Origin: Bacteroides intestinalis
GTDB taxonomy: Bacteria; Bacteroidota; Bacteroidia; Bacteroidales; Bacteroidaceae
Length of the DNA stretch: 64,000 nucleotides
Reading direction: 5' to 3'
NCBI RefSeq assembly: GCF_902364365.1
Contig: NZ_CABJDN010000003.1
Coordinates: 62,001 to 126,000 of the forward strand
In this document: in pieces, positions 1 to 64,000 of the stretch
Numbering within the stretch: position 1 is the first letter of the stretch
How the letters are laid out: each line of letters opens with the position of its first letter
Notes under the pieces: model-generated
What the model saw: only the letters and a program-made list of their open reading frames with translations
What the model was told of the DNA's origin: nothing
Databases searched by the model: none
Program-made: the position numbers and the translations under genes

Positions 1-213
1 TATGGAGTGTCTGTAACCCCTGCGCAAAGTACAGTATTCAATTACGGTCCTGCCGAAATGCACACATCCCGTGCCTTCAACAGCCCGAAGAACTACTACT
101 TCCCGATACCGGATGCTGAAATCAAGAGATTGCCTAACCTGAAACAAAACTCCGGTTGGGAATTAGGTTCCACTTCCGGCAGTGGAAACGAGAGTGAAAC
201 ACCTGCTGAATAA
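1..213 (+). CDS. SusD/RagB-like glycan-binding lipoprotein, C-terminal fragment
   Basis: Only the last 70 residues lie in the window; the frame is open from base 1. The stretch around FPIPDAEIKRLPNLKQNSGW matches the usual SusD-family ending, in which an IP-x-x-E-I motif is followed by N-P/L-N-L-x-Q-N. SusD proteins are outer-membrane lipoproteins that bind glycan at the cell surface and cap a SusC TonB-dependent transporter. Given the arabinan genes that follow on the same strand, this is probably the arabinan-binding partner of a SusC lying upstream of the window. Only 18 bases separate it from the next small lipoprotein gene, so the two are probably cotranscribed. Ligand assignment is inference from context. 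Confidence 0.85.
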   Translation, partial: YGVSVTPAQSTVFNYGPAEMHTSRAFNSPKNYYFPIPDAEIKRLPNLKQNSGWELGSTSGSGNESETPAE

Positions 214-231
214 TCTAAAAACTCTAAAATT

Positions 232-657
232 ATGAAACTTAATAAATGGTTAAACATACTAATGATGAGTTGCGCATTACTTACCGGCTTTACCGCCTGT
301 GACGATGATGACGACAATTGCGGCACACTTTCTCTCGGCGCTCCTGCGCTGACAGAGATTGCCGCTCCCACCGCCATTGCAACCTCCGATGTTATAGTCA
401 ATCAGAAAGATTTGGATAAAGGCACTATCAGAGTCATGGCTTATGGATTCTGTTACAGTACTTCAAAGAACCCGACGACTTATAGCGCTACAGTGAAAAC
501 ACTTCCCGAAAACGGAAAGATGCAAGCTACACTGACAGACCTTACTGACAACACCGTATATTATGTACGGGCGTTTGCCACCCTTTATCCCGATGGTGTA
601 ATATATTCGCCGGAAGTGGAAATGACAGTTGGAACAATAGAAACTCCTGCTGAATAA
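232..657 (+). CDS. small surface lipoprotein with one Fn3-like module
   Basis: 141 aa with a lipoprotein signal peptide (hydrophobic stretch ending LLTGFTAC), an acidic run DDDDD right after the lipid-accepting Cys (a feature associated with surface export in Bacteroides), then one beta-sandwich-like module. The module pattern GFCYSTSKNPT ... LTDLTDNTVYYVRAFA resembles the N-terminal module of the arabinanase encoded next (KGICYDTQSNPT ... LSELDPETKYYARAFA). It is probably a SusE/F-position accessory lipoprotein of the arabinan system, but it is much shorter than typical SusE/F proteins. A nested palindromic terminator follows at 668-716. Function not proven. Confidence 0.75.
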   Translation: MKLNKWLNILMMSCALLTGFTACDDDDDNCGTLSLGAPALTEIAAPTAIATSDVIVNQKDLDKGTIRVMAYGFCYSTSKNPTTYSATVKTLPENGKMQATLTDLTDNTVYYVRAFATLYPDGVIYSPEVEMTVGTIETPAE

Positions 658-667
658 AACTATATTC

Positions 668-716
668 ATTACGGGTTACAAACCAAAAGCGCAGGCTTTT
701 TATTGTAACCCGTAAT
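668..716 (+). terminator. nested palindromic terminator
   Basis: A perfect 14-bp stem (ATTACGGGTTACAA at 668-681 with TTGTAACCCGTAAT at 703-716) encloses a second stem AAAAGC/GCTTTT (685-690 with 695-700, loop GCAG) followed by TTATTG. It ends the SusD/lipoprotein transcript or reduces read-through into the arabinanase gene. Confidence 0.8.
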
Positions 717-754
717 TTACACTTTATACAACTAATACCAATACTGATTTACTT

Positions 755-2668
755 ATGAAGCTCTACAAATGGACCTTATTACTGGCAAGCTATTTAGTTT
801 TATCAGGAGCATGCAGCAGTGAAAGCAATGAGCCCGACACTGACGAAACAACGATCTCTATTTCAGCCCCTTCTGTATCAAATGTTACGGATGATAAAGC
901 AACTGTTGTTGCGACTATCACGACAAATACCCCCTCCGCAATATTAAAGAAAGGTATTTGTTATGATACTCAATCTAATCCGACAATATCCAACCGGACT
1001 GTTGAAATGAGTAGTGCAGGTCTGTCACTCAATCTGACGTTATCGGAACTTGATCCCGAAACCAAATACTACGCCAGGGCGTTCGCCACCATAGCGAATG
1101 GAAACCCGGTTTATTCATCAGAAATCACATTCACTACAGCATCCCGCAGTGTTACTTCTGAATTGGACAAATATATAGCCCCTTCCTATTCTGACGATTA
1201 TACCAATATTGCAGGCTGGAACAACAGAAATCAATGGAATTTAGCCAACGTGCATGACCCAAGTGTAGTATTAGCCGAAGATGGGTACTATTATATGTAC
1301 CAGACAGATGCTTCGTATGGTAATGCACATGAAGCCGGCGGACATTTTCATTGCCGCCGTTCCAAAGATCTGGTAACCTGGGAATACATGGGAGGCACCA
1401 TGAAAGCATTACCCAATTGGGTTATTCCTAAATTAAATGAAATACGTGCTAGCATGGGACTGAGTGACGTTCAGCCTGATACTAAAGACTTTGGTTATTG
1501 GGCACCTTGCGTCCGGAAAGTCAGAAACGGTCTTTACCGCATGTACTACTCCATCGTCTGCCCAGGCCTGCTCAACGGCGAAGGAACCTGGGGGGAACGT
1601 GCCTTTATCGGCATGATGGAAAATTCTGATCCTGCCAATAATGAAGGATGGGAAGATAAAGGATACGTCATTACCAATGCTTCGGATAAAGGATTAAATT
1701 ATAACGTTCAGGCAAATGACTGGGCAAACTGTTACTATAAATGGAATGCAATCGACCCAAGTTATATTATCGACAAAGACGGTAAACACTATTTGGTTTA
1801 CGGTTCATGGCATAGTGGTATCGCAGCATTGGAAGTAGATGCAACCACCGGAAAACCACTTAATGTATTGCCCAATCCCTGGGGAACGGAAGCCGATATA
1901 GCTTCTTACGGACAGTTACTCGTAACCCGCAAAATAGGAGATCGCTGGCAGGGATCTGAAGGACCGGAAATCATTTATAATCCAAACACCGGATATTACT
2001 ATCTGTTCATGGCTTATGATGCTTTAGATGTACCTTATAATACACGTGTGTGTCGTTCCCAAAATATTCTGGGTCCTTACTTAGGCATTGACGGTACAGA
2101 TCTTACCAGATTTGGCGGCGAAATGCTCCCCATCGTTACACATCCCTACAAATTCAGCAACAGCAATGGATGGGTAGGTATTTCTCACTGTGCTATTTTT
2201 GACGATGGAAATGGAAATTGGTACTATGCCTCACAAGGACGTTTACCTAAAGATGTACCAAGCATCAATAGCAGTAATGCCGTGATGATGGGACATGTAC
2301 GCTCTATCAAATGGACGAGTACAGGATGGCCGGTAGTGATGCCGGAACGTTACGGCGCCGTACCTCTGGTACCCATTACAGAAAATGAGCTGGTTGGAAA
2401 TTGGGAACATATAGATCTCTCCTACTCTTACGGAAAACAGAAAACATCCAATACAATGACACTTTCTGCCGATCATAAAGTAACCGATGGTTCCTGGAAA
2501 GGCGCAACATGGAGCTATGATACAGACAACCAACGTATCACATTCAGCAATGGAGTAGAAGTATGCCTGCAAAGAGAAGCAGATTGGGAAGCCAGTCCGA
2601 GAACTCACACAATTGTCTATGCAGGATATACCAACAGTAAAACATATTGGGGTAAAAAGAAAAAATGA
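755..2668 (+). CDS. GH43 endo-1,5-alpha-L-arabinanase, lipoprotein
   Basis: 637 aa. A lipoprotein signal (LVLSGAC) is followed by an Fn3-like module (about residues 35-130), the five-bladed GH43 domain (about 160-530) and a C-terminal beta domain of the type found after endo-arabinanases (about 545-637, starting ELVGNWEHIDLSY). The GH43 triad is visible: Asp168 in NVHDPS (base), Asp334 in AIDPSY (pKa modulator) and Glu402 in GSEGPE (acid). It should cut alpha-1,5-arabinan at the cell surface, feeding oligosaccharides to the SusC/D system upstream. It follows a terminator, so may have its own promoter. The family is clear; endo activity is inferred from similarity to the B. thetaiotaomicron enzyme at the same locus position. 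Confidence 0.9.
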   Translation: MKLYKWTLLLASYLVLSGACSSESNEPDTDETTISISAPSVSNVTDDKATVVATITTNTPSAILKKGICYDTQSNPTISNRTVEMSSAGLSLNLTLSELDPETKYYARAFATIANGNPVYSSEITFTTASRSVTSELDKYIAPSYSDDYTNIAGWNNRNQWNLANVHDPSVVLAEDGYYYMYQTDASYGNAHEAGGHFHCRRSKDLVTWEYMGGTMKALPNWVIPKLNEIRASMGLSDVQPDTKDFGYWAPCVRKVRNGLYRMYYSIVCPGLLNGEGTWGERAFIGMMENSDPANNEGWEDKGYVITNASDKGLNYNVQANDWANCYYKWNAIDPSYIIDKDGKHYLVYGSWHSGIAALEVDATTGKPLNVLPNPWGTEADIASYGQLLVTRKIGDRWQGSEGPEIIYNPNTGYYYLFMAYDALDVPYNTRVCRSQNILGPYLGIDGTDLTRFGGEMLPIVTHPYKFSNSNGWVGISHCAIFDDGNGNWYYASQGRLPKDVPSINSSNAVMMGHVRSIKWTSTGWPVVMPERYGAVPLVPITENELVGNWEHIDLSYSYGKQKTSNTMTLSADHKVTDGSWKGATWSYDTDNQRITFSNGVEVCLQREADWEASPRTHTIVYAGYTNSKTYWGKKKK

Positions 2669-2680
2669 GATAAGTTCCCA

Positions 2681-2787
2681 TCCATATCCGAATCGTATCT
2701 GAGCCGTGTCTAGTCCGTATCTGCTCCGTATCTATACACTTGGACTTGGTAGGGAGTTGGTATGGAGTTGATACGGACTTGGTAGGA
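2681..2787. repeat. opposed 11-bp-period arrays (5 + 4 units)
   Basis: Starting 12 bp after the arabinanase stop, five 11-bp units of the type TCCGTATCTGA run from 2681 to 2735. After an 8-bp junction, four units of the type AGTTGATACGG run from 2744 to 2787. The second set is roughly the reverse complement of the first (AGTTGATACGG reads CCGTATCAACT on the other strand), so the whole is an inverted repeat built from short tandem units. No ORF or known element explains it. Confidence 0.8.
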
Positions 2788-2807
2788 AGGGGGTGAATCT
2801 GAGCTCT

Positions 2808-2848
2808 AAAAACAGCCTCAAATTCCCAATCACTGAGTCTGTTTTTTT
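2808..2848 (+). terminator. rho-independent terminator after arabinanase
   Basis: AAAACAG-C-CTCA pairs with TGAG-T-CTGTTTT (11 pairs, one mismatch) around a 13-nt loop, followed by a run of T. It separates the arabinanase from the epimerase/transporter/ara operon. Confidence 0.7.
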
Positions 2849-2854
2849 ACTTTT

Positions 2855-2913
2855 ATGTTACATAACATATACAGGTGTAGTTAATACACTCAAATAAAGT
2901 GTTACTTTTACAC
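2855..2913. promoter_or_regulatory. cluster of three operator-like palindromes, candidate AraR sites
   Basis: Three palindromes lie between the terminator and the epimerase gene. They are ATGTTA-CA-TAACAT (2855-2868), GTGTA-GTTAA-TACAC (2875-2889) and GTGTTACTTTTACAC (2899-2913, one mismatch between arms). The last two are both 15 bp and share the GTGTN-N5-NACAC pattern. TACTTTTA inside the third is one base from the TAnnTTTG -7 box. The position at the head of an operon containing araR suggests autoregulated control by AraR. The AraR consensus could not be checked here. Confidence 0.5.
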
Positions 2914-2955
2914 CCAAAATCGGATAATTATCTCATTTACATTAAAAATAGAACC

Positions 2956-4095
2956 ATGAAAAACAGTTTTCTACTTGCAGGGATTGCCGCACTGATGTTA
3001 TCTGCGTGCAATAACAAGCCAGCTCAGGAGTTGACTTTGTCCGGTCTGAATCCGGTGAATTTTCAAACAGAAGTGAACAATGCCAAAACGGATCTTTACA
3101 CCTTAAAGAACAAGTCGGGCATGGAAGTGTGCATCACTAACTTCGGTGGTCGTATCGTTTCTATTATGGTTCCCGATAAAAACGGGAATATGCAGGACGT
3201 TGTTCTGGGTTTCGACAGCATTGCCGACTATGTAAACATCCCGAGTGACTTCGGCGCTTCTATCGGCCGTTATGCAAACCGCATCAATCAGGGAAGAATC
3301 GTATTAGACGGAGACACGATCCAATTACCACAAAACAACTTCGGACACTGCTTGCATGGTGGTCCTAAAGGCTGGCAATACCAAGTGTATGAAGCCAATC
3401 CGATTGATGAAACGACTCTGGAACTGACTCGTATCTCACCGAACGGTGACTCAAACTTCCCCGGCGATGTAACAGCCAAAGTTCTTTTCAAACTGACAGA
3501 TGACAACGCTATAGATATAAAGTATAGCGCTACTACAGATAAGAAAACAGTCATCAACATGACTAACCACTCTTACTTCAACTTATCCGGTAATCCTTCA
3601 AAAGCTGCAACAGATCATATCTTATATGTAAATGCAGACAATTACACTCCGGTAGACAGTACTTTCATGACCACCGGAGAAATCGTAACAGTGAAAGATA
3701 CTCCGATGGACTTTACTACTCCTAAAACAATAGGACAAGACATCACAAACTTCGACTTCGTTCAGTTGAAAAACGGAAATGGCTATGACCACAACTGGGT
3801 ACTGAATACGAATGGAGACATTGCTCAATTAGCTGCAAAACTGACTTCACCTGAAAGCGGTATCACTCTGGAAGTATATACCAACGAACCAGGTATACAA
3901 GTTTATACCGGCAACTTCCTGGACGGAACTGTAACAGGCAAAAAAGGCATTACTTATAATCAACGTGCTTCCGTATGCCTGGAAACACAACACTATCCCG
4001 ACAGTCCTAATAAGCCGGAATGGCCCAGCGTGGTATTGGAGCCGGGACAAACTTACAACAGCGAATGTATTTTCAAATTCTCAGTAGAGAAATAA
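2956..4095 (+). CDS. aldose 1-epimerase (galactose mutarotase family), lipoprotein
   Basis: 379 aa from ATG 2956; an upstream in-frame start would add 19 non-signal-like residues. A lipoprotein signal ends LMLSACN, so the protein is likely membrane-anchored in the periplasm. Family motifs are present: NFGGRIVSIMVPD, GASIGRYANRI, LHGGPKGW, the catalytic-His region TNHSYFNLSG, and ETQHYPDSPN near the C-terminus. It interconverts alpha and beta anomers of a free aldose, here plausibly L-arabinose released in the periplasm. It is the first gene of a same-strand series (epimerase, symporter, araR, araD, araA, araB) and sits behind three operator-like palindromes. Confidence 0.9.
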   Translation: MKNSFLLAGIAALMLSACNNKPAQELTLSGLNPVNFQTEVNNAKTDLYTLKNKSGMEVCITNFGGRIVSIMVPDKNGNMQDVVLGFDSIADYVNIPSDFGASIGRYANRINQGRIVLDGDTIQLPQNNFGHCLHGGPKGWQYQVYEANPIDETTLELTRISPNGDSNFPGDVTAKVLFKLTDDNAIDIKYSATTDKKTVINMTNHSYFNLSGNPSKAATDHILYVNADNYTPVDSTFMTTGEIVTVKDTPMDFTTPKTIGQDITNFDFVQLKNGNGYDHNWVLNTNGDIAQLAAKLTSPESGITLEVYTNEPGIQVYTGNFLDGTVTGKKGITYNQRASVCLETQHYPDSPNKPEWPSVVLEPGQTYNSECIFKFSVEK

Positions 4096-4120
4096 TAGTT
4101 AACTTTTAAATATTAGAATT

Positions 4121-5815
4121 GTGGAAGCATTAGATTGGATCGTAATTGGAGTCTTCGCTTTAGCTCTGATTGGTATTATTGTTTGGGTTGTCAAACAGAA
4201 ACAAAATGACTCAGCGGACTATTTTCTGGGTGGACGTGACGCTACGTGGATTGCTATTGGTGCATCTATTTTTGCATCGAACATTGGTTCGGAACACTTG
4301 ATCGGATTGGCAGGTGCCGGTGCATCCAGTGGTATGGCTATGGCACACTGGGAAATCCAGGGATGGATGATTCTCATTTTGGGATGGGTATTCGTACCGT
4401 TCTATTCAAGAAGTATGGTATATACGATGCCGGAATTCCTGGAACGTCGTTATAACCCGCAATCCCGTACTATATTGTCTGTAATCTCCTTGATCAGTTA
4501 TGTACTGACTAAGGTAGCGGTTACGGTATATGCCGGTGGTCTGGTATTCCAACAGGTATTCGGCATTGAAGAACTCTGGGGAATCGATTTCTTCTGGATT
4601 GCAGCGATCGGTCTGGTTTTGATCACTGCATTATATACAATCTTCGGTGGTATGAAATCAGTACTTTATACTTCTGTATTACAGACACCGATTTTGTTGT
4701 TAGGTTCACTGATTATCCTTGTACTCGGTTTCAGAGAACTGGGTGGATGGGACGAAATGATGAGAATTTGTGGTGCGGTGACTGTTAATGATCAGGGCAA
4801 CACCATGACGGAATTAATCCGTAGCAATAGTGATCCGAACTTCCCTTGGTTGGGAGCATTAATCGGATCAGCTATCATCGGTTTCTGGTACTGGTGTACT
4901 GACCAGTTCATCGTACAACGCGTTCTTTCAGGTAAAAACCAGAAAGAAGCACGCCGCGGTACCATCTTCGGAGCTTATCTGAAATTGTTGCCTGTATTCT
5001 TGTTCTTGATTCCGGGTATGATTGCTTTCGCACTTCATCAGAAATACCTCGGTGCAGGTGGTGAAGGTTTCTTGCCGATGCTCGCTAATGGTAGCGCCAA
5101 TGCCGATGCAGCTTTCCCGACACTGGTAGCCAAGTTGTTGCCGGCTGGTGTGAAAGGTCTGGTGGTTTGCGGTATTCTTGCAGCTTTGATGAGCTCATTG
5201 GCGTCTTTGTTCAACTCATCCGCCATGCTGTTTACAATTGACTTCTACAAACGCTTTAAACCGAAAACTTCTGAAAAGAAACTGGTAGTTATCGGTCAGA
5301 TGGCAACTGTAGTGATTGTAATTCTGGGTATTTTGTGGATACCTATCATGCGTAGCGTAGGTGATGTACTTTATACTTATCTGCAAGACGTACAGTCTGT
5401 ATTGGCACCGGGTATCGCCGCAGCCTTCCTGTTGGGTATCTGCTGGAAGCGTACTTCTGCACAAGGTGGTATGTGGGGATTGATCGCCGGTATGGTAATC
5501 GGCCTGACACGTCTAGGAGCAAAAGTATATTACAGTAATGCAGGAGATGTGGCCGGTGGTACATTCAAATATCTATTCTATGATATGAACTGGTTGTTCT
5601 TCTGCGGATGGATGTTCCTTTTCTGTATCATTGTAGTGATAGTAGTCAGTCTGGCAACGAAAGCACCGTCTGAAGAAAAGATACAAGGATTGGTATTCGG
5701 TACCTCCACCCCGGCACAATTGGCAGAGACACGCGCCAGCTGGAATCATTGGGATATTATCCATACGGTTATTATCCTGGGTATCACTGCCGCATTCTAT
5801 ATCTATTTCTGGTAA
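4121..5815 (+). CDS. SSS-family sodium/sugar symporter, probable L-arabinose importer
   Basis: 564 aa from a GTG start 25 bp after the epimerase. It is strongly hydrophobic with about 14 membrane segments and the sodium/solute symporter signature regions SIFASNIGSEHLIGLAGAGA (near residue 50) and YTMPEFLERRYNP (near 105). WYWCTDQFIVQRVLSGKN is typical of the SGLT-like branch. It imports a sugar with Na+ across the inner membrane. The substrate is inferred to be L-arabinose because the gene lies between the epimerase and araR/araDAB, the arrangement also seen in B. thetaiotaomicron. Confidence 0.9.
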   Translation: MEALDWIVIGVFALALIGIIVWVVKQKQNDSADYFLGGRDATWIAIGASIFASNIGSEHLIGLAGAGASSGMAMAHWEIQGWMILILGWVFVPFYSRSMVYTMPEFLERRYNPQSRTILSVISLISYVLTKVAVTVYAGGLVFQQVFGIEELWGIDFFWIAAIGLVLITALYTIFGGMKSVLYTSVLQTPILLLGSLIILVLGFRELGGWDEMMRICGAVTVNDQGNTMTELIRSNSDPNFPWLGALIGSAIIGFWYWCTDQFIVQRVLSGKNQKEARRGTIFGAYLKLLPVFLFLIPGMIAFALHQKYLGAGGEGFLPMLANGSANADAAFPTLVAKLLPAGVKGLVVCGILAALMSSLASLFNSSAMLFTIDFYKRFKPKTSEKKLVVIGQMATVVIVILGILWIPIMRSVGDVLYTYLQDVQSVLAPGIAAAFLLGICWKRTSAQGGMWGLIAGMVIGLTRLGAKVYYSNAGDVAGGTFKYLFYDMNWLFFCGWMFLFCIIVVIVVSLATKAPSEEKIQGLVFGTSTPAQLAETRASWNHWDIIHTVIILGITAAFYIYFW

Positions 5816-5817
5816 AA

Positions 5818-5891
5818 TAGCTACAAGCTACAGGCGACGAGTGCCATCCGGCATGATAGCGCAGCCCACTTGTAGCCTGTAGCCTGTAGCT
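5818..5891. repeat. 7-bp-period inverted repeat in symporter-araR spacer
   Basis: The left arm TAGCTACAAGCTACAGGC (5818-5835) contains two AGCTACA units. The right arm around 5875-5891 contains repeated GTAGCCT units. The arms pair over 17 bp with one mismatch. Inside is a small stem TGCC-ATCC-GGCA. In RNA this would form a long hairpin between the symporter and araR reading frames and may lower expression of downstream genes. Confidence 0.65.
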
Positions 5892-5906
5892 CGTAACTAA
5901 AAGTAT

Positions 5907-6587
5907 ATGACAAATAACTATTATAGTTCAAATCCTACCTTTTACGTTGGTATCGACTGCATCATCTTCGGTTTCAACGAAGGAGAACTGAACTTGCTAT
6001 TGCTGAAACGAAACTTTCAACCGGCAATGGGAGAATGGTCTCTGATGGGTGGATTCGTGCAACAAGATGAAAGTGTGGATAATGCTGCCAAACGTGTACT
6101 GGCGGAGCTCACCGGTTTGGAAAATGTATATATGGAGCAAGTAGGGTCGTTCGGCGAAGTGGAACGTGATCCGGGAGAACGGGTTATCTCAGTTGCTTAC
6201 TATGCATTGATCAATATCAACGAGTACGACCGCGAACTGGTGCACCAGCATAATGCCTACTGGGTAAACATCAATGAATTACCGCCTTTGATCTTCGACC
6301 ATCCGCAAATGGTGAAACAAGCACGGGAATTGATGCAACAGAAAGCATCCACAGAGCCTATCGGCTTCAACCTGTTACCGAAGTTATTCACGCTGTCTCA
6401 ACTGCAAAGCCTCTACGAAGCTATTTACGGTGAACAGATAGACAAGCGTAACTTCCGTAAACGGATAGCCGAAATGGACTACATTGAAAAAACAGATAAG
6501 ATTGATAAAACAGGTTCCAAACGCGGAGCTGCCTTATACAAATTCAATGAAAAGGCATACCGCAAGGCACCGAATTTTAAATTATAA
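5907..6587 (+). CDS. araR: AraR, Nudix-related transcriptional regulator of arabinose use
   Basis: 226 aa. The N-terminal half is a Nudix fold (GIDCIIFGFNEGELNLLLLK, then GEWSLMGGFVQQDES). The Nudix box is broken: where hydrolases have REUxEE this protein has RVLAEL (near residues 66-71), so hydrolysis is unlikely. The C-terminal half (about 150-226) is a winged-helix-like DNA-binding region ending in the basic RKRIAEMDYIEKT...GSKRGAALYKF. This architecture is that of the NrtR-like arabinose repressor AraR described in B. thetaiotaomicron (BT0354), which releases DNA on binding L-arabinose. Only 3 bp separate it from araD. Confidence 0.88.
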   Translation: MTNNYYSSNPTFYVGIDCIIFGFNEGELNLLLLKRNFQPAMGEWSLMGGFVQQDESVDNAAKRVLAELTGLENVYMEQVGSFGEVERDPGERVISVAYYALININEYDRELVHQHNAYWVNINELPPLIFDHPQMVKQARELMQQKASTEPIGFNLLPKLFTLSQLQSLYEAIYGEQIDKRNFRKRIAEMDYIEKTDKIDKTGSKRGAALYKFNEKAYRKAPNFKL

Positions 6588-6590
6588 ATT

Positions 6591-7274
6591 ATGCTGGAAG
6601 AACTGAAAGAAAAGGTATTCCATGCCAACCTTGAACTGGTGAAGCATGGACTGGTTATCTTCACCTGGGGAAATGTATCGGCTATCGACCGTGAAACGGG
6701 ATTAGTAGTCATCAAACCCAGTGGTGTAAGTTATGGCGATATGAAGGCGGAAGACATGGTGGTGGTGGACCTCGACGGCAAGGTAGTGGAAGGACGATTG
6801 AAACCGTCTTCAGATACACCTACCCACGTGGTACTCTACAAGGCTTTCCCTGAAATCGGCGGCGTGGTACACACCCACTCTACTTACGCTACTGCCTGGG
6901 CACAAGCTGGATGTGACATTCCGAATATTGGAACGACACATGCAGATTACTTCCACGATGCCATACCTTGCACGGCAGATATGACAAAGGAAGAAGTGGA
7001 AGGAGCGTATGAAATGGAAACCGGAAATGTAATCGTGAAGCGCTTTGAAGGGCTGAACCCTGTACATACACCGGGAGTACTGGTAAAGAATCACGGTCCT
7101 TTCTCTTGGGGAAAAGATGCGCACGATGCTGTACACAATGCAGTGGTAATGGAACAAGTGGCTAAGATGGCAAGCATTGCTTATGCCGTCAATCCGAAAC
7201 TGACCATGAATCCGCTGTTGGTAGAAAAGCATTTCAACCGCAAGCATGGCCCTAACGCTTATTATGGACAGTAA
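6591..7274 (+). CDS. araD: L-ribulose-5-phosphate 4-epimerase
   Basis: 227 aa, a normal length for AraD. It is a class II aldolase/epimerase of the cytoplasm that converts L-ribulose-5-phosphate to D-xylulose-5-phosphate. Visible motifs are TWGNVSAID (phosphate/substrate loop, near 24), [23 protein letters not shown] (two zinc-binding His) and [12 protein letters not shown] (third zinc His). It starts 3 bp after araR and is followed 42 bp later by araA, fitting one operon. Confidence 0.96.
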
Positions 7275-7316
7275 ACAATCGACAGTTTAAAATTAACAAT
7301 TAAAAATAAAAGAATT

Positions 7317-8825
7317 ATGAACGCATTTGATCAATATGAAGTATGGTTCGTAACCGGAGCACAACTCCTGTACGGAGGTGACGCAGTTATCGCAGTAGAC
7401 GCACACAGTAATGAAATGGTAACCGGATTGAACGCCAGCGGCAAATTGCCGGTAAAGGTGGTTTATAAAGGTACGGTAAACTCTTCTAAAGAAGTAACTG
7501 AAGCTTTCAAAGCTGCTAACAATGATGAGAAATGTATCGGTGTTATCACCTGGATGCACACTTTCTCTCCTGCCAAGATGTGGATTCACGGTTTGCAGGA
7601 ATTGAAAAAACCGTTGCTGCATTTCCATACTCAGTTCAATAAAGAAATTCCTTGGGATACCATGGATATGGACTTCATGAACTTGAACCAGTCTGCTCAC
7701 GGTGACCGTGAATTCGGCCACATTGTAACCCGTATGCGTAAAAACCGTAAGGTAGTGGTAGGGCACTGGCAAGATGAAAAAGCACAGGGACAGATTGCAA
7801 CATGGATGCGTGTTTGCGCCGGATGGGCTGATGCACAGGATATGCTGATTATCCGTTTCGGTGACCAGATGAACAACGTTGCCGTTACTGATGGTGACAA
7901 GGTATCCGCTGAACAAGTTTTGGGTTACCACGTAGACTACTGTCCGGTAAACGACCTGATGAAGTACTACAATGCAGTGGAAGACAAAGACGTACAGGCA
8001 ATGGTAGATACTTACTTCAAAGAATACGATCATGCTCCTGAACTGGAAAAGGCCGGAACTGAAGCTTATACCAAAGTATGGAACTCTGCAAAAGCAGAAA
8101 TCGCTCTCCGTCGTATCCTGAAAGACACAGGTGCCAAAGCATTTACTACTAACTTCAATGACCTCGGTGACTTCGATCAGATTCCGGGACTGGCTTCTCA
8201 ACGCCTGATGGAAGAAGGTTATGGTTTCGGTGCAGAAGGTGACTGGAAAACTGCCGCTTTGTATCGCACCACTTGGTTCATGAGCCAGGGTATGCCGAAA
8301 GGTTGTTCTTTCCTGGAAGACTACACCTTGCATTTCGACGGTGAGAAGAGCGCTATCCTCCAGGCACACATGCTGGAAGTTTGTCCGCTGATTGCTGAAG
8401 CAAAACCGAAACTGGAAGTACATCGCCTGAGCATTGGTATCGATAGCGAAACTGCACGTCTTGTATTCACCAGCAAACAAGGTGAGGGCGTAGCTGCTAC
8501 TATCGTTGACCTGGGTAACCGTTTCCGCCTCATCGTAAACAAAGTAGAATGTATCAAGAGCAAACCGCTGCCCAAACTTCCCGTTGCCAGCGCATTGTGG
8601 ATTCCGATGCCGAACCTCGAAGTAGGTGCTGCTGCATGGATTCTGGCAGGTGGTACTCACCACACCAGCTTCTCTTATGATCTGACCGTAGAATACTGGG
8701 AAGATTATGCAGAAATGGCAGGTATCGAAATGGTAGTTATCGATGAAAATACAACTATCAGCGAGTTCAAGAAAGAACTGCGCATGAATGAAGTATATTA
8801 CATGTTGAACAAAGCGCTTTGTTGA
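7317..8825 (+). CDS. araA: L-arabinose isomerase
   Basis: 502 aa, full length. It converts L-arabinose to L-ribulose in the cytoplasm. Family motifs include FVTGAQLLYG near the N-terminus, TWMHTFSPAKMWI, LLHFHTQFN, HGDREFGHI, and the metal-site region MEEGYGFGAEGDWKTAALYR. The protein ends close to araB: its TGA stop (8823-8825) lies two bases before the araB ATG, so the two are translationally linked. A long open frame on the opposite strand over this gene is a codon-bias shadow. Confidence 0.97.
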   Translation: MNAFDQYEVWFVTGAQLLYGGDAVIAVDAHSNEMVTGLNASGKLPVKVVYKGTVNSSKEVTEAFKAANNDEKCIGVITWMHTFSPAKMWIHGLQELKKPLLHFHTQFNKEIPWDTMDMDFMNLNQSAHGDREFGHIVTRMRKNRKVVVGHWQDEKAQGQIATWMRVCAGWADAQDMLIIRFGDQMNNVAVTDGDKVSAEQVLGYHVDYCPVNDLMKYYNAVEDKDVQAMVDTYFKEYDHAPELEKAGTEAYTKVWNSAKAEIALRRILKDTGAKAFTTNFNDLGDFDQIPGLASQRLMEEGYGFGAEGDWKTAALYRTTWFMSQGMPKGCSFLEDYTLHFDGEKSAILQAHMLEVCPLIAEAKPKLEVHRLSIGIDSETARLVFTSKQGEGVAATIVDLGNRFRLIVNKVECIKSKPLPKLPVASALWIPMPNLEVGAAAWILAGGTHHTSFSYDLTVEYWEDYAEMAGIEMVVIDENTTISEFKKELRMNEVYYMLNKALC

Positions 8826-8827
8826 TT

Positions 8828-10426
8828 ATGAAACCAGACGCAAAATCAACCATCGAAGCAGGCAAGGCCATTCTTGGCATAGAATTCGGTTCCACCCGAA
8901 TCAAAGCTGTTTTGATTGACCAGGAAAATAAGCCCATCGCTCAAGGAAGTCACACTTGGGAGAACCAGTTGGTTGACGGACTTTGGACATATAGTGTTGA
9001 AGCCATCTGGTATGGACTGCAAGATTGTTACGCCGACCTTCGCTCAAACGTGAAGAAACTCTATGACATAGAAATAGAAGCTTTGGCAGCAATCGGCGTC
9101 AGCGCCATGATGCATGGTTATATGGCGTTCAATGATAAAGAAGAGATTCTCGTGCCCTTCCGTACTTGGAGAAACACCAATACAGGTCAGGCTGCGGCTG
9201 CTTTATCAGAACTGTTCGTTTATAATATTCCTCTGCGTTGGAGCATTTCTCATTTGTATCAGGCTATTCTGGACAACGAAGAACACGTAAAAGATATCAA
9301 TTATCTGACAACGCTCGCAGGTTTTATCCATTGGCAGATAACCGGTAAAAAGGTATTAGGAATAGGCGATGCATCAGGTATGCTCCCTATAGACCCGGTT
9401 ACCAAGAACTACTCCGCTGAAATGGTGGCCAAGTTCGACGAGTTAATCGCTCCGAAGGGATATAACTGGAAATTGCTGGATATTCTTCCCAAGGCATTGC
9501 CGGCTGGTGAAAATGCTGGTTTCCTGACACCGGAAGGTGCTAAGATGCTCGACGTATCCGGCCATTTGAAAGCAGGAATACCGGTTTGCCCGCCCGAAGG
9601 AGATGCAGGTACCGGTATGGTTGCAACCAATGCCGTTAAGCAGCGTACAGGAAACGTATCGGCAGGTACATCTTCATTCTCCATGATTGTATTGGAGAAA
9701 GATCTGTCAAAGCCCTACGAAATGATCGATATGGTTACTACTCCCGATGGAAGTCCCGTAGCCATGGTACATTGCAACAACTGTACATCTGACCTCAATG
9801 CATGGATCAACCTGTTCAAAGAATATCAGGAATTGCTGGGTATACCTGTAGATATGAACGAAGTATATGGAAAACTCTACAACCATGCCCTGACAGGCAA
9901 TGCGGATTGTGGCGGTCTCATTTCATTCAATTACATCTCAGGCGAACCTGTAACAGGATTTGCAGATGGAAGACCGATGTTTGTACGTTCGGCCAATGAC
10001 AAGTTCAGCCTTGCGAACTTCATGAGAACGCACTTGTATGCTTCTGTCGGTGTCCTCAAGATTGGTAATGACATTCTTTTCAAAGAAGAAAAGGTGAAAG
10101 TTGACAGAATCACAGGACACGGAGGTTTGTTCAAGACTAAGAGTGTGGGCCAGAGAGTACTTGCAGCAGCATTAAATTCACCGATCTCCGTAATGGAAAC
10201 TGCCGGTGAAGGTGGTGCCTGGGGTATTGCGTTGCTGGGTTCATTCCTTGTGAACAACGAAAAGAAGCAACCTCTCGACGCTTTCCTGGATGAACAGGTG
10301 TTTGGTGAAGATGCAGGTGTTGAGATAGCGCCTACAGCTGAAGAGGTAGCAGGCTTTAACGCATACATCGAAAACTACAAGGCAGCACTGCCCATCGAAG
10401 AAGCAGCCGTGAAATTCAAAAAGTAA
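8828..10426 (+). CDS. araB: L-ribulokinase, FGGY carbohydrate kinase
   Basis: 532 aa from ATG 8828; the open frame extends to a TTG at 8819 inside the araA end, which is less likely. The N-terminal phosphate-binding motif GIEFGSTRIKAVLID, GVSAMMHGYMAF, and the second-domain motifs GNVSAGTSSFSM and ETAGEGGAWGIALLGS identify an FGGY kinase. It phosphorylates L-ribulose to L-ribulose-5-phosphate between the AraA and AraD steps. The sequence looks somewhat closer to the xylulokinase-type branch than to enteric AraB, so the substrate is assigned largely by context. Last gene of the araRDAB group; followed by a structured spacer. Confidence 0.88.
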   Translation: MKPDAKSTIEAGKAILGIEFGSTRIKAVLIDQENKPIAQGSHTWENQLVDGLWTYSVEAIWYGLQDCYADLRSNVKKLYDIEIEALAAIGVSAMMHGYMAFNDKEEILVPFRTWRNTNTGQAAAALSELFVYNIPLRWSISHLYQAILDNEEHVKDINYLTTLAGFIHWQITGKKVLGIGDASGMLPIDPVTKNYSAEMVAKFDELIAPKGYNWKLLDILPKALPAGENAGFLTPEGAKMLDVSGHLKAGIPVCPPEGDAGTGMVATNAVKQRTGNVSAGTSSFSMIVLEKDLSKPYEMIDMVTTPDGSPVAMVHCNNCTSDLNAWINLFKEYQELLGIPVDMNEVYGKLYNHALTGNADCGGLISFNYISGEPVTGFADGRPMFVRSANDKFSLANFMRTHLYASVGVLKIGNDILFKEEKVKVDRITGHGGLFKTKSVGQRVLAAALNSPISVMETAGEGGAWGIALLGSFLVNNEKKQPLDAFLDEQVFGEDAGVEIAPTAEEVAGFNAYIENYKAALPIEEAAVKFKK

Positions 10427-10444
10427 TTCCTACTTCAAGGAATA

Positions 10445-10525
10445 AACGAATGTAATAGTAGAGGGAGAAGCTTCGGCTGCCACGTGGGTGCTGTTGGCAC
10501 CGGAGCAACTCCCTATACATTCGTT
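10445..10525 (+). ncRNA. predicted structured RNA or complex terminator after araB
   Basis: Four nested stems can be drawn in 81 nt. They are AACGAATGTA with TACATTCGTT (10 bp), AGGGAG with CTCCCT (6 bp), then after a symmetric AA/AA internal loop GCTTCGG with CCGGAGC (7 bp, one G-U pair), and TGCCA with TGGCA around a 12-nt loop. There is no T-run directly after it. No known RNA family was recognised. It lies just downstream of araB, so it could be a 3' end stabiliser, a terminator, or a small RNA. Confidence 0.5.
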
Positions 10526-10530
10526 CTACA

Positions 10531-10738
10531 AGCATAGGTACGCGGACGACGCGGATAAGGCGGACGAACGCGGATTTTCAAAGCTGCACTATGTTAAACG
10601 TAATGTATCCCATACGGAAGATAAAAAAGAAATCTGTGTTATCTGCATCATCTGCGGATGAAAAATCACTTGCATACTGTAAGGTAAATCTTAGTCCGCG
10701 TTCGTCCGCCTTATCCGCGTCGTCCGCGTACCTATGCT
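10531..10738. repeat. perfect 44-bp inverted repeat with 9-bp internal period
   Basis: The arms 10531-10574 and 10695-10738 are exact reverse complements over 44 bp, separated by 120 bp. Each arm is built from GCGGA motifs spaced 9-10 bp apart (type ACGCGGACG). The spacer holds a third short set with 9-bp period: ATCTGTGTT, ATCTGCATC, ATCTGCGGA (10632-10658). It fills most of the 378-bp gap between araB and the GH127 gene. The small open frame 10591-10779 crosses it and has no protein-like features. Confidence 0.85.
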
Positions 10739-10766
10739 CCCTTAAATTACCATTTATAGAACAAGT

Positions 10767-10774
10767 TAATTTTG
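10767..10774 (+). promoter_or_regulatory. -7 box TAATTTTG for the GH127 gene
   Basis: Exact match to the Bacteroides TAnnTTTG element, 30 bp before the GH127 start and just outside the 44-bp inverted repeat. Suggests that the two arabinofuranosidase genes are transcribed separately from araDAB. Confidence 0.6.
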
Positions 10775-10804
10775 TATGAGTACTTACCTCAAATATAATA
10801 TAAT

Positions 10805-13153
10805 ATGAAAACGACCCTTATTACTTACCTGTTCCTTTTTTGTTTTCTCCTGACCGGGAAAGCTCAAACCCAACAAGAAGTTTCCTATTTCCCCTTGCAA
10901 GATGTTAAGTTGTTGGAAAGCCCCTTCCTGCAAGCTCAACAGACTGACTTACATTACATCATGGCCATGGAACCCGACCGCCTGCTCGCCCCTTTCCTGC
11001 GCGAAGCCGGACTGACACCCAAAGCGCCAAGTTATACCAACTGGGAAAACACCGGACTGGACGGGCACATTGGCGGACATTACATTTCCGCACTCTCCAT
11101 GATGTATGCCGCTACCGGAGACACAGCCATATACAATCGGCTGAACTATATGCTGAACGAACTACATCGTGCACAGCAAGCCGTAGGCACCGGATTCATC
11201 GGAGGTACTCCCGGAAGCCTGCAACTTTGGAAAGAAATTAAAGCCGGGAATATCCGTGCCGGAGGTTTCGACCTCAACGGCAAATGGGTACCCCTATACA
11301 ATATACACAAGACTTATGCCGGACTGCGCGACGCTTACCTCTATGCCGGAAGCGACCTTGCCCGCCAGATGTTAGTGTCCCTCACCGACTGGATGATAGA
11401 CATCACCGCAGGACTCACCGACCAGCAAATGCAAGACATGCTCCGCAGCGAACACGGAGGACTGAATGAAACTTTCGCCGATGTTGCCGAAATCACTGGT
11501 GACAAGAAATACCTGGAACTGGCACGCCGCTTCTCCCATAAAGTAATTCTGGATCCTCTTGTGAAGAATGAAGACCGCCTGACAGGCATGCATGCCAATA
11601 CACAGATACCAAAGGTTATCGGCTACAAACGTATCGCCGACCTCGCACAAGACCAGAACTGGGATCACGCCGCCCGCTTCTTCTGGAATACAGTAGTAAA
11701 TCATCGTTCCGTCTGCATTGGTGGCAACAGTGTACGCGAGCACTTTCATCCGGCAGACAATTTCACATCCATGCTCAATGATGTGCAAGGTCCGGAAACT
11801 TGCAATACTTACAACATGCTTCGCCTGACGAAGATGCTTTACCAGACCTCTCCCGACATTCGTTTTGCCGATTATTACGAACGTGCTTTATATAATCATA
11901 TCCTTGCCTCACAACAGCCTACAAAGGGTGGATTTGTTTACTTCACCCCTATGCGTCCGGGACACTACCGCGTTTATTCGCAGCCGGAAACATCCATGTG
12001 GTGTTGCGTCGGTTCCGGATTGGAGAATCACACCAAATACGGAGAGTTTATTTACGCCCATGTAAAGGATACGCTATATGTGAACCTCTTCATCCCCTCC
12101 CGTCTGACCTGGAAGGAGAAAGGCGTCACCCTGACACAAGAAACCCGTTTCCCCGACGAAGAGCAAATCCGCTTCCGCGTGGAAAAGAGCAAGAAGAAAG
12201 CATTCAACCTCAAACTCCGTTATCCCTCTTGGGCTAAAGGTGCCAGCGTTTCCATTAATGGAAAAGTACAGGAAACGAATGCCCGACCGGGAGAGTACCT
12301 GACCATTCACCGTAAATGGAAAGCCGGAGATGAAATCACACTGAATATGCCCATGCAGGTTGCCTTGGAGCAAATACCGGATCGGGAAAATTTCTATGCA
12401 TTCATGTATGGCCCTATCGTACTTGCCAGCCCCACAGGGACAGAGAATATGGACGGGCTTTATGCAGATGACAGCCGTGGCGGACACATTGCCCATGGCA
12501 AACAGATTTCCATGCAAGAAATACCGATGCTGGTAGGTTCCGCCGCATCTCTGCCTCAATCACTCCGGAAGATAAACGATGACTTGGTTGCATTTACTTA
12601 TACCGGTAGTGTCTATCCGGCACAGAAAGAAGCGCTGAAATTGATTCCTTTCTTCCGTCTTCACGATTCCCGTTATGCCGTTTATTTCCATCAGGTAACC
12701 GAAGCTGAAGTAGAAAGTATCCGCAAAGAAGTGGCATTGAGCGAGCGTAAAGCAATGGAACTTGTCAACCAAACTGTAGATCTCATTTTCCCTGGTGAAC
12801 AACAGCCTGAATCAGATCATGGTATTCTATATGAACAGGCAGAAACTGGAATCAATAAAGACCGTCACTTCCGGCGTGCCAAAGGTTGGTTCAGTTATAA
12901 CCTCAAAGTAAAAGAGGAAGCCAGCCAGCTCATGATTACTGTACGGAAAGAGGATTATACCAAGGTAGCCATCCTTCTTAACAATGAAAAACTGACCGTT
13001 AGTCCTACGATCAGCAAACCTGATAAAGAGGGTTTTATAACGATCTGTTATTCTTTACCCCGGAAGTTAAGTGCAGGCAGCTATCCGATACGCTTCAGTC
13101 CCGACGAAACAGAGTGGACACCTGCTATTTATGAGGTCCGCTTACTCAAATAA
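10805..13153 (+). CDS. GH127 family protein, probable beta-L-arabinofuranosidase
   Basis: 782 aa with a cleavable signal peptide (TYLFLFCFLLTGKAQ), so probably periplasmic. It has the (alpha/alpha)6-barrel GH127 pattern and the residues that bind zinc and catalyse in the characterised family member HypBA1: Glu331 and Cys333 in GPETCNTYNM, and Cys400-Cys401 in WCCVGSG. The family removes beta-linked L-arabinofuranose, with a cysteine nucleophile. The N-terminal motif LDGHIGGHYISALSMMYA is typical. It has its own -7 box and is followed 34 bp later by GH51, with which it is probably cotranscribed. Exact substrate is inferred. Confidence 0.88.
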   Translation: MKTTLITYLFLFCFLLTGKAQTQQEVSYFPLQDVKLLESPFLQAQQTDLHYIMAMEPDRLLAPFLREAGLTPKAPSYTNWENTGLDGHIGGHYISALSMMYAATGDTAIYNRLNYMLNELHRAQQAVGTGFIGGTPGSLQLWKEIKAGNIRAGGFDLNGKWVPLYNIHKTYAGLRDAYLYAGSDLARQMLVSLTDWMIDITAGLTDQQMQDMLRSEHGGLNETFADVAEITGDKKYLELARRFSHKVILDPLVKNEDRLTGMHANTQIPKVIGYKRIADLAQDQNWDHAARFFWNTVVNHRSVCIGGNSVREHFHPADNFTSMLNDVQGPETCNTYNMLRLTKMLYQTSPDIRFADYYERALYNHILASQQPTKGGFVYFTPMRPGHYRVYSQPETSMWCCVGSGLENHTKYGEFIYAHVKDTLYVNLFIPSRLTWKEKGVTLTQETRFPDEEQIRFRVEKSKKKAFNLKLRYPSWAKGASVSINGKVQETNARPGEYLTIHRKWKAGDEITLNMPMQVALEQIPDRENFYAFMYGPIVLASPTGTENMDGLYADDSRGGHIAHGKQISMQEIPMLVGSAASLPQSLRKINDDLVAFTYTGSVYPAQKEALKLIPFFRLHDSRYAVYFHQVTEAEVESIRKEVALSERKAMELVNQTVDLIFPGEQQPESDHGILYEQAETGINKDRHFRRAKGWFSYNLKVKEEASQLMITVRKEDYTKVAILLNNEKLTVSPTISKPDKEGFITICYSLPRKLSAGSYPIRFSPDETEWTPAIYEVRLLK

Positions 13154-13187
13154 TAACATTACGAACATCATATAACTAATAACCATT

Positions 13188-14732
13188 ATGAGAAACAAAC
13201 TATTATTCAGCAGCGTTCTTTTAGCTGCATCCGTATCGCTGTCCGCACAAAAGAGTGCAACGATCACGCTTCATGCCGACCAAGGCACACAAGTTATTCC
13301 CAAAGAAATTTACGGTCAGTTTGCCGAACACCTGGGTACCTGTATCTATGGTGGACTTTGGGTAGGAGAAAATTCGGATATTCCCAATATCAAAGGTTAT
13401 CGTACAGATGTGTTCAATGCATTGAGAGAGCTCCAGATTCCCGTACTTCGTTGGCCGGGCGGTTGCTTTGCCGATGAATATCACTGGATGGACGGTATCG
13501 GTCCGAAAGAGAACCGCCCCAAAATGGTAAACAATAACTGGGGAGGCACGATTGAAGACAACAGTTTCGGTACACATGAGTTCCTCAACCTCTGCGAAAT
13601 GCTGGGTACTGAACCTTATATCAGCGGAAACGTAGGTAGTGGCACTGTAGAAGAACTGGCAAAATGGGTAGAATACATGACTTCCGAAGGAGACTCTCCG
13701 ATGGCAAGACTTCGCCGCCAGAACGGTCGTGACAAAGCATGGAAAGTGAAATACCTCGGTGTAGGTAACGAAAGTTGGGGCTGCGGCGGAAGCATGCGTC
13801 CTGAATATTATGCTGATTTGTATCGCCGTTACTCCACTTACTGCCGCAACTACGACGGCAACCATCTGTTTAAGATTGCCAGTGGTGCCAGTGATTACGA
13901 TTATAACTGGACTAAAGTCCTGATGGACCGCGTAGGTGGACGTATGAACGGACTCTCTCTCCATTATTACACCGTAACCGGCTGGAGCGGAAGTAAAGGA
14001 GCAGCCACTAAGTTCGACAAAGACGATTATTACTGGACAATGGGTAAGTGTCGTGAGATAGAAGACGTTATCAAAAAGCACTGCGCCATTATGGACGAAT
14101 ATGATCCTAAAAAGCACGTAGCCCTTATGCTCGATGAGTGGGGTACCTGGTGGGACGAAGAACCCGGCACTATTCCGGGCCACCTTTACCAGCAAAATAC
14201 ATTGCGTGATGCTTTTGTTGCCTCTCTTAGTTTCGACATCTTCCACAAATACACCGACCGTCTGAAAATGGCAAATATTGCCCAGATAGTAAATGTATTG
14301 CAATCCATGATCCTGACAAAAGGTAAAGACATGGTGCTGACTCCCACTTATTATGTATTCAAGATGTACAATGTACACCAGGATGCCACTTTCCTCCCAC
14401 TCGAGTTGAATTGTGAAATCATGGATGTACGCGACAATCGCAAAGTACCTATGGTAAGTGCCACAGCTTCTAAAGACAAGGACGGCAAGATTCACATCTC
14501 AATGTCTAATATCGATGCCGACAATGCACAAGAAATTACTATCAACCTGCCGGATGTGAAGGCTAAGAAAGCCGTTGGTGAAATCTTAACTTCTGCCAAC
14601 CTGACGGATTACAACTCTTTTGAGAACCCTAATAATGTAAAATTAGCTCCGTTCAAAGAGGTAAAAATCAATAAAGGCGTATTGAAGATAAAACTACCAG
14701 CCAAGTCTATTGTTACTATAGAGTTACAGTAA
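13188..14732 (+). CDS. GH51 alpha-L-arabinofuranosidase
   Basis: 514 aa with a signal peptide ([11 protein letters not shown]), so probably periplasmic. The GH51 catalytic domain shows [14 protein letters not shown] (near 87), acid/base Glu195 in GNESWG and nucleophile Glu317 in [10 protein letters not shown]. The C-terminal beta-sandwich domain covers about 400-514. It releases alpha-L-arabinofuranose from arabino-oligosaccharides made by the GH43 enzyme. It lies 34 bp after the GH127 gene. A 424-residue open frame on the opposite strand is a shadow. Confidence 0.95.
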
Positions 14733-14766
14733 ATCAGTCGAAAAGACTTATTGTATTTTAAACAAG

Positions 14767-14875
14767 AAGCAGGTGGAAGTGCCGCAAAAAAAGAGGCTCT
14801 TTCTATGTTGCGAATTACGCATAAAGAGTTATCTTTGTCGCTGTTAAAATTAACAAGTGACACTTCAACCTGCTT
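14767..14875. repeat. 15-bp inverted repeat flanking the transketolase promoter
   Basis: AAGCAGGTGGAAGTG (14767-14781) is matched by CACTTCAACCTGCTT (14861-14875) with one mismatch. The -7 box of tkt lies between the arms. The two arms could pair in RNA reading through from GH51, but the tkt transcript itself would hold only the right arm. Confidence 0.6.
14830..14837 (+). promoter_or_regulatory. -7 box TATCTTTG for transketolase
   Basis: Exact TAnnTTTG match with a TTG about 20 bp upstream (in GTTGCGAATTACG). Predicted transcript start is about 65 nt before the tkt ATG. Confidence 0.7.
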
Positions 14876-14906
14876 TATATAGTATTCAAATCAAATAAAT
14901 ATCAAT

Positions 14907-16916
14907 ATGAACGACAACAAACTTATGAACCGTGCAGCGGACAATATTCGTATCCTCGCTGCTTCTATGGTTGAGAAAGCTAATTCCGGTCACCCGGGCG
15001 GTGCCATGGGTGGTGCCGATTTTGTGAATGTACTCTTCTCTGAGTTTCTGGTGTATGATCCCGAAAATCCAGCATGGGAAGGTCGTGACCGCTTCTTCCT
15101 GGACCCGGGTCACATGTCACCGATGCTCTACTCTCAGTTGGCATTGACGGGCAAATTCACACTGGATGAACTGAAGGAATTCCGCCAATGGGACAGTCCT
15201 ACCCCGGGGCACCCTGAACGCGATATTATGCGTGGTATTGAAAACACTTCCGGCCCGCTCGGCCAAGGTCATACTTTCGCAGTGGGTGCAGCTATCGCAG
15301 CTAAATTCATGAAAGCCCGTTTCGAAGAAGTGATGCAGCAAACCATCTACGCTTATATTTCGGACGGTGGTGTACAGGAAGAAATTTCTCAGGGTGCAGG
15401 CCGTATCGCAGGTGCACTGGGACTGGATAACCTCATCATGTTCTATGATGCCAATGACATCCAGCTTTCTACTGAAACCAAAGATGTAACCATCGAAGAT
15501 ACTGCCAAGAAATACGAAGCTTGGGGCTGGAAGGTTCTCAAGATCAACGGTAATGATCCCGACGCTATCCGTGGCGCTTTGAACGAAGCAAAAGCAGAAA
15601 ACGAACGTCCGACCCTGATTATCGGTCATACCGTAATGGGTAAAGGTGCACGCAAGGCAGATGGCAGTAGCTACGAAGCTAACTGTGCTACTCACGGTGC
15701 TCCTCTGGGTGGTGACGCTTATGTAAATACCATCAAGAACCTGGGTGGTGATCCGACAAATCCATTCGTAATCTTCCCCGAAGTGAAGGAACTGTACGCA
15801 AAACGTGCCGCTGAACTGAAGGAAATTATGGCTAAGAAATATGCAGCTAAATCAGAATGGGCAAAGGCTAATCCTGAAAAGGCTGCCAAACTCGACCTGT
15901 TCTTCTCTGGTAAAGCTCCTGAAGTAAACTGGGCAGCTATCGAGCAAAAAGCAGGTGCTGCTACACGTGCTGCATCGGCTACCGTACTGGGCGCTCTTGC
16001 TACTCAGGTAGAAAACATGATCGTTGCTTCCGCCGACCTTTCAAACTCTGATAAGACAGACGGCTTCCTGAAAAAGACGCATGCTTTCAAGAAAGGTGAT
16101 TTCAGCGGTGCATTCTTCCAGGCTGGTGTTGCCGAACTGACTATGGCTTGCTGCTGTATCGGTATGGCACTGCATGGTGGTGTAATCCCTGCTTGCGGAA
16201 CATTCTTCGTATTCTCTGACTATATGAAACCTGCCGTACGTATGGCTGCACTGATGGAAGTTCCCGTGAAGTTCATTTGGACACACGATGCATTCCGTGT
16301 AGGTGAAGACGGTCCTACTCATGAACCGGTAGAACAGGAAGCTCAGATCCGTCTGATGGAAAAACTGAAAAACCACAAAGGACACAACTCTATGTTGGTT
16401 CTCCGTCCGGCAGATGCAGAAGAAACAACAGTTGCATGGAAACTGGCTATGGAGAATACTACTACTCCGACCGGCTTGATCTTCTCTCGCCAAGATATCG
16501 CTATGTTGCCTGCTGGAAACGACTACTCTCAGGCAGCCAAGGGTGCTTACATTGTAGCAGGTTCTGATGAGAACCCGGATGTAATATTGGTAGCTTCGGG
16601 CTCAGAAGTATCTACACTGGTGGCAGGAACCGAATTATTACGCAAAGATGGCGTGAAAGTACGCATCGTGTCTGCTCCTTCCGAAGGTTTGTTCCGCAGC
16701 CAGGCTCCGGGATATCAGGAAGGTGTTATCCCTGCTGACGCAAAAGTCTTCGGTCTGACAGCCGGTCTGCCTGTAAACCTGCAAGGTTTGGTAGGTGCTC
16801 ACGGTAAAGTTTGGGGATTGGAATCTTTCGGTTTCTCAGCTCCTTACAAAGTACTGGATCAGAAGTTAGGTTTCACTGCTGAAAATGTTTATAAGCAAGT
16901 AAAAGCAATGTTATAA
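14907..16916 (+). CDS. tkt: transketolase
   Basis: 669 aa, full length. It transfers two-carbon ketol units in the non-oxidative pentose phosphate pathway using thiamine diphosphate. Visible are SGHPGGAMGGADF (N-terminal active-site His), GPLGQGHTFAVG, the ThDP-binding region YISDGGVQEEISQG, and in the second domain THDAFRVGEDGPTHEPVEQ. Cytoplasmic. Its place beside the arabinose genes fits use of xylulose-5-phosphate made by AraD. The enteric motif GDG is SDGG here, and the protein is of the class common in Bacteroidota. Confidence 0.96.
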   Translation: MNDNKLMNRAADNIRILAASMVEKANSGHPGGAMGGADFVNVLFSEFLVYDPENPAWEGRDRFFLDPGHMSPMLYSQLALTGKFTLDELKEFRQWDSPTPGHPERDIMRGIENTSGPLGQGHTFAVGAAIAAKFMKARFEEVMQQTIYAYISDGGVQEEISQGAGRIAGALGLDNLIMFYDANDIQLSTETKDVTIEDTAKKYEAWGWKVLKINGNDPDAIRGALNEAKAENERPTLIIGHTVMGKGARKADGSSYEANCATHGAPLGGDAYVNTIKNLGGDPTNPFVIFPEVKELYAKRAAELKEIMAKKYAAKSEWAKANPEKAAKLDLFFSGKAPEVNWAAIEQKAGAATRAASATVLGALATQVENMIVASADLSNSDKTDGFLKKTHAFKKGDFSGAFFQAGVAELTMACCCIGMALHGGVIPACGTFFVFSDYMKPAVRMAALMEVPVKFIWTHDAFRVGEDGPTHEPVEQEAQIRLMEKLKNHKGHNSMLVLRPADAEETTVAWKLAMENTTTPTGLIFSRQDIAMLPAGNDYSQAAKGAYIVAGSDENPDVILVASGSEVSTLVAGTELLRKDGVKVRIVSAPSEGLFRSQAPGYQEGVIPADAKVFGLTAGLPVNLQGLVGAHGKVWGLESFGFSAPYKVLDQKLGFTAENVYKQVKAML

Positions 16917-16935
16917 AAGGCCTTGGTGCATTACC

Positions 16936-16990
16936 GGGCGAATATTCATTCGCCCCTACAGGTTGTAACAGGCTTGTAGGGGCGAAATAT
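16936..16990. repeat. alternative-hairpin repeat after tkt
   Basis: GGGCGAAT-ATTC-ATTCGCCC (16936-16955) forms one hairpin. TTCGCCCCTACA (16949-16960) can instead pair with TGTAGGGGCGAA (16975-16986), followed by a T-rich stretch. The two stems share bases and exclude each other. Sequences of this type occur as dispersed intergenic repeats in other bacteria (general recollection). Confidence 0.6.
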
Positions 16991-17045
16991 TTTTCACCTG
17001 ATATCCCATTATAGAGCCTCTAAATCAATCATACTACAACAGAAA

Positions 17046-17480
17046 ATGAAAACAATTGGAATTTGTTCCGACCACGCCGGATTTGAATTGAAACAATACG
17101 TCAAGGGGTGGTTGGAAACTAAAGGATGGGAATACAAAGACTTCGGAACCTATACAACGGAGAGCTGCGACTATGCAGATTTTGCGCATCCCATGGCATT
17201 GGCCGTTGAAGCCGGAGAGTGCTACCCAGGTATTGCTATCTGCGGAAGTGGCGAAGGTATCAGCATGACACTGAATAAGCATCAGGGTATTCGTGCCGCA
17301 CTTTGCTGGACGGCGGAAATTGCTCATCTGGCTCGCCAGCATAATGATGCCAACGTACTCGTCATGCCGGGACGTTTTATCAGCACAGAAGAAGCTGATA
17401 TGATTATGAGAGAATTCTTCAGTACACAGTTTGAGGGTGGACGCCATCAGAAGCGTATTGATAAAATACCGGTGAGATAA
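17046..17480 (+). CDS. rpiB: ribose-5-phosphate isomerase B
   Basis: 144 aa, a normal RpiB length. It interconverts ribose-5-phosphate and ribulose-5-phosphate in the cytoplasm. The RpiB/LacAB motifs are clear: GICSDHAGFELK at the N-terminus, and the active-site Cys in AICGSGEGISMTLNKHQGIRA, followed by HNDANVLVMPGRF. It lies 129 bp after tkt and likely shares its transcript, giving a transketolase-isomerase pair that handles pentose phosphates from arabinose. Confidence 0.95.
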   Translation: MKTIGICSDHAGFELKQYVKGWLETKGWEYKDFGTYTTESCDYADFAHPMALAVEAGECYPGIAICGSGEGISMTLNKHQGIRAALCWTAEIAHLARQHNDANVLVMPGRFISTEEADMIMREFFSTQFEGGRHQKRIDKIPVR

Positions 17481-17500
17481 TCATCCCAACTTGAAATTAC

Positions 17501-17599
17501 ACTTGTAGGTGCGGGAACTGGTACTTGCAGTAGTGTAAGGTAACGCTTGCGGATGTGTAAGGCAACACTTGCAGTAGTGAAGGCTTACACACCCGCAAG
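17501..17599. repeat. 11-bp-period array after rpiB (9 units)
   Basis: Nine consecutive 11-bp units fit without a gap from 17501 to 17599. Two half-unit types alternate, ACTTGCAGTAG and TGTAAGGCAAC, giving clear 22-bp repeats at 17523, 17545 and 17567. The last units form the arms of the terminator at 17564-17606. Confidence 0.8.
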
Positions 17600-17606
17600 T
17601 GTTTTT
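17564..17606 (+). terminator. terminator after rpiB
   Basis: AACACTTGC (17564-17572) pairs with GCAAGTGTT (17595-17603), followed by T residues. The stem is made from units of the 11-bp array. Confidence 0.6.
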
Positions 17607-17613
17607 CAGTTTA

Positions 17614-17649
17614 GTTTATACACCTTCCTCAGAGCTAAGAAGTATAAAC
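17614..17649. promoter_or_regulatory. inverted repeat upstream of GH28 gene
   Basis: GTTTATAC (17614-17621) and GTATAAAC (17642-17649) are perfect 8-bp inverted arms 20 bp apart, about 60 bp upstream of the -7 box. Could be a regulator site; no family assigned. Confidence 0.3.
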
Positions 17650-17708
17650 ACATCAATTTTTACACCTTTTATGCCAAAAACTCTTCCCTATAATAGAGTC
17701 ACTTTCCG

Positions 17709-17716
17709 TACTTTTG
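17709..17716 (+). promoter_or_regulatory. -7 box TACTTTTG for GH28 gene
   Basis: Exact TAnnTTTG match, giving a predicted leader of roughly 40 nt before the start at 17758. Confidence 0.6.
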
Positions 17717-17757
17717 CCTGCATATCTAATAACCATTTAAAGTAAAACTGAAAACGC

Positions 17758-19161
17758 ATGAAAAAAGTACTCGGAATTATTTCCCTGCTTCTCTCGGCCA
17801 CATTGGCAACTGCCAACTCAATAGATTTCGATAAGGCTTTCAAGGAGAGTACAAAGATTGAAAAGCAAATCAAGAAAACATCTTTCCCCAAACGGACGTA
17901 TCTCATTACAGACTTCGGCGCCAAGCCCGACACCCCGGATGCTCCCTGCCATGAAGCAATCAACCAGGCTATCGTTACATGTTGCCTGAATGGCGGTGGT
18001 ACGGTTGTAGTTCCCAAAGGTACATTCTACACAGGTCCCATCACACTGAAAAGCAACGTCAACTTTCATGTAGAAGAAGGAGCCGTATTGAAATTTTCAA
18101 CCGATCAGAGCCTCTACTTTCCCGGAGTTATCACCCGTTGGGAAGGAATAGACTGCTATAATGCCCGCCCGTTGATTTATGCATACGGTGAAACAAATAT
18201 CGCCATCACCGGTAAAGGGACTATCGACGGACAAGGCTCCAACGAAACCTGGTGGCCTATGTGTGGCGCTCCCCGTTATGGCTGGAAAGAAGGCATGGTG
18301 GCACAGCGCAACGGCGGACGGGAACGCCTGCTGATGTACGGTGAAACCTCCACTCCTATTTATAAGCGTGTAATGACATCTGAAGACGGATTACGTCCGC
18401 AACTCATCAACCTGTACTCATGTAATACAGTGCTGATAGAAGATGTAACTTTATTGAATTCTCCTTTCTGGGTTATTCACCCGCTATTCTGCGAAAGTCT
18501 CACCGTACGCGGTGTATACGTTTATAATCGCGGTCCCAATGGCGATGGCTGCGACCCCGAATCTTGCAAAAATGTATTGATAGAGAACTGTACCTTCGAT
18601 ACCGGAGATGACTGTATTGCTATCAAGTCCGGACGTAACCAGGACGGACGTAAATGGGGTGTTCCCAGCGAGAACATCATTGTACGCGGTTGCTATATGA
18701 AGAAAGGACATGGAGGTGTAGTCATCGGTAGCGAAATTTCCGGCGGATACCGCAACCTGTATGTAGAAAACTGTAAGATGGATAGCCCAGACCTCGACCG
18801 TGTTATCCGCATCAAGACCAGCACCTGCCGCGGCGGACTGATTGAAAATGTGTTCGTGCGTAACGTCACCGTAGGACAGTGTCGCGAAGCCGTGCTGCGC
18901 ATCAACCTGCAATACGAAAACCGTGAGAACTGCAACCGTGGTTTCACTCCTACTGTCCGCAACGTTCACCTGAAGAATGTAACCTGCGAAAAGAGCAAAC
19001 TTGGTGTCCTTATCATCGGTCTCGACGACGATGATCATGTGTACAATATCAGCGTTGAAGACTCCCACTTTAATAATGTTGCCAAAGATGGAAATGACAT
19101 AAAAGGAGCTAAAGACGTTACGTTCAAAAATCTCTATATAAATGGAAAACTTGTAAAGTAG
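17758..19161 (+). CDS. GH28 polygalacturonase-family glycosidase
   Basis: 467 aa with a signal peptide (LLLSATLATA), probably periplasmic. The right-handed beta-helix family has its catalytic aspartates here: Asp263 in NGDGCDPES, Asp284-Asp285 in DTGDDCIAIKSG, and His318 in GHGGVVIGS, with RIKTSTCRGG closing the site. GH28 enzymes hydrolyse galacturonan or rhamnogalacturonan. Arabinan is a side chain of rhamnogalacturonan I, so a pectin backbone enzyme next to the arabinan genes is sensible. It has its own promoter and a strong terminator, so it is a single-gene unit. Endo or exo action cannot be told. Confidence 0.92.
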   Translation: MKKVLGIISLLLSATLATANSIDFDKAFKESTKIEKQIKKTSFPKRTYLITDFGAKPDTPDAPCHEAINQAIVTCCLNGGGTVVVPKGTFYTGPITLKSNVNFHVEEGAVLKFSTDQSLYFPGVITRWEGIDCYNARPLIYAYGETNIAITGKGTIDGQGSNETWWPMCGAPRYGWKEGMVAQRNGGRERLLMYGETSTPIYKRVMTSEDGLRPQLINLYSCNTVLIEDVTLLNSPFWVIHPLFCESLTVRGVYVYNRGPNGDGCDPESCKNVLIENCTFDTGDDCIAIKSGRNQDGRKWGVPSENIIVRGCYMKKGHGGVVIGSEISGGYRNLYVENCKMDSPDLDRVIRIKTSTCRGGLIENVFVRNVTVGQCREAVLRINLQYENRENCNRGFTPTVRNVHLKNVTCEKSKLGVLIIGLDDDDHVYNISVEDSHFNNVAKDGNDIKGAKDVTFKNLYINGKLVK

Positions 19162-19186
19162 CAAAACCACATTCTACATCATATAT

Positions 19187-19236
19187 GCCCGAAGCTGTGA
19201 CATTCTGACAGAATTTCATTCAACTTCGGGCTTTTT
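19187..19236 (+). terminator. terminator after GH28 gene
   Basis: GCCCGAAG (19187-19194) pairs with CTTCGGGC (19224-19231), followed by TTTTTATTT. A second small hairpin ATTCT-GAC-AGAAT sits in the loop. Confidence 0.85.
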
Positions 19237-19294
19237 ATTTCCCCATTTTTCTTATTTTTCACAGAATACTTGTTCGTTGTCTCTAAATAAAAAC

Positions 19295-19302
19295 TATCTT
19301 TG
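19295..19302 (+). promoter_or_regulatory. -7 box TATCTTTG for the oxidoreductase operon
   Basis: Exact consensus 30 bp before the TPR gene start, with TTG elements (CTTGTTCGTTG) about 20 bp upstream. Likely drives all genes to 22473. Confidence 0.75.
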
Positions 19303-19332
19303 TATTCCAATTAATCCGGAACTCAATACGAT

Positions 19333-19608
19333 ATGGAGCAACTGAAAACTATCAAAGAGCTTATCAATCAAGGAGATGTAGCAGAAGCTATCCGGCAGCT
19401 CGATGAATATCTGATCACCGACTCTACCGACCGGGACGAAGCTTTCTATCTCCTGGGAAATGCCTACCGTAAACAAGGTAACTGGCAACTGGCTTTGAAC
19501 AACTACCAGTATGCTATCGACCTCAATCCCGACAGCCCTGCCCGTGAAGCCTATCGTATGGCAATGGATATCCTGAATTTCTTCAACAAAGATATGTACA
19601 ATCAATAA
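19333..19608 (+). CDS. small TPR-repeat protein
   Basis: 91 aa, cytoplasmic, with about two tetratricopeptide repeats: GDVAEAIRQLDEYLITDSTD, then EAFYLLGNAYRKQGNWQLAL and NNYQYAIDLNPDS. TPR helices mediate protein contacts. It is the first gene behind the promoter and lies 21 bp before the ferredoxin-like subunit, so it is probably cotranscribed with the 2-oxoacid oxidoreductase and may help its assembly (inference). Confidence 0.85.
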   Translation: MEQLKTIKELINQGDVAEAIRQLDEYLITDSTDRDEAFYLLGNAYRKQGNWQLALNNYQYAIDLNPDSPAREAYRMAMDILNFFNKDMYNQ

Positions 19609-19629
19609 CATATAAAAGTAACGTAAATT

Positions 19630-19857
19630 ATGGCAAAGATTAAAGGAGCAATCGTAGTGGACACCGAACGGTGCAAAGGCTGCAACCTATGCGTGGTAGC
19701 CTGTCCTCTGCATGTAATAGCCCTCACCAAAGAGGTGAACGTAAAAGGGTATAACTATGCCCACCAAATATTGGAAGATACCTGCAACGGCTGTGCGTCG
19801 TGCGCCCAGGTTTGCCCGGACGGATGTATCTCTGTTTTTAAAGTAAAAGTTGAATAA
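19630..19857 (+). CDS. korD: 2-oxoacid:ferredoxin oxidoreductase, delta (ferredoxin-like) subunit
   Basis: 75 aa with two [4Fe-4S] motifs, CKGCNLCVVACP (near residue 15) and CNGCASCAQVCP (near 54). It carries electrons from the ThDP-bound intermediate to ferredoxin. Subunit order delta-alpha-beta-gamma over 19630-22473 matches the four-subunit Kor/Vor enzymes. Whether the substrate is 2-oxoglutarate or a branched-chain 2-oxoacid cannot be decided from sequence, so the kor symbol is a convention. Confidence 0.88.
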   Translation: MAKIKGAIVVDTERCKGCNLCVVACPLHVIALTKEVNVKGYNYAHQILEDTCNGCASCAQVCPDGCISVFKVKVE

Positions 19858-19876
19858 ATCTGTAAATCAGTAGAAT

Positions 19877-20962
19877 ATGGCAGAAGAAGTTGTATTAATG
19901 AAAGGAAACGAAGCCATCGCCCACGCCGCTATCCGTTGCGGTGCTGATGGATACTTCGGTTATCCTATTACTCCGCAATCGGAAGTATTGGAAACTCTTG
20001 CCGAACTGAAACCCTGGGAAACTACCGGCATGGTAGTGTTGCAGGCAGAAAGTGAAGTGGCAGCTATTAATATGGTGTACGGCGGTGCCGGAAGTGGAAA
20101 GATGGTATTAACCTCATCATCCAGCCCCGGTGTCAGCCTGAAACAGGAAGGTATCTCCTACCTGGCAGGTGCCGAATTACCCTGTTTGATTGTAAACGTA
20201 ATGCGTGGCGGCCCCGGATTGGGAACCATCCAACCCAGTCAGGCAGACTACTTCCAGACTGTTAAGGGTGGAGGTCACGGTGACTACCGTCTGATTACTT
20301 TGGCTCCCGCTTCCGTACAGGAAATGGCTGATTTCGTTGGATTGGCCTTTGATCTTGCCTTTAAATATCGCAACCCGGCTATCATTCTTGCCGACGGTGT
20401 TATCGGTCAGATGATGGAAAAGGTTGTATTGCCTCCGCAAAAGCCCCGCCGTACAGATGCAGAAGTTATCGAACAATGCCTATGGGCTACTACCGGCAGA
20501 GTGAACGGACGCAAGCCCAATATCATTACTTCTTTGGAATTGAAACCGGAAGAGATGGAGAAGAATAACATCCGCTTCCAGGCTAAATACAAACTGATTG
20601 AAGAAAACGAAGTACGTTTCGAAGAAATCAATTGTGAAGATGCCGATTACCTGATTATCGCCTTCGGTTCTATGGCCCGTATCGGACAAAAAGCAATGGA
20701 ACTTGCACGCGAAGAAGGTATCAAAGTCGGTATACTGCGCCCCATTACCCTTTGGCCTTTCCCCACAAAAGCCATTGCAGCCTATGCTGAAAAAGTGAAA
20801 GGCATGCTGGTTACCGAATTGAATGCGGGACAGATGGTTGAAGATGTACGCCTCGCTGTGAATGGTAAAGTAAAAGTAGAACACTTCGGACGTCTCGGCG
20901 GTATCGTACCCGATCCGGAAGAGATTGTAAGTGCACTGAAAGAAAAATTAATCGAGAAATGA
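19877..20962 (+). CDS. korA: 2-oxoacid:ferredoxin oxidoreductase, alpha subunit
   Basis: 361 aa. The pyrimidine-binding domain of a ThDP enzyme, showing GNEAIAHAAIRCGADGYFGY with PITPQSEV (near 10-35), the QAESEVAAINMVYGGAGSGK region, and TSSSSPGVSLKQEGISYLAG. It works with the beta subunit to decarboxylate a 2-oxoacid oxidatively with CoA. It is also the type annotated as VorB in Bacteroides. Its stop codon overlaps the start of a 57-aa gene. Confidence 0.9.
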   Translation: MAEEVVLMKGNEAIAHAAIRCGADGYFGYPITPQSEVLETLAELKPWETTGMVVLQAESEVAAINMVYGGAGSGKMVLTSSSSPGVSLKQEGISYLAGAELPCLIVNVMRGGPGLGTIQPSQADYFQTVKGGGHGDYRLITLAPASVQEMADFVGLAFDLAFKYRNPAIILADGVIGQMMEKVVLPPQKPRRTDAEVIEQCLWATTGRVNGRKPNIITSLELKPEEMEKNNIRFQAKYKLIEENEVRFEEINCEDADYLIIAFGSMARIGQKAMELAREEGIKVGILRPITLWPFPTKAIAAYAEKVKGMLVTELNAGQMVEDVRLAVNGKVKVEHFGRLGGIVPDPEEIVSALKEKLIEK

Positions 20963-21132
20963 ACCCTGATAAGATAAGAAGCGTATTGAATATACTCTTT
21001 ATGATACTTGCCTTGGCAGCTATCATCGTATATTTCGTTGCAAAGGATGACTTCAAACTGTTCATCTACGTTTGTGGTGCAGCAATATTCGTTAAGCTGA
21101 TGGAGTTTTTTATACGGTTCACCAACAGATAA
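20959..21132 (+). CDS. 57-aa two-helix membrane protein within the kor operon
   Basis: The ATG at 20959 overlaps the korA TGA (ATGA), and the frame closes at 21132, 12 bp before korB. The 57-residue product has two hydrophobic helices, about VLNILFMILALAAIIVYFVA and LFIYVCGAAIFVKLMEFFI, joined by a short polar turn KDDFK, and a basic end RFTNR. The tight coupling on both sides and an intact frame argue that it is real. It may anchor the oxidoreductase at the membrane or be an independent small protein; no family recognised. Confidence 0.75.
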   Translation: MNPDKIRSVLNILFMILALAAIIVYFVAKDDFKLFIYVCGAAIFVKLMEFFIRFTNR

Positions 21133-21144
21133 GGAGAAGTGATT

Positions 21145-21906
21145 ATGACAAAAGAAGATATTATCAAGCCTGAGAATCTGGTTTATAAGAAACCGACTCT
21201 GATGAACGATAATCCCATGCACTACTGTCCGGGATGCAGCCACGGTGTAGTACACAAGCTGATAGCCGAAGTAATCGAAGAAATGGGCATGGAAGACAAA
21301 GCAGTAGGTATCTCCCCCGTGGGATGTGCCGTGTTCATCTATAACTATCTGGATATTGACTGGCAGGAAGCCGCACACGGACGTGCACCCGCTCTTGCCA
21401 CTGCGATCAAGCGCCTGTGGCCGGACAGACTGGTATTCACTTACCAGGGAGACGGTGACCTGGCATGTATCGGTACGGCAGAAACAATCCATGCACTGAA
21501 CCGCGGTGAGAACATTACTATCATCTTCATCAACAACGCCATTTATGGTATGACGGGTGGACAGATGGCTCCTACTACCCTGGTCGGCATGAAGACTTCT
21601 ACCAGTCCTTACGGACGTGATGTTCATTTGCACGGTTATCCGCTGAAGATGGCAGATATCGCCGCACAACTGGAAGGAACCGCTTACGTTACCCGCCAGA
21701 GTGTACAAACAGTCGGCGCTATCCGCAAAGCAAAGAAAGCCATCCGCAAAGCATTCGAGAACTCCATGGCAGGCAAAGGCTCCAACCTGGTAGAAATTGT
21801 TTCTACTTGTAACTCCGGTTGGAAACAGACACCTGCGCAATCTAACAAATGGATGGAAGAGCACATGTTCCCGTTCTATCCGCTGGGTGACTTGAAAGAT
21901 AAATAA
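21145..21906 (+). CDS. korB: 2-oxoacid:ferredoxin oxidoreductase, beta subunit
   Basis: 253 aa from ATG 21145; a GTG six bases upstream lies too close to the AAGGAGA ribosome-binding sequence (21131-21137). The ThDP diphosphate-binding domain is clear: HYCPGCSHGVVHKLIAE, GDGDLACIGTAETIHAL, then the metal-binding INNAIYGMTGGQMAPTT. Partner of korA; cytoplasmic. The gene has one of the few good Shine-Dalgarno sequences in the window. Confidence 0.92.
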   Translation: MTKEDIIKPENLVYKKPTLMNDNPMHYCPGCSHGVVHKLIAEVIEEMGMEDKAVGISPVGCAVFIYNYLDIDWQEAAHGRAPALATAIKRLWPDRLVFTYQGDGDLACIGTAETIHALNRGENITIIFINNAIYGMTGGQMAPTTLVGMKTSTSPYGRDVHLHGYPLKMADIAAQLEGTAYVTRQSVQTVGAIRKAKKAIRKAFENSMAGKGSNLVEIVSTCNSGWKQTPAQSNKWMEEHMFPFYPLGDLKDK

Positions 21907-21930
21907 TCACATGCTAAAAGACTAAGAACA

Positions 21931-22473
21931 ATGAAAGAAGAAATCATTATAGCAGGCTTCGGTGGACAAGGTGTATTGTCTATGGGAAAGATTTTGGCAT
22001 ACTCGGGACTGATGGAAGGTAAGGAAGTGAGCTGGATGCCCGCTTACGGACCGGAACAACGTGGTGGCACAGCCAACGTTACAGTGATTGTAAGCGATGA
22101 GAAAATCTCTTCTCCTATTCTGAGCAAGTATGACGCTGCCATTATTCTGAACCAGCCCTCACTGGAGAAATTCGAAAGTAAGGTAAAGACGGGCGGTATC
22201 CTGATTTACGACGGATATGGTATCATCAACCCGCCGACGCGTAAGGATATCAAAGTGTATCGCATCGACGCAATGGATGCAGCCAATGAAATGAATAATG
22301 CCAAAGCATTCAACATGATCGTACTGGGTGGATTGCTGAAACTGAAACCGATGGTTACGCTGGATAGTGTGCTCAGAGGCTTGAAGAAAACTTTGCCCGA
22401 ACGTCATCATCACTTGATACCGATGAACGAAGAAGCGATTAAAAAAGGAATGGAATTGATCAAAGAGGTATAA
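21931..22473 (+). CDS. korC: 2-oxoacid:ferredoxin oxidoreductase, gamma subunit
   Basis: 180 aa, the usual size. Family motifs are GFGGQGVLSMGKILAYSG at the N-terminus and MPAYGPEQRGGTANVTVIVS (near 32-51). The gamma domain completes the alpha-beta-gamma-delta complex and helps bind CoA or regulate access (family knowledge). It is 24 bp after korB and followed by a strong terminator, closing the operon. Confidence 0.92.
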   Translation: MKEEIIIAGFGGQGVLSMGKILAYSGLMEGKEVSWMPAYGPEQRGGTANVTVIVSDEKISSPILSKYDAAIILNQPSLEKFESKVKTGGILIYDGYGIINPPTRKDIKVYRIDAMDAANEMNNAKAFNMIVLGGLLKLKPMVTLDSVLRGLKKTLPERHHHLIPMNEEAIKKGMELIKEV

Positions 22474-22499
22474 TTCCATTGACCCTTATAATAAAAGTC

Positions 22500-22536
22500 A
22501 GCCCTTGCAATCATTTTTTTGCAAGGGCTTATTTTA
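22500..22536 (+). terminator. terminator of the kor operon
   Basis: AGCCCTTGCAA (22500-22510) pairs perfectly with TTGCAAGGGCT (22519-22529), followed by TATTTTAT. Confidence 0.88.
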
Positions 22537-22644
22537 TACAATAAAAGACATAAAACTCCTCACTATTAGATTTGCTTATAAGACGGTATGTTTGTAAAAA
22601 TAGGCAAAAAAGGCTGAATTCCGCAAGCGAATAATTTTTTATTG

Positions 22645-22652
22645 TATCTTTG
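22645..22652 (+). promoter_or_regulatory. -7 box TATCTTTG only 9 bp before the porin ATG
   Basis: Exact consensus. The end of the box is 9 bp before the start codon, so the expected transcript would have a leader of only a few bases. Confidence 0.7.
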
Positions 22653-22661
22653 CGCCTAATT

Positions 22662-24863
22662 ATGAGACGAATTCTACTAACATACATACTTCTATTCGTA
22701 TTGGGATTGCTGGCAGTACAGGCACAGCAGCCATTCAATACGCTGGACAACCGTGACCGCTATGGAAACCAGGTCGACCCGTCAACGCAGCCGGACAGTC
22801 TAGATACTGGCACTGATGTTCAAAGCATTCCGCCTAAACTTTATATGTGGCAATTAAGCGAGACTTTAGGAAACCGGACCATTGTTCCTGCAGATACGCT
22901 TGCTCTGAATTTCCAAAATACGAACCTGGTAGGTGGTATGACTGGGGAATATAACTTCCTGGGTAATCTGGGCTCACCTCGTCTCTCCCGTATTTTCTTT
23001 AATCGCCAAGACGACGAACCGACCCTCTTCATGGCACCATACTCTAGTTTCTTTGTTCGTCCCGACCAGGTGTTTTTCACTAATAGTAATGTACCCTATA
23101 CCAATCTGACTTACTATAAAGCTGGTAATAAGGTTAATGGCGAAGAACGGTTTAAATCTTATTTCTCTGTCAATGTAAACAAACGGTTAGCATTTGGCTT
23201 TAATTTTGACTATCTATATGGACGTGGTTATTATGCCAATCAGTCCACTTCACATTTTAATGCCGGCTTATTCGGAAGTTACATTGGTGAACGCTATCAA
23301 ATACAGGCAGTTTATAACAACTTCTTCATGAAAATGAACGAAAACGGTGGTATAGCGAATGACGGTTACATCACCCGGCCTGATACAATGGCGGAAGGTA
23401 AGAAAGAGTATAGTTCCACTACCATTCCTGTGAAGATGGAACAAACCTCAAATCGCAATAAAGATTTCTATATCTACCTTACACAACGCTACCGATTAGG
23501 TTTCAAACGAAGAGTATTGAAAGAAGAAGCCCAGAATAACAGTGTCCAACAGCGTTTTTCCCCTACAGCACCGACTGCACCTATTACTTCCAGTATTGCA
23601 TCTGCAGACAGCTTAGCTACTGGCAGTTTAGCTACCGACAGCCTCGCGGCTAATAATCTCGCAATGGGAGATAATCTCAGTTTGGACAGCCTCAATAACA
23701 ACCACGCTCTTCCGGAAGATACTAACTTTGTCGAAGAATTTGTTCCGGTCACAAGTTTCATTCATACCTTCAAGATAGAACGGACACGTCACAGTTACCA
23801 ATCTGTATCGACACCAGACGAAAACGCTTACTACAACAAACAAGGAGTCAGTCGTGACTCTACCACAGCATTTAGCGTAAAGAATGTCTTTGGCATAGCC
23901 TTGCTGGAAGGTTTCAATCGATATGCTAAAGCCGGACTTACCGGCTATATATCCCATAAATTCAGTCGCTACGACCTGATGAATGCAGACTCTATGACAG
24001 TAGACCGTTTCACCGAACAAGAAATCTATGTGGGTGGTGAATTAGCTAAACGACAAGGTAAAACTCTACACTATTCTATAGACGGCGAAGTTGGTATTAT
24101 GGACAAAGCAATGGGACAATTCCGCGTAAATGGAAATATGGATTTAAATTTCCGTCTTTGGAAAGATACGGTAAACCTGATAGTACGAGGCTTCGTAAAA
24201 AACACATTGCCCTCTTTCTATATGCGCCATTATCACTCCAACTTGCACGTTTGGGATAATGACAACATGGAGAAAGAATTCCGTACCCGCGTAGAGGGCG
24301 AACTAAACATTGACCGTTGGGGAACCAATCTTCGTGCCGGAGTAGAAAATGTGAAGAATTACACCTATCTCAACCAAAAGGCCGTACCTGAACAGAATAG
24401 CGGTAACATACAAATACTTTCGGCCACACTGAAGCAAAACTTCCGTGCAGGTATTTTCCATTTAGATAATGAAGTAACCTGGCAGAAATCAAGTAATGAA
24501 ACGGTTCTACCTCTGCCGCAATTTTCAGTATATTCTAATTTGTATCTCCTGACCAAGTTAGCTAAAAAGGTACTTACCGTACAATTGGGTGCTGATGTCC
24601 GTTACTTTACCAAATACCATGCACCGGCTTACACACCTTCCATTCAGCAGTTCCATCTGCAACCCGAAAATGACCAGGTAGAAATCGGCGGCTATCCGAT
24701 AGTGAATGTTTATGCCAATCTGCACCTGAAGCGTACACGCCTCTTTGCTATGTATTCTCACGTAAATCAGGGTATGGGTACACGTAATTCTTTCCTTGTA
24801 CCGCATTACCCCATTAATCCGAGTCTTCTCAGAATTGGTGTTTCGTGGAACTTCTATGATTAA
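22662..24863 (+). CDS. putative outer-membrane porin
   Basis: 733 aa from ATG 22662; the TTG further upstream is part of the -7 box. A signal peptide (LLFVLGLLAVQAQQ) is followed by a long region of alternating aromatic/polar strands typical of a large beta-barrel, ending in a phenylalanine-aspartate tail (VSWNFYD). It resembles the Bacteroidota putative porin family. Around residues 290-350 there is a low-complexity Ala/Ser/Leu/Asn insertion with repeated SLATDSLA-like units, probably a surface loop. Followed 12 bp later by a solute-binding-like gene. Confidence 0.75.
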   Translation: MRRILLTYILLFVLGLLAVQAQQPFNTLDNRDRYGNQVDPSTQPDSLDTGTDVQSIPPKLYMWQLSETLGNRTIVPADTLALNFQNTNLVGGMTGEYNFLGNLGSPRLSRIFFNRQDDEPTLFMAPYSSFFVRPDQVFFTNSNVPYTNLTYYKAGNKVNGEERFKSYFSVNVNKRLAFGFNFDYLYGRGYYANQSTSHFNAGLFGSYIGERYQIQAVYNNFFMKMNENGGIANDGYITRPDTMAEGKKEYSSTTIPVKMEQTSNRNKDFYIYLTQRYRLGFKRRVLKEEAQNNSVQQRFSPTAPTAPITSSIASADSLATGSLATDSLAANNLAMGDNLSLDSLNNNHALPEDTNFVEEFVPVTSFIHTFKIERTRHSYQSVSTPDENAYYNKQGVSRDSTTAFSVKNVFGIALLEGFNRYAKAGLTGYISHKFSRYDLMNADSMTVDRFTEQEIYVGGELAKRQGKTLHYSIDGEVGIMDKAMGQFRVNGNMDLNFRLWKDTVNLIVRGFVKNTLPSFYMRHYHSNLHVWDNDNMEKEFRTRVEGELNIDRWGTNLRAGVENVKNYTYLNQKAVPEQNSGNIQILSATLKQNFRAGIFHLDNEVTWQKSSNETVLPLPQFSVYSNLYLLTKLAKKVLTVQLGADVRYFTKYHAPAYTPSIQQFHLQPENDQVEIGGYPIVNVYANLHLKRTRLFAMYSHVNQGMGTRNSFLVPHYPINPSLLRIGVSWNFYD

Positions 24864-24875
24864 AACTCTTTCCTT

Positions 24876-25709
24876 ATGAAAATATCGAAAGCCAATATTC
24901 TGAAATATGTAGCAATGGGGATTATAGTTGCTTGTATTACTACTTTCTTTTTAAAGAAAGAAAAGAAGCATGGACATCCTCGTGATTATGCAGAAATAGC
25001 TGCTGAGAAAATTATCCGCGCTGCCACGGAGTATAATTCCATCAGCTTTTACGTAGATGGAGATACCTTATCCGGTTTTCACTATGAATTAATAGAAGCT
25101 TTTGCACGTGATCATGGCTGGAAAGCCGCTATCACTCCTGAAATGAGTTTCGATAAACGGCTCGAAGGACTGGCAGATGGAGAGTTTGATGTCATTGCTT
25201 ACGGCATTCTGGCTACCAGTGAATTGAAAGATTCCTTATTACTTACGACTCCGATTGTGCTGAACAAACAGATTCTCGTACAAAGAAAAGCCACTTCCCC
25301 CACTGACTCCATATTCGTTAAAAGTCAATTGGACTTGGCTGGAAAAACCTTGCACGTAGTGAAAGGATCACCATCCATCTTGCGTATCCATAATCTGGGA
25401 AACGAGATTGGAGATACCATATATATTAAGGAAATAGACAAATACGGTTCGGAACAATTGATAGCTCTTGTAGCCCATGGTGACATTGACTATGCCGTAT
25501 GTGATGAAAGCATTGCCCGTATCGTTTCAGATAGTTTTCCACAAATAGATATCAATACCGATATCAGTTTCACACAATTCTATTCCTGGGGAGTCAGCAA
25601 ACAGTCGCCTGTTTTATTAGACAGTCTTAATTCATGGCTGCAAACCTTTTGTAACAGCAAAGAATTTCAATCGATCTACCATAAATATTACCAGTCTTCC
25701 AGCAGATAA
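24876..25709 (+). CDS. solute-binding-protein-family-3-like membrane-anchored protein
   Basis: 277 aa. An N-terminal membrane segment (YVAMGIIVACITTFFL) is followed by a periplasmic domain of the type in amino-acid-binding proteins and the N-terminal part of MltF: SGFHYELIEAFARDHGWK, RLEGLADGEFDVIAYGI, and LAGKTLHVVKGSPS with a hinge near 180. There is no lytic transglycosylase domain after it. Twelve bases downstream of the porin gene, so likely cotranscribed. It may sense a small molecule or cell-wall fragment; ligand unknown. Confidence 0.75.
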   Translation: MKISKANILKYVAMGIIVACITTFFLKKEKKHGHPRDYAEIAAEKIIRAATEYNSISFYVDGDTLSGFHYELIEAFARDHGWKAAITPEMSFDKRLEGLADGEFDVIAYGILATSELKDSLLLTTPIVLNKQILVQRKATSPTDSIFVKSQLDLAGKTLHVVKGSPSILRIHNLGNEIGDTIYIKEIDKYGSEQLIALVAHGDIDYAVCDESIARIVSDSFPQIDINTDISFTQFYSWGVSKQSPVLLDSLNSWLQTFCNSKEFQSIYHKYYQSSSR

Positions 25710-25755
25710 TAACTCCTTTATCGTATACTTCCTTATAGTTCACCAAAACTCCACA

Positions 25756-25909
25756 CGGTAACTCCATTTACAGTCTGAAGTAAAGATCGTTACATACTGA
25801 GGTAAAGGCCGTTACATGCCAAGGTAAAAGCCGTTACAATAGGCGGTAAAGGTCGTTACATCCTACAGTAAATGCTTTTACATTATGGGGTAAATTGCAT
25901 GTAAATGCT
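25756..25909. repeat. 14-unit 11-bp-period array between convergent genes
   Basis: Fourteen 11-bp units follow without a single indel. Odd units look like AGGTAAAGGCC (25800-25810), even units like GTTACATGCCA (25811-25821), so the array is also seven 22-bp repeats. GTAA/TTAC half-sites alternate in orientation along one helix face. It fills the gap between the solute-binding gene and nadE, which converge. No spacer-repeat structure of CRISPR type and no ORF. Confidence 0.88.
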
Positions 25910-25940
25910 ATTTGCTGATAATCAACAAATTACATCATCA

Positions 25941-27866
25941 CTACAAACTATCCACTTCCCTCAACCACATTTCTGATGAAGCATCACTCGGCATACGCCA
26001 GTCACCACGTGGGCTGATAGAAATACTACCTACCTTAGGTCCGTCCGGCAAACAAGAGCGTTTGAATTGCTGATTGAAAAAACGGCGGAAGAATACTTGC
26101 AACCACTTCTTAATGGTCTCTTCATCATACATATCCTTAAACGTACGCGCTGCAAGGAAAAATATCTTGGAAGGACGGAAGCCACAACGCAGGAAATAGT
26201 ACAAGAAGAAATCATGCAATTCATACGGACCAACCAAGTCTTCCGTGATTTGTTTGATATTCCCGTTTTCATCTGCCGGAATAAGTTCCGGACTTATCGG
26301 AGTATCGACAATGTCCAGTAGCGTTGCACGAGAAGCTGCATCCATATCATTCTCAGCCACCCACTTCACCAAATGCTTGACCAATGTCTTAGGAACACTT
26401 CCATTCACACCATACATAGACATATGGTCGCCATTATAAGTTGCCCATCCCAGCGCTAATTCTGAAAGGTCACCCGTACCTATCACCATTCCCCAAGTCT
26501 GGTTGGCAATATCCATTAATATCTGTGTGCGCTCGCGAGCCTGTGCATTTTCATAGACCACATCGTGTACATTGATGTCGTGATCTATATCTTTGAAATG
26601 CTGAATACAAGCTTCTTTGATGCTGACCTCACGCACGGTAATCCCCAAAGAGTTCATTAAATCCACCGCATTCGTATGCGTACGGTCAGTGGTGCCAAAA
26701 CCCGGCATCGTCACACCGATAATGTCTTTGCGGGACCATCCCAATTTATCAAAGGTCTTTACACATACCAGCAGTGCCAAGGTAGAATCCAATCCACCGG
26801 AAATACCAACCACCGCACTTTTAGCGCACGTATGTACCAGACGTTGTGCCAGACCGGAAACCTGTATCGAAAATATTTCTTCGCAACGCTCATTCAATGC
26901 AGTTCCTTGCGGTACAAACGGATGCGGATCGAAACGACGCGTCAGGTTCAGTTCTTTACTATTCACATATTCCGTAGAAACACGTACTGCTTCCTCCGGT
27001 GCACAATGTGCCCGACAGGCAACAAATGTTGTGTTTACACGCCTTTCTATACGCAAATGTTCCACATCAATCTCACCAATGACAACTTGCTCCTCAAAAG
27101 AGAAGCGTTTACTATGTTCTATTAAGCTGCCATTTTCATAAATCAAACCGTTTCCGGCAAACACTACGTCAGTAGTGGATTCTCCGAAGCCACACGAACA
27201 GAATACATAACCGGCAATACAGCGTGCCGATTGCTGACTAATTAGAGAGCGCAAATAATTATGCTTTCCAATTCCTTCATTATCAGCAGAAAGATTAAAC
27301 AGGATCTCTGCACCTTGCAATGCCAGTGAGGAACTGGGCGGAATAGGTGCCCACAGATCTTCACAGATTTCAATGCCGAATGTCGTATCTGCCATCTCAA
27401 ACAGTAAATTGGCTCCCATGGGAACCAGTTGTCCGCAAAGGCGTACACTGGTCTCACTAACATCAACAGCAGATGTAAACCAGCGTTTCTCGTAGAATTC
27501 CTTGTAATTAGGAAGATAAGTCTTAGGTACCACACCCAGCACTTTTCCTTTCTGAATTACGACGGCTGCATTCAGCAATACACCATTCATCGCTATCGGC
27601 ATACCCAGTATAGCTATTATGTCCAGCTGTCGTGTATTACTTATAATATGTATCAGCCCCATTTCTGCTTCTTCAAGCAACAGTTGCTGCGCAAACAGAT
27701 CGCCGCATGTATACCCTGTGACACACAGTTCCGGAAAGACTATGATTTGTACGCCTTTTCCTTCAGCTATGATTATCTCCTTTTCTATTTCTCCGGCATT
27801 GAACTTGCAGTCCGCCACCTTCACACGGGGCACAGCCGCCGCTACCTTTACATATCCGTAATTCAT
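25941..27866 (-). CDS. nadE: glutamine-dependent NAD+ synthase
   Basis: 641 aa from ATG 27866. The N-terminal nitrilase-type glutaminase domain (1 to about 270) has catalytic Glu in VFPELCVTGYTCGD and Cys in GIEICEDLWAP. The C-terminal synthetase domain has the ATP-loop SGGLDSTLALLV and the later GTGDLSELALGWATYNGDHM. It makes NAD+ from deamido-NAD+, ATP and glutamine in the cytoplasm. The start is supported by a minus-strand -7 box at 27894-27901, which would place the transcript start about 20 nt upstream. A longer TTG-initiated frame would begin inside that box. Confidence 0.95.
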   Translation of the reverse strand: MNYGYVKVAAAVPRVKVADCKFNAGEIEKEIIIAEGKGVQIIVFPELCVTGYTCGDLFAQQLLLEEAEMGLIHIISNTRQLDIIAILGMPIAMNGVLLNAAVVIQKGKVLGVVPKTYLPNYKEFYEKRWFTSAVDVSETSVRLCGQLVPMGANLLFEMADTTFGIEICEDLWAPIPPSSSLALQGAEILFNLSADNEGIGKHNYLRSLISQQSARCIAGYVFCSCGFGESTTDVVFAGNGLIYENGSLIEHSKRFSFEEQVVIGEIDVEHLRIERRVNTTFVACRAHCAPEEAVRVSTEYVNSKELNLTRRFDPHPFVPQGTALNERCEEIFSIQVSGLAQRLVHTCAKSAVVGISGGLDSTLALLVCVKTFDKLGWSRKDIIGVTMPGFGTTDRTHTNAVDLMNSLGITVREVSIKEACIQHFKDIDHDINVHDVVYENAQARERTQILMDIANQTWGMVIGTGDLSELALGWATYNGDHMSMYGVNGSVPKTLVKHLVKWVAENDMDAASRATLLDIVDTPISPELIPADENGNIKQITEDLVGPYELHDFFLYYFLRCGFRPSKIFFLAARTFKDMYDEETIKKWLQVFFRRFFNQQFKRSCLPDGPKVGSISISPRGDWRMPSDASSEMWLREVDSL

Positions 27867-27893
27867 AAGGATGTCATTTATAAAATTTGACGG

Positions 27894-27901
27894 CAAAAAT
27901 A
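27894..27901 (-). promoter_or_regulatory. -7 box TATTTTTG for nadE
   Basis: Exact TAnnTTTG match on the minus strand, 28 bp upstream of the nadE ATG, with TTTGTGG about 20 bp further upstream. Confidence 0.6.
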
Positions 27902-28003
27902 CAGTTATTTATCCACAAACACAAAATAATCATTTCTTTCACTTCGTATATCCCGGATTATTTGTACTTTTAGCCACATTTTAAAGCACGTTATACAAAA
28001 CTC

Positions 28004-29890
28004 ATGAGGCCCCATAGTACACTCCATAAATGGCTACTTTCACTAATATTATTAGTCGGATGTCTTTCTGTTTCTGCTAAAGAAAAAGAATACGTGTTAT
28101 TTCTTAGCTCCGTCAATGCCGAAGAGGCCTGGATACATGGTTTTCTGAATGAAATCCAAAAATGTTTTCCCTATAATAAAAACATAGAACTACACAATTA
28201 TTTTCTCACGGTCCCGGTATTAAAAAGCGAAGAAGAGGTCAGACAAGCTCAAGCTAATATATTACAGACATATCCTACTCCACCAAAAGCAGTCATAATT
28301 GTTGGCGACCCGGGATGGTTGGTCAGCGCACCTATTTTCGATGGTCCCTGGAAAGATATCCCTGTTATCCTTTGTTATTCCCGTAAAAGGGTTCCAGCCG
28401 ACCTGCAAACATTACTAAGTAAGGTTCCTCTAACAAAAGAAAACAGCATTCCCATTGAGAAATTCAATAAAAACTACAATATCACTGTACTGGAACAGCC
28501 ATATTACATCAAGCAAACCCTTGAACTCATCCGGCAGCTTCAACCGGAAGTCAAACGAATCGCTTTCATTTCCGATGATCGCTATATCAGCGTTGTTACT
28601 CGTCAGGCAATAAAAGAAGTGATGCAAAAAGATTTTCCCACTCTGCAACTGGAGCTTTTATCCTCTGAACAAATAAGCACCGAAGAATTACTGGACACAC
28701 TTACCAGCTACAAAAAAACGACCGGGGTCATCTATTATGCCTGGCTCCGACAATATGGAAGCAATAAGAATTATTATCTATCGGACCACCTTAAAAAAAT
28801 ACTTCCCAGCTTCCTGGAAGTTCCGGTATTCACATTAGCCGATTTAAACCTTCAAGAAAACTTATATGTAGGCGGGCATTATATCTCCATCCATGATTTC
28901 ACGAACACAGTAATGTCTTTAATCGGTCGTATTTTATCAGGCGAAGCCGCCTCTTCCATCCCTTATCAAAATGGTGGAGTTCCACAGACTTATCTCAATT
29001 TCGCCGATCTGAAGTGGTGTAAAATTCCCGAAAACTTATATCCGAAAGATGCGGTTTATTTCTTTCAGCCTCCTACTTTCTACCAACAATATAAAACTTA
29101 TATCTGGATGACAGGCTTATTCATAGCCCTACTCATTGTTCTGTATATTTTCTACTATATCCATTCCCAAAGACATAAAAAGGAACTCATTCAAGCTAAG
29201 GAACGTGCCGAAGAATCCGACCGATTAAAGTCTGCTTTTCTTGCCAACATGAGCCATGAGATACGTACTCCTCTCAATGCAATTGTCGGCTTTTCCAGTA
29301 TTCTTGCTGAGACAACAGACACACCGGAAAATCATGAATACATCAGAATTATAGAAGATAACAATTACCTGTTATTACAACTCATAAACGACATCCTCGA
29401 TTTGTCAAGAATAGAAGCCGGTTTACTGGACTTCTGCTACACCAATGTAGACGTAAACAGCTGTATCCGTAAACTTGAGGATGCCTTCCGTTTCAGGATG
29501 CCGGCAAACGTGAAATGTGTAACAGAATTCGGTATGAAGAAATGCTATATCCATACCGAAAAGAACCGTCTGATGCAAGTACTTGGAAATTACTTCTCCA
29601 ATGCTATCAAATACACCAATCAAGGAAGCATTACCATTGGTTATTATCCTCCCAAAGACGGAAAAATCCGTTTCTATGTACGGGATACAGGTTGTGGTAT
29701 TTCCCCCGATAAACAACAAACCATTTTTCAGCGTTTTGTAAAGCTGGACAACTTCAAGCAAGGCACAGGACTCGGCTTGTCTATCTGCCAAATGATAGCT
29801 GAAAAGATGAATGCCACTGTCGGAATACATTCTGAAGTGAATAAAGGTTCCGAGTTCTGGATAGAGCTCCCTTACCAACCCATTAATTAA
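28004..29890 (+). CDS. sensor histidine kinase with periplasmic ABC-substrate-binding-like domain
   Basis: 628 aa. Signal peptide (LLSLILLVGCLSVSA), then a periplasmic two-lobed domain (about 25-350, with PPKAVIIVGDPGW and QPEVKRIAFISDDRYISVV) like the ABC sugar-binding/PF04392 type, one membrane helix (MTGLFIALLIVLYIFYYI), and a cytoplasmic kinase. The phospho-acceptor is His418 in NMSHEIRTPLNA; the ATPase domain has N, G1 and G2 boxes (VLGNYFSNAIKYT, DTGCGIS, GTGLGLSICQ). No response regulator lies beside it and no receiver domain is fused, so it is an orphan kinase. Ligand unknown. Confidence 0.88.
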   Translation: MRPHSTLHKWLLSLILLVGCLSVSAKEKEYVLFLSSVNAEEAWIHGFLNEIQKCFPYNKNIELHNYFLTVPVLKSEEEVRQAQANILQTYPTPPKAVIIVGDPGWLVSAPIFDGPWKDIPVILCYSRKRVPADLQTLLSKVPLTKENSIPIEKFNKNYNITVLEQPYYIKQTLELIRQLQPEVKRIAFISDDRYISVVTRQAIKEVMQKDFPTLQLELLSSEQISTEELLDTLTSYKKTTGVIYYAWLRQYGSNKNYYLSDHLKKILPSFLEVPVFTLADLNLQENLYVGGHYISIHDFTNTVMSLIGRILSGEAASSIPYQNGGVPQTYLNFADLKWCKIPENLYPKDAVYFFQPPTFYQQYKTYIWMTGLFIALLIVLYIFYYIHSQRHKKELIQAKERAEESDRLKSAFLANMSHEIRTPLNAIVGFSSILAETTDTPENHEYIRIIEDNNYLLLQLINDILDLSRIEAGLLDFCYTNVDVNSCIRKLEDAFRFRMPANVKCVTEFGMKKCYIHTEKNRLMQVLGNYFSNAIKYTNQGSITIGYYPPKDGKIRFYVRDTGCGISPDKQQTIFQRFVKLDNFKQGTGLGLSICQMIAEKMNATVGIHSEVNKGSEFWIELPYQPIN

Positions 29891-29961
29891 AAATAGAACT
29901 ATTATTAGCAACAAGACAACAAAAAAGATTAGAAATCTTTTGGAAAATTCAAAGAAGTCTT

Positions 29962-29969
29962 TATCTTTG
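29962..29969 (+). promoter_or_regulatory. -7 box TATCTTTG for the PerR-like gene
   Basis: Exact consensus, 46 bp before the start at 30016. Probably drives both the regulator and rubrerythrin. Confidence 0.7.
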
Positions 29970-30015
29970 CAAGCGAAATAAAAATGTAATTATTACAAGT
30001 TTGAATTAAGAAAAT

Positions 30016-30426
30016 ATGGAAATAGTAGTAGAACGATTGCAAGGGCATAATATCAAACCTTCGGTGCAGCGCATTGCCATCATGAAATATCTTATGGAGC
30101 ACCGCACACATCCGACGGTAGACGAGATTTATACAGCACTGTCTCCTACTATACCGACACTCTCAAAAACGACAGTTTACAACACACTGAAAATTTTGAG
30201 CGAACAAGGAGCTGCACAGACGCTGACCATTGATGAGCGTAACACATGTTATGATGCCGACACTACTCCACATGCACATTTCCTGTGCAAGCGCTGTGGT
30301 AAAGTTTATGATCTGACGTGCAATGATACTGTAAGACAAGTGGTAGATACAGATATGGATGGACACGAAGTGCAGGAAATCCACTATTATTACAAAGGAA
30401 TCTGTAAACAATGTAAAGAAGACTAA
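30016..30426 (+). CDS. Fur-family regulator, probably PerR-like
   Basis: 136 aa, cytoplasmic. Winged-helix DNA-binding domain (KPSVQRIAIMKYLMEHRTHP ... LSKTTVYNTLKILSEQG) and a metal-binding dimerisation domain with DADTTPHAHFLCKRCGKVYD and a second pair CKQC near the C-terminus, giving the CxxC...CxxC structural zinc site of Fur/PerR proteins. Next to rubrerythrin, it is most likely a peroxide-responsive repressor rather than an iron or zinc regulator; that is inference from context. Confidence 0.85.
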   Translation: MEIVVERLQGHNIKPSVQRIAIMKYLMEHRTHPTVDEIYTALSPTIPTLSKTTVYNTLKILSEQGAAQTLTIDERNTCYDADTTPHAHFLCKRCGKVYDLTCNDTVRQVVDTDMDGHEVQEIHYYYKGICKQCKED

Positions 30427-30478
30427 CGTTTTATTATAAGAACGAACGAATAACTAATTCAATTAAATCAAAAAGAAA

Positions 30479-31036
30479 ATGAAAAAATTTAGATGTACTG
30501 TATGCGGTTACGTATATGAAGGTGATGCCGCTCCTGAGAAATGCCCATTGTGTAAAGCTCCTGCAAGCAAGTTCGTAGAAGTTGTAGAAACTACAGAAGA
30601 TGGTCCTCTATCTTTTGCTGACGAACATGTAATCGGTGTAGCTAAAGGTTGTGACGACGAAATGATCAAAGACTTAAACAATCACTTCATGGGCGAATGT
30701 ACAGAAGTTGGTATGTACTTGGCTATGAGCCGTCAGGCTGACCGTGAAGGTTACCCCGAAGTAGCTGAAGCTTTCAAACGTTATGCTTGGGAAGAAGCAG
30801 AACACGCTTCCAAATTTGCTGAACTGTTGGGCGACTGTGTATGGGATACCAAAACTAACCTCGAAAAGAGAATGAATGCCGAATCCGGTGCTTGCGAAGA
30901 CAAGAAGCGTATTGCTACTCGTGCAAAAGCTTTGAATCTGGATGCTATCCATGACACTGTTCATGAAATGGCTAAAGATGAAGCTCGCCACGGTAAAGGC
31001 TTCGAAGGGCTGTACAACCGTTATTTCAAGAAATAA
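30479..31036 (+). CDS. reverse rubrerythrin (N-terminal rubredoxin domain)
   Basis: 185 aa. The rubredoxin-like Fe(Cys)4 domain is at the N-terminus (Cys6, Cys9, Cys22, Cys25 in [13 protein letters not shown] and EKCPLCK), followed by the diiron ferritin-like helices with ExxH motifs EEAEHAS and DEARHGKG. Classical rubrerythrins have the order reversed. It reduces hydrogen peroxide to water, protecting an anaerobe from oxygen. It lies 52 bp after the PerR-like gene and is followed by a terminator. Confidence 0.93.
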
Positions 31037-31057
31037 TGTGGATTTAATCCAATCCTC

Positions 31058-31090
31058 AAGGGGCTGTGCGAAAGTACAGCCCTTTTTTTT
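31058..31090 (+). terminator. terminator after rubrerythrin
   Basis: GGGCTGT pairs with ACAGCCC around GCGAAAGT, followed by eight T. Confidence 0.9.
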
Positions 31091-31136
31091 ATATTTGATG
31101 TCACGTTCTCCTTTCTCGTTCGTCTTAGTTATGTAA

Positions 31137-31658
31137 ATGGAACTCAAACAATTTAAAATATCCGTTCTACCCCTCCGCAATAAACTATTGAATTATGCGC
31201 GGAAACTGACTGAAAGTCCGGACGATGCAGAAGATGCCGTACAGGAAGTCCTGCTCAAGCTATGGAATAAAAGGCTTGAACTGGAACAGTACCGAAGTAT
31301 CGAAGCATTCGCCATGACCATGACACATAATCTCTGTATGGACATGTGGCGTACTAAACATATAACCAACGTACCATTGGAATATGTACAAGATGCCACC
31401 CCCAGCGGAACACCAGAACGGTTGCTTGAAATAAAAGACGAGATTCGTCTGATGCATGAGATTATCAATTCACTGCCCGACTTGCAGCGCACTATCATGC
31501 GGATGAAGGATATCGAAGAGTACGAAACAGAAGAAATTGCCGACATCACAGGGTGTAATCCGGAAGCTATCCGAAGTAACCTGTCGAGAGCACGGAAGAA
31601 AGTGAGGGAAATTTACATGCAAACCATACAAGAAAAAATAAGGAGGAAACAAGCATGA
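31137..31658 (+). CDS. ECF-type RNA polymerase sigma factor
   Basis: 173 aa. Region 2 (about 15-85: LNYARKLTESPDDAEDAVQE, LLKLWNKR, MTMTHNLCMDMWRTK) and region 4 (about 115-165: LPDLQRTIMRMKDIEEYETE, EIADITGCNPEAIRSNLSRA) of the sigma-70 family are both present, with no region 1 or 3, as in ECF factors. It overlaps the next gene by ATGA, so sigma and the following membrane protein are translationally coupled. Probably directs transcription of envelope genes, perhaps its own operon. Confidence 0.92.
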   Translation: MELKQFKISVLPLRNKLLNYARKLTESPDDAEDAVQEVLLKLWNKRLELEQYRSIEAFAMTMTHNLCMDMWRTKHITNVPLEYVQDATPSGTPERLLEIKDEIRLMHEIINSLPDLQRTIMRMKDIEEYETEEIADITGCNPEAIRSNLSRARKKVREIYMQTIQEKIRRKQA

Positions 31659-32071
31659 AGATAGAAGAATTAATAGATCGCTATTTCGAGGGACAGACCT
31701 CATGTGACGAAGAGCGCGAATTGCGCCGTTTCTTCACACAAGAGAATATACCGGAATCCCTACAAGTATACCGTCCCCTGTTTGCCTGCCTGGCTCAAGA
31801 AGCAAAAGCATTCCGGAAAGAAAGCATCCCTGCTAAAAAACTCTCTTTCCGTCGACGCTTCATTTATATGACCGGGGGAATAGCTGCCGGACTATTATTA
31901 CTTATCGGCATTGCAGGTACACAACGTTATCTTCATGTCACTCCGGATAACTATGTCATCATCGACGGTAAACAATACACCGATGAGAACCTCGTACGTG
32001 AACAAGCCCTTGCAGCTTTCCGCGATATGCGGACTACGGAGGATGAAGTACTTGACCTGATGTTTGAATAA
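31655..32071 (+). CDS. single-pass membrane protein, probable anti-sigma factor
   Basis: 138 aa. A cytoplasmic N-terminal part (MKIEELIDRYFEGQTSCDEE...LRRFF) is followed by one membrane helix (YMTGGIAAGLLLLIGIAGT, about 72-90) and a short periplasmic tail with YVIIDGKQYTDE. Size, topology and ATGA coupling to the ECF gene fit a small anti-sigma factor. The N-terminal motif is common in Bacteroides proteins placed after ECF genes. Function is inferred. Confidence 0.7.
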   Translation: MKIEELIDRYFEGQTSCDEERELRRFFTQENIPESLQVYRPLFACLAQEAKAFRKESIPAKKLSFRRRFIYMTGGIAAGLLLLIGIAGTQRYLHVTPDNYVIIDGKQYTDENLVREQALAAFRDMRTTEDEVLDLMFE

Positions 32072-32086
32072 TAAAAATCAATAGAT

Positions 32087-32536
32087 ATGATTATGAAAAA
32101 GCTCATTCGTACCCTGCTATGCTGCCTGCTGTTTCTACTCAGCACCGGTATGTACGCCCAAAAGGGGCTACAAATAGCTTCCGTATTTCAAAAATACGGT
32201 AACGAGAAAGGGGCCACTTATGTGGAATTATCGAAGATGTTATCCAAAACATGGGACATTACCCATTACCAAAGCCTAAAGCTATCGAAAGCCGAAAAAG
32301 CATTGCCTGACATTTACCGTTGCCTGGAAGCCGATCGGGAATATGCCAAAAAGATCAAAGAGGTAATCACAGATGGACGTATTCAATCGGGATACTATCA
32401 GCTGCCTCCGGTAAAAGACAAAACCAATCGATTCATTTTGTTCCGACTCGGGAAAAAAGGTGAAGCTACGCTTATCTATATCGAAGGAGAAATAGACAGC
32501 GATGACCTTGTCACACTAATATTCAGTAAAGACTAA
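32087..32536 (+). CDS. secreted protein of the ECF operon, unknown function
   Basis: 149 aa (or 147 from the second ATG at 32093). A signal peptide (LLCCLLFLLSTGMYAQ) is followed by a compact alpha/beta domain including SVFQKYGNEKGATYVELSKM and a C-terminal GEATLIYIEGEIDSDDLVTL. The pattern of a short lipid- or membrane-proximal domain in an ECF operon is common in Bacteroides, but no function is known to me. It lies 15 bp after the anti-sigma gene. Confidence 0.7.
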   Translation: MIMKKLIRTLLCCLLFLLSTGMYAQKGLQIASVFQKYGNEKGATYVELSKMLSKTWDITHYQSLKLSKAEKALPDIYRCLEADREYAKKIKEVITDGRIQSGYYQLPPVKDKTNRFILFRLGKKGEATLIYIEGEIDSDDLVTLIFSKD

Positions 32537-32570
32537 TATTGAAAATTATAAATCACAAATAATAAATCTT

Positions 32571-33446
32571 ATGAAACGAATACTCTTTTTATTTCTGATC
32601 ATGACTTCAATGACAGTCGTGGCACAAGAAAGCATCCCGCAAGACACAACCCTCTACCTCAACGGACGGAAGGTGGTTATTAAAGAACGTGATGGTAAAA
32701 TCAAAGTAAAAATGTATGAAGCGAAAGCTGAAAATGACACCATAGAAAATACTCAGGTATTTGAAGGTGTGTATCTGGACGGGCGCAGCATTGAGCGAAC
32801 CACCACAGTTTCCGTACCTTTCGTGAAGAAAAAGAAAGGCTACTACCGCTTTGATCCGCACTACCCTGCTATTTACTTCGGTTTCAACAAACTGGCAAGC
32901 AGCACGTTCCAATATTCTGCCAAAGTACCACAACTTGGTTCTAAGTCTTGGGAATGGGGAATTAATCTGTTCAATACCGGCGTAGCTATTACACGAGACA
33001 ATCATTGGGGATTAACTACGACTCTCGGACTTGCACGCATCGTCTATAAATTAGATGATAACTATGGTTTCGAAAAGATCGATGGCATCACTGTTTGCCG
33101 ACAAGCCGACGATATAGACTATCAAAAGAGTTGGCTGCGCTATTGGGCTTTCCGCCTACCTGTCAGCCTGGAGTGGCAAACCAAATTTGGCAGCCGCCGT
33201 GCTTTCATTGCAGCCGGTCCGGAAATGGAATGGCGCGTGGGGGTTAAATCCAGAGCTAAATATGATAATAAGAAACACACTTTGAGCGACAAACTGAACA
33301 CTCATCCACTTGGAATGAACCTGTTGTTGCAAGCCGGTTACGGTTGCCTGGGATTCAATGCCCGTTTTGCACTAACTTCCTTGTTTGAAAAGAACAAAGG
33401 CCCTGAACTCTACCCGGCTTCTATAGGTATAGGTTGGTACTGGTAA
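32571..33446 (+). CDS. outer-membrane beta-barrel protein of the ECF operon
   Basis: 291 aa. Signal peptide (LFLIMTSMTVVAQE), a charged N-terminal region, then a small barrel-like domain with strands such as SWEWGINLFNTGVAI, HWGLTTTLGLARIVYKL and a C-terminal IGIGWYW ending in aromatic residues as outer-membrane barrels do. Last gene of the sigma/anti-sigma/secreted/barrel operon. It may be the envelope output or sensor of the system; function unknown. The 11-bp array starts 2 bp after its stop codon. Confidence 0.72.
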   Translation: MKRILFLFLIMTSMTVVAQESIPQDTTLYLNGRKVVIKERDGKIKVKMYEAKAENDTIENTQVFEGVYLDGRSIERTTTVSVPFVKKKKGYYRFDPHYPAIYFGFNKLASSTFQYSAKVPQLGSKSWEWGINLFNTGVAITRDNHWGLTTTLGLARIVYKLDDNYGFEKIDGITVCRQADDIDYQKSWLRYWAFRLPVSLEWQTKFGSRRAFIAAGPEMEWRVGVKSRAKYDNKKHTLSDKLNTHPLGMNLLLQAGYGCLGFNARFALTSLFEKNKGPELYPASIGIGWYW

Positions 33447-33448
33447 AT

Positions 33449-33580
33449 CGTCCCGTAAGCTAAGAAAATCTGTTCCACGAGATAAAATAATCCGTCCCCT
33501 GAGATGAATTTCTTCATCTCAGGGGATGTTCTTTTTCATTTCAGGAGATGATTTCAGTTGTCTCCTGTAATCGGGTGCAC
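33449..33580. repeat. 12-unit 11-bp-period array before guanine deaminase
   Basis: Twelve 11-bp units in exact phase from 33449 to 33580. Two half-unit types alternate, for example CGTCCCCTGAG with ATGAATTTCTT and CATTTCAGGAG with ATGATTTCAGT, giving six 22-bp repeats. Internal palindromes (CCCCTGAGATGAA ... TTCATCTCAGGGG) mean a strong hairpin is possible. Confidence 0.85.
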
Positions 33581-33607
33581 AATCTTGGAGAATATAAAAA
33601 ACATTGT

Positions 33608-33615
33608 TATCTTTG
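33608..33615 (+). promoter_or_regulatory. -7 box TATCTTTG for guanine deaminase
   Basis: Exact consensus, 29 bp before the start at 33645. It supports that start over the longer upstream frame. Confidence 0.75.
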
Positions 33616-33644
33616 TCAGTAACACTAAAAATAATCATTTCATT

Positions 33645-34112
33645 ATGACCAAAGAAGAATTAATGAGAAAAGCGATCGAACTCTCTACGGAGAATGTCGC
33701 TAATGGTGGCGGCCCTTTTGGTGCTGTCATTGCCAAAGATGGAGAAATTATAGCTACCGGAACGAACCGTGTAACAGCCTCATGTGACCCTACGGCACAT
33801 GCTGAAGTCAGTGCTATTCGTGCAGCAGCCACAAAGTTAGGTACTTTCAACCTCAGCGGATGCGAAATTTATACTTCCTGCGAACCCTGTCCCATGTGCC
33901 TCGGTGCTATCTACTGGGCACGACTGGAGAGAATGTATTACGGAAACAATAAGACTGATGCCAAAAATATAGGTTTCGACGACTCTTTCATTTATGATGA
34001 GATCGCTCTAAAGCCCGCTGACCGGAAACTTCCATCGGAAGTATTATTACACAACGAAGCTATCAAAGCTTTTGAAGCATGGGCTGATAAGGAAGATAAA
34101 ATAGCCTATTAA
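33645..34112 (+). CDS. guaD: guanine deaminase (CMP/dCMP deaminase fold)
   Basis: 155 aa from ATG 33645, downstream of a -7 box; the longer open frame would start upstream of the promoter. Zinc-site motifs are HAEVSAIRAA and TSCEPCPMCLGAIYWA. The rest (GGGPFGAVIAKDGE, and YGNNKTDAKNIGFDD) matches the guanine deaminase type rather than tRNA adenosine deaminase. It converts guanine to xanthine and ammonia in the cytoplasm. A stand-alone transcription unit. Confidence 0.88.
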   Translation: MTKEELMRKAIELSTENVANGGGPFGAVIAKDGEIIATGTNRVTASCDPTAHAEVSAIRAAATKLGTFNLSGCEIYTSCEPCPMCLGAIYWARLERMYYGNNKTDAKNIGFDDSFIYDEIALKPADRKLPSEVLLHNEAIKAFEAWADKEDKIAY

Positions 34113-34118
34113 GAGCCT

Positions 34119-34184
34119 GTCGACAAGGAGTTAACTTCTTGCTAACAAACTCTTAACTTCTTGTCAACAAGAAGTTGACTCCTT
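34119..34184. repeat. 6-unit 11-bp-period array after guanine deaminase
   Basis: Six 11-bp units from 34119: GTCGACAAGGA, GTTAACTTCTT, GCTAACAAACT, CTTAACTTCTT, GTCAACAAGAA, GTTGACTCCTT. Half-units alternate in sense, so hairpins such as AACTTCTTGTCAACAAGAAGTT form. Lies between convergent genes, ahead of a terminator. Confidence 0.82.
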
Positions 34185-34216
34185 ACAAAACACTATTATT
34201 CAAGCATTAAAAAAAG

Positions 34217-34252
34217 AAGTCCCCGGAGCGCTGCAATCGTTTCCGGGGACTT
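34217..34252. terminator. bidirectional terminator between convergent genes
   Basis: AAGTCCCCGGA (34217-34227) pairs perfectly with TCCGGGGACTT (34242-34252). An A-run on the left and T-richness on the right suit both strands. Confidence 0.85.
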
Positions 34253-34310
34253 GGGTTTAATACACAAGGTATTTGCAATGAAAGGTTATTTGCTTTATAT
34301 TGTTGTTCGT

Positions 34311-35906
34311 TTAGAAACGCATACCTAAAGTAAATAGCACCTGACTACGAGAGTTTGTTACTTTCGTTACTGCCGGTACATCATAATTACCATTATTACC
34401 CGGCAAAGCAAATGGATAGAAATCAGCTTTCTGAGTAGAGAATTTATAGGCCAAATCAGCATAGAATGAAGAACCTCTATAACCAATACCCAACGTATAA
34501 TTACTCAGTGACTTCGTATTTGCAAAGTCAGTATCTACATTCAATGAATTATAAGGAAGTGTCTTAACTGCATCATTCTTAAATGCAGCAGAGCTATAGT
34601 TGTAACCCAAACGAAGAGCAAATTCCGGGATTACCTTATATTCAGCGCCAATACGGAAAGTACTCACTCCTTTATTGTTAATTTTTGCTTCTTCACTCTC
34701 ATACTCCATTTTATCACCTTCCGGGTAATAGAAAGCCATTTTCGAATAATCCTGGTACTCATATTCAGCACCTAAAGCCAAATTACTTCCCACTGTATAA
34801 CCTATACTTAAATTATATGTCCACGGAGTACGCAATTCAAACTCGCTCTTCATATCCTTATCATTCAATTCATAATAAGTACTATAAGAGAGATGTTCCT
34901 GAAACTCTTCACCAGTTTCATTATTCACATACCAAAGATTCGATTGTATAGCTGCACTGGTAGTATAAGTCAGTTGATAAAAGGTTGGCGTATGGATGGC
35001 TAATCCAAGGCGCAAAGGAGAGTCTTCCATAGGACGAAAGATAAAGCCGAACTTAGCATCCCAACCTGCACCATTGATACGGTTTTCACTGCTAATACTA
35101 TAGTCATTACCTTCTCCCATATCTTCGCCATAGAAATAAGACTTACGATAATTTACATCGTATGCTCCGATGGTAACGCCAAAATAAAAGCGATCATTAA
35201 AATTAAAAGCAATATTAAAATCATATTGGTCCACTCCACCTCTTTCTACAGACTTATAAGTAGCATAAGGGCTAATACCTAAGCTTAGATAAGGATTATT
35301 AGGATCGTCATCTCTATCAAACAATCGGGCATCCCATCCTAAAGCACCTAACCAGCCAACTCTATCTTGATCATACGGAAGAATGTTTTTTTCTGTCAAC
35401 TGTTGAAGATCCATTCCCGCACCGTACATCTGATTTGCCTGGCTTGCCATCAAGTCTGTCTGCGACAAACCATATTGCCCTCCCATCGTCATTGTCCGAT
35501 TGAATGATTTTGCTTTATGATAGTTAAATCCAAAGTTGACATAACGCAAGGTCGTTACATTCCCGAGCTTCGTAGAGAACACAAAACCTGCATTGTCAAA
35601 ATTCCAACGGTTCTTATCACTATTAAATGTATTGCTTCCAAGCTTACTCTCGACTCCCATACTGGAAAAACCGAATGAAACCATTGCATCATTGCTGCGA
35701 TAGATACCAATACCGGCAGGATTTGTTCCAATAGTAGAAATATCACCACCCAAAGCTCCCATCGCACCACCCATACCCACAAAGCGGGCGGTTCCGTTCA
35801 AATCTTTACTTATTATATTTGCTGCATCATATACAGTCTGTGCGCTCACACTTGTCGCTACGAGCACAGCCAAAGCTATTATCGTTGATTTCTTTTTCAT
35901 ACTCAT
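34311..35906 (-). CDS. FadL/OmpP1-like outer-membrane protein
   Basis: 531 aa (529 if started at the second Met). Signal peptide (LAVLVATSVSAQTVYDAAN), then the conserved N-terminal region of the OmpP1/FadL/TodX family as found in Bacteroidota: GTARFVGMGGAMGALGGDIS and GTNPAGIGIYRSND. Then many beta strands and an aromatic C-terminal end (FTLGMRF). Such barrels pass hydrophobic compounds or serve as hub proteins. Substrate unknown. It lies 29 bp downstream of the Gly/Tyr-rich gene on the same strand and is probably cotranscribed with it. Confidence 0.82.
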   Translation of the reverse strand: MSMKKKSTIIALAVLVATSVSAQTVYDAANIISKDLNGTARFVGMGGAMGALGGDISTIGTNPAGIGIYRSNDAMVSFGFSSMGVESKLGSNTFNSDKNRWNFDNAGFVFSTKLGNVTTLRYVNFGFNYHKAKSFNRTMTMGGQYGLSQTDLMASQANQMYGAGMDLQQLTEKNILPYDQDRVGWLGALGWDARLFDRDDDPNNPYLSLGISPYATYKSVERGGVDQYDFNIAFNFNDRFYFGVTIGAYDVNYRKSYFYGEDMGEGNDYSISSENRINGAGWDAKFGFIFRPMEDSPLRLGLAIHTPTFYQLTYTTSAAIQSNLWYVNNETGEEFQEHLSYSTYYELNDKDMKSEFELRTPWTYNLSIGYTVGSNLALGAEYEYQDYSKMAFYYPEGDKMEYESEEAKINNKGVSTFRIGAEYKVIPEFALRLGYNYSSAAFKNDAVKTLPYNSLNVDTDFANTKSLSNYTLGIGYRGSSFYADLAYKFSTQKADFYPFALPGNNGNYDVPAVTKVTNSRSQVLFTLGMRF

Positions 35907-35935
35907 TTCTCTTTTATGGTAAACACTCCATACGG

Positions 35936-37330
35936 TTATCTTCTTCTAGTGGAACCACCGCCGCCACCACTTGAGCGACTGGAAGAACCTCCACCACTAC
36001 TACCGGATGAATAGCTGCTCGAACGTGAGCTACTACCGGAAGAGTAACTACTGTTTGAAGAAGAACGACTACTGTTATAAGAACGAGTAGTACTACTATT
36101 GTTATTAGAACGTCTGCTATTATCGTTAGAGTAGCTTCTGGTAGGATTAGTCGAACTACCTCTATTATAAGTCGATGTAGAAGTGCTACTACGACGTGTA
36201 GTTCCTACAGAAGAAGAACGGGTAGAAGTTCCTCCACTATTACGAACACGTTCCACATTACTACTATTATATGAATTATTGCGCGTACTGCTGGGACGAG
36301 TATAAGTCGATCTCCGTGAAGAAGCAGCATCTGTTCGGGTATTCATTCCCGGACGTTCACTTCCCGAACGAGTACCTACCACCCTGCGAGTTGTACTACC
36401 TGAAGTACCGGTACTGCGTCTTACGGAAGTAGCATCCGAAGAACGACGTACGGTTTGTCCACCATTCGTTACAGAACCCCGACGTGTAGTTCCTTGTGCA
36501 GTAGAGACACGATTTCCGTTGGAATAACGTGTTCCATCATGACGTCTATACGTATATACGCTACCGCTATTCCAATGACCACCTCCCCAGTGTCCACCGC
36601 CACCGGGATACCAGCCACCGCCAGGATAGTGATGATGGTGATGGTGTCCCCATCCCCAGCCACCGTAGAAGCCGCCCCAACCATAGGACCAGCCACCATA
36701 GCTGTAATAAGGTGAGTAACCTCCCCAACCATAATAAGGATAGCCACCCCATCCGTAGGAGTTATAACGCCAATCCCACCACAGGCGGTTAGAGAAAGTT
36801 GGGAAAGCATAAGCATACATTCCATCAGTATAAACGTTCCAGTTCCATGTATCCAGACCGTAAACGACATCCCAATAGTATGGGCTACTGATACTTATTG
36901 CATAACGAGGGTTACGGAAACGTACGATACGCATAGCATATTCATAATCTTCTTCCGAACCATCGAAGCCGTTTACCCATTCCCCCTCCGGATCAGGCAC
37001 AGCTTTTTCTTTAATATATAAGGTATCGTCTTCCATTACGAAGTCATTCTCACGTGAATCATAGCGACGATTATACTCGTCTACATCACGTGCATTTCCT
37101 TTACGATCCTGAACTACAACAGTAGTATTCCCCGGCGACGTATAAACCGTAGTCGGTGCATTCGACTTTACTACAATCTCTTCAGCCGGAGCAGATGTTC
37201 TTTTCTTCTCCTGCTTCTTTTCCTTCTTATCCTTAGAAGGAGTGTAGTAAAGGTCGTCATCTATGCTCTGCGCCGAAACCATCCAAGGGAGGCACAAGGC
37301 AAAAAGCGATAAAAAAACAATCTTTTTCAT
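35936..37330 (-). CDS. secreted low-complexity protein rich in Gly/Tyr/Trp and Ser/Arg, with a natural His6
   Basis: 464 aa. Signal peptide (LSLFALCLPWMVSAQ); a Lys/Glu-rich part (about 30-45); a folded-looking region to about residue 160; a Gly/Tyr/Trp region (about 185-260) with GWGGYPYYGWGGY and six consecutive His (near 230); then a long Ser/Thr/Arg/Asn tail (about 270-464) ending GGGGSTRRR. The composition suggests an extracellular, perhaps metal- or polyanion-binding, disordered protein. It has a -7 box on the minus strand. No enzymatic motif. Confidence 0.75.
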   Translation of the reverse strand: MKKIVFLSLFALCLPWMVSAQSIDDDLYYTPSKDKKEKKQEKKRTSAPAEEIVVKSNAPTTVYTSPGNTTVVVQDRKGNARDVDEYNRRYDSRENDFVMEDDTLYIKEKAVPDPEGEWVNGFDGSEEDYEYAMRIVRFRNPRYAISISSPYYWDVVYGLDTWNWNVYTDGMYAYAFPTFSNRLWWDWRYNSYGWGGYPYYGWGGYSPYYSYGGWSYGWGGFYGGWGWGHHHHHHYPGGGWYPGGGGHWGGGHWNSGSVYTYRRHDGTRYSNGNRVSTAQGTTRRGSVTNGGQTVRRSSDATSVRRSTGTSGSTTRRVVGTRSGSERPGMNTRTDAASSRRSTYTRPSSTRNNSYNSSNVERVRNSGGTSTRSSSVGTTRRSSTSTSTYNRGSSTNPTRSYSNDNSRRSNNNSSTTRSYNSSRSSSNSSYSSGSSSRSSSYSSGSSGGGSSSRSSGGGGGSTRRR

Positions 37331-37375
37331 ATGGGTGTAGTTTATTGGTTTACATTTATCTATTTTATCACGTCA

Positions 37376-37383
37376 CAAAGATA
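37376..37383 (-). promoter_or_regulatory. -7 box TATCTTTG for the His6/Gly-rich gene
   Basis: Exact consensus on the minus strand, 45 bp before the start at 37330; likely drives this gene and the FadL-like gene. Confidence 0.65.
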
Positions 37384-37524
37384 GCGATGGGAATTACCGT
37401 CTGCAGAAGAATTTCCCCAAATGATTATAGGGATTTCCCTAAATACCCTATCTTTAAAAAAGATAAACTGCATCTCAACATAACTTTTTCATGCAAGCAT
37501 GAAAGTTCTGCATTCGATTTACAT

Positions 37525-37532
37525 TATCTTTG
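37525..37532 (+). promoter_or_regulatory. -7 box TATCTTTG for prmA
   Basis: Exact consensus, 79 bp before the prmA ATG at 37612. Confidence 0.65.
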
Positions 37533-37611
37533 CAACTAATAAACAAATATACAAAGAAACCGGTTCACTTCATCGGGACCCTCTTTGCATTTAACAATAT
37601 ATTGTATTCCA

Positions 37612-38454
37612 ATGAAATATTTAGAATTTACTTTCCGCACTTCCCCCTGCACTGAAACAGTGAACGATGTGCTTGCCGCTGTTCTGGGTGATGCAGGTTT
37701 TGAGAGTTTTGTAGAACAAGAAGACGGTATTGCTGCCTACATACAAAAGGATTTGTATGATGAGACAACTGTAAAAACAGTTATAGCCGAATTCCCCCTA
37801 CCGGATACAAAAATTGAATATACTTTTGCAGAAGCTGAAGACAAAGATTGGAACGAGGAATGGGAAAAGAATTTCTTTCAACCGATTGTTATTGGTGATC
37901 GTTGCGTCATTCACAGCACTTTCCATCACGATGTTCCCCAAACTGAATATGACATCGTAATCAATCCGCAAATGGCTTTCGGTACGGGCCACCACGAAAC
38001 TACCAGCCTCATCATCAGTGAACTGCTGGACAGTGACCTGCAAGGAAAGTCTTTACTCGATATGGGGTGCGGTACTTCTATCCTCGCTATTCTTGCCCGT
38101 ATGCGTGGTGCTGCACCTTGCACCGCTATTGATATTGATGAATGGTGTGTACGCAATTCCCTTGAAAACATAGAGCTGAACCATGTAGACAATATCGCCG
38201 TGTCACAAGGTGATGCATCTTCCCTGAAAGATCTAGGTCCGTTTGATGTGATTATTGCCAACATCAACCGTAATATTCTGCTGAATGACATGAAACAATA
38301 TGTGCGTTGCATGCATCCGGGATCAGAACTGTATATGAGCGGTTTTTATGTAGATGACATTCCATTGATTCAGGCAGAGGCTGAACGTAATGGATTGCAA
38401 TTTGTGCACCACCAGGAGAAAAATCGTTGGGCAGCAGTAAAGTTCAGACTTTAA
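37612..38454 (+). CDS. prmA: ribosomal protein L11 methyltransferase
   Basis: 280 aa from ATG 37612, where the sequence MKYLEFTF begins as in Bacteroidota PrmA. N-terminal L11-recognition domain followed by the Rossmann methyltransferase: NPQMAFGTGHHETT, then SLLDMGCGTSILAILA (SAM motif I), CTAIDIDEWCV and FDVIIANINRNILL (motif IV). It methylates ribosomal protein L11 with S-adenosylmethionine. Cytoplasmic, single gene with its own promoter and terminator. Confidence 0.94.
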   Translation: MKYLEFTFRTSPCTETVNDVLAAVLGDAGFESFVEQEDGIAAYIQKDLYDETTVKTVIAEFPLPDTKIEYTFAEAEDKDWNEEWEKNFFQPIVIGDRCVIHSTFHHDVPQTEYDIVINPQMAFGTGHHETTSLIISELLDSDLQGKSLLDMGCGTSILAILARMRGAAPCTAIDIDEWCVRNSLENIELNHVDNIAVSQGDASSLKDLGPFDVIIANINRNILLNDMKQYVRCMHPGSELYMSGFYVDDIPLIQAEAERNGLQFVHHQEKNRWAAVKFRL

Positions 38455-38501
38455 TTCTCCGAAAGCATACGATCCTTAACACACATTAACGATAGGCCTA
38501 T

Positions 38502-38530
38502 AGGGAGAATATAAATTCTCCCTGTCTTTA
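38502..38530 (+). terminator. terminator after prmA
   Basis: AGGGAGAAT-ATAA-ATTCTCCCT, a 9-bp perfect stem with a 4-nt loop, then GTCTTTATTT. Confidence 0.85.
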
Positions 38531-38581
38531 TTTGTGCAAAAACAAATTAGACTTTACTATAACTATCAAATCACAAACAAA

Positions 38582-40072
38582 ATGGAAAAGGATCAAAAAG
38601 ATATGATCGGTGAGATCATAAATGCTTTTGAGAAGTATGCGGAACATCAGGCATTTGTTATTAATGACATCGCCTATACCTATCGGCAATTATCTGAAAC
38701 CGTATACAAAATATCGACCTTGATTAATGAAAGGAAAGACAAAATCATTGGCATCATAGCCGAAGACAAATTAGAAACCTATGCCTCCATACTGGCAGTA
38801 TTAATCAGTGGAAAAACGTATGTTATCCTGCACCCTGCCTATCCTAAGCATAGAAACAAGAAGATAGCCGAGCTTGCCGATATTCATTTAATCTTATATA
38901 CAAAAGATATTCGTATTTTGAATCTGGACACCCAGCATATAGACTTTATATGTACTTCGGAAATACAAGAAACACTTCCCTCCTCTTCTGCCAGCCATGC
39001 GGAAAAGAATGAAAACGCTTATATCATCTTCACCTCCGGCAGTACGGGAGAACCCAAAGGAGTTCCTATCTCCCGCAATAACCTGAATGCTTTCTATGAT
39101 GCATACAGTCATCTGGACTGGCAGTTAGATGAAAACGACCGGATGCTGCAAATGTTTGAGCTGACCTTTGATGTATCCATCGTATCTTTCTTATACCCAC
39201 TGACTATAGGAGCATGTGTATATACAGTTTCCCCGGAAGGTGTAAAGTATATCAATGTCATTGAAACCCTGGAGAAATACAACCTTACATTTGCTGCCGT
39301 AGCTCCTTCGCTACTCCAGTTACTATTGCCGTATTTTTCAGAGATACAGCTTCCTGAACTGAAGTATCTGGTTGTTACCGCAGAAGCATCGGATGTAGAA
39401 TTACTGTCTGCTTTCAGAAGCTGTGCACCTAATGCCTCTTTTGTGAACTTGTACGGTCCTACAGAAGGAACAATCTATTGTACAGTTTATCAGATACCAA
39501 CCACTTCGTGCAAACACCACAACGGAATGATTGCCATAGGAAAACCATTCAATGGAACCGACATTCTGATTATGGACAGCAATGAAACTACCGTATCTAC
39601 AGGGGAGACCGGAGAACTCTGGATCAGTGGTAAACAAATCATGAACGGCTACTGGAATTCCCCGGAAAAGACTCAGGAATGCCTCATCAAAGGAATAGAT
39701 GGAAAGATTTACTACAAAACCGGTGACCTTTGTCAGTTAGATGCCGATGGTGATATTATATACTGCGGTCGGAAAGACTCACAGATAAAGCTACAGGGAT
39801 TCCGCATTGAACTAAGTGAAATAGAACACGTCGTAAAAAACTACTTCAACAATGAATGCAAAGCGGTTGTCATTCCCAAATATGGAGAAAACAACCAATG
39901 CGAACTGCATCTGGTCGTCGAAAAAGTTCATCTCGATAGACAACAGATAGAAGAATACATGAATAACCGATTACCGTTCTACATGATTCCTAAACATATA
40001 CACTGCATGGAGCATTTTCCTCTGAACACCAGCAGTAAAACAGATAGAAAGAAAATCTTGGAATTAATATAA
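38582..40072 (+). CDS. DltA-like adenylation enzyme (ANL superfamily)
   Basis: 496 aa from ATG 38582; the open frame runs 48 bp further upstream with no good start. ANL motifs are all present: YIIFTSGSTGEPKGVPISR (A3), NLYGPTEGTIYC (A5), GELWISGKQIMNGYW (A6-7), KTGDLCQLDADGDI (A7), GRKDSQIKLQGFRIELSEIE (A8) and TDRKKI (A10 Lys). It would activate a carboxylic or amino acid with ATP and load it on the carrier protein encoded next. DltA's Cys that selects D-alanine lies before GE; here the equivalent stretch is VVTAEASD, so the substrate may differ. First gene of a four-gene unit. Confidence 0.88.
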   Translation: MEKDQKDMIGEIINAFEKYAEHQAFVINDIAYTYRQLSETVYKISTLINERKDKIIGIIAEDKLETYASILAVLISGKTYVILHPAYPKHRNKKIAELADIHLILYTKDIRILNLDTQHIDFICTSEIQETLPSSSASHAEKNENAYIIFTSGSTGEPKGVPISRNNLNAFYDAYSHLDWQLDENDRMLQMFELTFDVSIVSFLYPLTIGACVYTVSPEGVKYINVIETLEKYNLTFAAVAPSLLQLLLPYFSEIQLPELKYLVVTAEASDVELLSAFRSCAPNASFVNLYGPTEGTIYCTVYQIPTTSCKHHNGMIAIGKPFNGTDILIMDSNETTVSTGETGELWISGKQIMNGYWNSPEKTQECLIKGIDGKIYYKTGDLCQLDADGDIIYCGRKDSQIKLQGFRIELSEIEHVVKNYFNNECKAVVIPKYGENNQCELHLVVEKVHLDRQQIEEYMNNRLPFYMIPKHIHCMEHFPLNTSSKTDRKKILELI

Positions 40073-40084
40073 AACTAAACTAAC

Positions 40085-40327
40085 ATGGATACTCAGATGA
40101 TTTTAACCAAACTAAGCCTGATTTTTCAGGAAATCTTAAAGAGAGATAACATCGTTCTTACCAATGAAACCACTGCACAGGACGTAGAGGGATGGAATTC
40201 ATTAACCAACATGATACTAATAAGTAGAATTGAAAAAGATTTTAATGTTCATTTTACTTTCAGGGATATTGTACGGTTTAAGAATGTAGGAGATATTTGT
40301 AATGCAATTCTGACTAAAACAAAGTAG
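40085..40327 (+). CDS. acyl carrier protein (DltC-like)
   Basis: 80 aa, 12 bp after the adenylation enzyme. The phosphopantetheine attachment serine is in GWNSLTNMILI (Ser near residue 39), followed by the acidic recognition helix (IEKDFNVHFTFRDIV). Charged carrier of the activated acyl or aminoacyl group made by the preceding enzyme and used by the MBOAT that follows 3 bp later. Confidence 0.9.
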   Translation: MDTQMILTKLSLIFQEILKRDNIVLTNETTAQDVEGWNSLTNMILISRIEKDFNVHFTFRDIVRFKNVGDICNAILTKTK

Positions 40328-40330
40328 AAC

Positions 40331-41719
40331 ATGTCATTCATATCCCTGAATTTTGTCACACTGTTTGTGTGTACTTTCCTTTTATACTACACACTCCCCA
40401 CGAAATATAAGAAAGCGGTGCTCTTGTTATCGAGTTGTGTTTTTATAGGATACTATCATATAGCCTTTCTGGTGATAGCCCTCCTCATTTCACTGGCAAC
40501 TTTTTTTCTCGGCAAATGGGTAGGGCAAACAAAACGTGAAAAGGATGTAAAAAGAATCTATATTTCAGGCTTATGTCTTCTGATAGTAGGCTGGTTAACA
40601 TTCCGATATGCCAACCTACTGCCCGGCGTACACTTACTATTTCCTTTAGGTATTTCCTTTTATACTTTCCAGGCTCTTTCCTATCTGACTGAAATCTATT
40701 GGAAAGAAGAAGAGCCGGAAGAGAATCTTACCGACTTCATGATATATATGCTCTTCTTCATGAAATTCCTGTCAGGTCCTATAGAGAGAGCAAGAGATAT
40801 GCTTCCCCAATTAAAGTCAGGGAAACCGGTAGCCTACCAGTCTATTGTCTATGGAATGAAACTGATAGTAGTAGGATTGATAAAAAAGCTGATACTTGCC
40901 GACTATATTTCTCCCCATATAGATGGAATTTTCAATTCTGTGCATGCAGCATCCGGCGTCCAGTTACTCATGGCATGCCTTTTATATCCGATAGAATTGT
41001 ATGGTGACTTTTCTGGTTACACGGATATTGCTCTTGGAGGTGCCTGTATGTTGGGATTTAAACTCAGCCCTAACTTTAACCGCCCCTTCATAGCACAAAC
41101 TACTGCCGAATTCTGGAGAAGATGGCACATGTCCCTTTCATTCTGGGTTAGAGATTACTTATACCTTCCCCTGTCTTCCGGTATGCGTCGTTGGGGGCAA
41201 TGGGGTGTATTCCTGAGCCTGAGCCTTACATTTGCCGGACTGGGCGCTTGGCATGGTGCAGGTTGGAACTTTATCATCTACGGACTCATCCAGGGGCTTC
41301 TCATTTTTTATGAAATGAAAACCGCTATCTTCCGCAACAAATTGAAGACTTGGTTAGGCAATCCATTGTTTAGCGCCTTATCTATTATCCGTACTTATCT
41401 TCTTTTTGCCTTTTCCCTGATTTTCTTCCGCCTGGATTCGGTTACCGATGCGTTTTATTATATCAGACACATTTCGTTCAGCACCCATGCCAGTTGGAAA
41501 GAGATGAGCATCGGGATGTCGGATCATAACTGCATCGTCGCAGGCAGTGCCCTTGTACTGATTCTAACCTACGAATATTTCATGTCTAAACGAGATCTTC
41601 TGGAAGCATTGGCAAAACAGCCTGCACTTATCAGATGGAGCATCTATTATTTGCTGGCTATTATGTTCTTTACATTGGGACAGTTCAATTCCGACAGTTT
41701 TATCTATCTGCAATTTTAA
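40331..41719 (+). CDS. MBOAT-family O-acyltransferase (DltB-like)
   Basis: 462 aa, about ten membrane segments. The MBOAT core is clear: SFYTFQALSYLTEIYW (near 106-121), KFLSGPIERARDMLPQL, FSGYTDIALGGACMLGF, and the catalytic-His region NFNRPFIAQTTAEFWRRWH with GLGAWHGAGWNFIIYGLIQG. It would move the carrier-bound acyl group across the inner membrane or onto a periplasmic acceptor. It lies between the carrier protein and an SGNH-like protein, exactly the DltABCD arrangement. Confidence 0.92.
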   Translation: MSFISLNFVTLFVCTFLLYYTLPTKYKKAVLLLSSCVFIGYYHIAFLVIALLISLATFFLGKWVGQTKREKDVKRIYISGLCLLIVGWLTFRYANLLPGVHLLFPLGISFYTFQALSYLTEIYWKEEEPEENLTDFMIYMLFFMKFLSGPIERARDMLPQLKSGKPVAYQSIVYGMKLIVVGLIKKLILADYISPHIDGIFNSVHAASGVQLLMACLLYPIELYGDFSGYTDIALGGACMLGFKLSPNFNRPFIAQTTAEFWRRWHMSLSFWVRDYLYLPLSSGMRRWGQWGVFLSLSLTFAGLGAWHGAGWNFIIYGLIQGLLIFYEMKTAIFRNKLKTWLGNPLFSALSIIRTYLLFAFSLIFFRLDSVTDAFYYIRHISFSTHASWKEMSIGMSDHNCIVAGSALVLILTYEYFMSKRDLLEALAKQPALIRWSIYYLLAIMFFTLGQFNSDSFIYLQF

Positions 41720-41738
41720 TATAAATAAAGACAGCATT

Positions 41739-42791
41739 ATGAAGAAAAAGAATGAACGAAGTGCAGCCATGCGTTTCATCCTAAAATTATTTATATTCCT
41801 GATACCTTTTATCAGTCTGTTGGCGGTCTATTTTCTGAATGACCCTTTTATGGTTTTAAAACATTACGACCGTTATGACAACTCTCCTGTTATGTTGAAC
41901 GAAAGCTATATCGGTTGGCAAATGTACATGAACAACCGGGACTCCATTGCTTTTGACTCCTTCATTATGGGAAATTCCTGTACGATGGCCTATCCATGCC
42001 GCGAGTGGGAAAAATATCTGAATGGAGGCAGGGCAATACGCCTGTTTGGTAATGCCGAGAGTATAGCTGCCATTTGCAAAAAACTACAAGCTTTGGAAGA
42101 AAACGGCGCAGAAATTAAAAACCTGCTTCTGATTCTGGATAAAGAGTCGTTAGGAAAAGACCAGCTTTTAAACGGCCATAATTATGTACTGCCTCCTGCT
42201 CTGTCAGGAATCAGTAACTTTAGTTTCCAGGAGAAATTCTGCCAAGCCTTTTTCTTTCCCAATTTCTTGCTTCCCTATCTCGATTATAAAATATTCCATC
42301 AATACCGCCCCTATATGAAAGGAGTGATCAATCCTTATGGTGTCGTCAAAGATCCTGTGACCAATGACGCCATCAATCCCCGGGAAGAAATGATCCAACG
42401 TGAAGGAGAAGCATATTGGGAAAGTCATAAAAAAGAATTCCAGAAAACAAGGGATCCCAATTATAGAAATGGAAAATACCGGAAAGGTGAACCGTTTCTT
42501 TGGCAAGCACAAATCGAATTATTAGAGGAAATAAGTCAAATCTGCCGGAGACAGAGCACTTCAGTCAAGATTATTATCAGTCCTGATTACAGTCAAATAA
42601 GCATAAATCCTGCAGACGTGGAGATCTTAAAAAGATTTTTCGGTGATACCAACGTATTTGATTTCAGTGGTATTAATGAATACACGAACGATATTCATAA
42701 CTACTACGAAAGAGGACATTACAGACCGATACTCGGAACACGTTTATTGCAAAAAATATATTGTAAACAAGAGCAGATTGAAAACATATAA
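41739..42791 (+). CDS. membrane-anchored SGNH-like protein (DltD position)
   Basis: 350 aa. One N-terminal membrane helix (FILKLFIFLIPFISLLAVYF) and an extracytoplasmic domain of the SGNH/AlgX/DltD-like kind: DSFIMGNSCTMAY (block I with the putative nucleophile Ser) and a C-terminal NDIHNYYERGHYRP (His block). In similar clusters this protein completes acyl transfer to the polymer. It is 19 bp after the MBOAT gene and closes the operon; it converges with a GH25 gene on the other strand. Confidence 0.78.
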   Translation: MKKKNERSAAMRFILKLFIFLIPFISLLAVYFLNDPFMVLKHYDRYDNSPVMLNESYIGWQMYMNNRDSIAFDSFIMGNSCTMAYPCREWEKYLNGGRAIRLFGNAESIAAICKKLQALEENGAEIKNLLLILDKESLGKDQLLNGHNYVLPPALSGISNFSFQEKFCQAFFFPNFLLPYLDYKIFHQYRPYMKGVINPYGVVKDPVTNDAINPREEMIQREGEAYWESHKKEFQKTRDPNYRNGKYRKGEPFLWQAQIELLEEISQICRRQSTSVKIIISPDYSQISINPADVEILKRFFGDTNVFDFSGINEYTNDIHNYYERGHYRPILGTRLLQKIYCKQEQIENI

Positions 42792-42813
42792 AAAGAGAGA
42801 ACTTTCAACTAAA

Positions 42814-43674
42814 TTATTTTTGTAAAGTAAGAGCCTGCAATTGTTCCAATGAGCCATTAAACACGTTCAAGTCAACTTCTTCCTTAATGCCCGGAACATT
42901 GCCTACATCAGTATGTTGCCAGAAGTGCCAGGAACCTTCGTACTTGACGGAATCTACGTAATAATGAGCAATCCAATAGGGATATGTATTGAATACCGAA
43001 TCATTAAGATAGCGGCTTTTAAATTTATAGGAAGTATAAAGAATAGGTTTCACTCCATAATGTGACTCTACACGGTCGAGCCAGGTTTTAACGGCAATCT
43101 TCAGATCATGAGGCGTACTTTTACCAATAGTTTCGACATCAAGTACGGGGGGCAGATCGCCGGGAATAAGCTGAACCGTACGGATAAAGAAATCAGCTTG
43201 CTTATGCGGATCTGTTTTGGGAGAAAAGAAATGGTAAGCCCCACGGATAAAACCATAACGATGTGCCTGATCAAAATTGAACGGGAAAGTATCGTCAGCA
43301 TGGTCACCACCCTCAGTGGCTTTCATAAAGACAAAATGGATAGGAAATTTGGTTGTTTTATTGGATGTCAGTTGTATCCAATCTATACTGCCTTGATAAT
43401 GGGAAATATCAATGCCATGCACTTCATAGTCACAGGGCATACAGACACCATATCCTTTCTGACCATAACAAGGCTTCCAGCGATAAGCATACGGGCGAAT
43501 GAAAAACCAATAAAAACCGGCAGAAAACACAGCAATAATCCCAACAGCAAGTATAGCACGCAACCATGTGGGCATGATACGTTCTTTGCTCTTTTTCTTA
43601 CCGCGGCGTACAGCAGGTGCAGCAGGACGGGAAATTGGTTTTCGACGAGGTGTAGAATTAGTTTTAGTTGCCAT
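42814..43674 (-). CDS. GH25 lysozyme-like muramidase, membrane-anchored
   Basis: 286 aa. A basic, Pro-rich N-terminal tail (about 1-33), a membrane helix (about 37-59) and a GH25 barrel. Motifs are HGIDISHYQG (Asp89) and PVLDVET (Asp179, Glu181), plus WFWQH-like strands near the end (GSWHFWQHTDVG). GH25 enzymes cleave the MurNAc-GlcNAc bond of peptidoglycan. The cytoplasmic basic tail is unusual; the catalytic domain would face the periplasm. It ends 22 bp from the convergent SGNH gene. Confidence 0.9.
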   Translation of the reverse strand: MATKTNSTPRRKPISRPAAPAVRRGKKKSKERIMPTWLRAILAVGIIAVFSAGFYWFFIRPYAYRWKPCYGQKGYGVCMPCDYEVHGIDISHYQGSIDWIQLTSNKTTKFPIHFVFMKATEGGDHADDTFPFNFDQAHRYGFIRGAYHFFSPKTDPHKQADFFIRTVQLIPGDLPPVLDVETIGKSTPHDLKIAVKTWLDRVESHYGVKPILYTSYKFKSRYLNDSVFNTYPYWIAHYYVDSVKYEGSWHFWQHTDVGNVPGIKEEVDLNVFNGSLEQLQALTLQK

Positions 43675-43688
43675 GCATTAGTTAAAAT

Positions 43689-43757
43689 AGAACGCAAATC
43701 ACACAAATTACGCAAATAGATTATTCAAATTTGTGTAATTCATGTAATTTGCGTTCT
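43689..43757. repeat. 9-bp-period inverted array between GH25 and PPi-PFK
   Basis: AGAACGCAAAT (43689-43699) and ATTTGCGTTCT (43747-43757) are perfect inverted arms. Each side is made of 9-bp units: GCAAATCAC, ACAAATTAC, GCAAATAGA on the left and ATTTGTGTA, ATTCATGTA, ATTTGCGTT on the right. Part of the same 9-bp class as the elements after araB and at 46457. Confidence 0.7.
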
Positions 43758-43786
43758 TCTTATTCACTTTTCGTTAGCTTGCTGAT

Positions 43787-45433
43787 TTATTTAGCTTGCT
43801 CTAACTGCAAAGTCTTTGTCGGCTGGTCACAAACTTCTGTAGGGCCGAAGTACTGAATCGGTCCCGGATATACATAGTCTGTAGTGATAGCCCACTGGTC
43901 GCGTTGAGCAGCAAATGCCTTGAATGGAGCACCATCCAGTTTCACCAGAGCTTTCTGGATAACCGGTTTCATTTCACCGTGACGGCGTTCCATGTTCATC
44001 ATCATCGTGATGGGTACACCACCTGCAATCCATTGGTCAGCAGGAGCTGTAGTGTTGCGTACAGAAGACATATAACCTGTCTTACCATTAGCAATCAGAG
44101 AAGCAGCTGTATAACCCAGCGAGTAGCAATAGTCAGCATCGTAGTTAGACGGAGCAGCGCAACGGCCTTCATAACCGAAGAAGTGATGTTGAGAAGCGAA
44201 CTTACCAACAAATTTACCTTCTTCTTTCCATGCAGCGAGCTTAGTAGCTACCATTTCCGACAACAGTTTTTCTGTTTCAATCAGAGATACCTGTACGTTT
44301 CCGTGCGGGTCGCGATCCAGCGTCAGCTGACGTGCAACACCTTCGGGCAGGCTGGCATAGATAGCAGCATTTTCCGGAGACAGTTTGCGGATGATATAAT
44401 CACGTTGGTGAGATTTCTTAATCTGAGAGAATTCTTCTGCATTTGCAGCGAGGAAGTCGTTCAACTCAGCGATCAGACGTTTCATAGCCGGGATAAACTC
44501 AATCAGACCTTCAGGGATCAAAACCGTACCGAAGTTGTTGCCTTGAGCAGCGCGGTTAGCTACTACCTGTGCAATGTAAGTCACTACATCGTCCAGAGAC
44601 ATATCTTTTGCTTCAACTTCTTCTGATACGATACAAACGTTAGGTTGTACCTGCAAAGCACATTCCAGTGCGATGTGAGAAGCAGAACGTCCCATCAACT
44701 TGATGAAGTGCCAGTATTTACGAGCAGAGTTACAGTCGCGTTGAATGTTACCGATGACTTCAGAGTAAACTTTGCAAGCAGTGTCGAAACCGAAAGAAGT
44801 TTCAATCATTTCGTTCTTCAAGTCACCGTCGATAGTCTTCGGACAGCCGATTACCTGTACGCCGCACTTCTTAGCTGCATAGTACTCAGCCAGTACGCAG
44901 GCATTGGTGTTAGAGTCGTCACCACCGATGATAACCAATGCTTTGATATCAAGTTGCTTCAGGATTTCCAGACCTTTTTCAAACTGGTCTTCTTTCTCCA
45001 ATTTGGTACGACCGGAACCGATGATATCGAAACCACCTGTGTTACGGTATTCGTCAATAATGTCTGAAGTCAGTTCCATATAGTTATGGTCTACCAAACC
45101 ACCGGGGCCAAGGATGAAACCATATAACTTACTGTCTTTATTCAAATTCTTGATGCCGTCGAAAATACCGGAAATCACATTATGACCACCGGGAGCCTGA
45201 CCACCGGAAAGGATAACACCCACATTCATAGCGGGGAAGTTAACCACTTCGTCAGTAGCCTCAAACTTGATCAAAGGCATTCCGTACGTATTAGGGAACA
45301 ATTTTTGGATAGCTTCCTGATCGGCTACAGACTGAGTAGCTGCTCCAGCTACCGCCTTAACGGCACCCTTCAGCGCTTTCGGAAGTTTGGGCTGATAAGC
45401 AGCCCTTGCAATTTGCAATGCACTTTTTGTCAT
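43787..45433 (-). CDS. pfp: pyrophosphate-dependent 6-phosphofructokinase
   Basis: 548 aa. PFK family with [18 protein letters not shown] at the N-terminal phosphate site. The phosphoryl-donor motif is GGDDS (residues 170-174) rather than the GGDGS of ATP enzymes, and GCPKTIDGD has Lys where ATP enzymes have Gly; both mark the PPi type. It phosphorylates fructose-6-phosphate with pyrophosphate, reversibly, in glycolysis. The long beta/plant-like form is typical of Bacteroides. Confidence 0.95.
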
Positions 45434-45615
45434 TTTATCTAATTATTTAAAGGTGTTAGTAAAGTTTCGTTCAAAAGCGTCGCAAATTTCGTGTTTTTTT
45501 CTGAATTATGAAAGGAAGCGCACATCAAAAAAAATATGAAATGTTGGTTTATACCGTGGAAAGTACTTATCTTTACCGGAAATATTTCAAATTATTCACT
45601 TAAAACGTAAAGATT

Positions 45616-45885
45616 ATGGCAAGTAGAAGAGAACTTAAGAAAAACGTCAATTATATCGCAGGTGAACTGTTCATGGAGTGTTTGGTAAACAGCTTATACG
45701 TACCCGGAACCGATAAAGCAAAAGCTGACGAATTGATGGGTAAAATCCTGAGTATGCAAGATGAATTTATCAGCCGTATCAGCCATACCGAGCCGGGAAA
45801 TGTAAAAGGTTTCTACAAGAAATTCCGCGAAGACTTTAATAAAGAAGTAGACGCAATTATTAACGCTATCGGTAATCTGAAGTAA
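45616..45885 (+). CDS. conserved small hypothetical protein
   Basis: 89 aa, helical and charged: RRELKKNVNYIAGELFMECL, then KADELMGKILSMQDEFISRI and FYKKFREDFNKEVDAIINAI. No transmembrane or catalytic motif. It is divergent from pfp and lies 9 bp before the PlsC-like gene, so the two are probably cotranscribed. A -7-like TATCTTTA lies at 45568-45575. Function unknown. Confidence 0.75.
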   Translation: MASRRELKKNVNYIAGELFMECLVNSLYVPGTDKAKADELMGKILSMQDEFISRISHTEPGNVKGFYKKFREDFNKEVDAIINAIGNLK

Positions 45886-45894
45886 GCACCGGGA

Positions 45895-46449
45895 ATGAAA
45901 AAAGCAATATACAGCTTTATCTACTATCGCATTTTGGGATGGAAGACAAATGTAACGGTACCGGATTATGATAAATGTGTGATAACTGCAGCACCTCATA
46001 CTTCTAATTGGGATTTATTTATCGGCAAACTATTTTACGGAGCTATCGGACGGAAAACCTGCTTCATGATGAAAAAAGAATGGTTCTTCTTTCCACTGGG
46101 ACTAATATTCAAAGCCGTAGGTGGCATACCGGTAGATCGGGGACGCAAAACATCACTGGTAGACCAGATGGCGGAAAGATTCGCCAGAAGCAAGAAATTC
46201 CAGCTCGCTATTACACCGGAAGGAACCCGCAAAGCAAACCCTAATTGGAAGAAAGGATTTTATTTTATTGCATTGAAAGCGCAGGTACCTATTGTAATGA
46301 TAGGTATCGATTATACCACTAAAACGATTTCCGCGACAAAAGCGATTATGCCGTCAGGAGATATCGAAAAGGATATGCGCGAGGTAAAGCTCTATTATAA
46401 GGATTTCAAAGGGAAGAACCCGAAGAACTTTGCTTTAGGCAACATTTGA
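45895..46449 (+). CDS. PlsC-like acyltransferase (lysophospholipid acyltransferase fold)
   Basis: 184 aa, short for the family. The acceptor motif HTSNWD (HX4D, near residue 36) is present, then FKAVGGIPVDRGRK and ITPEGTRKANPNWKKGFYFI (the EGTR motif). Family members acylate lysophosphatidate or related lipids, on the cytoplasmic side of the inner membrane. The small size fits a subgroup of 1-acylglycerol-3-phosphate acyltransferase-related proteins; substrate not assigned. Confidence 0.85.
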   Translation: MKKAIYSFIYYRILGWKTNVTVPDYDKCVITAAPHTSNWDLFIGKLFYGAIGRKTCFMMKKEWFFFPLGLIFKAVGGIPVDRGRKTSLVDQMAERFARSKKFQLAITPEGTRKANPNWKKGFYFIALKAQVPIVMIGIDYTTKTISATKAIMPSGDIEKDMREVKLYYKDFKGKNPKNFALGNI

Positions 46450-46456
46450 TAATAAC

Positions 46457-46588
46457 TTTTAGGCGCGGATTACGCGGATTACACGGATTTTTATTACCTT
46501 GCGGCGTGGAAAGCCAGGCAAATAATCTTTGCCTGCAAGTATAACGTAGCACGTTAATCCGCGTTATACGTATAATCCGCGCCTAAAA
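46457..46588. repeat. 9-bp-period inverted repeat
   Basis: TTTTAGGCGCGGATTA (46457-46472) is the exact reverse complement of TAATCCGCGCCTAAAA (46573-46588). Further units (CGCGGATTA, ACACGGATT on the left; TTAATCCGC, TTATACGTA on the right) continue the pairing with a 9-bp step. A smaller hairpin GGCAAATAATCTTTGCC sits inside. Confidence 0.72.
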
Positions 46589-46603
46589 TATTTCAATGAA
46601 GTT

Positions 46604-47419
46604 ATGCGTGTAACTCTATTACAAACAGATATTGTTTGGGAAGATAAACAAGAAAATCTCCGCCTACTCCGTAGGAAGCTCAAAGCGCTTCGTGGAGTAG
46701 CGGAGATTGTTGTCTTGCCCGAAACCTTCTCTACCGGTTTTAGTATGGACAGCCGAAGGCTAGCTGAACCAGTATCGGGTGTAACCATCACCACCTTGCG
46801 CCAATGGGCGGCAGAATTCCAATTCGCCATTACAGGCAGTTATATAGCTTGCGATGAAGAAGTAGATGCAAATAAAAATGCGGTTCCCATTCCTGATAAG
46901 TCTTATTATAACCGTGCTTTTTTCCTGACTCCCGAAGGGGAAGCTTATTACTACGATAAACGGCACCTCTTTCGTATGGGCCAGGAAACGGAGCATTTTA
47001 CAGCGGGTAGCCAGCGGCCTGTTATCTCCTACCGGGGGTGGAATATACTACTGTTAGTCTGCTACGACCTTCGCTTCCCGGTATGGAGCCGGAACGTAAA
47101 TAATGAATATGATCTTCTGATATACGTTGCCAACTGGCCTGTTCCCCGCCGTCGGGTATGGGACATTTTGTTACAAGCACGTGCACTCGAAAATATCAGT
47201 TATGTTTGCGGTGTCAACCGTATCGGTACGGATGGAAATCAAATGCTATATAATGGCGGCAGCGTCATTTATTCACCAAAGGGCGATTTGCTTGCCAGCG
47301 TACCCGATCATGAAGAAGGAACCGCCACCGCAACTCTCGACCTCTCTGTCCTGAGAGAATTCAGACAAAAATTCCCCGCATGGAAAGATGCGGATGCCTT
47401 TTCTATTGAGAATTTATAA
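46604..47419 (+). CDS. nitrilase-superfamily amidase (omega-amidase type)
   Basis: 271 aa. The catalytic triad of the superfamily is visible: Glu in VLPETFSTGFSM, Lys in YYDKRHLFRMG and Cys in LLLVCYDLRFPVWSRN. The RLF/RMGxE and the tail EFRQKFPAWKDADAF match the YafV/Nit2 type, which hydrolyses alpha-ketoglutaramate and related omega-amides as metabolite repair. Cytoplasmic. It ends 12 bp before the alpha-2-macroglobulin gene and may share its transcript; the functions appear unrelated. Confidence 0.85.
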   Translation: MRVTLLQTDIVWEDKQENLRLLRRKLKALRGVAEIVVLPETFSTGFSMDSRRLAEPVSGVTITTLRQWAAEFQFAITGSYIACDEEVDANKNAVPIPDKSYYNRAFFLTPEGEAYYYDKRHLFRMGQETEHFTAGSQRPVISYRGWNILLLVCYDLRFPVWSRNVNNEYDLLIYVANWPVPRRRVWDILLQARALENISYVCGVNRIGTDGNQMLYNGGSVIYSPKGDLLASVPDHEEGTATATLDLSVLREFRQKFPAWKDADAFSIENL

Positions 47420-47431
47420 TTCTTTTATATT

Positions 47432-50400
47432 ATGGAACGAATGAAAGCTAAACACCGTATAGCTGACAAGCTATTCTCTCTGTTACTGACCATCATAGTT
47501 TTTTCCTCTTGCGCAAACAGCAAAAAAGATATTGTTCCTTCTGCCGAGTATGCACCTTTTGTAAATGCATATACAGGAGGAGTTATCTCACAAACTTCGA
47601 ACATACGCATAGAACTGACACAAGATCAAGCTATGGTAGATTTGAACAATGAACTGAAAGAAAACCCATTCAGTTTCTCCCCGTCCCTGAAAGGTAAAGC
47701 ATATTGGGTCAGCAACAATACGATTGAATTCGTTCCTGAACCAGGAACTTTAAAACCGGGAGAGTTCTATGAAGGTACGTTCCAATTAGGTCGGTTTGTA
47801 GAAGTGGACAGTCGCCTGAAAGAATTCAAATTCTCTTTCAGAGTACAGGAACCCAATTTCACACTGTATATTGAACCGCTAACAACCATCGACGTAGATA
47901 GCCATGGCGACCTAGTGACGCTGAAAGGTGAAGTACGTTTCAGTGATGCCACTTCCAAAGAAGCAGTTGAGAAAATGCTCTCTGCCAAAGGCGGAAACGG
48001 TCAAAGCTATCCGGTCAGTATCACTCCGACAGATCATCCGATACGCTATCTGTTTGAAATAGCCGGTGTCATTCGCGAAGCGGAAGACTACCAGCTGGAA
48101 ATCACCGCCAACGGCAGTCCTGCAGGAATCGACCGCAAACTGACAGAAAACGTACTGATCCCTGCCAAGAATGATTTCCGTCTCCTCTCTGCCAAACGTA
48201 TTGACGAACCGGAAAATGGAATCGAAATAGTATTCTCCGATCCTGTTTCTACCACACAAGACCTGAACGGATTGATTGAAATCCCCGAAGTATCATCTTC
48301 TATATTTCAAGTGGAGAATAATAAAGTATACATCTACTTTGAAGCCAACCAACTGAGCAAACTGACTTTGAAGATACACGAAGGAGTGAAAAACAGCCGG
48401 GATAAATCGCTCGGAACATCACATTCCATCGCATTCAGCGAACTGAATCTGAAACCACAAGTGAGCATGTCTACATCAGCCGCTATCCTGCCCGACTCCA
48501 AAAGTTTAATCATCCCGTTCCGGGCAGTCAATCTCTATGCGGTAGATTTAAGCGTAATCCGTATTTTTGAAAACAATGTACTGATGTTCATGCAGACCAA
48601 TACGCTCTCATCCGCCAGTGAACTGCGCCGTTCCGGACGATTGGTTTATCAGAACACATTGTGGCTGAGCAAGGACAGCACAAAAGACGTGCACCGATGG
48701 GAAGACTATTCAATAGACCTTGCCGGACTGATCCGGCAGGAACCGGGTGCTATCTACCGTATCATACTTTCTTTCCGGCAGGAATACTCAGCCTATCCTT
48801 GCAGCGGAACAGAAAAACAAGAGATGAGCTTTGCAGACAATACTGCTTCAGAGGGATTGACGAAAGTCAGTGGAAGTAGTACTTTCGAAGAAAATGAAGC
48901 AGAATGGGATACCCCGGAAACTTATTTCTACTATAATGGTAACATAAAGATGGACTGGAGCCAGTATAACTGGCGGGAACGCAATAATCCTTGCCATCCC
49001 TCCTATTATATGGACTCTGACCGGGCAGCATCGTGCAATGTATTTGCCTCCAATATAGGAATGATTGTAAAACGGAATTCACTGAACAAACTGTGGATAG
49101 CCGTAAGCAACATCTTGGATACCAAACCGATGGAGAAAGCAAAAGTGACTGTTTACAACTTCCAGTTGCAAGCCATCGGAACCGCTGAGACCAATAGTGA
49201 AGGATTTACGGAAATCACCCCGAAAGGTATTCCTTTCATTGTGGTGGCCGAAGTAGAGAAACAAAAGGCTTACGTTCGTGTGGCAGACGGTGAAGAACAA
49301 TCTGTCAGCCGGTTCGATGTAGGTGGAAAAGATATTCAGAAAGGATTGAAAGGATTCGTCTATGGCGAAAGAGGGGTATGGCGACCGGGAGATACGCTGC
49401 ATGTAAGCTTTATTATGGAAGACCGTGAAAAAAGAATTCCGGATAAACACCCTGTAGCATTGGAATTGTATAATCCGAGAGGACAATTCTATACCAAAAT
49501 AATTTCCACACAGGGTATAAACGGTTTCTACACGTTTGACCTGCCGACACGCCCCGAAGACCCGACGGGATTATGGAACGCTTACGTCAAAGTAGGCGGA
49601 ACCGCTTTCCACAAAAGCCTTCGCATAGAAACAGTGAAGCCAAACCGCCTGAAAATTAATCTGAAACTACCGGAGAAAGTAATCCAAGCTTCTACCAAAG
49701 AAATGCCGGTAATGCTTACTTCCACATGGCTGACAGGCGCCACAGCTTCACGGCTGAAAACCAAGGTGGAAATGTCCCTATCAAAAGTAAATACGCAATT
49801 TAAGAACTACGGGCAATACATATTCAATAATCCGGCTACTGAATTTACAACTGTGAAAAACGATGTATTCGACGGAACGCTGGATGCGGAAGGAAAAGCT
49901 AACTTTAGGTTGAAACTTCCGGCTGCCACCAATGCCCCGGGAATGCTGAATGCAACTTTAACCAGCCGTGTATTCGAACCGGGAGGAGACGCCAGTATTT
50001 ACACGCAAAGCATTCCGTTCTCTCCATTCTCTTCTTACGTAGGGATTAATCTGAACCAACCGAAAGGAAAATACATCGAGACAGACCAGGATCATGTATT
50101 CGACATTGTCACCGTAAATGCAGAAGGGCAATTAGTGAACCGCTCCAATCTGGAATATAAGATTTACCGTATCTCCTGGAGTTGGTGGTGGGAGAACCGG
50201 GACGAATCATTCGGAACTTATGTCAACAGTAGTTCCATCACTCCCGTAGCCAGTGGCAATATACAGACTACAGGCGGAAAGGCAACTTTCAAATTCCGGG
50301 TAAACTATCCGGACTGGGGACGTTACCTAATTTATGTGAAAGATAAGGAAAGTGGGCATGCCACCGGCGGAACTGTTTATATAGACTGGCCGGATTGGCG

Positions 50401-53050
50401 CGGACGTTCAAGCAAGACGGACCCCAGCGGCATTAAAATGCTCGCTTTCTCTCTGGATAAAGACTCGTATGAAATAGGTGAAACGGCAACAGCCATTATT
50501 CCTGCCGCTGCGGGAGGACGTGCACTGGTAGCCCTGGAAAACGGTTCAACCGTTCTGCAACGTGAATGGATTGAAGTTTCCAACAACGGAGACACAAAGT
50601 ATTCTTTCAAAGTGACTCCGGAAATGGCGCCGAACGTTTATCTGCACATCAGCCTGTTGCAACCTCATGCACAGACGGTGAACGATTTGCCGATACGTAT
50701 GTACGGTGTAGTTCCGGTATTGGTCACTAACAAACAAACTATATTGCAACCGCAAATTAAAATGCCGGAAGTGTTGCGACCGGAAACGGACTTCACAGTT
50801 ACCGTCAGCGAAAAGAACGGCAAACAGATGACGTACACACTGGCCATTGTAGATGATGGATTGCTCGACCTGACTAATTTCAAGACTCCCGATCCATGGA
50901 ATGAATTCTATGCCCGCGAAGCATTGGGCATCCGCACCTGGGATATGTATGACGATGTACTCGGAGCATCTGCCGGACGTTACAGTTCATTGTTCAGTAC
51001 GGGTGGTGACGAGACATTGAAACCAGCCGATGCAAAAGCGAACCGCTTCAAGCCGATAGTGAAATTTATCGGTCCGTTCTATCTGGATAAAGGGAAACAG
51101 AAGACGCACACGCTGAAACTACCGATGTACGTAGGTTCTGTACGTACGATGGTGGTAGCGGGGCAAAACGGAGCTTATGGAAAAGCGGAAAAGACTTCTT
51201 TCGTGCGGACACCGTTGATGTTGTTGTCAACACTACCCCGTGTGCTGAGCACACAAGAAGAGATTACTGTCCCGGTAAATGTCTTTGCCATGGAGAAGGA
51301 AGTGAAGAATGTATCGGTATCCATCCAGGCTTCAGGTGGAGGTGTACAAGTGATTGATCCCAATAAACAATCCATTACTTTCAGTCAACCGGGTGACCAA
51401 CTCGTTTACTTTAAGATAAAGACCGGAAGTAAAACAGGAAAAGCAACGATACATATCACTGCCAGCGGTGGCAGTCAGCAGGCGAAAGAAACCATTGAAA
51501 TAGAAGTCCGAAACCCGAATCCGGCAGTGACCTTCCGCAACAACCAATGGGTGGAAAAGGGAGAAAGTGTAACACTTCCTTATTCATTGAATGGTGCTTC
51601 TCCGGCAAATAGCCGTATGCTGCTGGAAGTCTCACGCATTCCTTCGGTAGATATCAGCCGCAGGTTCGACTACCTGTATAATTATCAGCATCATTGCACG
51701 GAACAGCTGACTTCCAAAGCTCTGCCGCTATTGTTCGTCAGCCAGTTTAAAGCTGTGGATGAGGAAGAAGCTCAAAAGATTAAGACCAACGTACAGGAAG
51801 CGATACGGCAACTCTATGCACGCCAGCTTCCGAACGGCGGTTTTGTTTACTGGCCGGGAAATGCCAGTGCCGATGAGTGGATTACTTCTTATGCGGGCAT
51901 GTTCCTTGTATTGGCGCAGGAGAAAGGCTACGCTGTCAACTCGAATGTACTGAATAAGTGGAAACGCTTCCAACGTGCTGCTGCCCAGAACTGGCGGATG
52001 CCGGATCAGGATGACAGTTGGGCTTACTGGCAAACGGGAGTGCAACAGGCATACAGATTGTACACACTGGCATTAGCCGGGGCACCTGAGCAGGGTGCCA
52101 TGAACCGGATGAAAGAACAAGCTAACCTGCCTCTGCAAGCCAAATGGAGACTGGCAGCCGCTTATGCCCTGACAGGTAAGATGAAACCGGCTGAAGAACT
52201 GGTATTTAAGGCAGAAACCACCGTTACCCCTTATTCCTCACAGAATTATATCTATGGTTCGTATGATCGTGACGAAGCTATGATATTGGAAACTTTACTC
52301 CTGATGAACCGTGACCAGGCGGCATTGCAACAGGCGAAGAAGGTATCCAAGAATCTGGCCGAAGAGAATTGGTTCAGCACACAGTCCACTGCTTTCTCAT
52401 TAATGGCGATGGGACGTCTGGCTGAGAAGCTTTCAGGTACTCTGGACTTCACTTGGACCTGGAACGGAAAACAGCAACCCGTAGTGAAATCAGCCAAGGC
52501 TGTATTTGCAAAGGAACTGTCCACTTCACCGGCTTCGGGTAATATTATAGTAAAGAACGAAAGTAAAGGTGCATTAAGTGTGGACCTCATTACACGCACG
52601 CAATTACTTAATGATACATTACCCGCAATATCCAATAACCTCCGCCTGGACGTAAAATATACGGATATGAACGGAGCGACGATATCCATAGATGATATCA
52701 AGCAAGGAACAGACTTTATGGCAGTCATCACCGTAGGTAATATCAGTGGAACCACTGCTTACAGCAATTTGGCATTAACACATATCCTGCCGTCAGGTTG
52801 GGAGATTTACAATGACCGGTTGATGACTCCGGAAGCGACGCCTACCCGTGATTATACCTATCAGGATATTCGTGACGACCGTGTGCTGACTTACTTCGAC
52901 CTACAACGCAGCGGACTGAAGAAGTTCACTATAAGATTGCAAGCGACGTATGCAGGCAATTTCATTCTGCCGGCTATCCAGTGCGAAGCCATGTATGACG
53001 CTTCGGCACAGGCACGAACAAAGGCAGGAAGAACGACTGTCAGTAAATAG
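47432..53050 (+). CDS. alpha-2-macroglobulin family lipoprotein
   Basis: 1,872 aa. Lipoprotein signal (LLLTIIVFSSCANS), then MG-type domains (including RGVWRPGDTLHVSFIMEDRE, MG2-like), bait-region and alpha-2-macroglobulin domains (about 1,150-1,380), and the thioester domain with Cys1422 in HHCTEQLTSKALPLLF. CTEQ corresponds to the usual CxEQ thioester sequence, so it may trap proteases covalently. C-terminal domain about 1,700-1,860. It is followed by pbpC, a pairing also seen in enteric bacteria (yfhM-pbpC), where it is thought to protect the periplasm. Full length, no frameshift seen. Confidence 0.93.
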   Translation: MERMKAKHRIADKLFSLLLTIIVFSSCANSKKDIVPSAEYAPFVNAYTGGVISQTSNIRIELTQDQAMVDLNNELKENPFSFSPSLKGKAYWVSNNTIEFVPEPGTLKPGEFYEGTFQLGRFVEVDSRLKEFKFSFRVQEPNFTLYIEPLTTIDVDSHGDLVTLKGEVRFSDATSKEAVEKMLSAKGGNGQSYPVSITPTDHPIRYLFEIAGVIREAEDYQLEITANGSPAGIDRKLTENVLIPAKNDFRLLSAKRIDEPENGIEIVFSDPVSTTQDLNGLIEIPEVSSSIFQVENNKVYIYFEANQLSKLTLKIHEGVKNSRDKSLGTSHSIAFSELNLKPQVSMSTSAAILPDSKSLIIPFRAVNLYAVDLSVIRIFENNVLMFMQTNTLSSASELRRSGRLVYQNTLWLSKDSTKDVHRWEDYSIDLAGLIRQEPGAIYRIILSFRQEYSAYPCSGTEKQEMSFADNTASEGLTKVSGSSTFEENEAEWDTPETYFYYNGNIKMDWSQYNWRERNNPCHPSYYMDSDRAASCNVFASNIGMIVKRNSLNKLWIAVSNILDTKPMEKAKVTVYNFQLQAIGTAETNSEGFTEITPKGIPFIVVAEVEKQKAYVRVADGEEQSVSRFDVGGKDIQKGLKGFVYGERGVWRPGDTLHVSFIMEDREKRIPDKHPVALELYNPRGQFYTKIISTQGINGFYTFDLPTRPEDPTGLWNAYVKVGGTAFHKSLRIETVKPNRLKINLKLPEKVIQASTKEMPVMLTSTWLTGATASRLKTKVEMSLSKVNTQFKNYGQYIFNNPATEFTTVKNDVFDGTLDAEGKANFRLKLPAATNAPGMLNATLTSRVFEPGGDASIYTQSIPFSPFSSYVGINLNQPKGKYIETDQDHVFDIVTVNAEGQLVNRSNLEYKIYRISWSWWWENRDESFGTYVNSSSITPVASGNIQTTGGKATFKFRVNYPDWGRYLIYVKDKESGHATGGTVYIDWPDWRGRSSKTDPSGIKMLAFSLDKDSYEIGETATAIIPAAAGGRALVALENGSTVLQREWIEVSNNGDTKYSFKVTPEMAPNVYLHISLLQPHAQTVNDLPIRMYGVVPVLVTNKQTILQPQIKMPEVLRPETDFTVTVSEKNGKQMTYTLAIVDDGLLDLTNFKTPDPWNEFYAREALGIRTWDMYDDVLGASAGRYSSLFSTGGDETLKPADAKANRFKPIVKFIGPFYLDKGKQKTHTLKLPMYVGSVRTMVVAGQNGAYGKAEKTSFVRTPLMLLSTLPRVLSTQEEITVPVNVFAMEKEVKNVSVSIQASGGGVQVIDPNKQSITFSQPGDQLVYFKIKTGSKTGKATIHITASGGSQQAKETIEIEVRNPNPAVTFRNNQWVEKGESVTLPYSLNGASPANSRMLLEVSRIPSVDISRRFDYLYNYQHHCTEQLTSKALPLLFVSQFKAVDEEEAQKIKTNVQEAIRQLYARQLPNGGFVYWPGNASADEWITSYAGMFLVLAQEKGYAVNSNVLNKWKRFQRAAAQNWRMPDQDDSWAYWQTGVQQAYRLYTLALAGAPEQGAMNRMKEQANLPLQAKWRLAAAYALTGKMKPAEELVFKAETTVTPYSSQNYIYGSYDRDEAMILETLLLMNRDQAALQQAKKVSKNLAEENWFSTQSTAFSLMAMGRLAEKLSGTLDFTWTWNGKQQPVVKSAKAVFAKELSTSPASGNIIVKNESKGALSVDLITRTQLLNDTLPAISNNLRLDVKYTDMNGATISIDDIKQGTDFMAVITVGNISGTTAYSNLALTHILPSGWEIYNDRLMTPEATPTRDYTYQDIRDDRVLTYFDLQRSGLKKFTIRLQATYAGNFILPAIQCEAMYDASAQARTKAGRTTVSK

Positions 53051-53069
53051 TAAATAAGCAAAACTATTC

Positions 53070-53098
53070 AAATTCCCCTCCTTTTGGAAGGAGGAGAA
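53070..53098 (+). other. hairpin between alpha-2-macroglobulin and pbpC
   Basis: CCTCCTT pairs with AAGGAGG and outer ATTC with GAAT. No T-run, so it may be a processing or attenuation signal rather than a terminator within the pair. Confidence 0.45.
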
Positions 53099-53123
53099 TT
53101 AAGATAGTCATATTTAAATATTG

Positions 53124-55469
53124 ATGAAGATTCAAATTATAAAGTACTTCAAACAACTGTCTATCACCAAAAAAGTAATACTCATACTTATTACAATTCT
53201 GGTGATAGCCTATATCTTTTGCCTCCCCCGGCAACTTTTCCATGTACCCTACTCCACCGTTGTCACTGACCGGAACGGTGAATTACTGGGCGCACGCATT
53301 GCATCCGACGGTCAATGGCGCTTTCCACCCCGGACCACTACTCCGAAGAAAATAAAGCAATGTCTCATCACTTTCGAAGACAGGCATTTCTATCACCATT
53401 GGGGAGTCAATCCTGTCTCCACGGGCAGAGCCGCCTACCAAAACCTAAAGAATAAACGCATTGTAAGTGGAGGAAGTACCCTCACCATGCAAACAATCCG
53501 TCTGGCAAGAAACGAATCGCGTACTTTTGGAGAAAAGTTCATAGAAATGATCCTGGCTACCCGACTGGAATTTCGTGCTTCAAAAGAAAAAATCCTGTCC
53601 ATGTACGTTTCACACGCTCCTTTCGGAGGAAATGTAGTAGGACTCGATGCCGCCGCCTGGCGATATTTCGGACATTCGGCCGAAGAACTTTCCTGGGCGG
53701 AAGCAGCTATGTTGGCGGTACTTCCAAACGCACCCGCCATGATTCACCTTTCCAAATCACGACAATCATTGCTCAATAAGAGAAACCGTCTATTGAAACA
53801 ATTGTATGAACGAAAGATTATAGATAGTTCCACTTACGAACTGGCCATCAGTGAACCACTACCCGATGAGCCTCATCCTCTCCCCCAAATAGCCCCTCAT
53901 CTGGTCAGTCGCTTCTATCAGGAACGGAATGGGAAATATTCCGTGTCAACCATCGACAGAGGTATTCAAAGCCAAATAGAGAATGCAGCCGAACGTTGGA
54001 GTAACGAATTTAACCGGAGTGATATACGCAACCTGGCTATTCTGGTGATTGATATCCGGACCAATCAGGTGGTAGCTTATTGCGGCAATGTAAACTTCGA
54101 ACGGAAACAAAGCGGTAACCAGGTAGATGTAATTCAGGCACCCAGAAGCACGGGAAGTATTCTGAAACCATTTCTATATTATGCCATGTTGCAGGAAGGC
54201 AGCCTGCTACCTCATACATTACTACCTGATATACCAATTAATATTAATGGCTTTACGCCTCAAAACTTCAGTTTGCAGTTCGAAGGTGCTGTTCCTGCTT
54301 CAGAAGCACTTGCCCGTTCACTAAACATTCCGGCAGTAACGATGCTGCAAAAATATGGTGTTCCCAAGTTTCACACTTTCCTGAGGCAAATAGGTTTGAA
54401 GACAATCAATCGGCCCGCCTCCCATTATGGTTTATCCCTTATCTTGGGTGGAGCGGAAGCCACCCTATGGGATGTAACCAATACATACGCACATATGGGA
54501 CGGAGTCTATTGCAACTTCCACAAACGGAATGTAGTTTACTGCTTTCAGATTCTGAAGATTCTGAAAATTCCGAGGCAGTCACTTCTGCAAAGACAACGG
54601 ATATTTTTCAACCGGGAGCCGTATGGCAAACATTCAATGCTCTAACCGAAGTGAACCGTCCCGAAGAAATAGACTGGAAATCCATCCCTTCCATGCATCC
54701 CATCGCATGGAAGACCGGAACGAGTCATGGATTCCGCGATGCCTGGGCTGTAGGCGTCACTCCTCACTATGCCGTAGGTGTATGGGTGGGTAATGCTACC
54801 GGAGAAGGCAAGCCCGGTCTTGTAGGAGCACGGACAGCCGGTCCGGTTCTGTTTGATGTATTCAGCCTGCTTCCTCCTACACAATGGTTCAAACGTCCGG
54901 AAAATGTCTTTGTTAAGGCTAAAGTATGCCGGAAATCCGGGCATCTGAAAGGCCGATTTTGCGAAGAAACAGACACCTTATTGATTCTTCCCGCCGGATT
55001 AAAGACGGAAGCTTGCCCTTATCATCACCTCATCACTCTCTCAGCCGATGAAACTCACCGTATCTATGAGAATTGTGCTAATCTGGAACCTACCATCCAG
55101 AAATCCTGGTTCACTTTGCCGCCCGTCTGGGAATGGTATTACAAACAGCATCATCCGGAATACAGTCCGCTTCCTCCTTTTAAGCCGGGTTGCGGAGAAG
55201 ATGCCCTCCAACCGATGCAGTTCATCTACCCCCCCATGAATGCACGGATTGTATTACCCAAACAGATGGATGGAAGCCTAGGATATATGACTGCCGAACT
55301 GGCCCATGGTAATCCCGCTACCACCATCTTTTGGCATCTTGATAATACTTATCTGACGCAGACACAGGATTTCCATAAGATCTCCTTGCAACCTACACCC
55401 GGAAAACACTCGCTGACAGCGGTAGATAGTACAGGAAATACAGTAACTACTACATTTTATATTAATTAG
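53124..55469 (+). CDS. pbpC: penicillin-binding protein 1C
   Basis: 781 aa from ATG 53124. Membrane anchor (KVILILITILVIAYIF), GT51 glycosyltransferase domain (TFEDRHFYHHWGVNP with catalytic Glu, GGSTLTMQ), then a transpeptidase domain with Ser345 and Lys348 in STGSILKPF and the KTGTSHG motif. A C-terminal domain of the PBP1C type (about 690-781) follows. It polymerises and crosslinks peptidoglycan in the periplasm. Coupled to the alpha-2-macroglobulin gene 73 bp upstream, as in other Gram-negatives. Confidence 0.94.
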   Translation: MKIQIIKYFKQLSITKKVILILITILVIAYIFCLPRQLFHVPYSTVVTDRNGELLGARIASDGQWRFPPRTTTPKKIKQCLITFEDRHFYHHWGVNPVSTGRAAYQNLKNKRIVSGGSTLTMQTIRLARNESRTFGEKFIEMILATRLEFRASKEKILSMYVSHAPFGGNVVGLDAAAWRYFGHSAEELSWAEAAMLAVLPNAPAMIHLSKSRQSLLNKRNRLLKQLYERKIIDSSTYELAISEPLPDEPHPLPQIAPHLVSRFYQERNGKYSVSTIDRGIQSQIENAAERWSNEFNRSDIRNLAILVIDIRTNQVVAYCGNVNFERKQSGNQVDVIQAPRSTGSILKPFLYYAMLQEGSLLPHTLLPDIPININGFTPQNFSLQFEGAVPASEALARSLNIPAVTMLQKYGVPKFHTFLRQIGLKTINRPASHYGLSLILGGAEATLWDVTNTYAHMGRSLLQLPQTECSLLLSDSEDSENSEAVTSAKTTDIFQPGAVWQTFNALTEVNRPEEIDWKSIPSMHPIAWKTGTSHGFRDAWAVGVTPHYAVGVWVGNATGEGKPGLVGARTAGPVLFDVFSLLPPTQWFKRPENVFVKAKVCRKSGHLKGRFCEETDTLLILPAGLKTEACPYHHLITLSADETHRIYENCANLEPTIQKSWFTLPPVWEWYYKQHHPEYSPLPPFKPGCGEDALQPMQFIYPPMNARIVLPKQMDGSLGYMTAELAHGNPATTIFWHLDNTYLTQTQDFHKISLQPTPGKHSLTAVDSTGNTVTTTFYIN

Positions 55470-55767
55470 GATTACCTGTTACTAAAAGACAGGTACGCAA
55501 ACGACACGTCCCCAACCTCCCTCTGAACAGGTGATGTATTTGTACAAAAAGATTCCATTTTAGTCTTTTTAATGAAAATACCTAAAAGAAGTGAGTACAT
55601 AGTTACCAAAAAGTGCCTACATTTGTATCCCGAAACAGTGTCAGAAAAAAACACCTTGTTCCGAAAAACAGCCCCAACACTATTAAATGAGTGAACTTTG
55701 TTTTTCGTATATTTGTTAAATCATAGAAGCGACAAGCTTTAATCAATTTATTAATACCAATTTAGTT
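55470..55767. other. 298-bp spacer after pbpC
   Basis: No gene is supported. A TATATTTG (55708-55715) matches TAnnTTTG and may promote the next gene; a second match TACATTTG lies near 55617. The 60-residue open frame on the minus strand has no domain features. No strong terminator is seen after pbpC. Confidence 0.5.
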
Positions 55768-57759
55768 ATGAAAACCAATCTTAGTTCTCAAATCACTCTC
55801 AACAGAGTCTCCCCCAGGTATTACAGGCCTGAGAATGCATTTGAAAGGTCGGTATTGACCCGACTGGAAAAAATCCCCGCTGACATCTACGAATCAGCAG
55901 AGGAAGGTGCAAACCACATTGCCTGCGAAATAGCTCAACTGATTCGCGACAAACAAAAAGCCGGACGTTTTTGCGTATTGGCATTGCCAGGCGGTAATTC
56001 TCCCCGCAATGTATATTCAGCCCTTATCCGGATGCATAAGGAAGAAGGTCTGAGTTTCCGCAATGTTATCATATTCAACCTTTACGAATATTATCCACTT
56101 ACAGCAGATGCCATCAACAGCAATCTGAATGCCCTGAAAGAAATGTTCCTCGATCATGTAGACATCGACAAGCAGAATATTTTCAGTCCGGACGGTACTA
56201 TCCCCAAAGATACGATTTTCGAATATTGCCGTTTATACGAGCAGCGCATCGAAAGCTTTGGTGGACTGGATGCCGTGTTACTCGGTATCGGTCGTGTAGG
56301 TAACATCGGTTTTAACGAACCGGGTTCCCGTCTGAACTCCACCACTCGCTTGATTTTGCTGGATAATGACTCACGCAACGAGGCATCCAAAATGTTCGGA
56401 AGCATTGAAAGCACACCGATCAGCTCTATCACAATGGGTGTATCCACCATTCTGGCTGCCAAGAAAATCTTCTTGATGGCATGGGGTGATGATAAGGCCA
56501 AAATGGTAAAAGAGTGTGTAGAAGGTGCAGTAACAGATACTATTCCGGCATCTTACCTGCAAACTCACAATAATGCCCATGTAATTATTGATCTTTCTGC
56601 TGCCGGCAACCTGACACGCATTCACCGTCCATGGCTAGTGACTTCATGCGAATGGAACGACAAACTGATCCGCAGTGCCATCGTATGGTTGTGCCAATTA
56701 ACGGGAAAGCCCATCCTGAAACTTACCAATAAAGATTACAATGAAAATGGTTTAAGTGAATTGTTGGCATTGTTCGGTTCTGCATATAATGTAAATATCA
56801 AGATATTCAACGATCTGCAACATACCATTACCGGGTGGCCGGGTGGCAAACCGAATGCAGACGACACTTATCGTCCCGAACGCGCAAAACCGTATCCGAA
56901 ACGGGTCGTTGTATTCTCTCCGCATCCCGATGATGACGTTATCTCTATGGGAGGTACCATCCGTCGTCTGGTAGAGCAAAAGCATGATGTACACGTGGCT
57001 TACGAAACCTCCGGTAACATTGCCGTAGGCGACGAAGAAGTAATCCGTTTCCTGCACTTTATCAACGGTTTCAATCAAATCTTCAATAACAGCGAAGACA
57101 AAGTGATTACCGATAAGTATGCAGAAATCCGTAAGTTCCTGAAAGAGAAAAAAGACGGTGACATCGATACACGCGATATTCTTACCATTAAAGGTTTGAT
57201 ACGTCGTGGTGAAGCACGCACCGCCTGTACATACAATAACATCCCACTGGATCATTGTCATTTCCTTGATCTGCCGTTCTATGAAACCGGTCGTATTCAG
57301 AAAGGTCCGTTGACTGAAGCTGATGTGGAAATCGTACGTAATCTGTTGCGTGAAGTGAAACCTCACCAGATATTCGTTGCCGGCGACCTTGCCGACCCAC
57401 ATGGCACACACCGTGTCTGCACCGATGCTGTATTTGCAGCTATCGATCTGGAAAAAGAAGAAGGTGCAAAATGGCTGAAAGATTGCCGCATCTGGATGTA
57501 TCGTGGTGCATGGGCTGAATGGGAAATTGAGAACATTGAAATGGCAGTGCCTATCAGTCCTGAAGAACTCCGTGCCAAACGTAACTCTATCCTGAAACAC
57601 CAGTCTCAGATGGAAAGTGCACCGTTTCTGGGCAACGACGAACGTCTGTTCTGGCAACGCAGCGAAGACCGCAACCGTGGTACTGCTGCATTGTATGACA
57701 GCCTTGGTCTGGCATCTTACGAAGCAATGGAGGCATTCGTGGAATATATTCCGTTGTAA
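55768..57759 (+). CDS. fusion of an inactive-looking NagB domain and a PIG-L deacetylase domain
   Basis: 663 aa. Residues about 30-290 have the glucosamine-6-phosphate deaminase fold (LALPGGNSPRNVYSALI, GFNEPGSRLNSTTR). The E. coli NagB catalytic positions are changed: Asp72 is Tyr106 (FNLYEY), Asp141 is Val177 and His143 is Asn179 (GRVGNIGFNEP); Glu184 of the FNEP stretch is kept. Residues about 375-650 are a PIG-L/LmbE-type domain with HPDDD (His386-Asp390) and DPHGTHRVC, the likely zinc ligands. So it is a deacetylase of an N-acetylglucosamine-type substrate with a substrate-binding or structural NagB-like partner. The usual nagB label is doubtful. Confidence 0.85.
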   Translation: MKTNLSSQITLNRVSPRYYRPENAFERSVLTRLEKIPADIYESAEEGANHIACEIAQLIRDKQKAGRFCVLALPGGNSPRNVYSALIRMHKEEGLSFRNVIIFNLYEYYPLTADAINSNLNALKEMFLDHVDIDKQNIFSPDGTIPKDTIFEYCRLYEQRIESFGGLDAVLLGIGRVGNIGFNEPGSRLNSTTRLILLDNDSRNEASKMFGSIESTPISSITMGVSTILAAKKIFLMAWGDDKAKMVKECVEGAVTDTIPASYLQTHNNAHVIIDLSAAGNLTRIHRPWLVTSCEWNDKLIRSAIVWLCQLTGKPILKLTNKDYNENGLSELLALFGSAYNVNIKIFNDLQHTITGWPGGKPNADDTYRPERAKPYPKRVVVFSPHPDDDVISMGGTIRRLVEQKHDVHVAYETSGNIAVGDEEVIRFLHFINGFNQIFNNSEDKVITDKYAEIRKFLKEKKDGDIDTRDILTIKGLIRRGEARTACTYNNIPLDHCHFLDLPFYETGRIQKGPLTEADVEIVRNLLREVKPHQIFVAGDLADPHGTHRVCTDAVFAAIDLEKEEGAKWLKDCRIWMYRGAWAEWEIENIEMAVPISPEELRAKRNSILKHQSQMESAPFLGNDERLFWQRSEDRNRGTAALYDSLGLASYEAMEAFVEYIPL

Positions 57760-57781
57760 ATGTTTGCTAAATAGAAATAAG

Positions 57782-57817
57782 AAGAGTGGGAAGCCAAGGT
57801 TTTCCACTCTTTTTTTA
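57782..57817 (+). terminator. terminator after the NagB/PIG-L fusion
   Basis: AAGAGTGG pairs with CCACTCTT around a 14-nt loop, followed by seven T. Confidence 0.85.
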
Positions 57818-57886
57818 CGTACTTTTGTGGAGGGACTTCACTGCAAAGAGGCACAGAGTCTCACAGAGCTTATCCGTTATGAGAAT

Positions 57887-60802
57887 ATGAGAAAAAGAAT
57901 ATTATTAGCCATTTGTTGCTGCGCTTTCGCCCTTAATGGAAAACTGGCAGCCCAAGATACCGAAGCGAATGTACAAGATCGTCTTCAATCTTTCTTTCGG
58001 GAATATACCACTACCACAGTAAATATCGGTACTTGCAAACTGGATAGCTTCCGCATAAATCATCAGAAAAAAAGATTAACGATTTATGCGGACGATAAAT
58101 TCTCCTATCAACCGTTTCGCCAGAAAACGGTAGATGCCATATACCGGTACCTGAAGCAAGTACTTCCGGGTCCCGTAAACTATTATGATATAACTGTGAT
58201 AACGGACGGACAACCCATCGAAGACCTGATTCCTAATCTTTACCGAAAAGGCAAAAAAGATAAATCCCGTTTGTACAGCGGATTAGAGTATAAAGGCGAG
58301 CCGTGGGTAACGCGCGTTTCGCGTCCTTATGAAATCAGCCGGGGATTGGAAGGTAAACATATCGCTTTATGGCAAAGTCATGGGAAGTACTTCATCAACA
58401 AAACCGGAAAATGGGGATGGCAACGCCCCCGCCTGTTCTGTACAACAGAAGATCAATTCACCCAATCCTTTATTCTTCCCTACGTCATCCCAATGTTGGA
58501 GAATGCCGGTGCCAACGTGTTTACTCCCCGAGAACGGGATACCCAGAAACAGGAAGTCATTGTGGATAATGATACTCCGCAAAATTCCCTTTATCTGGAT
58601 ATGAAAAGCCGCAAAGCCAAGTGGGAACAAACAGGACTTCCCGGTTTCGCCCAGCATAAATCAGTCTATCGGGATGATGAAAACCCATTTCTTCTCGGTA
58701 CGGCACGATTTGCTCGTACCGAGAAGAAAAAAAACAAAGCTTTTGCTGAGTGGATACCCGATATTCCTGAAACAGGAGAATACGCTGTATACGTCTCTTA
58801 TCAGACCTTGCCTAATAGTGTAAGTGATGCCAAATACATTGTGTTTCATAATGGTGGAACTACAGAATTCAAGGTAAACCAACAGATAGGTGGCGGTACA
58901 TGGGTCTACCTTGGAACCTTTACCTTTGATAAAGGAAAGAATGATTATGGTATGGTAGTACTCAGTAATGAAAGTAAGCAGAAAGGAGTGGTCTGCGCCG
59001 ATGCTGTACGTTTCGGTGGAGGTATGGGTAATATTGAACGTGGCGGAGTAACCAGTGGGCTGCCGCGTTATCTGGAAGGTGCCCGTTATTCTGCACAATG
59101 GGCAGGTATGCCTTATCCGGTCTATGGTGGACGGGAAGGCAAGGATGACATGTCCGACGACATTAATGTGCGCTCCCGTATGATCAATTATCTTTCCGGT
59201 GGTTCCATATTCAATCCCAAAGAAAAAGGGTTAGGGATACCCTTTGAAATTTCTATGGCATTGCACAGTGATGCCGGTGCCAACAAGGAAGATAAAATCA
59301 TAGGCTCACTCGGTATATACACTACTGATTTCAATAGCGGACAACTCGGAGCAGGCACCAGCCGTTATGCTTCCCGTGACTTATCCGACATCCTGCTCAC
59401 CCAACTCCAGCGGGATATCCGTTCCAACTATGCCATAGACTGGACACGTCGAAGCATGTGGGATCGTAATTACAGCGAAACACGACTTCCTGCCATTCCT
59501 TCTACTATCATTGAATTACTTTCACATCAGAACTTTGCTGATATGCGCCTCGGTCATGACCCCAATTTTAAGTTCACCGTAGGACGTTCCATTTATAAAG
59601 CTATTCTGCAATACCTTTGCAATCAGCATGGCAAAGATTATGTAGTGCAACCACTTCCCGTAAGCAACTTTTCCATCCGCTTCGGCGATAAAAAGAATAC
59701 ATTGGAACTCTCCTGGAAGGGTGAGGAGGATCAACTGGAACCTACAGCCAAACCACGTGAGTACATTGTTTATACCCGCATCGGACGCGGAGGATTTGAT
59801 AATGGCGTACGTGTCAGCAGCCCTTCTTATACAGCCAAAATAGAACCGGGTATTGTCTACTCTTTTAAAGTAACCGCAGCCAATCGGGGGGGAGAAAGTT
59901 TTCCGTCCGAGATTCTTGCTGCTTATAAAGCCAAGAAGGAAAAAGGACGTATCCTGATTGTCAACGGCTTCGACCGTATCAGTGGACCGGCAGTCATCGA
60001 TACCCCTATTGAAGCCGGATTTGATTTAACAAAAGATCCGGGCGTACCTTATCTGTATGACATTTCACTTTGCGGCGCTCAAACCGAATTCTCCCGCAAG
60101 CAAACGGGAAAGGAACTGGGACGCAGCAGTGACGAGTGGGAAGGATTAAAAATTGCCGGAAATACCTTCGACTACTCCTTCATACACGGAAAAGCAATAC
60201 AGGCAGCCGGCAATTATAGTTTTGTATCATGCAGCGATGAGGCTGTAGAAAACGGACGCGTCCCATTGGAGGTTTATAATATTGTGGATTACATTCTTGG
60301 ACTGGAGAAAGAAGATCGTCAAAGTAACCCGGCTCGTAACACATATTACAAAACCTTTTCTTCCCCTATGCAACGCGCATTGACATCATACTGTCAATCC
60401 GGTGGTAATCTGCTTATTAGCGGTTCCTACATCGGCAGCGATATGAATAACTCGCAAGGCGATCGGGAGTTTACACAGAATCTTTTGAAATACGCCTACG
60501 GACAGTCTATCACTGACAGCTATTCAGGAAATATCAGTGGGCTGGGACGTACATTCAGTATTCCCCGCCTACCCAACGAATATGCTTATCCCGTAACTGC
60601 TCCGGAATGTATTCTTCCTACAGGTGGTGCTTTCCCCGTACTAACGTATAATTCCGGCAATCAAAGTGCTGCCATTGCTTATCAAGGCAATTACCGTACC
60701 TTCGTCATGGGATTTCCTTTTGAAAGTATCGAAAAGGAAACGGATCGTAATGCTATCATGGCCTCTATCCTGCAATTCCTCACCACAGATTCACGCAAAT
60801 AA
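57887..60802 (+). CDS. secreted amidase_3-like protein with Golvesin-type and Fn3 domains
   Basis: 971 aa from ATG 57887 with signal peptide (LLAICCCAFALNGKLAAQ); the upstream open frame overlaps the preceding gene's end and is not used. It looks like the Bacteroides proteins often called xanthan lyase. The central part has the layout of N-acetylmuramoyl-L-alanine amidases: QSHGKY (first zinc His), ISMALHSDAGANK (second His) and PSTIIELLSHQNFADM (catalytic Glu). An inserted beta domain (about 290-390, GGGTWVYLGTFTFDKG) resembles a Golvesin domain, and a Fn3-like domain lies near 600-680. Probably a cell-wall amidase or carbohydrate-linked hydrolase; the lyase label is not supported. Confidence 0.75.
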   Translation: MRKRILLAICCCAFALNGKLAAQDTEANVQDRLQSFFREYTTTTVNIGTCKLDSFRINHQKKRLTIYADDKFSYQPFRQKTVDAIYRYLKQVLPGPVNYYDITVITDGQPIEDLIPNLYRKGKKDKSRLYSGLEYKGEPWVTRVSRPYEISRGLEGKHIALWQSHGKYFINKTGKWGWQRPRLFCTTEDQFTQSFILPYVIPMLENAGANVFTPRERDTQKQEVIVDNDTPQNSLYLDMKSRKAKWEQTGLPGFAQHKSVYRDDENPFLLGTARFARTEKKKNKAFAEWIPDIPETGEYAVYVSYQTLPNSVSDAKYIVFHNGGTTEFKVNQQIGGGTWVYLGTFTFDKGKNDYGMVVLSNESKQKGVVCADAVRFGGGMGNIERGGVTSGLPRYLEGARYSAQWAGMPYPVYGGREGKDDMSDDINVRSRMINYLSGGSIFNPKEKGLGIPFEISMALHSDAGANKEDKIIGSLGIYTTDFNSGQLGAGTSRYASRDLSDILLTQLQRDIRSNYAIDWTRRSMWDRNYSETRLPAIPSTIIELLSHQNFADMRLGHDPNFKFTVGRSIYKAILQYLCNQHGKDYVVQPLPVSNFSIRFGDKKNTLELSWKGEEDQLEPTAKPREYIVYTRIGRGGFDNGVRVSSPSYTAKIEPGIVYSFKVTAANRGGESFPSEILAAYKAKKEKGRILIVNGFDRISGPAVIDTPIEAGFDLTKDPGVPYLYDISLCGAQTEFSRKQTGKELGRSSDEWEGLKIAGNTFDYSFIHGKAIQAAGNYSFVSCSDEAVENGRVPLEVYNIVDYILGLEKEDRQSNPARNTYYKTFSSPMQRALTSYCQSGGNLLISGSYIGSDMNNSQGDREFTQNLLKYAYGQSITDSYSGNISGLGRTFSIPRLPNEYAYPVTAPECILPTGGAFPVLTYNSGNQSAAIAYQGNYRTFVMGFPFESIEKETDRNAIMASILQFLTTDSRK

Positions 60803-60857
60803 AAATAAAAAAGGAAGAATAATCAATGAAAGTATGCATAATCTGTGGTGAAAAACT

Positions 60858-60865
60858 TATCTTTG
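60858..60865 (+). promoter_or_regulatory. -7 box TATCTTTG for the 105-aa gene
   Basis: Exact consensus, 36 bp before the start at 60902. Confidence 0.7.
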
Positions 60866-60901
60866 CTCTCAGAGTATAAACCTTTAAAACATAAAAAAAC
60901 T

Positions 60902-61219
60902 ATGTACACTATACAAGCAAACCCCAGCGGTACCCGCAGTTTAGAAATATCCGAAGAGAATCTGGCTACTATTGAAAAATACGGACTTTTCCGCCATCTT
61001 ATTGACAGTAACGGTATTGTAGACGAGTCTGTTCTGGAAAAACTGAGACTGAATATCCGCTCCCTCATCGCATCACAAGAGGAGGACAGCAAAGATCTGC
61101 TCGACCTATGCATCGACGTGATATACCACAACAACATGAAGGCCTTCGGATTACAACAGTTGATCAAGCTCTATCTGGAATGGCTTTCCAAGCAGGAACC
61201 CATAGAAGAGGAATCATGA
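60902..61219 (+). CDS. conserved hypothetical protein, all-helical
   Basis: 105 aa from ATG 60902; the -7 box supports this start. It is mainly helical and acidic: ENLATIEKYGLFRHLIDSNG, VLEKLRLNIRSLIASQEEDS, DLLDLCIDVIYHNNMKAFGL. No membrane segment or known motif. It is 1 bp before the TusA-like gene, so the two are cotranscribed and may act together. Function unknown. Confidence 0.75.
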   Translation: MYTIQANPSGTRSLEISEENLATIEKYGLFRHLIDSNGIVDESVLEKLRLNIRSLIASQEEDSKDLLDLCIDVIYHNNMKAFGLQQLIKLYLEWLSKQEPIEEES

Positions 61220-61220
61220 A

Positions 61221-61433
61221 ATGAAAACAATCGACACCTGTGGTCAAAAACTTTACAGTCCTCTCATCCCCGCAGTCAAAGCTATGTGCGAAACCGCGTC
61301 GGGTGAGAAGTTGGAAATTATTATGAATAACGCTGAGGCTTTCCAGGATTTGAAGGAATACCTCGCGGAACAGAGCATTGGTTTCCGAGAAATATACGAC
61401 GGAGAACGGATGATCTTGCAGTTCAAGATGTAA
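61221..61433 (+). CDS. TusA/SirA-like small protein lacking the catalytic Cys
   Basis: 70 aa. The length and pattern (IDTCGQKLYSPLIPAVKAM, then GEKLEIIMNNAEAFQDLKEY and SIGFREI near the end) match TusA/SirA proteins, which carry persulfide sulfur on the Cys of a CPxP motif. Here that position reads YSPL, so sulfur transfer by that route is unlikely; a Cys at residue 7 could substitute but its place is different. Paired with the 105-aa gene. Function unknown. Confidence 0.6.
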   Translation: MKTIDTCGQKLYSPLIPAVKAMCETASGEKLEIIMNNAEAFQDLKEYLAEQSIGFREIYDGERMILQFKM

Positions 61434-61436
61434 ATA

Positions 61437-61467
61437 GAATAGGTACGCTTAATTCGCGTACCTATTC
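61437..61467. terminator. bidirectional palindromic terminator overlapping the kinase stop
   Basis: GAATAGGTACGC (61437-61448) pairs perfectly with GCGTACCTATTC (61456-61467) around TTAATTC. The kinase stop codon (61449-61451 on the minus strand) is in the loop, so the right arm encodes its last residues. Confidence 0.8.
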
Positions 61468-62639
61468 ATATTCAAAGGCACTTCAAACCAGAATGTAGAC
61501 CCTTTGTTTACCTCAGATTCCAAACCCGCCTTGCCTCCCAGACTCCGAATGATAGTTTGCGAAAGCGTCAGCCCTAAACCTGTTCCCGGCACTTCCCGAT
61601 CCAACTTCTTAAAGCTGGTAAATATTTCTTGTTGCTCTTCTTCCGGTATCCCAATCCCGGTGTCGGACACATAAAAATGAACGGTATCCGTTTCCTTCAT
61701 GTAGCAACCAAAGCGTATTTCACCAGATTTGGTAAACTTAATCGCATTATGAATCAGATTTGCCATTACCTGAATGATGCGCTGATGTTCAGAATACATG
61801 ATAATAGGTTGCAAGGATGCTTCACAGATCAAATCAACTGAAGGGTTATTGAACAGTTTCACTTGAAACATGCCTTCCAGTTCTCTCAACAAGTCATTGG
61901 CATCAAACTCCGAATACTCGAAACTCAAAGTCCCGGCCTCTATCTGCGAAAGATCAAAGATATCATTTATCAAACGCAGCAAACGCTCATTGTTCTCTGA
62001 AATAATATCCATATACAGTTTCTTCTCCTCTTCATCGGAAGCAGTAGCTATTAATCCGGAAAAGCCAACAATCGCATTCAGTGGTGTACGGACTTCATGA
62101 CTTATATTCGCAATAAAAGTAGATTTCAACCTCTCTGCAGATATCGAGTTCTTTCTCTCTATGTTCAGCAACCTCTGAACATTCTGCAGTTCCGTTACAT
62201 CATAAACCGTCAATACCATATGCTCTTCTCCTTCAATAACAACATAAGCACCCGATACTGAAACATCACAGGGGATCACTTTGTCTTCTTCTTCATTCAG
62301 AAGATTCATAGAAGCATTTACTTTTTTGAAACTCTCTTTCTTCTGAAAAGCTCTTCCAATAGCTGCGCGGATACCACAAAGTTTACACTGCTGGTGCATG
62401 CCACACTCACCGGCTTCGGCAGCATTCCGGCAATGCAACAAGTCACCGACCCTTTTCATCACACCAGTCTCAGGAGCAGGAAGCTTATTCAAGGAGTAGT
62501 AATTAGTGTCGCAGACAATAAAATCTTTATCAATCAGTAAAAAATAGGCATTAATATTTTGTAAAACCAAAGTTGCCCGGTCAAGTTTGCTTTGTAGCGT
62601 ATCTTTTGAACCTGATTCTTCATACGGAGATGTTTCCAT
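61449..62639 (-). CDS. cytoplasmic PAS-domain sensor histidine kinase with a four-Cys motif
   Basis: 396 aa from ATG 62639, chosen because a minus-strand -7 box lies 40 bp upstream; a longer open frame exists. A PAS-like domain (about 20-150) contains Cys70, Cys79, Cys85 and Cys88 (HCRNAAEAGEC, then HQQCKLCG), a pattern that could bind a metal or Fe-S cluster. The kinase core has His181 in NISHEVRTPLNA, the N box MANLIHNAIKFTKSG, and DTGIGIP and GTGLGLTLSQ. No membrane helix, so it senses an internal signal. No response regulator beside it. Confidence 0.88.
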   Translation of the reverse strand: METSPYEESGSKDTLQSKLDRATLVLQNINAYFLLIDKDFIVCDTNYYSLNKLPAPETGVMKRVGDLLHCRNAAEAGECGMHQQCKLCGIRAAIGRAFQKKESFKKVNASMNLLNEEEDKVIPCDVSVSGAYVVIEGEEHMVLTVYDVTELQNVQRLLNIERKNSISAERLKSTFIANISHEVRTPLNAIVGFSGLIATASDEEEKKLYMDIISENNERLLRLINDIFDLSQIEAGTLSFEYSEFDANDLLRELEGMFQVKLFNNPSVDLICEASLQPIIMYSEHQRIIQVMANLIHNAIKFTKSGEIRFGCYMKETDTVHFYVSDTGIGIPEEEQQEIFTSFKKLDREVPGTGLGLTLSQTIIRSLGGKAGLESEVNKGSTFWFEVPLNMNRYAN

Positions 62640-62678
62640 AATTGATTGATTTATATTTTGATTTGTGCCATTAGCGTA

Positions 62679-62686
62679 CAAAAATA
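62679..62686 (-). promoter_or_regulatory. -7 box TATTTTTG for the PAS kinase
   Basis: Exact TAnnTTTG on the minus strand, 40 bp before the chosen ATG at 62639. It lies inside the longer open frame, which argues against starts further upstream. Confidence 0.6.
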
Positions 62687-62817
62687 TAAAATATCTGGAT
62701 AAACCAGACGATTCTTTGGCATTTTTATTTGTGCCCATCCCATACTTTGCCAAGTTACCAGTGAAGGCTAAGGCGCTTTTCCGTAAGGACTAAAGACTAA
62801 GACAACGAAAATCTATT

Positions 62818-62905
62818 CGTCCCCTTATAAGGAACATTGCGTCCCCTTATAGAGGAACGCAATGTTCCTTATAAGGGGACGAAATGTTCCCCATGGTGGA
62901 ACGCA
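62818..62905. repeat. 8-unit 11-bp-period array between divergent genes
   Basis: Eight 11-bp units in phase. CGTCCCCTTAT occurs exactly twice (62818 and 62840), alternating with AAGGAACATTG and AGAGGAACGCA. The following units (ATGTTCCTTAT, AAGGGGACGAA) are inverted versions, so strong hairpins are possible. The 447-bp gap up to 63087 has no gene; beyond the array to the -7 box I see only AT-rich sequence. Confidence 0.85.
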
Positions 62906-63074
62906 TTAACATTCGCAGGCAAAGGTACTAAGTTCTTCTATAATCTATACTACTCTAAGAAGCTATATCCCTTACAGACCTATAAAAAGCAAAATCGGAA
63001 ATATGAAAGATACGACAAGCATAGATTATGAATGCAAAAATTGCACATTTTCTGGCTGAACCTCATTTTATGCG

Positions 63075-63082
63075 TATCTTTG
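63075..63082 (+). promoter_or_regulatory. -7 box TATCTTTG 4 bp before the YgiQ ATG
   Basis: Exact consensus with only CAGC between it and the ATG at 63087. The expected transcript start would be at or next to the A of the start codon. Confidence 0.7.
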
Positions 63083-63086
63083 CAGC

Positions 63087-64000
63087 ATGAAAGAATATCG
63101 ACTGACTGATTGGTTGCCCACAACCAAAAAAGAAGTAGAGTTGCGTGGATGGAACGAACTGGACGTTATTCTGTTCAGCGGAGATGCTTATGTGGACCAT
63201 CCTTCTTTCGGGGCTGCCGTCGTGGGACGCATCCTCGAAGCGGAAGGCTTGCGCATAGCGATTGTGCCTCAACCCAATTGGCGAGACGATTTACGTGACT
63301 TTAAAAAGTTGGGACGTCCCCGCCTATTCTTCGGTATCAGTGCCGGCTGCATGGACTCTATGGTCAATAAATATACAGCAAACAAGCGTCTTCGTAGTGA
63401 TGATGCCTATACACCGGATGCCCGCCCGGATATGCGACCGGAATATCCGTCCATCGTTTATACCCAAATCTTGAAGAAACTCTATCCCGACATTCCGGTT
63501 GTTTTGGGAGGCATTGAGGCAAGTATGCGCCGATTGACGCACTACGATTACTGGCAGGATAAAGTACGCAAAAGCATCCTCGTAGATAGTGGAGCCGACT
63601 TACTGATCTATGGAATGGGAGAAAAGCCACTTGTGGAACTGGCAAAAAGAATGCAGCAGCAGGCTGATACCGGCTTGCCCCTGCAACGTGACATCCCACA
63701 AATAGCTTATCTTTGCAAGACAGCGGAATTTGTGCCGGAAGAAGGAGATATCCGCCTTTACTCTCACGAAGAGTGCCTGAAAGATAAGAAAAAACAAGCT
63801 GCCAACTTCCGCCATATTGAAGAAGAGAGCAATAAATATGCGGCCTCACGCATCACACAGGAAGTGGATGACCTGACCATCGTTGTCAATCCGCCTTATC
63901 CTCCGCTGACGGAAGCAGAACTTGACCACTCCTTCGACTTGCCCTATACCCGGTTGCCTCATCCCAAATACAAAGGCAAACGTATTCCGGCTTATGACAT
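63087..64000 (+). CDS. YgiQ-family radical SAM protein, N-terminal part (runs off the window)
   Basis: The first 304 residues from ATG 63087; the frame stays open to the window end. The YgiQ N-terminal region is clear: SGDAYVDHPSFGAAVVGRIL, PRLFFGISAGCMDSMVNKYT, ANKRLRSDDAYTPD and VVLGGIEASMRRLTHYDYW. The radical SAM cluster motif would lie beyond the window. YgiQ proteins are of poorly known function, possibly in metabolism of modified molecules. The only reasonable start is 63087, which makes the transcript near leaderless. Confidence 0.92.
   Translation, partial: MKEYRLTDWLPTTKKEVELRGWNELDVILFSGDAYVDHPSFGAAVVGRILEAEGLRIAIVPQPNWRDDLRDFKKLGRPRLFFGISAGCMDSMVNKYTANKRLRSDDAYTPDARPDMRPEYPSIVYTQILKKLYPDIPVVLGGIEASMRRLTHYDYWQDKVRKSILVDSGADLLIYGMGEKPLVELAKRMQQQADTGLPLQRDIPQIAYLCKTAEFVPEEGDIRLYSHEECLKDKKKQAANFRHIEEESNKYAASRITQEVDDLTIVVNPPYPPLTEAELDHSFDLPYTRLPHPKYKGKRIPAYD

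What the first reader, a model, noticed from the sequence alone, without database searches (positions are those of the whole stretch)
2681..62905. Six spacer arrays share an exact 11-bp period but not sequence
Arrays at 2681-2787, 17501-17599, 25756-25909, 33449-33580, 34119-34184 and 62818-62905 are made of 11-bp units in strict phase, most alternating two half-unit types (22 bp). The units differ between arrays (TCCGTATCTGA, ACTTGCAGTAG, AGGTAAAGGCC, CGTCCCCTGAG and others), so this is not one dispersed repeat. A shared period with unrelated sequence suggests a common process that makes them locally, or a factor reading one face of the helix once per turn. I know of no described Bacteroides element of this kind.
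Basis: seen in the sequence. Interest (0 to 1): 0.82.

Follow-up and report, generated by a model that had tools for sequence, protein, structure and literature searches.

The report
Intergenic palindromic repeats, fixed 22-bp period
Gaps between genes in this gut bacterium hold short DNA repeats whose sequences differ widely but whose spacing stays at about 22 base pairs, a pattern that recurs across its bacterial family and was scarce in the sampled relatives outside it.

Summary
In detail: all six arrays are at the stated places, and lag 22 gives 7 segments in the window's spacers against 0.00 in shuffles. Only array 1 has a true 11-bp period; the other five repeat a 22-bp imperfect palindrome.

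In stretches from 19 other genomes of the same family, 19 of 24 arrays with periods 12-33 had periods 21-23; in the order and class stretches 4 of 23 did, none of them 22.

'Unrelated sequence' is only partly right. Array 1 belongs to a dispersed family with 31, 79 and 67 pattern matches in three sister genomes and 0-4 in five others. Motif sharing between unlinked loci exceeds nulls, modestly once that family is removed (35 pairs against 0-5).

Arrays favour gene 3' flanks and keep palindromic columns best. Tests for an array-wide hairpin, 11-bp GC phasing, intrinsic terminators and RAYT transposases were negative; a wobble test for RNA pairing is weakly positive.

Best reading: REP/BIME-like dispersed repeats of Bacteroidaceae made of dyad sites two helical turns apart, probably read as DNA by proteins. 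Reader and mover are unknown. P. gingivalis BrickBuilt (23 nt) is the nearest described element found.

The parts
2676..2793 (.). Array 1, 11-bp period, family F1: left arm of TCCGTA-type units, right arm of inverted TACGGA-type units, about 5 + 5. Begins 7 bp after the stop of the GH43 gene (755-2668), before an aldose epimerase gene (2899-4095).
   Evidence: 31/79/67 F1 pattern matches in G001/G002/G004; longer in B. oleiciplenus by gaps of 33, 11 and 33 (net +76 between flanks)
17493..17601 (.). Array 2, 22-bp palindromic units (ACTTGCAGTAG / TGTAAGGTAAC), 12 bp after the stop of the RpiB-like gene (17046-17480).
   Evidence: ortholog 98% identical in B. cellulosilyticus, diverged in B. stercorirosoris; family members at G001:C57:32202 and 106539
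25757..25894 (.). Array 3, 22-bp palindromic units (GTAA..TTAC), between convergent genes (24876-25709 + and NAD synthase 25941-27896 -).
   Evidence: same family in B. stercorirosoris and a sibling (L010, L011); different 22-bp arrays in the same spacer in B. cellulosilyticus (GAAACT..AGTTTC) and B. muris (TGCAGT..ACTGCA)
   Evidence: present in B. stercorirosoris, absent in B. cellulosilyticus; one T-tailed hairpin inside, 33493-33528
34116..34188 (.). Array 5, 22-bp palindromic units (GTTAACTTCTTG / CAACAAGAAG), 3 bp after the deaminase stop (33558-34112), between convergent genes.
   Evidence: orthologs in B. stercorirosoris and B. oleiciplenus, absent in B. cellulosilyticus; family member at G001:C57:304553
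62816..62906 (.). Array 6, 22-bp palindromic units (CGTCCCCTTAT / AAGGAACATTG), on the 5' side of a histidine kinase ORF (61449-62753 -); the only one of the six not beside a 3' end by my ORF calls.
   Evidence: no family partner among the 171 arrays compared

Best explanation
These are dispersed intergenic repeats of the family Bacteroidaceae (GTDB sense). Each element is a tandem run of dyad-symmetric sites at a pitch of about 22 bp (in one family, single half-sites every 11 bp in two opposed arms). Shown: the pitch, the palindromy of most arrays, dispersal of at least two motif families, the bias to gene 3' flanks, size change in whole units at the best-aligned loci, and scarcity in the sampled relatives outside the family. 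Inferred: the dyads are read mainly as double-stranded DNA by sequence-specific dimeric proteins that bind side by side two helical turns apart, each motif family having its own reader; the pitch is kept because a shift would put neighbours on different faces. Units are gained and lost by recombination or slippage, and elements are copied to new spacers by an unidentified route, as REP/BIME sequences are. They persist mostly downstream of stop codons, where they do least harm.
For: Period: of 95 arrays (periods 12-33) from the window, 76 nadE-locus records and sister-genome stretches, 55 are 22, 18 are 23 and 7 are 21; in an independent sample 19 of 24 are 21-23. Palindromy: 32 of 43 base-22 and 13 of 18 base-23 arrays beat the column-permuted null at p<=0.02, against 2 of 16 for 7-bp arrays; 10 of 17 at p<=0.05 in the independent sample. 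Palindromic columns are more conserved (0.843 against 0.704; difference 0.139, null 0.087 sd 0.007; 116 arrays). Dispersal: F1; F3, 28 palindromes at 13 B. cellulosilyticus loci, 12 of these with several palindromes, 22, 44 or 66 bp apart; similar pairs at unlinked loci above nulls. Unit change: nadE 3' spacer 144 against 56 bp (-88 = 4 x 22), an F1 locus 163 against 196 bp (+33); alignment gaps of 33, 11 and 33 at array 1 in B. oleiciplenus. Location: per 10 kb of spacer 7.7 convergent, 4.7 co-directional, 2.7 divergent; co-directional arrays nearer the upstream stop in 29 of 43 (expected 21.3 sd 3.2). Lineage: lag 22 gives 16 segments against 0.2 in 20 family stretches, 1 against 0.8 in 30 order stretches, 1 against 0 in 10 class stretches, 0 in 100 kb of E. 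coli.
Against: No reader protein or mover is known. Most of the motif sharing comes from F1: without it 35 unlinked pairs remain within the clade (null 0-5) and 32 between species (null 1-6), and 83 of 171 arrays had no partner. Apparent loops vary 0-12, so a uniform binding geometry is not shown. Sense-strand mismatches lean to G.T in co-directional spacers (155 against 115; 177 against 132 with slid control 1.03, log difference 0.27, CI 0.06-0.50), which suggests some RNA pairing; the stricter test gave 15 against 16. 11 of 43 base-22 arrays, and 7 of 17 in the independent sample, are not clearly palindromic. Some size differences are not clean multiples (array 2 against B. stercorirosoris -23, G001:C57:151283 against B. 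oleiciplenus -156; both include flank), and array 1 differs by net +76, not 77. One strong period-21 palindromic array lies in an order stretch (L189:6820-7051, score 52.5).
Confidence: 0.4

Rival explanations
1. RNA: the arrays are runs of small hairpins in mRNA 3' ends that protect or terminate transcripts or bind an RNA-binding protein; 11 bp per turn of A-form RNA sets the pitch. (Rivals here are not all mutually exclusive.)
For: 3' location; weak G.T excess on the sense strand (177 against 132); several arrays fold well.
Against: The strict test shows no wobble bias (15 against 16); convergent and divergent spacers show none (64 against 60, 31 against 29); no array-wide hairpin in the 21-23-bp class (2 of 60 at p<=0.05 by unit permutation); apparent loops vary 0-12; 13 of 116 arrays lie in divergent spacers; terminator-like hairpins are not enriched (13 of 73 against 124 of 519 co-directional spacers).
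Confidence: 0.22
2. Mutational by-product: fold-back or template-switch replication and slippage tend to make and extend palindromic tandems with a step near two helical turns; no function.
For: Many unrelated motifs with one pitch; 83 of 171 arrays without a partner; unit gain and loss; some arrays nearly perfect, so young (L032, L067, L071); no positional conservation beyond orientation and spacer length (73 dissimilar ortholog pairs, 92 in all, against 76-94 expected in matched nulls and 50 sd 16 unmatched).
Against: F1 and F3 at unlinked loci; palindromic columns kept better than the rest; near restriction to one family; slippage alone does not choose 22 over 18 or 26.
Confidence: 0.2
3. 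Non-autonomous transposons: each family is a MITE carrying a minisatellite, like BrickBuilt of P. gingivalis, moved by an IS transposase.
For: F3 has four in-phase sites in 18 of 22 loci viewed (up to 3 mismatches) plus flanks with weak inverted similarity; F1 has two opposed arms; whole-array presence and absence between sister species.
Against: No target duplication or sharp ends seen at the four sites aligned; in the full B. cellulosilyticus listing of F1 (31 matches) no opposed pair lies 0.5-4 kb apart as around a transposase gene; Y1_Tnp/RAYT not found in B. cellulosilyticus; F3 flanks look like further 22-bp units, not short TIRs. Other transposase families were not searched.
Confidence: 0.2
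4. DNA gyrase or other wrapping sites: helically phased bendable DNA at gene ends, where positive supercoils collect.
For: F1 layout (two opposed 11-bp phased arms, about 75-190 bp) recalls the 130-bp symmetric E. coli gyrase motif with 10.75-bp GC phasing (PMC6379681, passages); 3' bias; BIME-2 binds gyrase (PMC2817692, passage).
Against: 22-bp arrays show no excess 11-bp GC harmonic (mean p 0.50, Fisher 0.64, 55 arrays; among 6 period-21 arrays 2 had p<0.1); wrapping does not need conserved 6-bp cores; near restriction to one family although gyrase is widespread.
Confidence: 0.07

Closest known systems
BrickBuilt, P. gingivalis MITE with a 23-nt minisatellite (PMC4596501; abstract, part 1 of 9 and passages seen)
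   Same: Same order; dispersed intergenic element; tandem unit of 23 nt with conserved and variable positions; variable unit number; 19 copies in strain ATCC 33277.
   Different: One family, with short terminal inverted repeats like those of IS5-family elements; direct repeats reported, palindromy not described in what I saw; here several motif families, period centred on 22, no terminal repeat shown.
REP / BIME sequences and REPINs (PMC2817692 passages; PMC3116915 and PMC3733652 search listing only)
   Same: Extragenic palindromes, in BIMEs regularly spaced in alternating orientation, dispersed; gene 3' flanks (recalled).
   Different: REP units are 20-40 bp (PMC3733652, start of abstract) and linked to RAYT transposases; no Y1_Tnp match in B. 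cellulosilyticus; here unrelated families share one period.
Plasmid iterons and the ParR/parC centromere of R1 (recalled, from no call)
   Same: Arrays of protein sites at 11- or 22-bp pitch; parC has two clusters of five 11-bp repeats, like array 1.
   Different: Those are single loci next to rep or par genes; these are many chromosomal loci, and none of 10 scanned neighbours of the window's arrays is such a gene.
E. coli gyrase motif (PMC6379681, passages)
   Same: Symmetric, helically phased flanks; activity near gene ends.
   Different: Degenerate GC phasing, not sequence cores; the 22-bp class lacks 11-bp GC phasing.

Membership tests
REP/BIME with RAYT | extragenic short palindromes, tandem or alternating, dispersed | tested here: met
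REP/BIME with RAYT | associated Y1 (RAYT) transposase in the genome | tested here: not met
   PF01797: 0 matches in B. cellulosilyticus and 3 others of 8 genomes; 1-2 in the other 4
REP/BIME with RAYT | GTAG or CGTC tag beside the palindrome | not tested
   feature known from the title of PMC3733652; no systematic test made
MITE | many dispersed short copies | tested here: met
   F1; F3; not shown for most other groups
MITE | terminal inverted repeats and target duplications | tested here: inconclusive
   F3 flanks show weak inverted 22-bp phased similarity; no target duplication at the four sites aligned
MITE | ends shared with an autonomous IS | not tested
   only Y1_Tnp was searched
Structured RNA family | match to a known covariance model | tested here: not met
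   Rfam 15, whole window, 0 matches at gathering score
Structured RNA element | pairing kept by wobble on the transcribed strand | tested here: inconclusive
   15 against 16; 155 against 115; 177 against 132 with control 1.03
Intrinsic terminator | GC-rich hairpin followed by a T run | tested here: not met
   co-directional array spacers with any 13 of 73, overlapping the array 4 of 73, without arrays 124 of 519; convergent 19 of 40 against 56 of 136. The finder is strict: it missed terminator-like hairpins visible downstream of arrays 1 and 5 in the alignments
Gyrase/wrapping site | helically phased GC content | tested here: not met
   second-harmonic test null for 55 arrays of 22 bp; F1 not tested
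Iteron / ParR-type centromere | array next to its own Rep/ParR gene | tested here: inconclusive
   10 neighbours of the window's arrays: none is Rep or ParR by Pfam, one has no match; other loci and the second neighbour of array 6 not scanned

The most novel reading that the evidence does not exclude
Bacteroidaceae have a two-turn ruler: one lineage-specific protein or enzyme that does not care about base sequence but about dyads 22 bp apart, and so creates or maintains arrays from any palindrome; motif families are then secondary, spread by copying. This would be a sequence-independent satellite system of a bacterial chromosome.
Probability: 0.2. Interest if true: 0.88.

Novelty: new variant of a known kind. 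Interest (0 to 1): 0.7.

Why it matters
In the sampled loci 99 of 1167 gene 3' ends carry a 21-23-bp array, yet my searches of openly licensed papers showed no description in Bacteroides. A fixed pitch with changing sequence points to a structural constraint in abundant gut bacteria. It gives a directly testable question: which protein, if any, sits on these arrays, and why two turns. Unit-number differences between sister species suggest use as strain markers, which I did not test.

Tried and rejected
Own-genome scan: no genome is held for the window, so sister species were used.

Array-wide hairpin as the general rule: single folds looked striking, but permuting whole units kept the score (2 of 60 at p<=0.05, mean p 0.61); rejected for the 21-23-bp class. 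The 9-bp arrays and array 1 were not in that test.

RAYT as mover: not found in B. cellulosilyticus. Gyrase/curvature: GC harmonic null. Terminators: not enriched.

Positional hot spots: the nadE spacer and the spacer of L237 hold unrelated 22-23-bp arrays in several species, but over 137 orthogroups this is no more than expected once orientation is matched (73 dissimilar pairs against 76; unmatched 50 sd 16; 78 against 107 sd 20).

Hidden 22-bp periodicity in spacers after masking arrays: weak at best (z 1.1-1.8 in three sets, 0.0 in order+class).

Similarity searches: no match to array 1 in E. coli genomes nor to array 3 in plasmids.

Mended on recount: the similar-pair counts (751 within the clade, 61 between species) included orthologous copies and one locus fetched twice; at unlinked loci they are 620 and 56, and 35 and 32 without F1. 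The flank criterion over-merges (it joins family 3 although its members at G001:C57:304553 and at the ortholog of array 5 are different places), so these are lower counts. I lowered the best explanation from 0.42 to 0.40 and raised the by-product rival from 0.18 to 0.20 for this.

Rows dropped: L006, L073, L010 and L012 were left out of pooled counts where longer stretches of the same genomes were used; one search also left out L001, L002 and L007, these and L011. One search used 10 of the 22 F3 loci (5 orthologs removed after choosing 15). Spacers with N, under 60 bp, or over 1000-1500 bp in some calls were skipped. Genes are simple long-ORF calls, so some spacer types are wrong.
Full report
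WHAT IS THERE. A local autocorrelation scan of the window's spacers found lag-22 segments 7 times against 0.00 in shuffles, and lag 44 3 times against 0.05. Array 1 is a direct 11-bp array in two opposed arms. Arrays 2-6 are 22-bp arrays whose unit is an imperfect palindrome, so they read as alternating inverted 11-bp halves. Five of six begin 3-47 bp after a stop codon; array 6 lies on the 5' side of a histidine kinase ORF. The window is closest to Bacteroides cellulosilyticus and B. timonensis (nadE protein 95%; DNA 98% over 5.9 kb of B. cellulosilyticus); the species is my inference.

HOW GENERAL. In 80 records around the nadE gene (606 spacers, 128,893 bp) lag 22 occurs 45 times against 1.0 in shuffles, lag 44 31 against 0, lag 23 18 against 0.7, lag 21 13 against 0.3. 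A separate class with period 7 also appears (31 against 0). In 400 kb of B. cellulosilyticus lag 22 occurs 15 times against 0.3 and lag 23 never. When each array gets its best period between 12 and 33, with multiples of shorter periods removed, 55 of 95 are 22, 18 are 23, 7 are 21, and no other period exceeds 4. Twenty 20-kb stretches from 19 other family genomes (genomes drawn by the tool, positions chosen by me without looking) gave 19 of 24 arrays with period 21-23, 15 of them 22. Thirty stretches from 21 genomes drawn from the order and 10 from the class gave 4 of 23 with period 21-23 and none with 22; 100 kb of E. coli gave no array (counts per lag). One of the four, in L189, is long and palindromic with period 21. 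The order and class draws may include family members; names of these genomes are not given. So the fixed pitch looks like a trait of Bacteroidaceae in the GTDB sense, with rare possible exceptions.

ANATOMY. Units are palindromic beyond what the period gives: 32 of 43 base-22 arrays and 13 of 18 base-23 arrays at p<=0.02, against 3 of 7 for base 21, 2 of 16 for 7-bp and 2 of 10 for 11-bp arrays; 10 of 17 at p<=0.05 in the independent sample. Palindromic columns are better conserved than the others. Array-wide symmetry is not required: swapping whole units does not lower the best fold-back score. Half-site spacing inside the unit differs between arrays, while the total stays near 22. GC content has no 11-bp phase inside 22-bp arrays.

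FAMILIES. Clustering 171 arrays gave 17 groups of two or more and 83 singletons; one group is a 7-bp class. By a conservative flank test 9 of the 17 groups span at least two unlinked loci. Similar pairs at unlinked loci number 620 within the B. cellulosilyticus clade against 2-11 in 10 column-permuted nulls, but 35 against 0-5 without F1; between species 56 against 2-9, and 32 against 1-6 without F1. F1 (TACGGA every 11 bp, left arm inverted) contains array 1 and has 31, 79 and 67 pattern matches in B. cellulosilyticus, B. timonensis and B. oleiciplenus, 4 in B. stercorirosoris, 1 in B. fluxus, 0 in three others; the reversed control pattern had none. Twenty fetched B. oleiciplenus loci show arms of 2-9 units; arm-to-arm distances are 14-15, 25 or 36 bp in 17 of 20 and 42 in 3 (my reading of the positions), and 14 of 20 centres contain CTATA or TATAG. 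F3 (AAGATGNCATCTT) has 28 exact palindromes at 13 B. cellulosilyticus loci; 12 of the 13 have several, 22, 44 or 66 bp apart, and one is a lone site. With up to 3 mismatches, 18 of 22 loci viewed show four sites in phase. Around F3 the 22-bp phase goes on for two more units with another motif (lag-22 match 0.36-0.41 against 0.20-0.33 at the other lags 15-30 over the first two blocks; 20 flanks of 10 of the 22 loci).

EVOLUTION. Where arrays align well, size differences are whole units: -88 at the nadE spacer of B. timonensis against B. cellulosilyticus and +33 at an F1 locus of B. oleiciplenus; array 1 in B. oleiciplenus has gaps of 33, 11 and 33 and differs by net +76 between flanks. Other differences that include flank are not clean multiples (array 2 against B. 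stercorirosoris -23; G001:C57:151283 -156). Whole arrays are present or absent between sister species (array 4 present in the window and B. stercorirosoris, absent in B. cellulosilyticus). The same spacer can hold unrelated arrays: nadE and the L237 locus, where B. cellulosilyticus has F3, B. oleiciplenus a different 22/44-bp array and B. muris a 23-bp one. Over all orthologs this recurrence is not above matched expectation, so I do not claim conserved positions.

WHERE. Arrays are densest between convergent genes and rarest between divergent ones (7.7, 4.7, 2.7 per 10 kb), and in co-directional spacers they lie nearer the upstream stop (29 of 43, expected 21.3 sd 3.2).

DNA OR RNA. If RNA hairpins were selected, mismatches on the sense strand should be G.T rather than A.C. 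The strict test gives 15 against 16. Larger, looser tests give 155 against 115 and 177 against 132 with 1.03 in slid controls, a small but significant excess; convergent spacers give 64 against 60. I read this as mainly DNA-level constraint with a possible RNA part. Terminator-like hairpins are not enriched in array spacers, though the finder is strict.

MECHANISM. Shown: pitch, palindromy of most arrays, core conservation, dispersal of F1 and F3, unit-wise change at the best-aligned loci, 3' bias, near restriction to one family. Inferred: dimeric proteins bind the dyads two turns apart; several readers exist, one per motif family; copying to new spacers occurs by an unknown route. RAYT was not found in B. 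cellulosilyticus. A MITE route like that proposed for BrickBuilt in P. gingivalis (23-nt unit, 19 copies, IS5-like ends; PMC4596501, abstract, part 1 of 9 and passages) is open.

NOVELTY. The listings of my searches showed no description in Bacteroides (openly licensed PMC papers only; titles and abstract starts of listed papers seen, 20 of 55, 10 of 11, 10 of 10). Two B. thetaiotaomicron transcriptome papers came up and were not read. REP/BIME and BrickBuilt are the nearest kinds. One fixed pitch shared by unrelated motif families across a bacterial family is, as far as I saw, undescribed; I therefore call it a new variant of a known kind.

Noticed in passing
43692-43764, 46464-46600 and 10540-10729: 9-bp period repeats (ACGCAAATC, CGCGGATTA, ACGCGGACG types). 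The first two fold back as one large hairpin with direct repeats in the arms, a different design from the 22-bp arrays; the third was only seen. The 46464 spacer holds an F1 array instead in B. oleiciplenus.
   Followed up: partly
5869-5897 in the window; L034:21780, L039:5142, L057:19748: 7-bp tandem arrays are a second abundant class in these genomes (31 lag-7 segments against 0 in shuffles), mostly not palindromic (2 of 16); one recurring group reads AATCACT.
   Followed up: no
flanks of F3 elements, e.g. L229, L230, L232: A second motif (..AAAGG...TTAATG) continues the 22-bp phase outside the palindromes, possibly into the ends of neighbouring genes; the last point was not tested.
   Followed up: partly
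L183:948, 10223, 15356 and L178:1514, 16219, 17979: Single 20-kb stretches of other family genomes hold three arrays of similar motif each, so some genomes may be denser than the window's clade.
   Followed up: no
L021:2761-2855, L015:2656-2731, L025:9797-9861: Direct 11-bp arrays without palindromic units in some Bacteroides MAGs, pyrimidine-rich on one strand; the one in L025 is weakly similar to F1.
   Followed up: no
L189:6820-7051: A 230-bp palindromic array of period 21 in a genome drawn from the order, possibly an independent case of the same design outside the family or an unrecognised family member.
   Followed up: no
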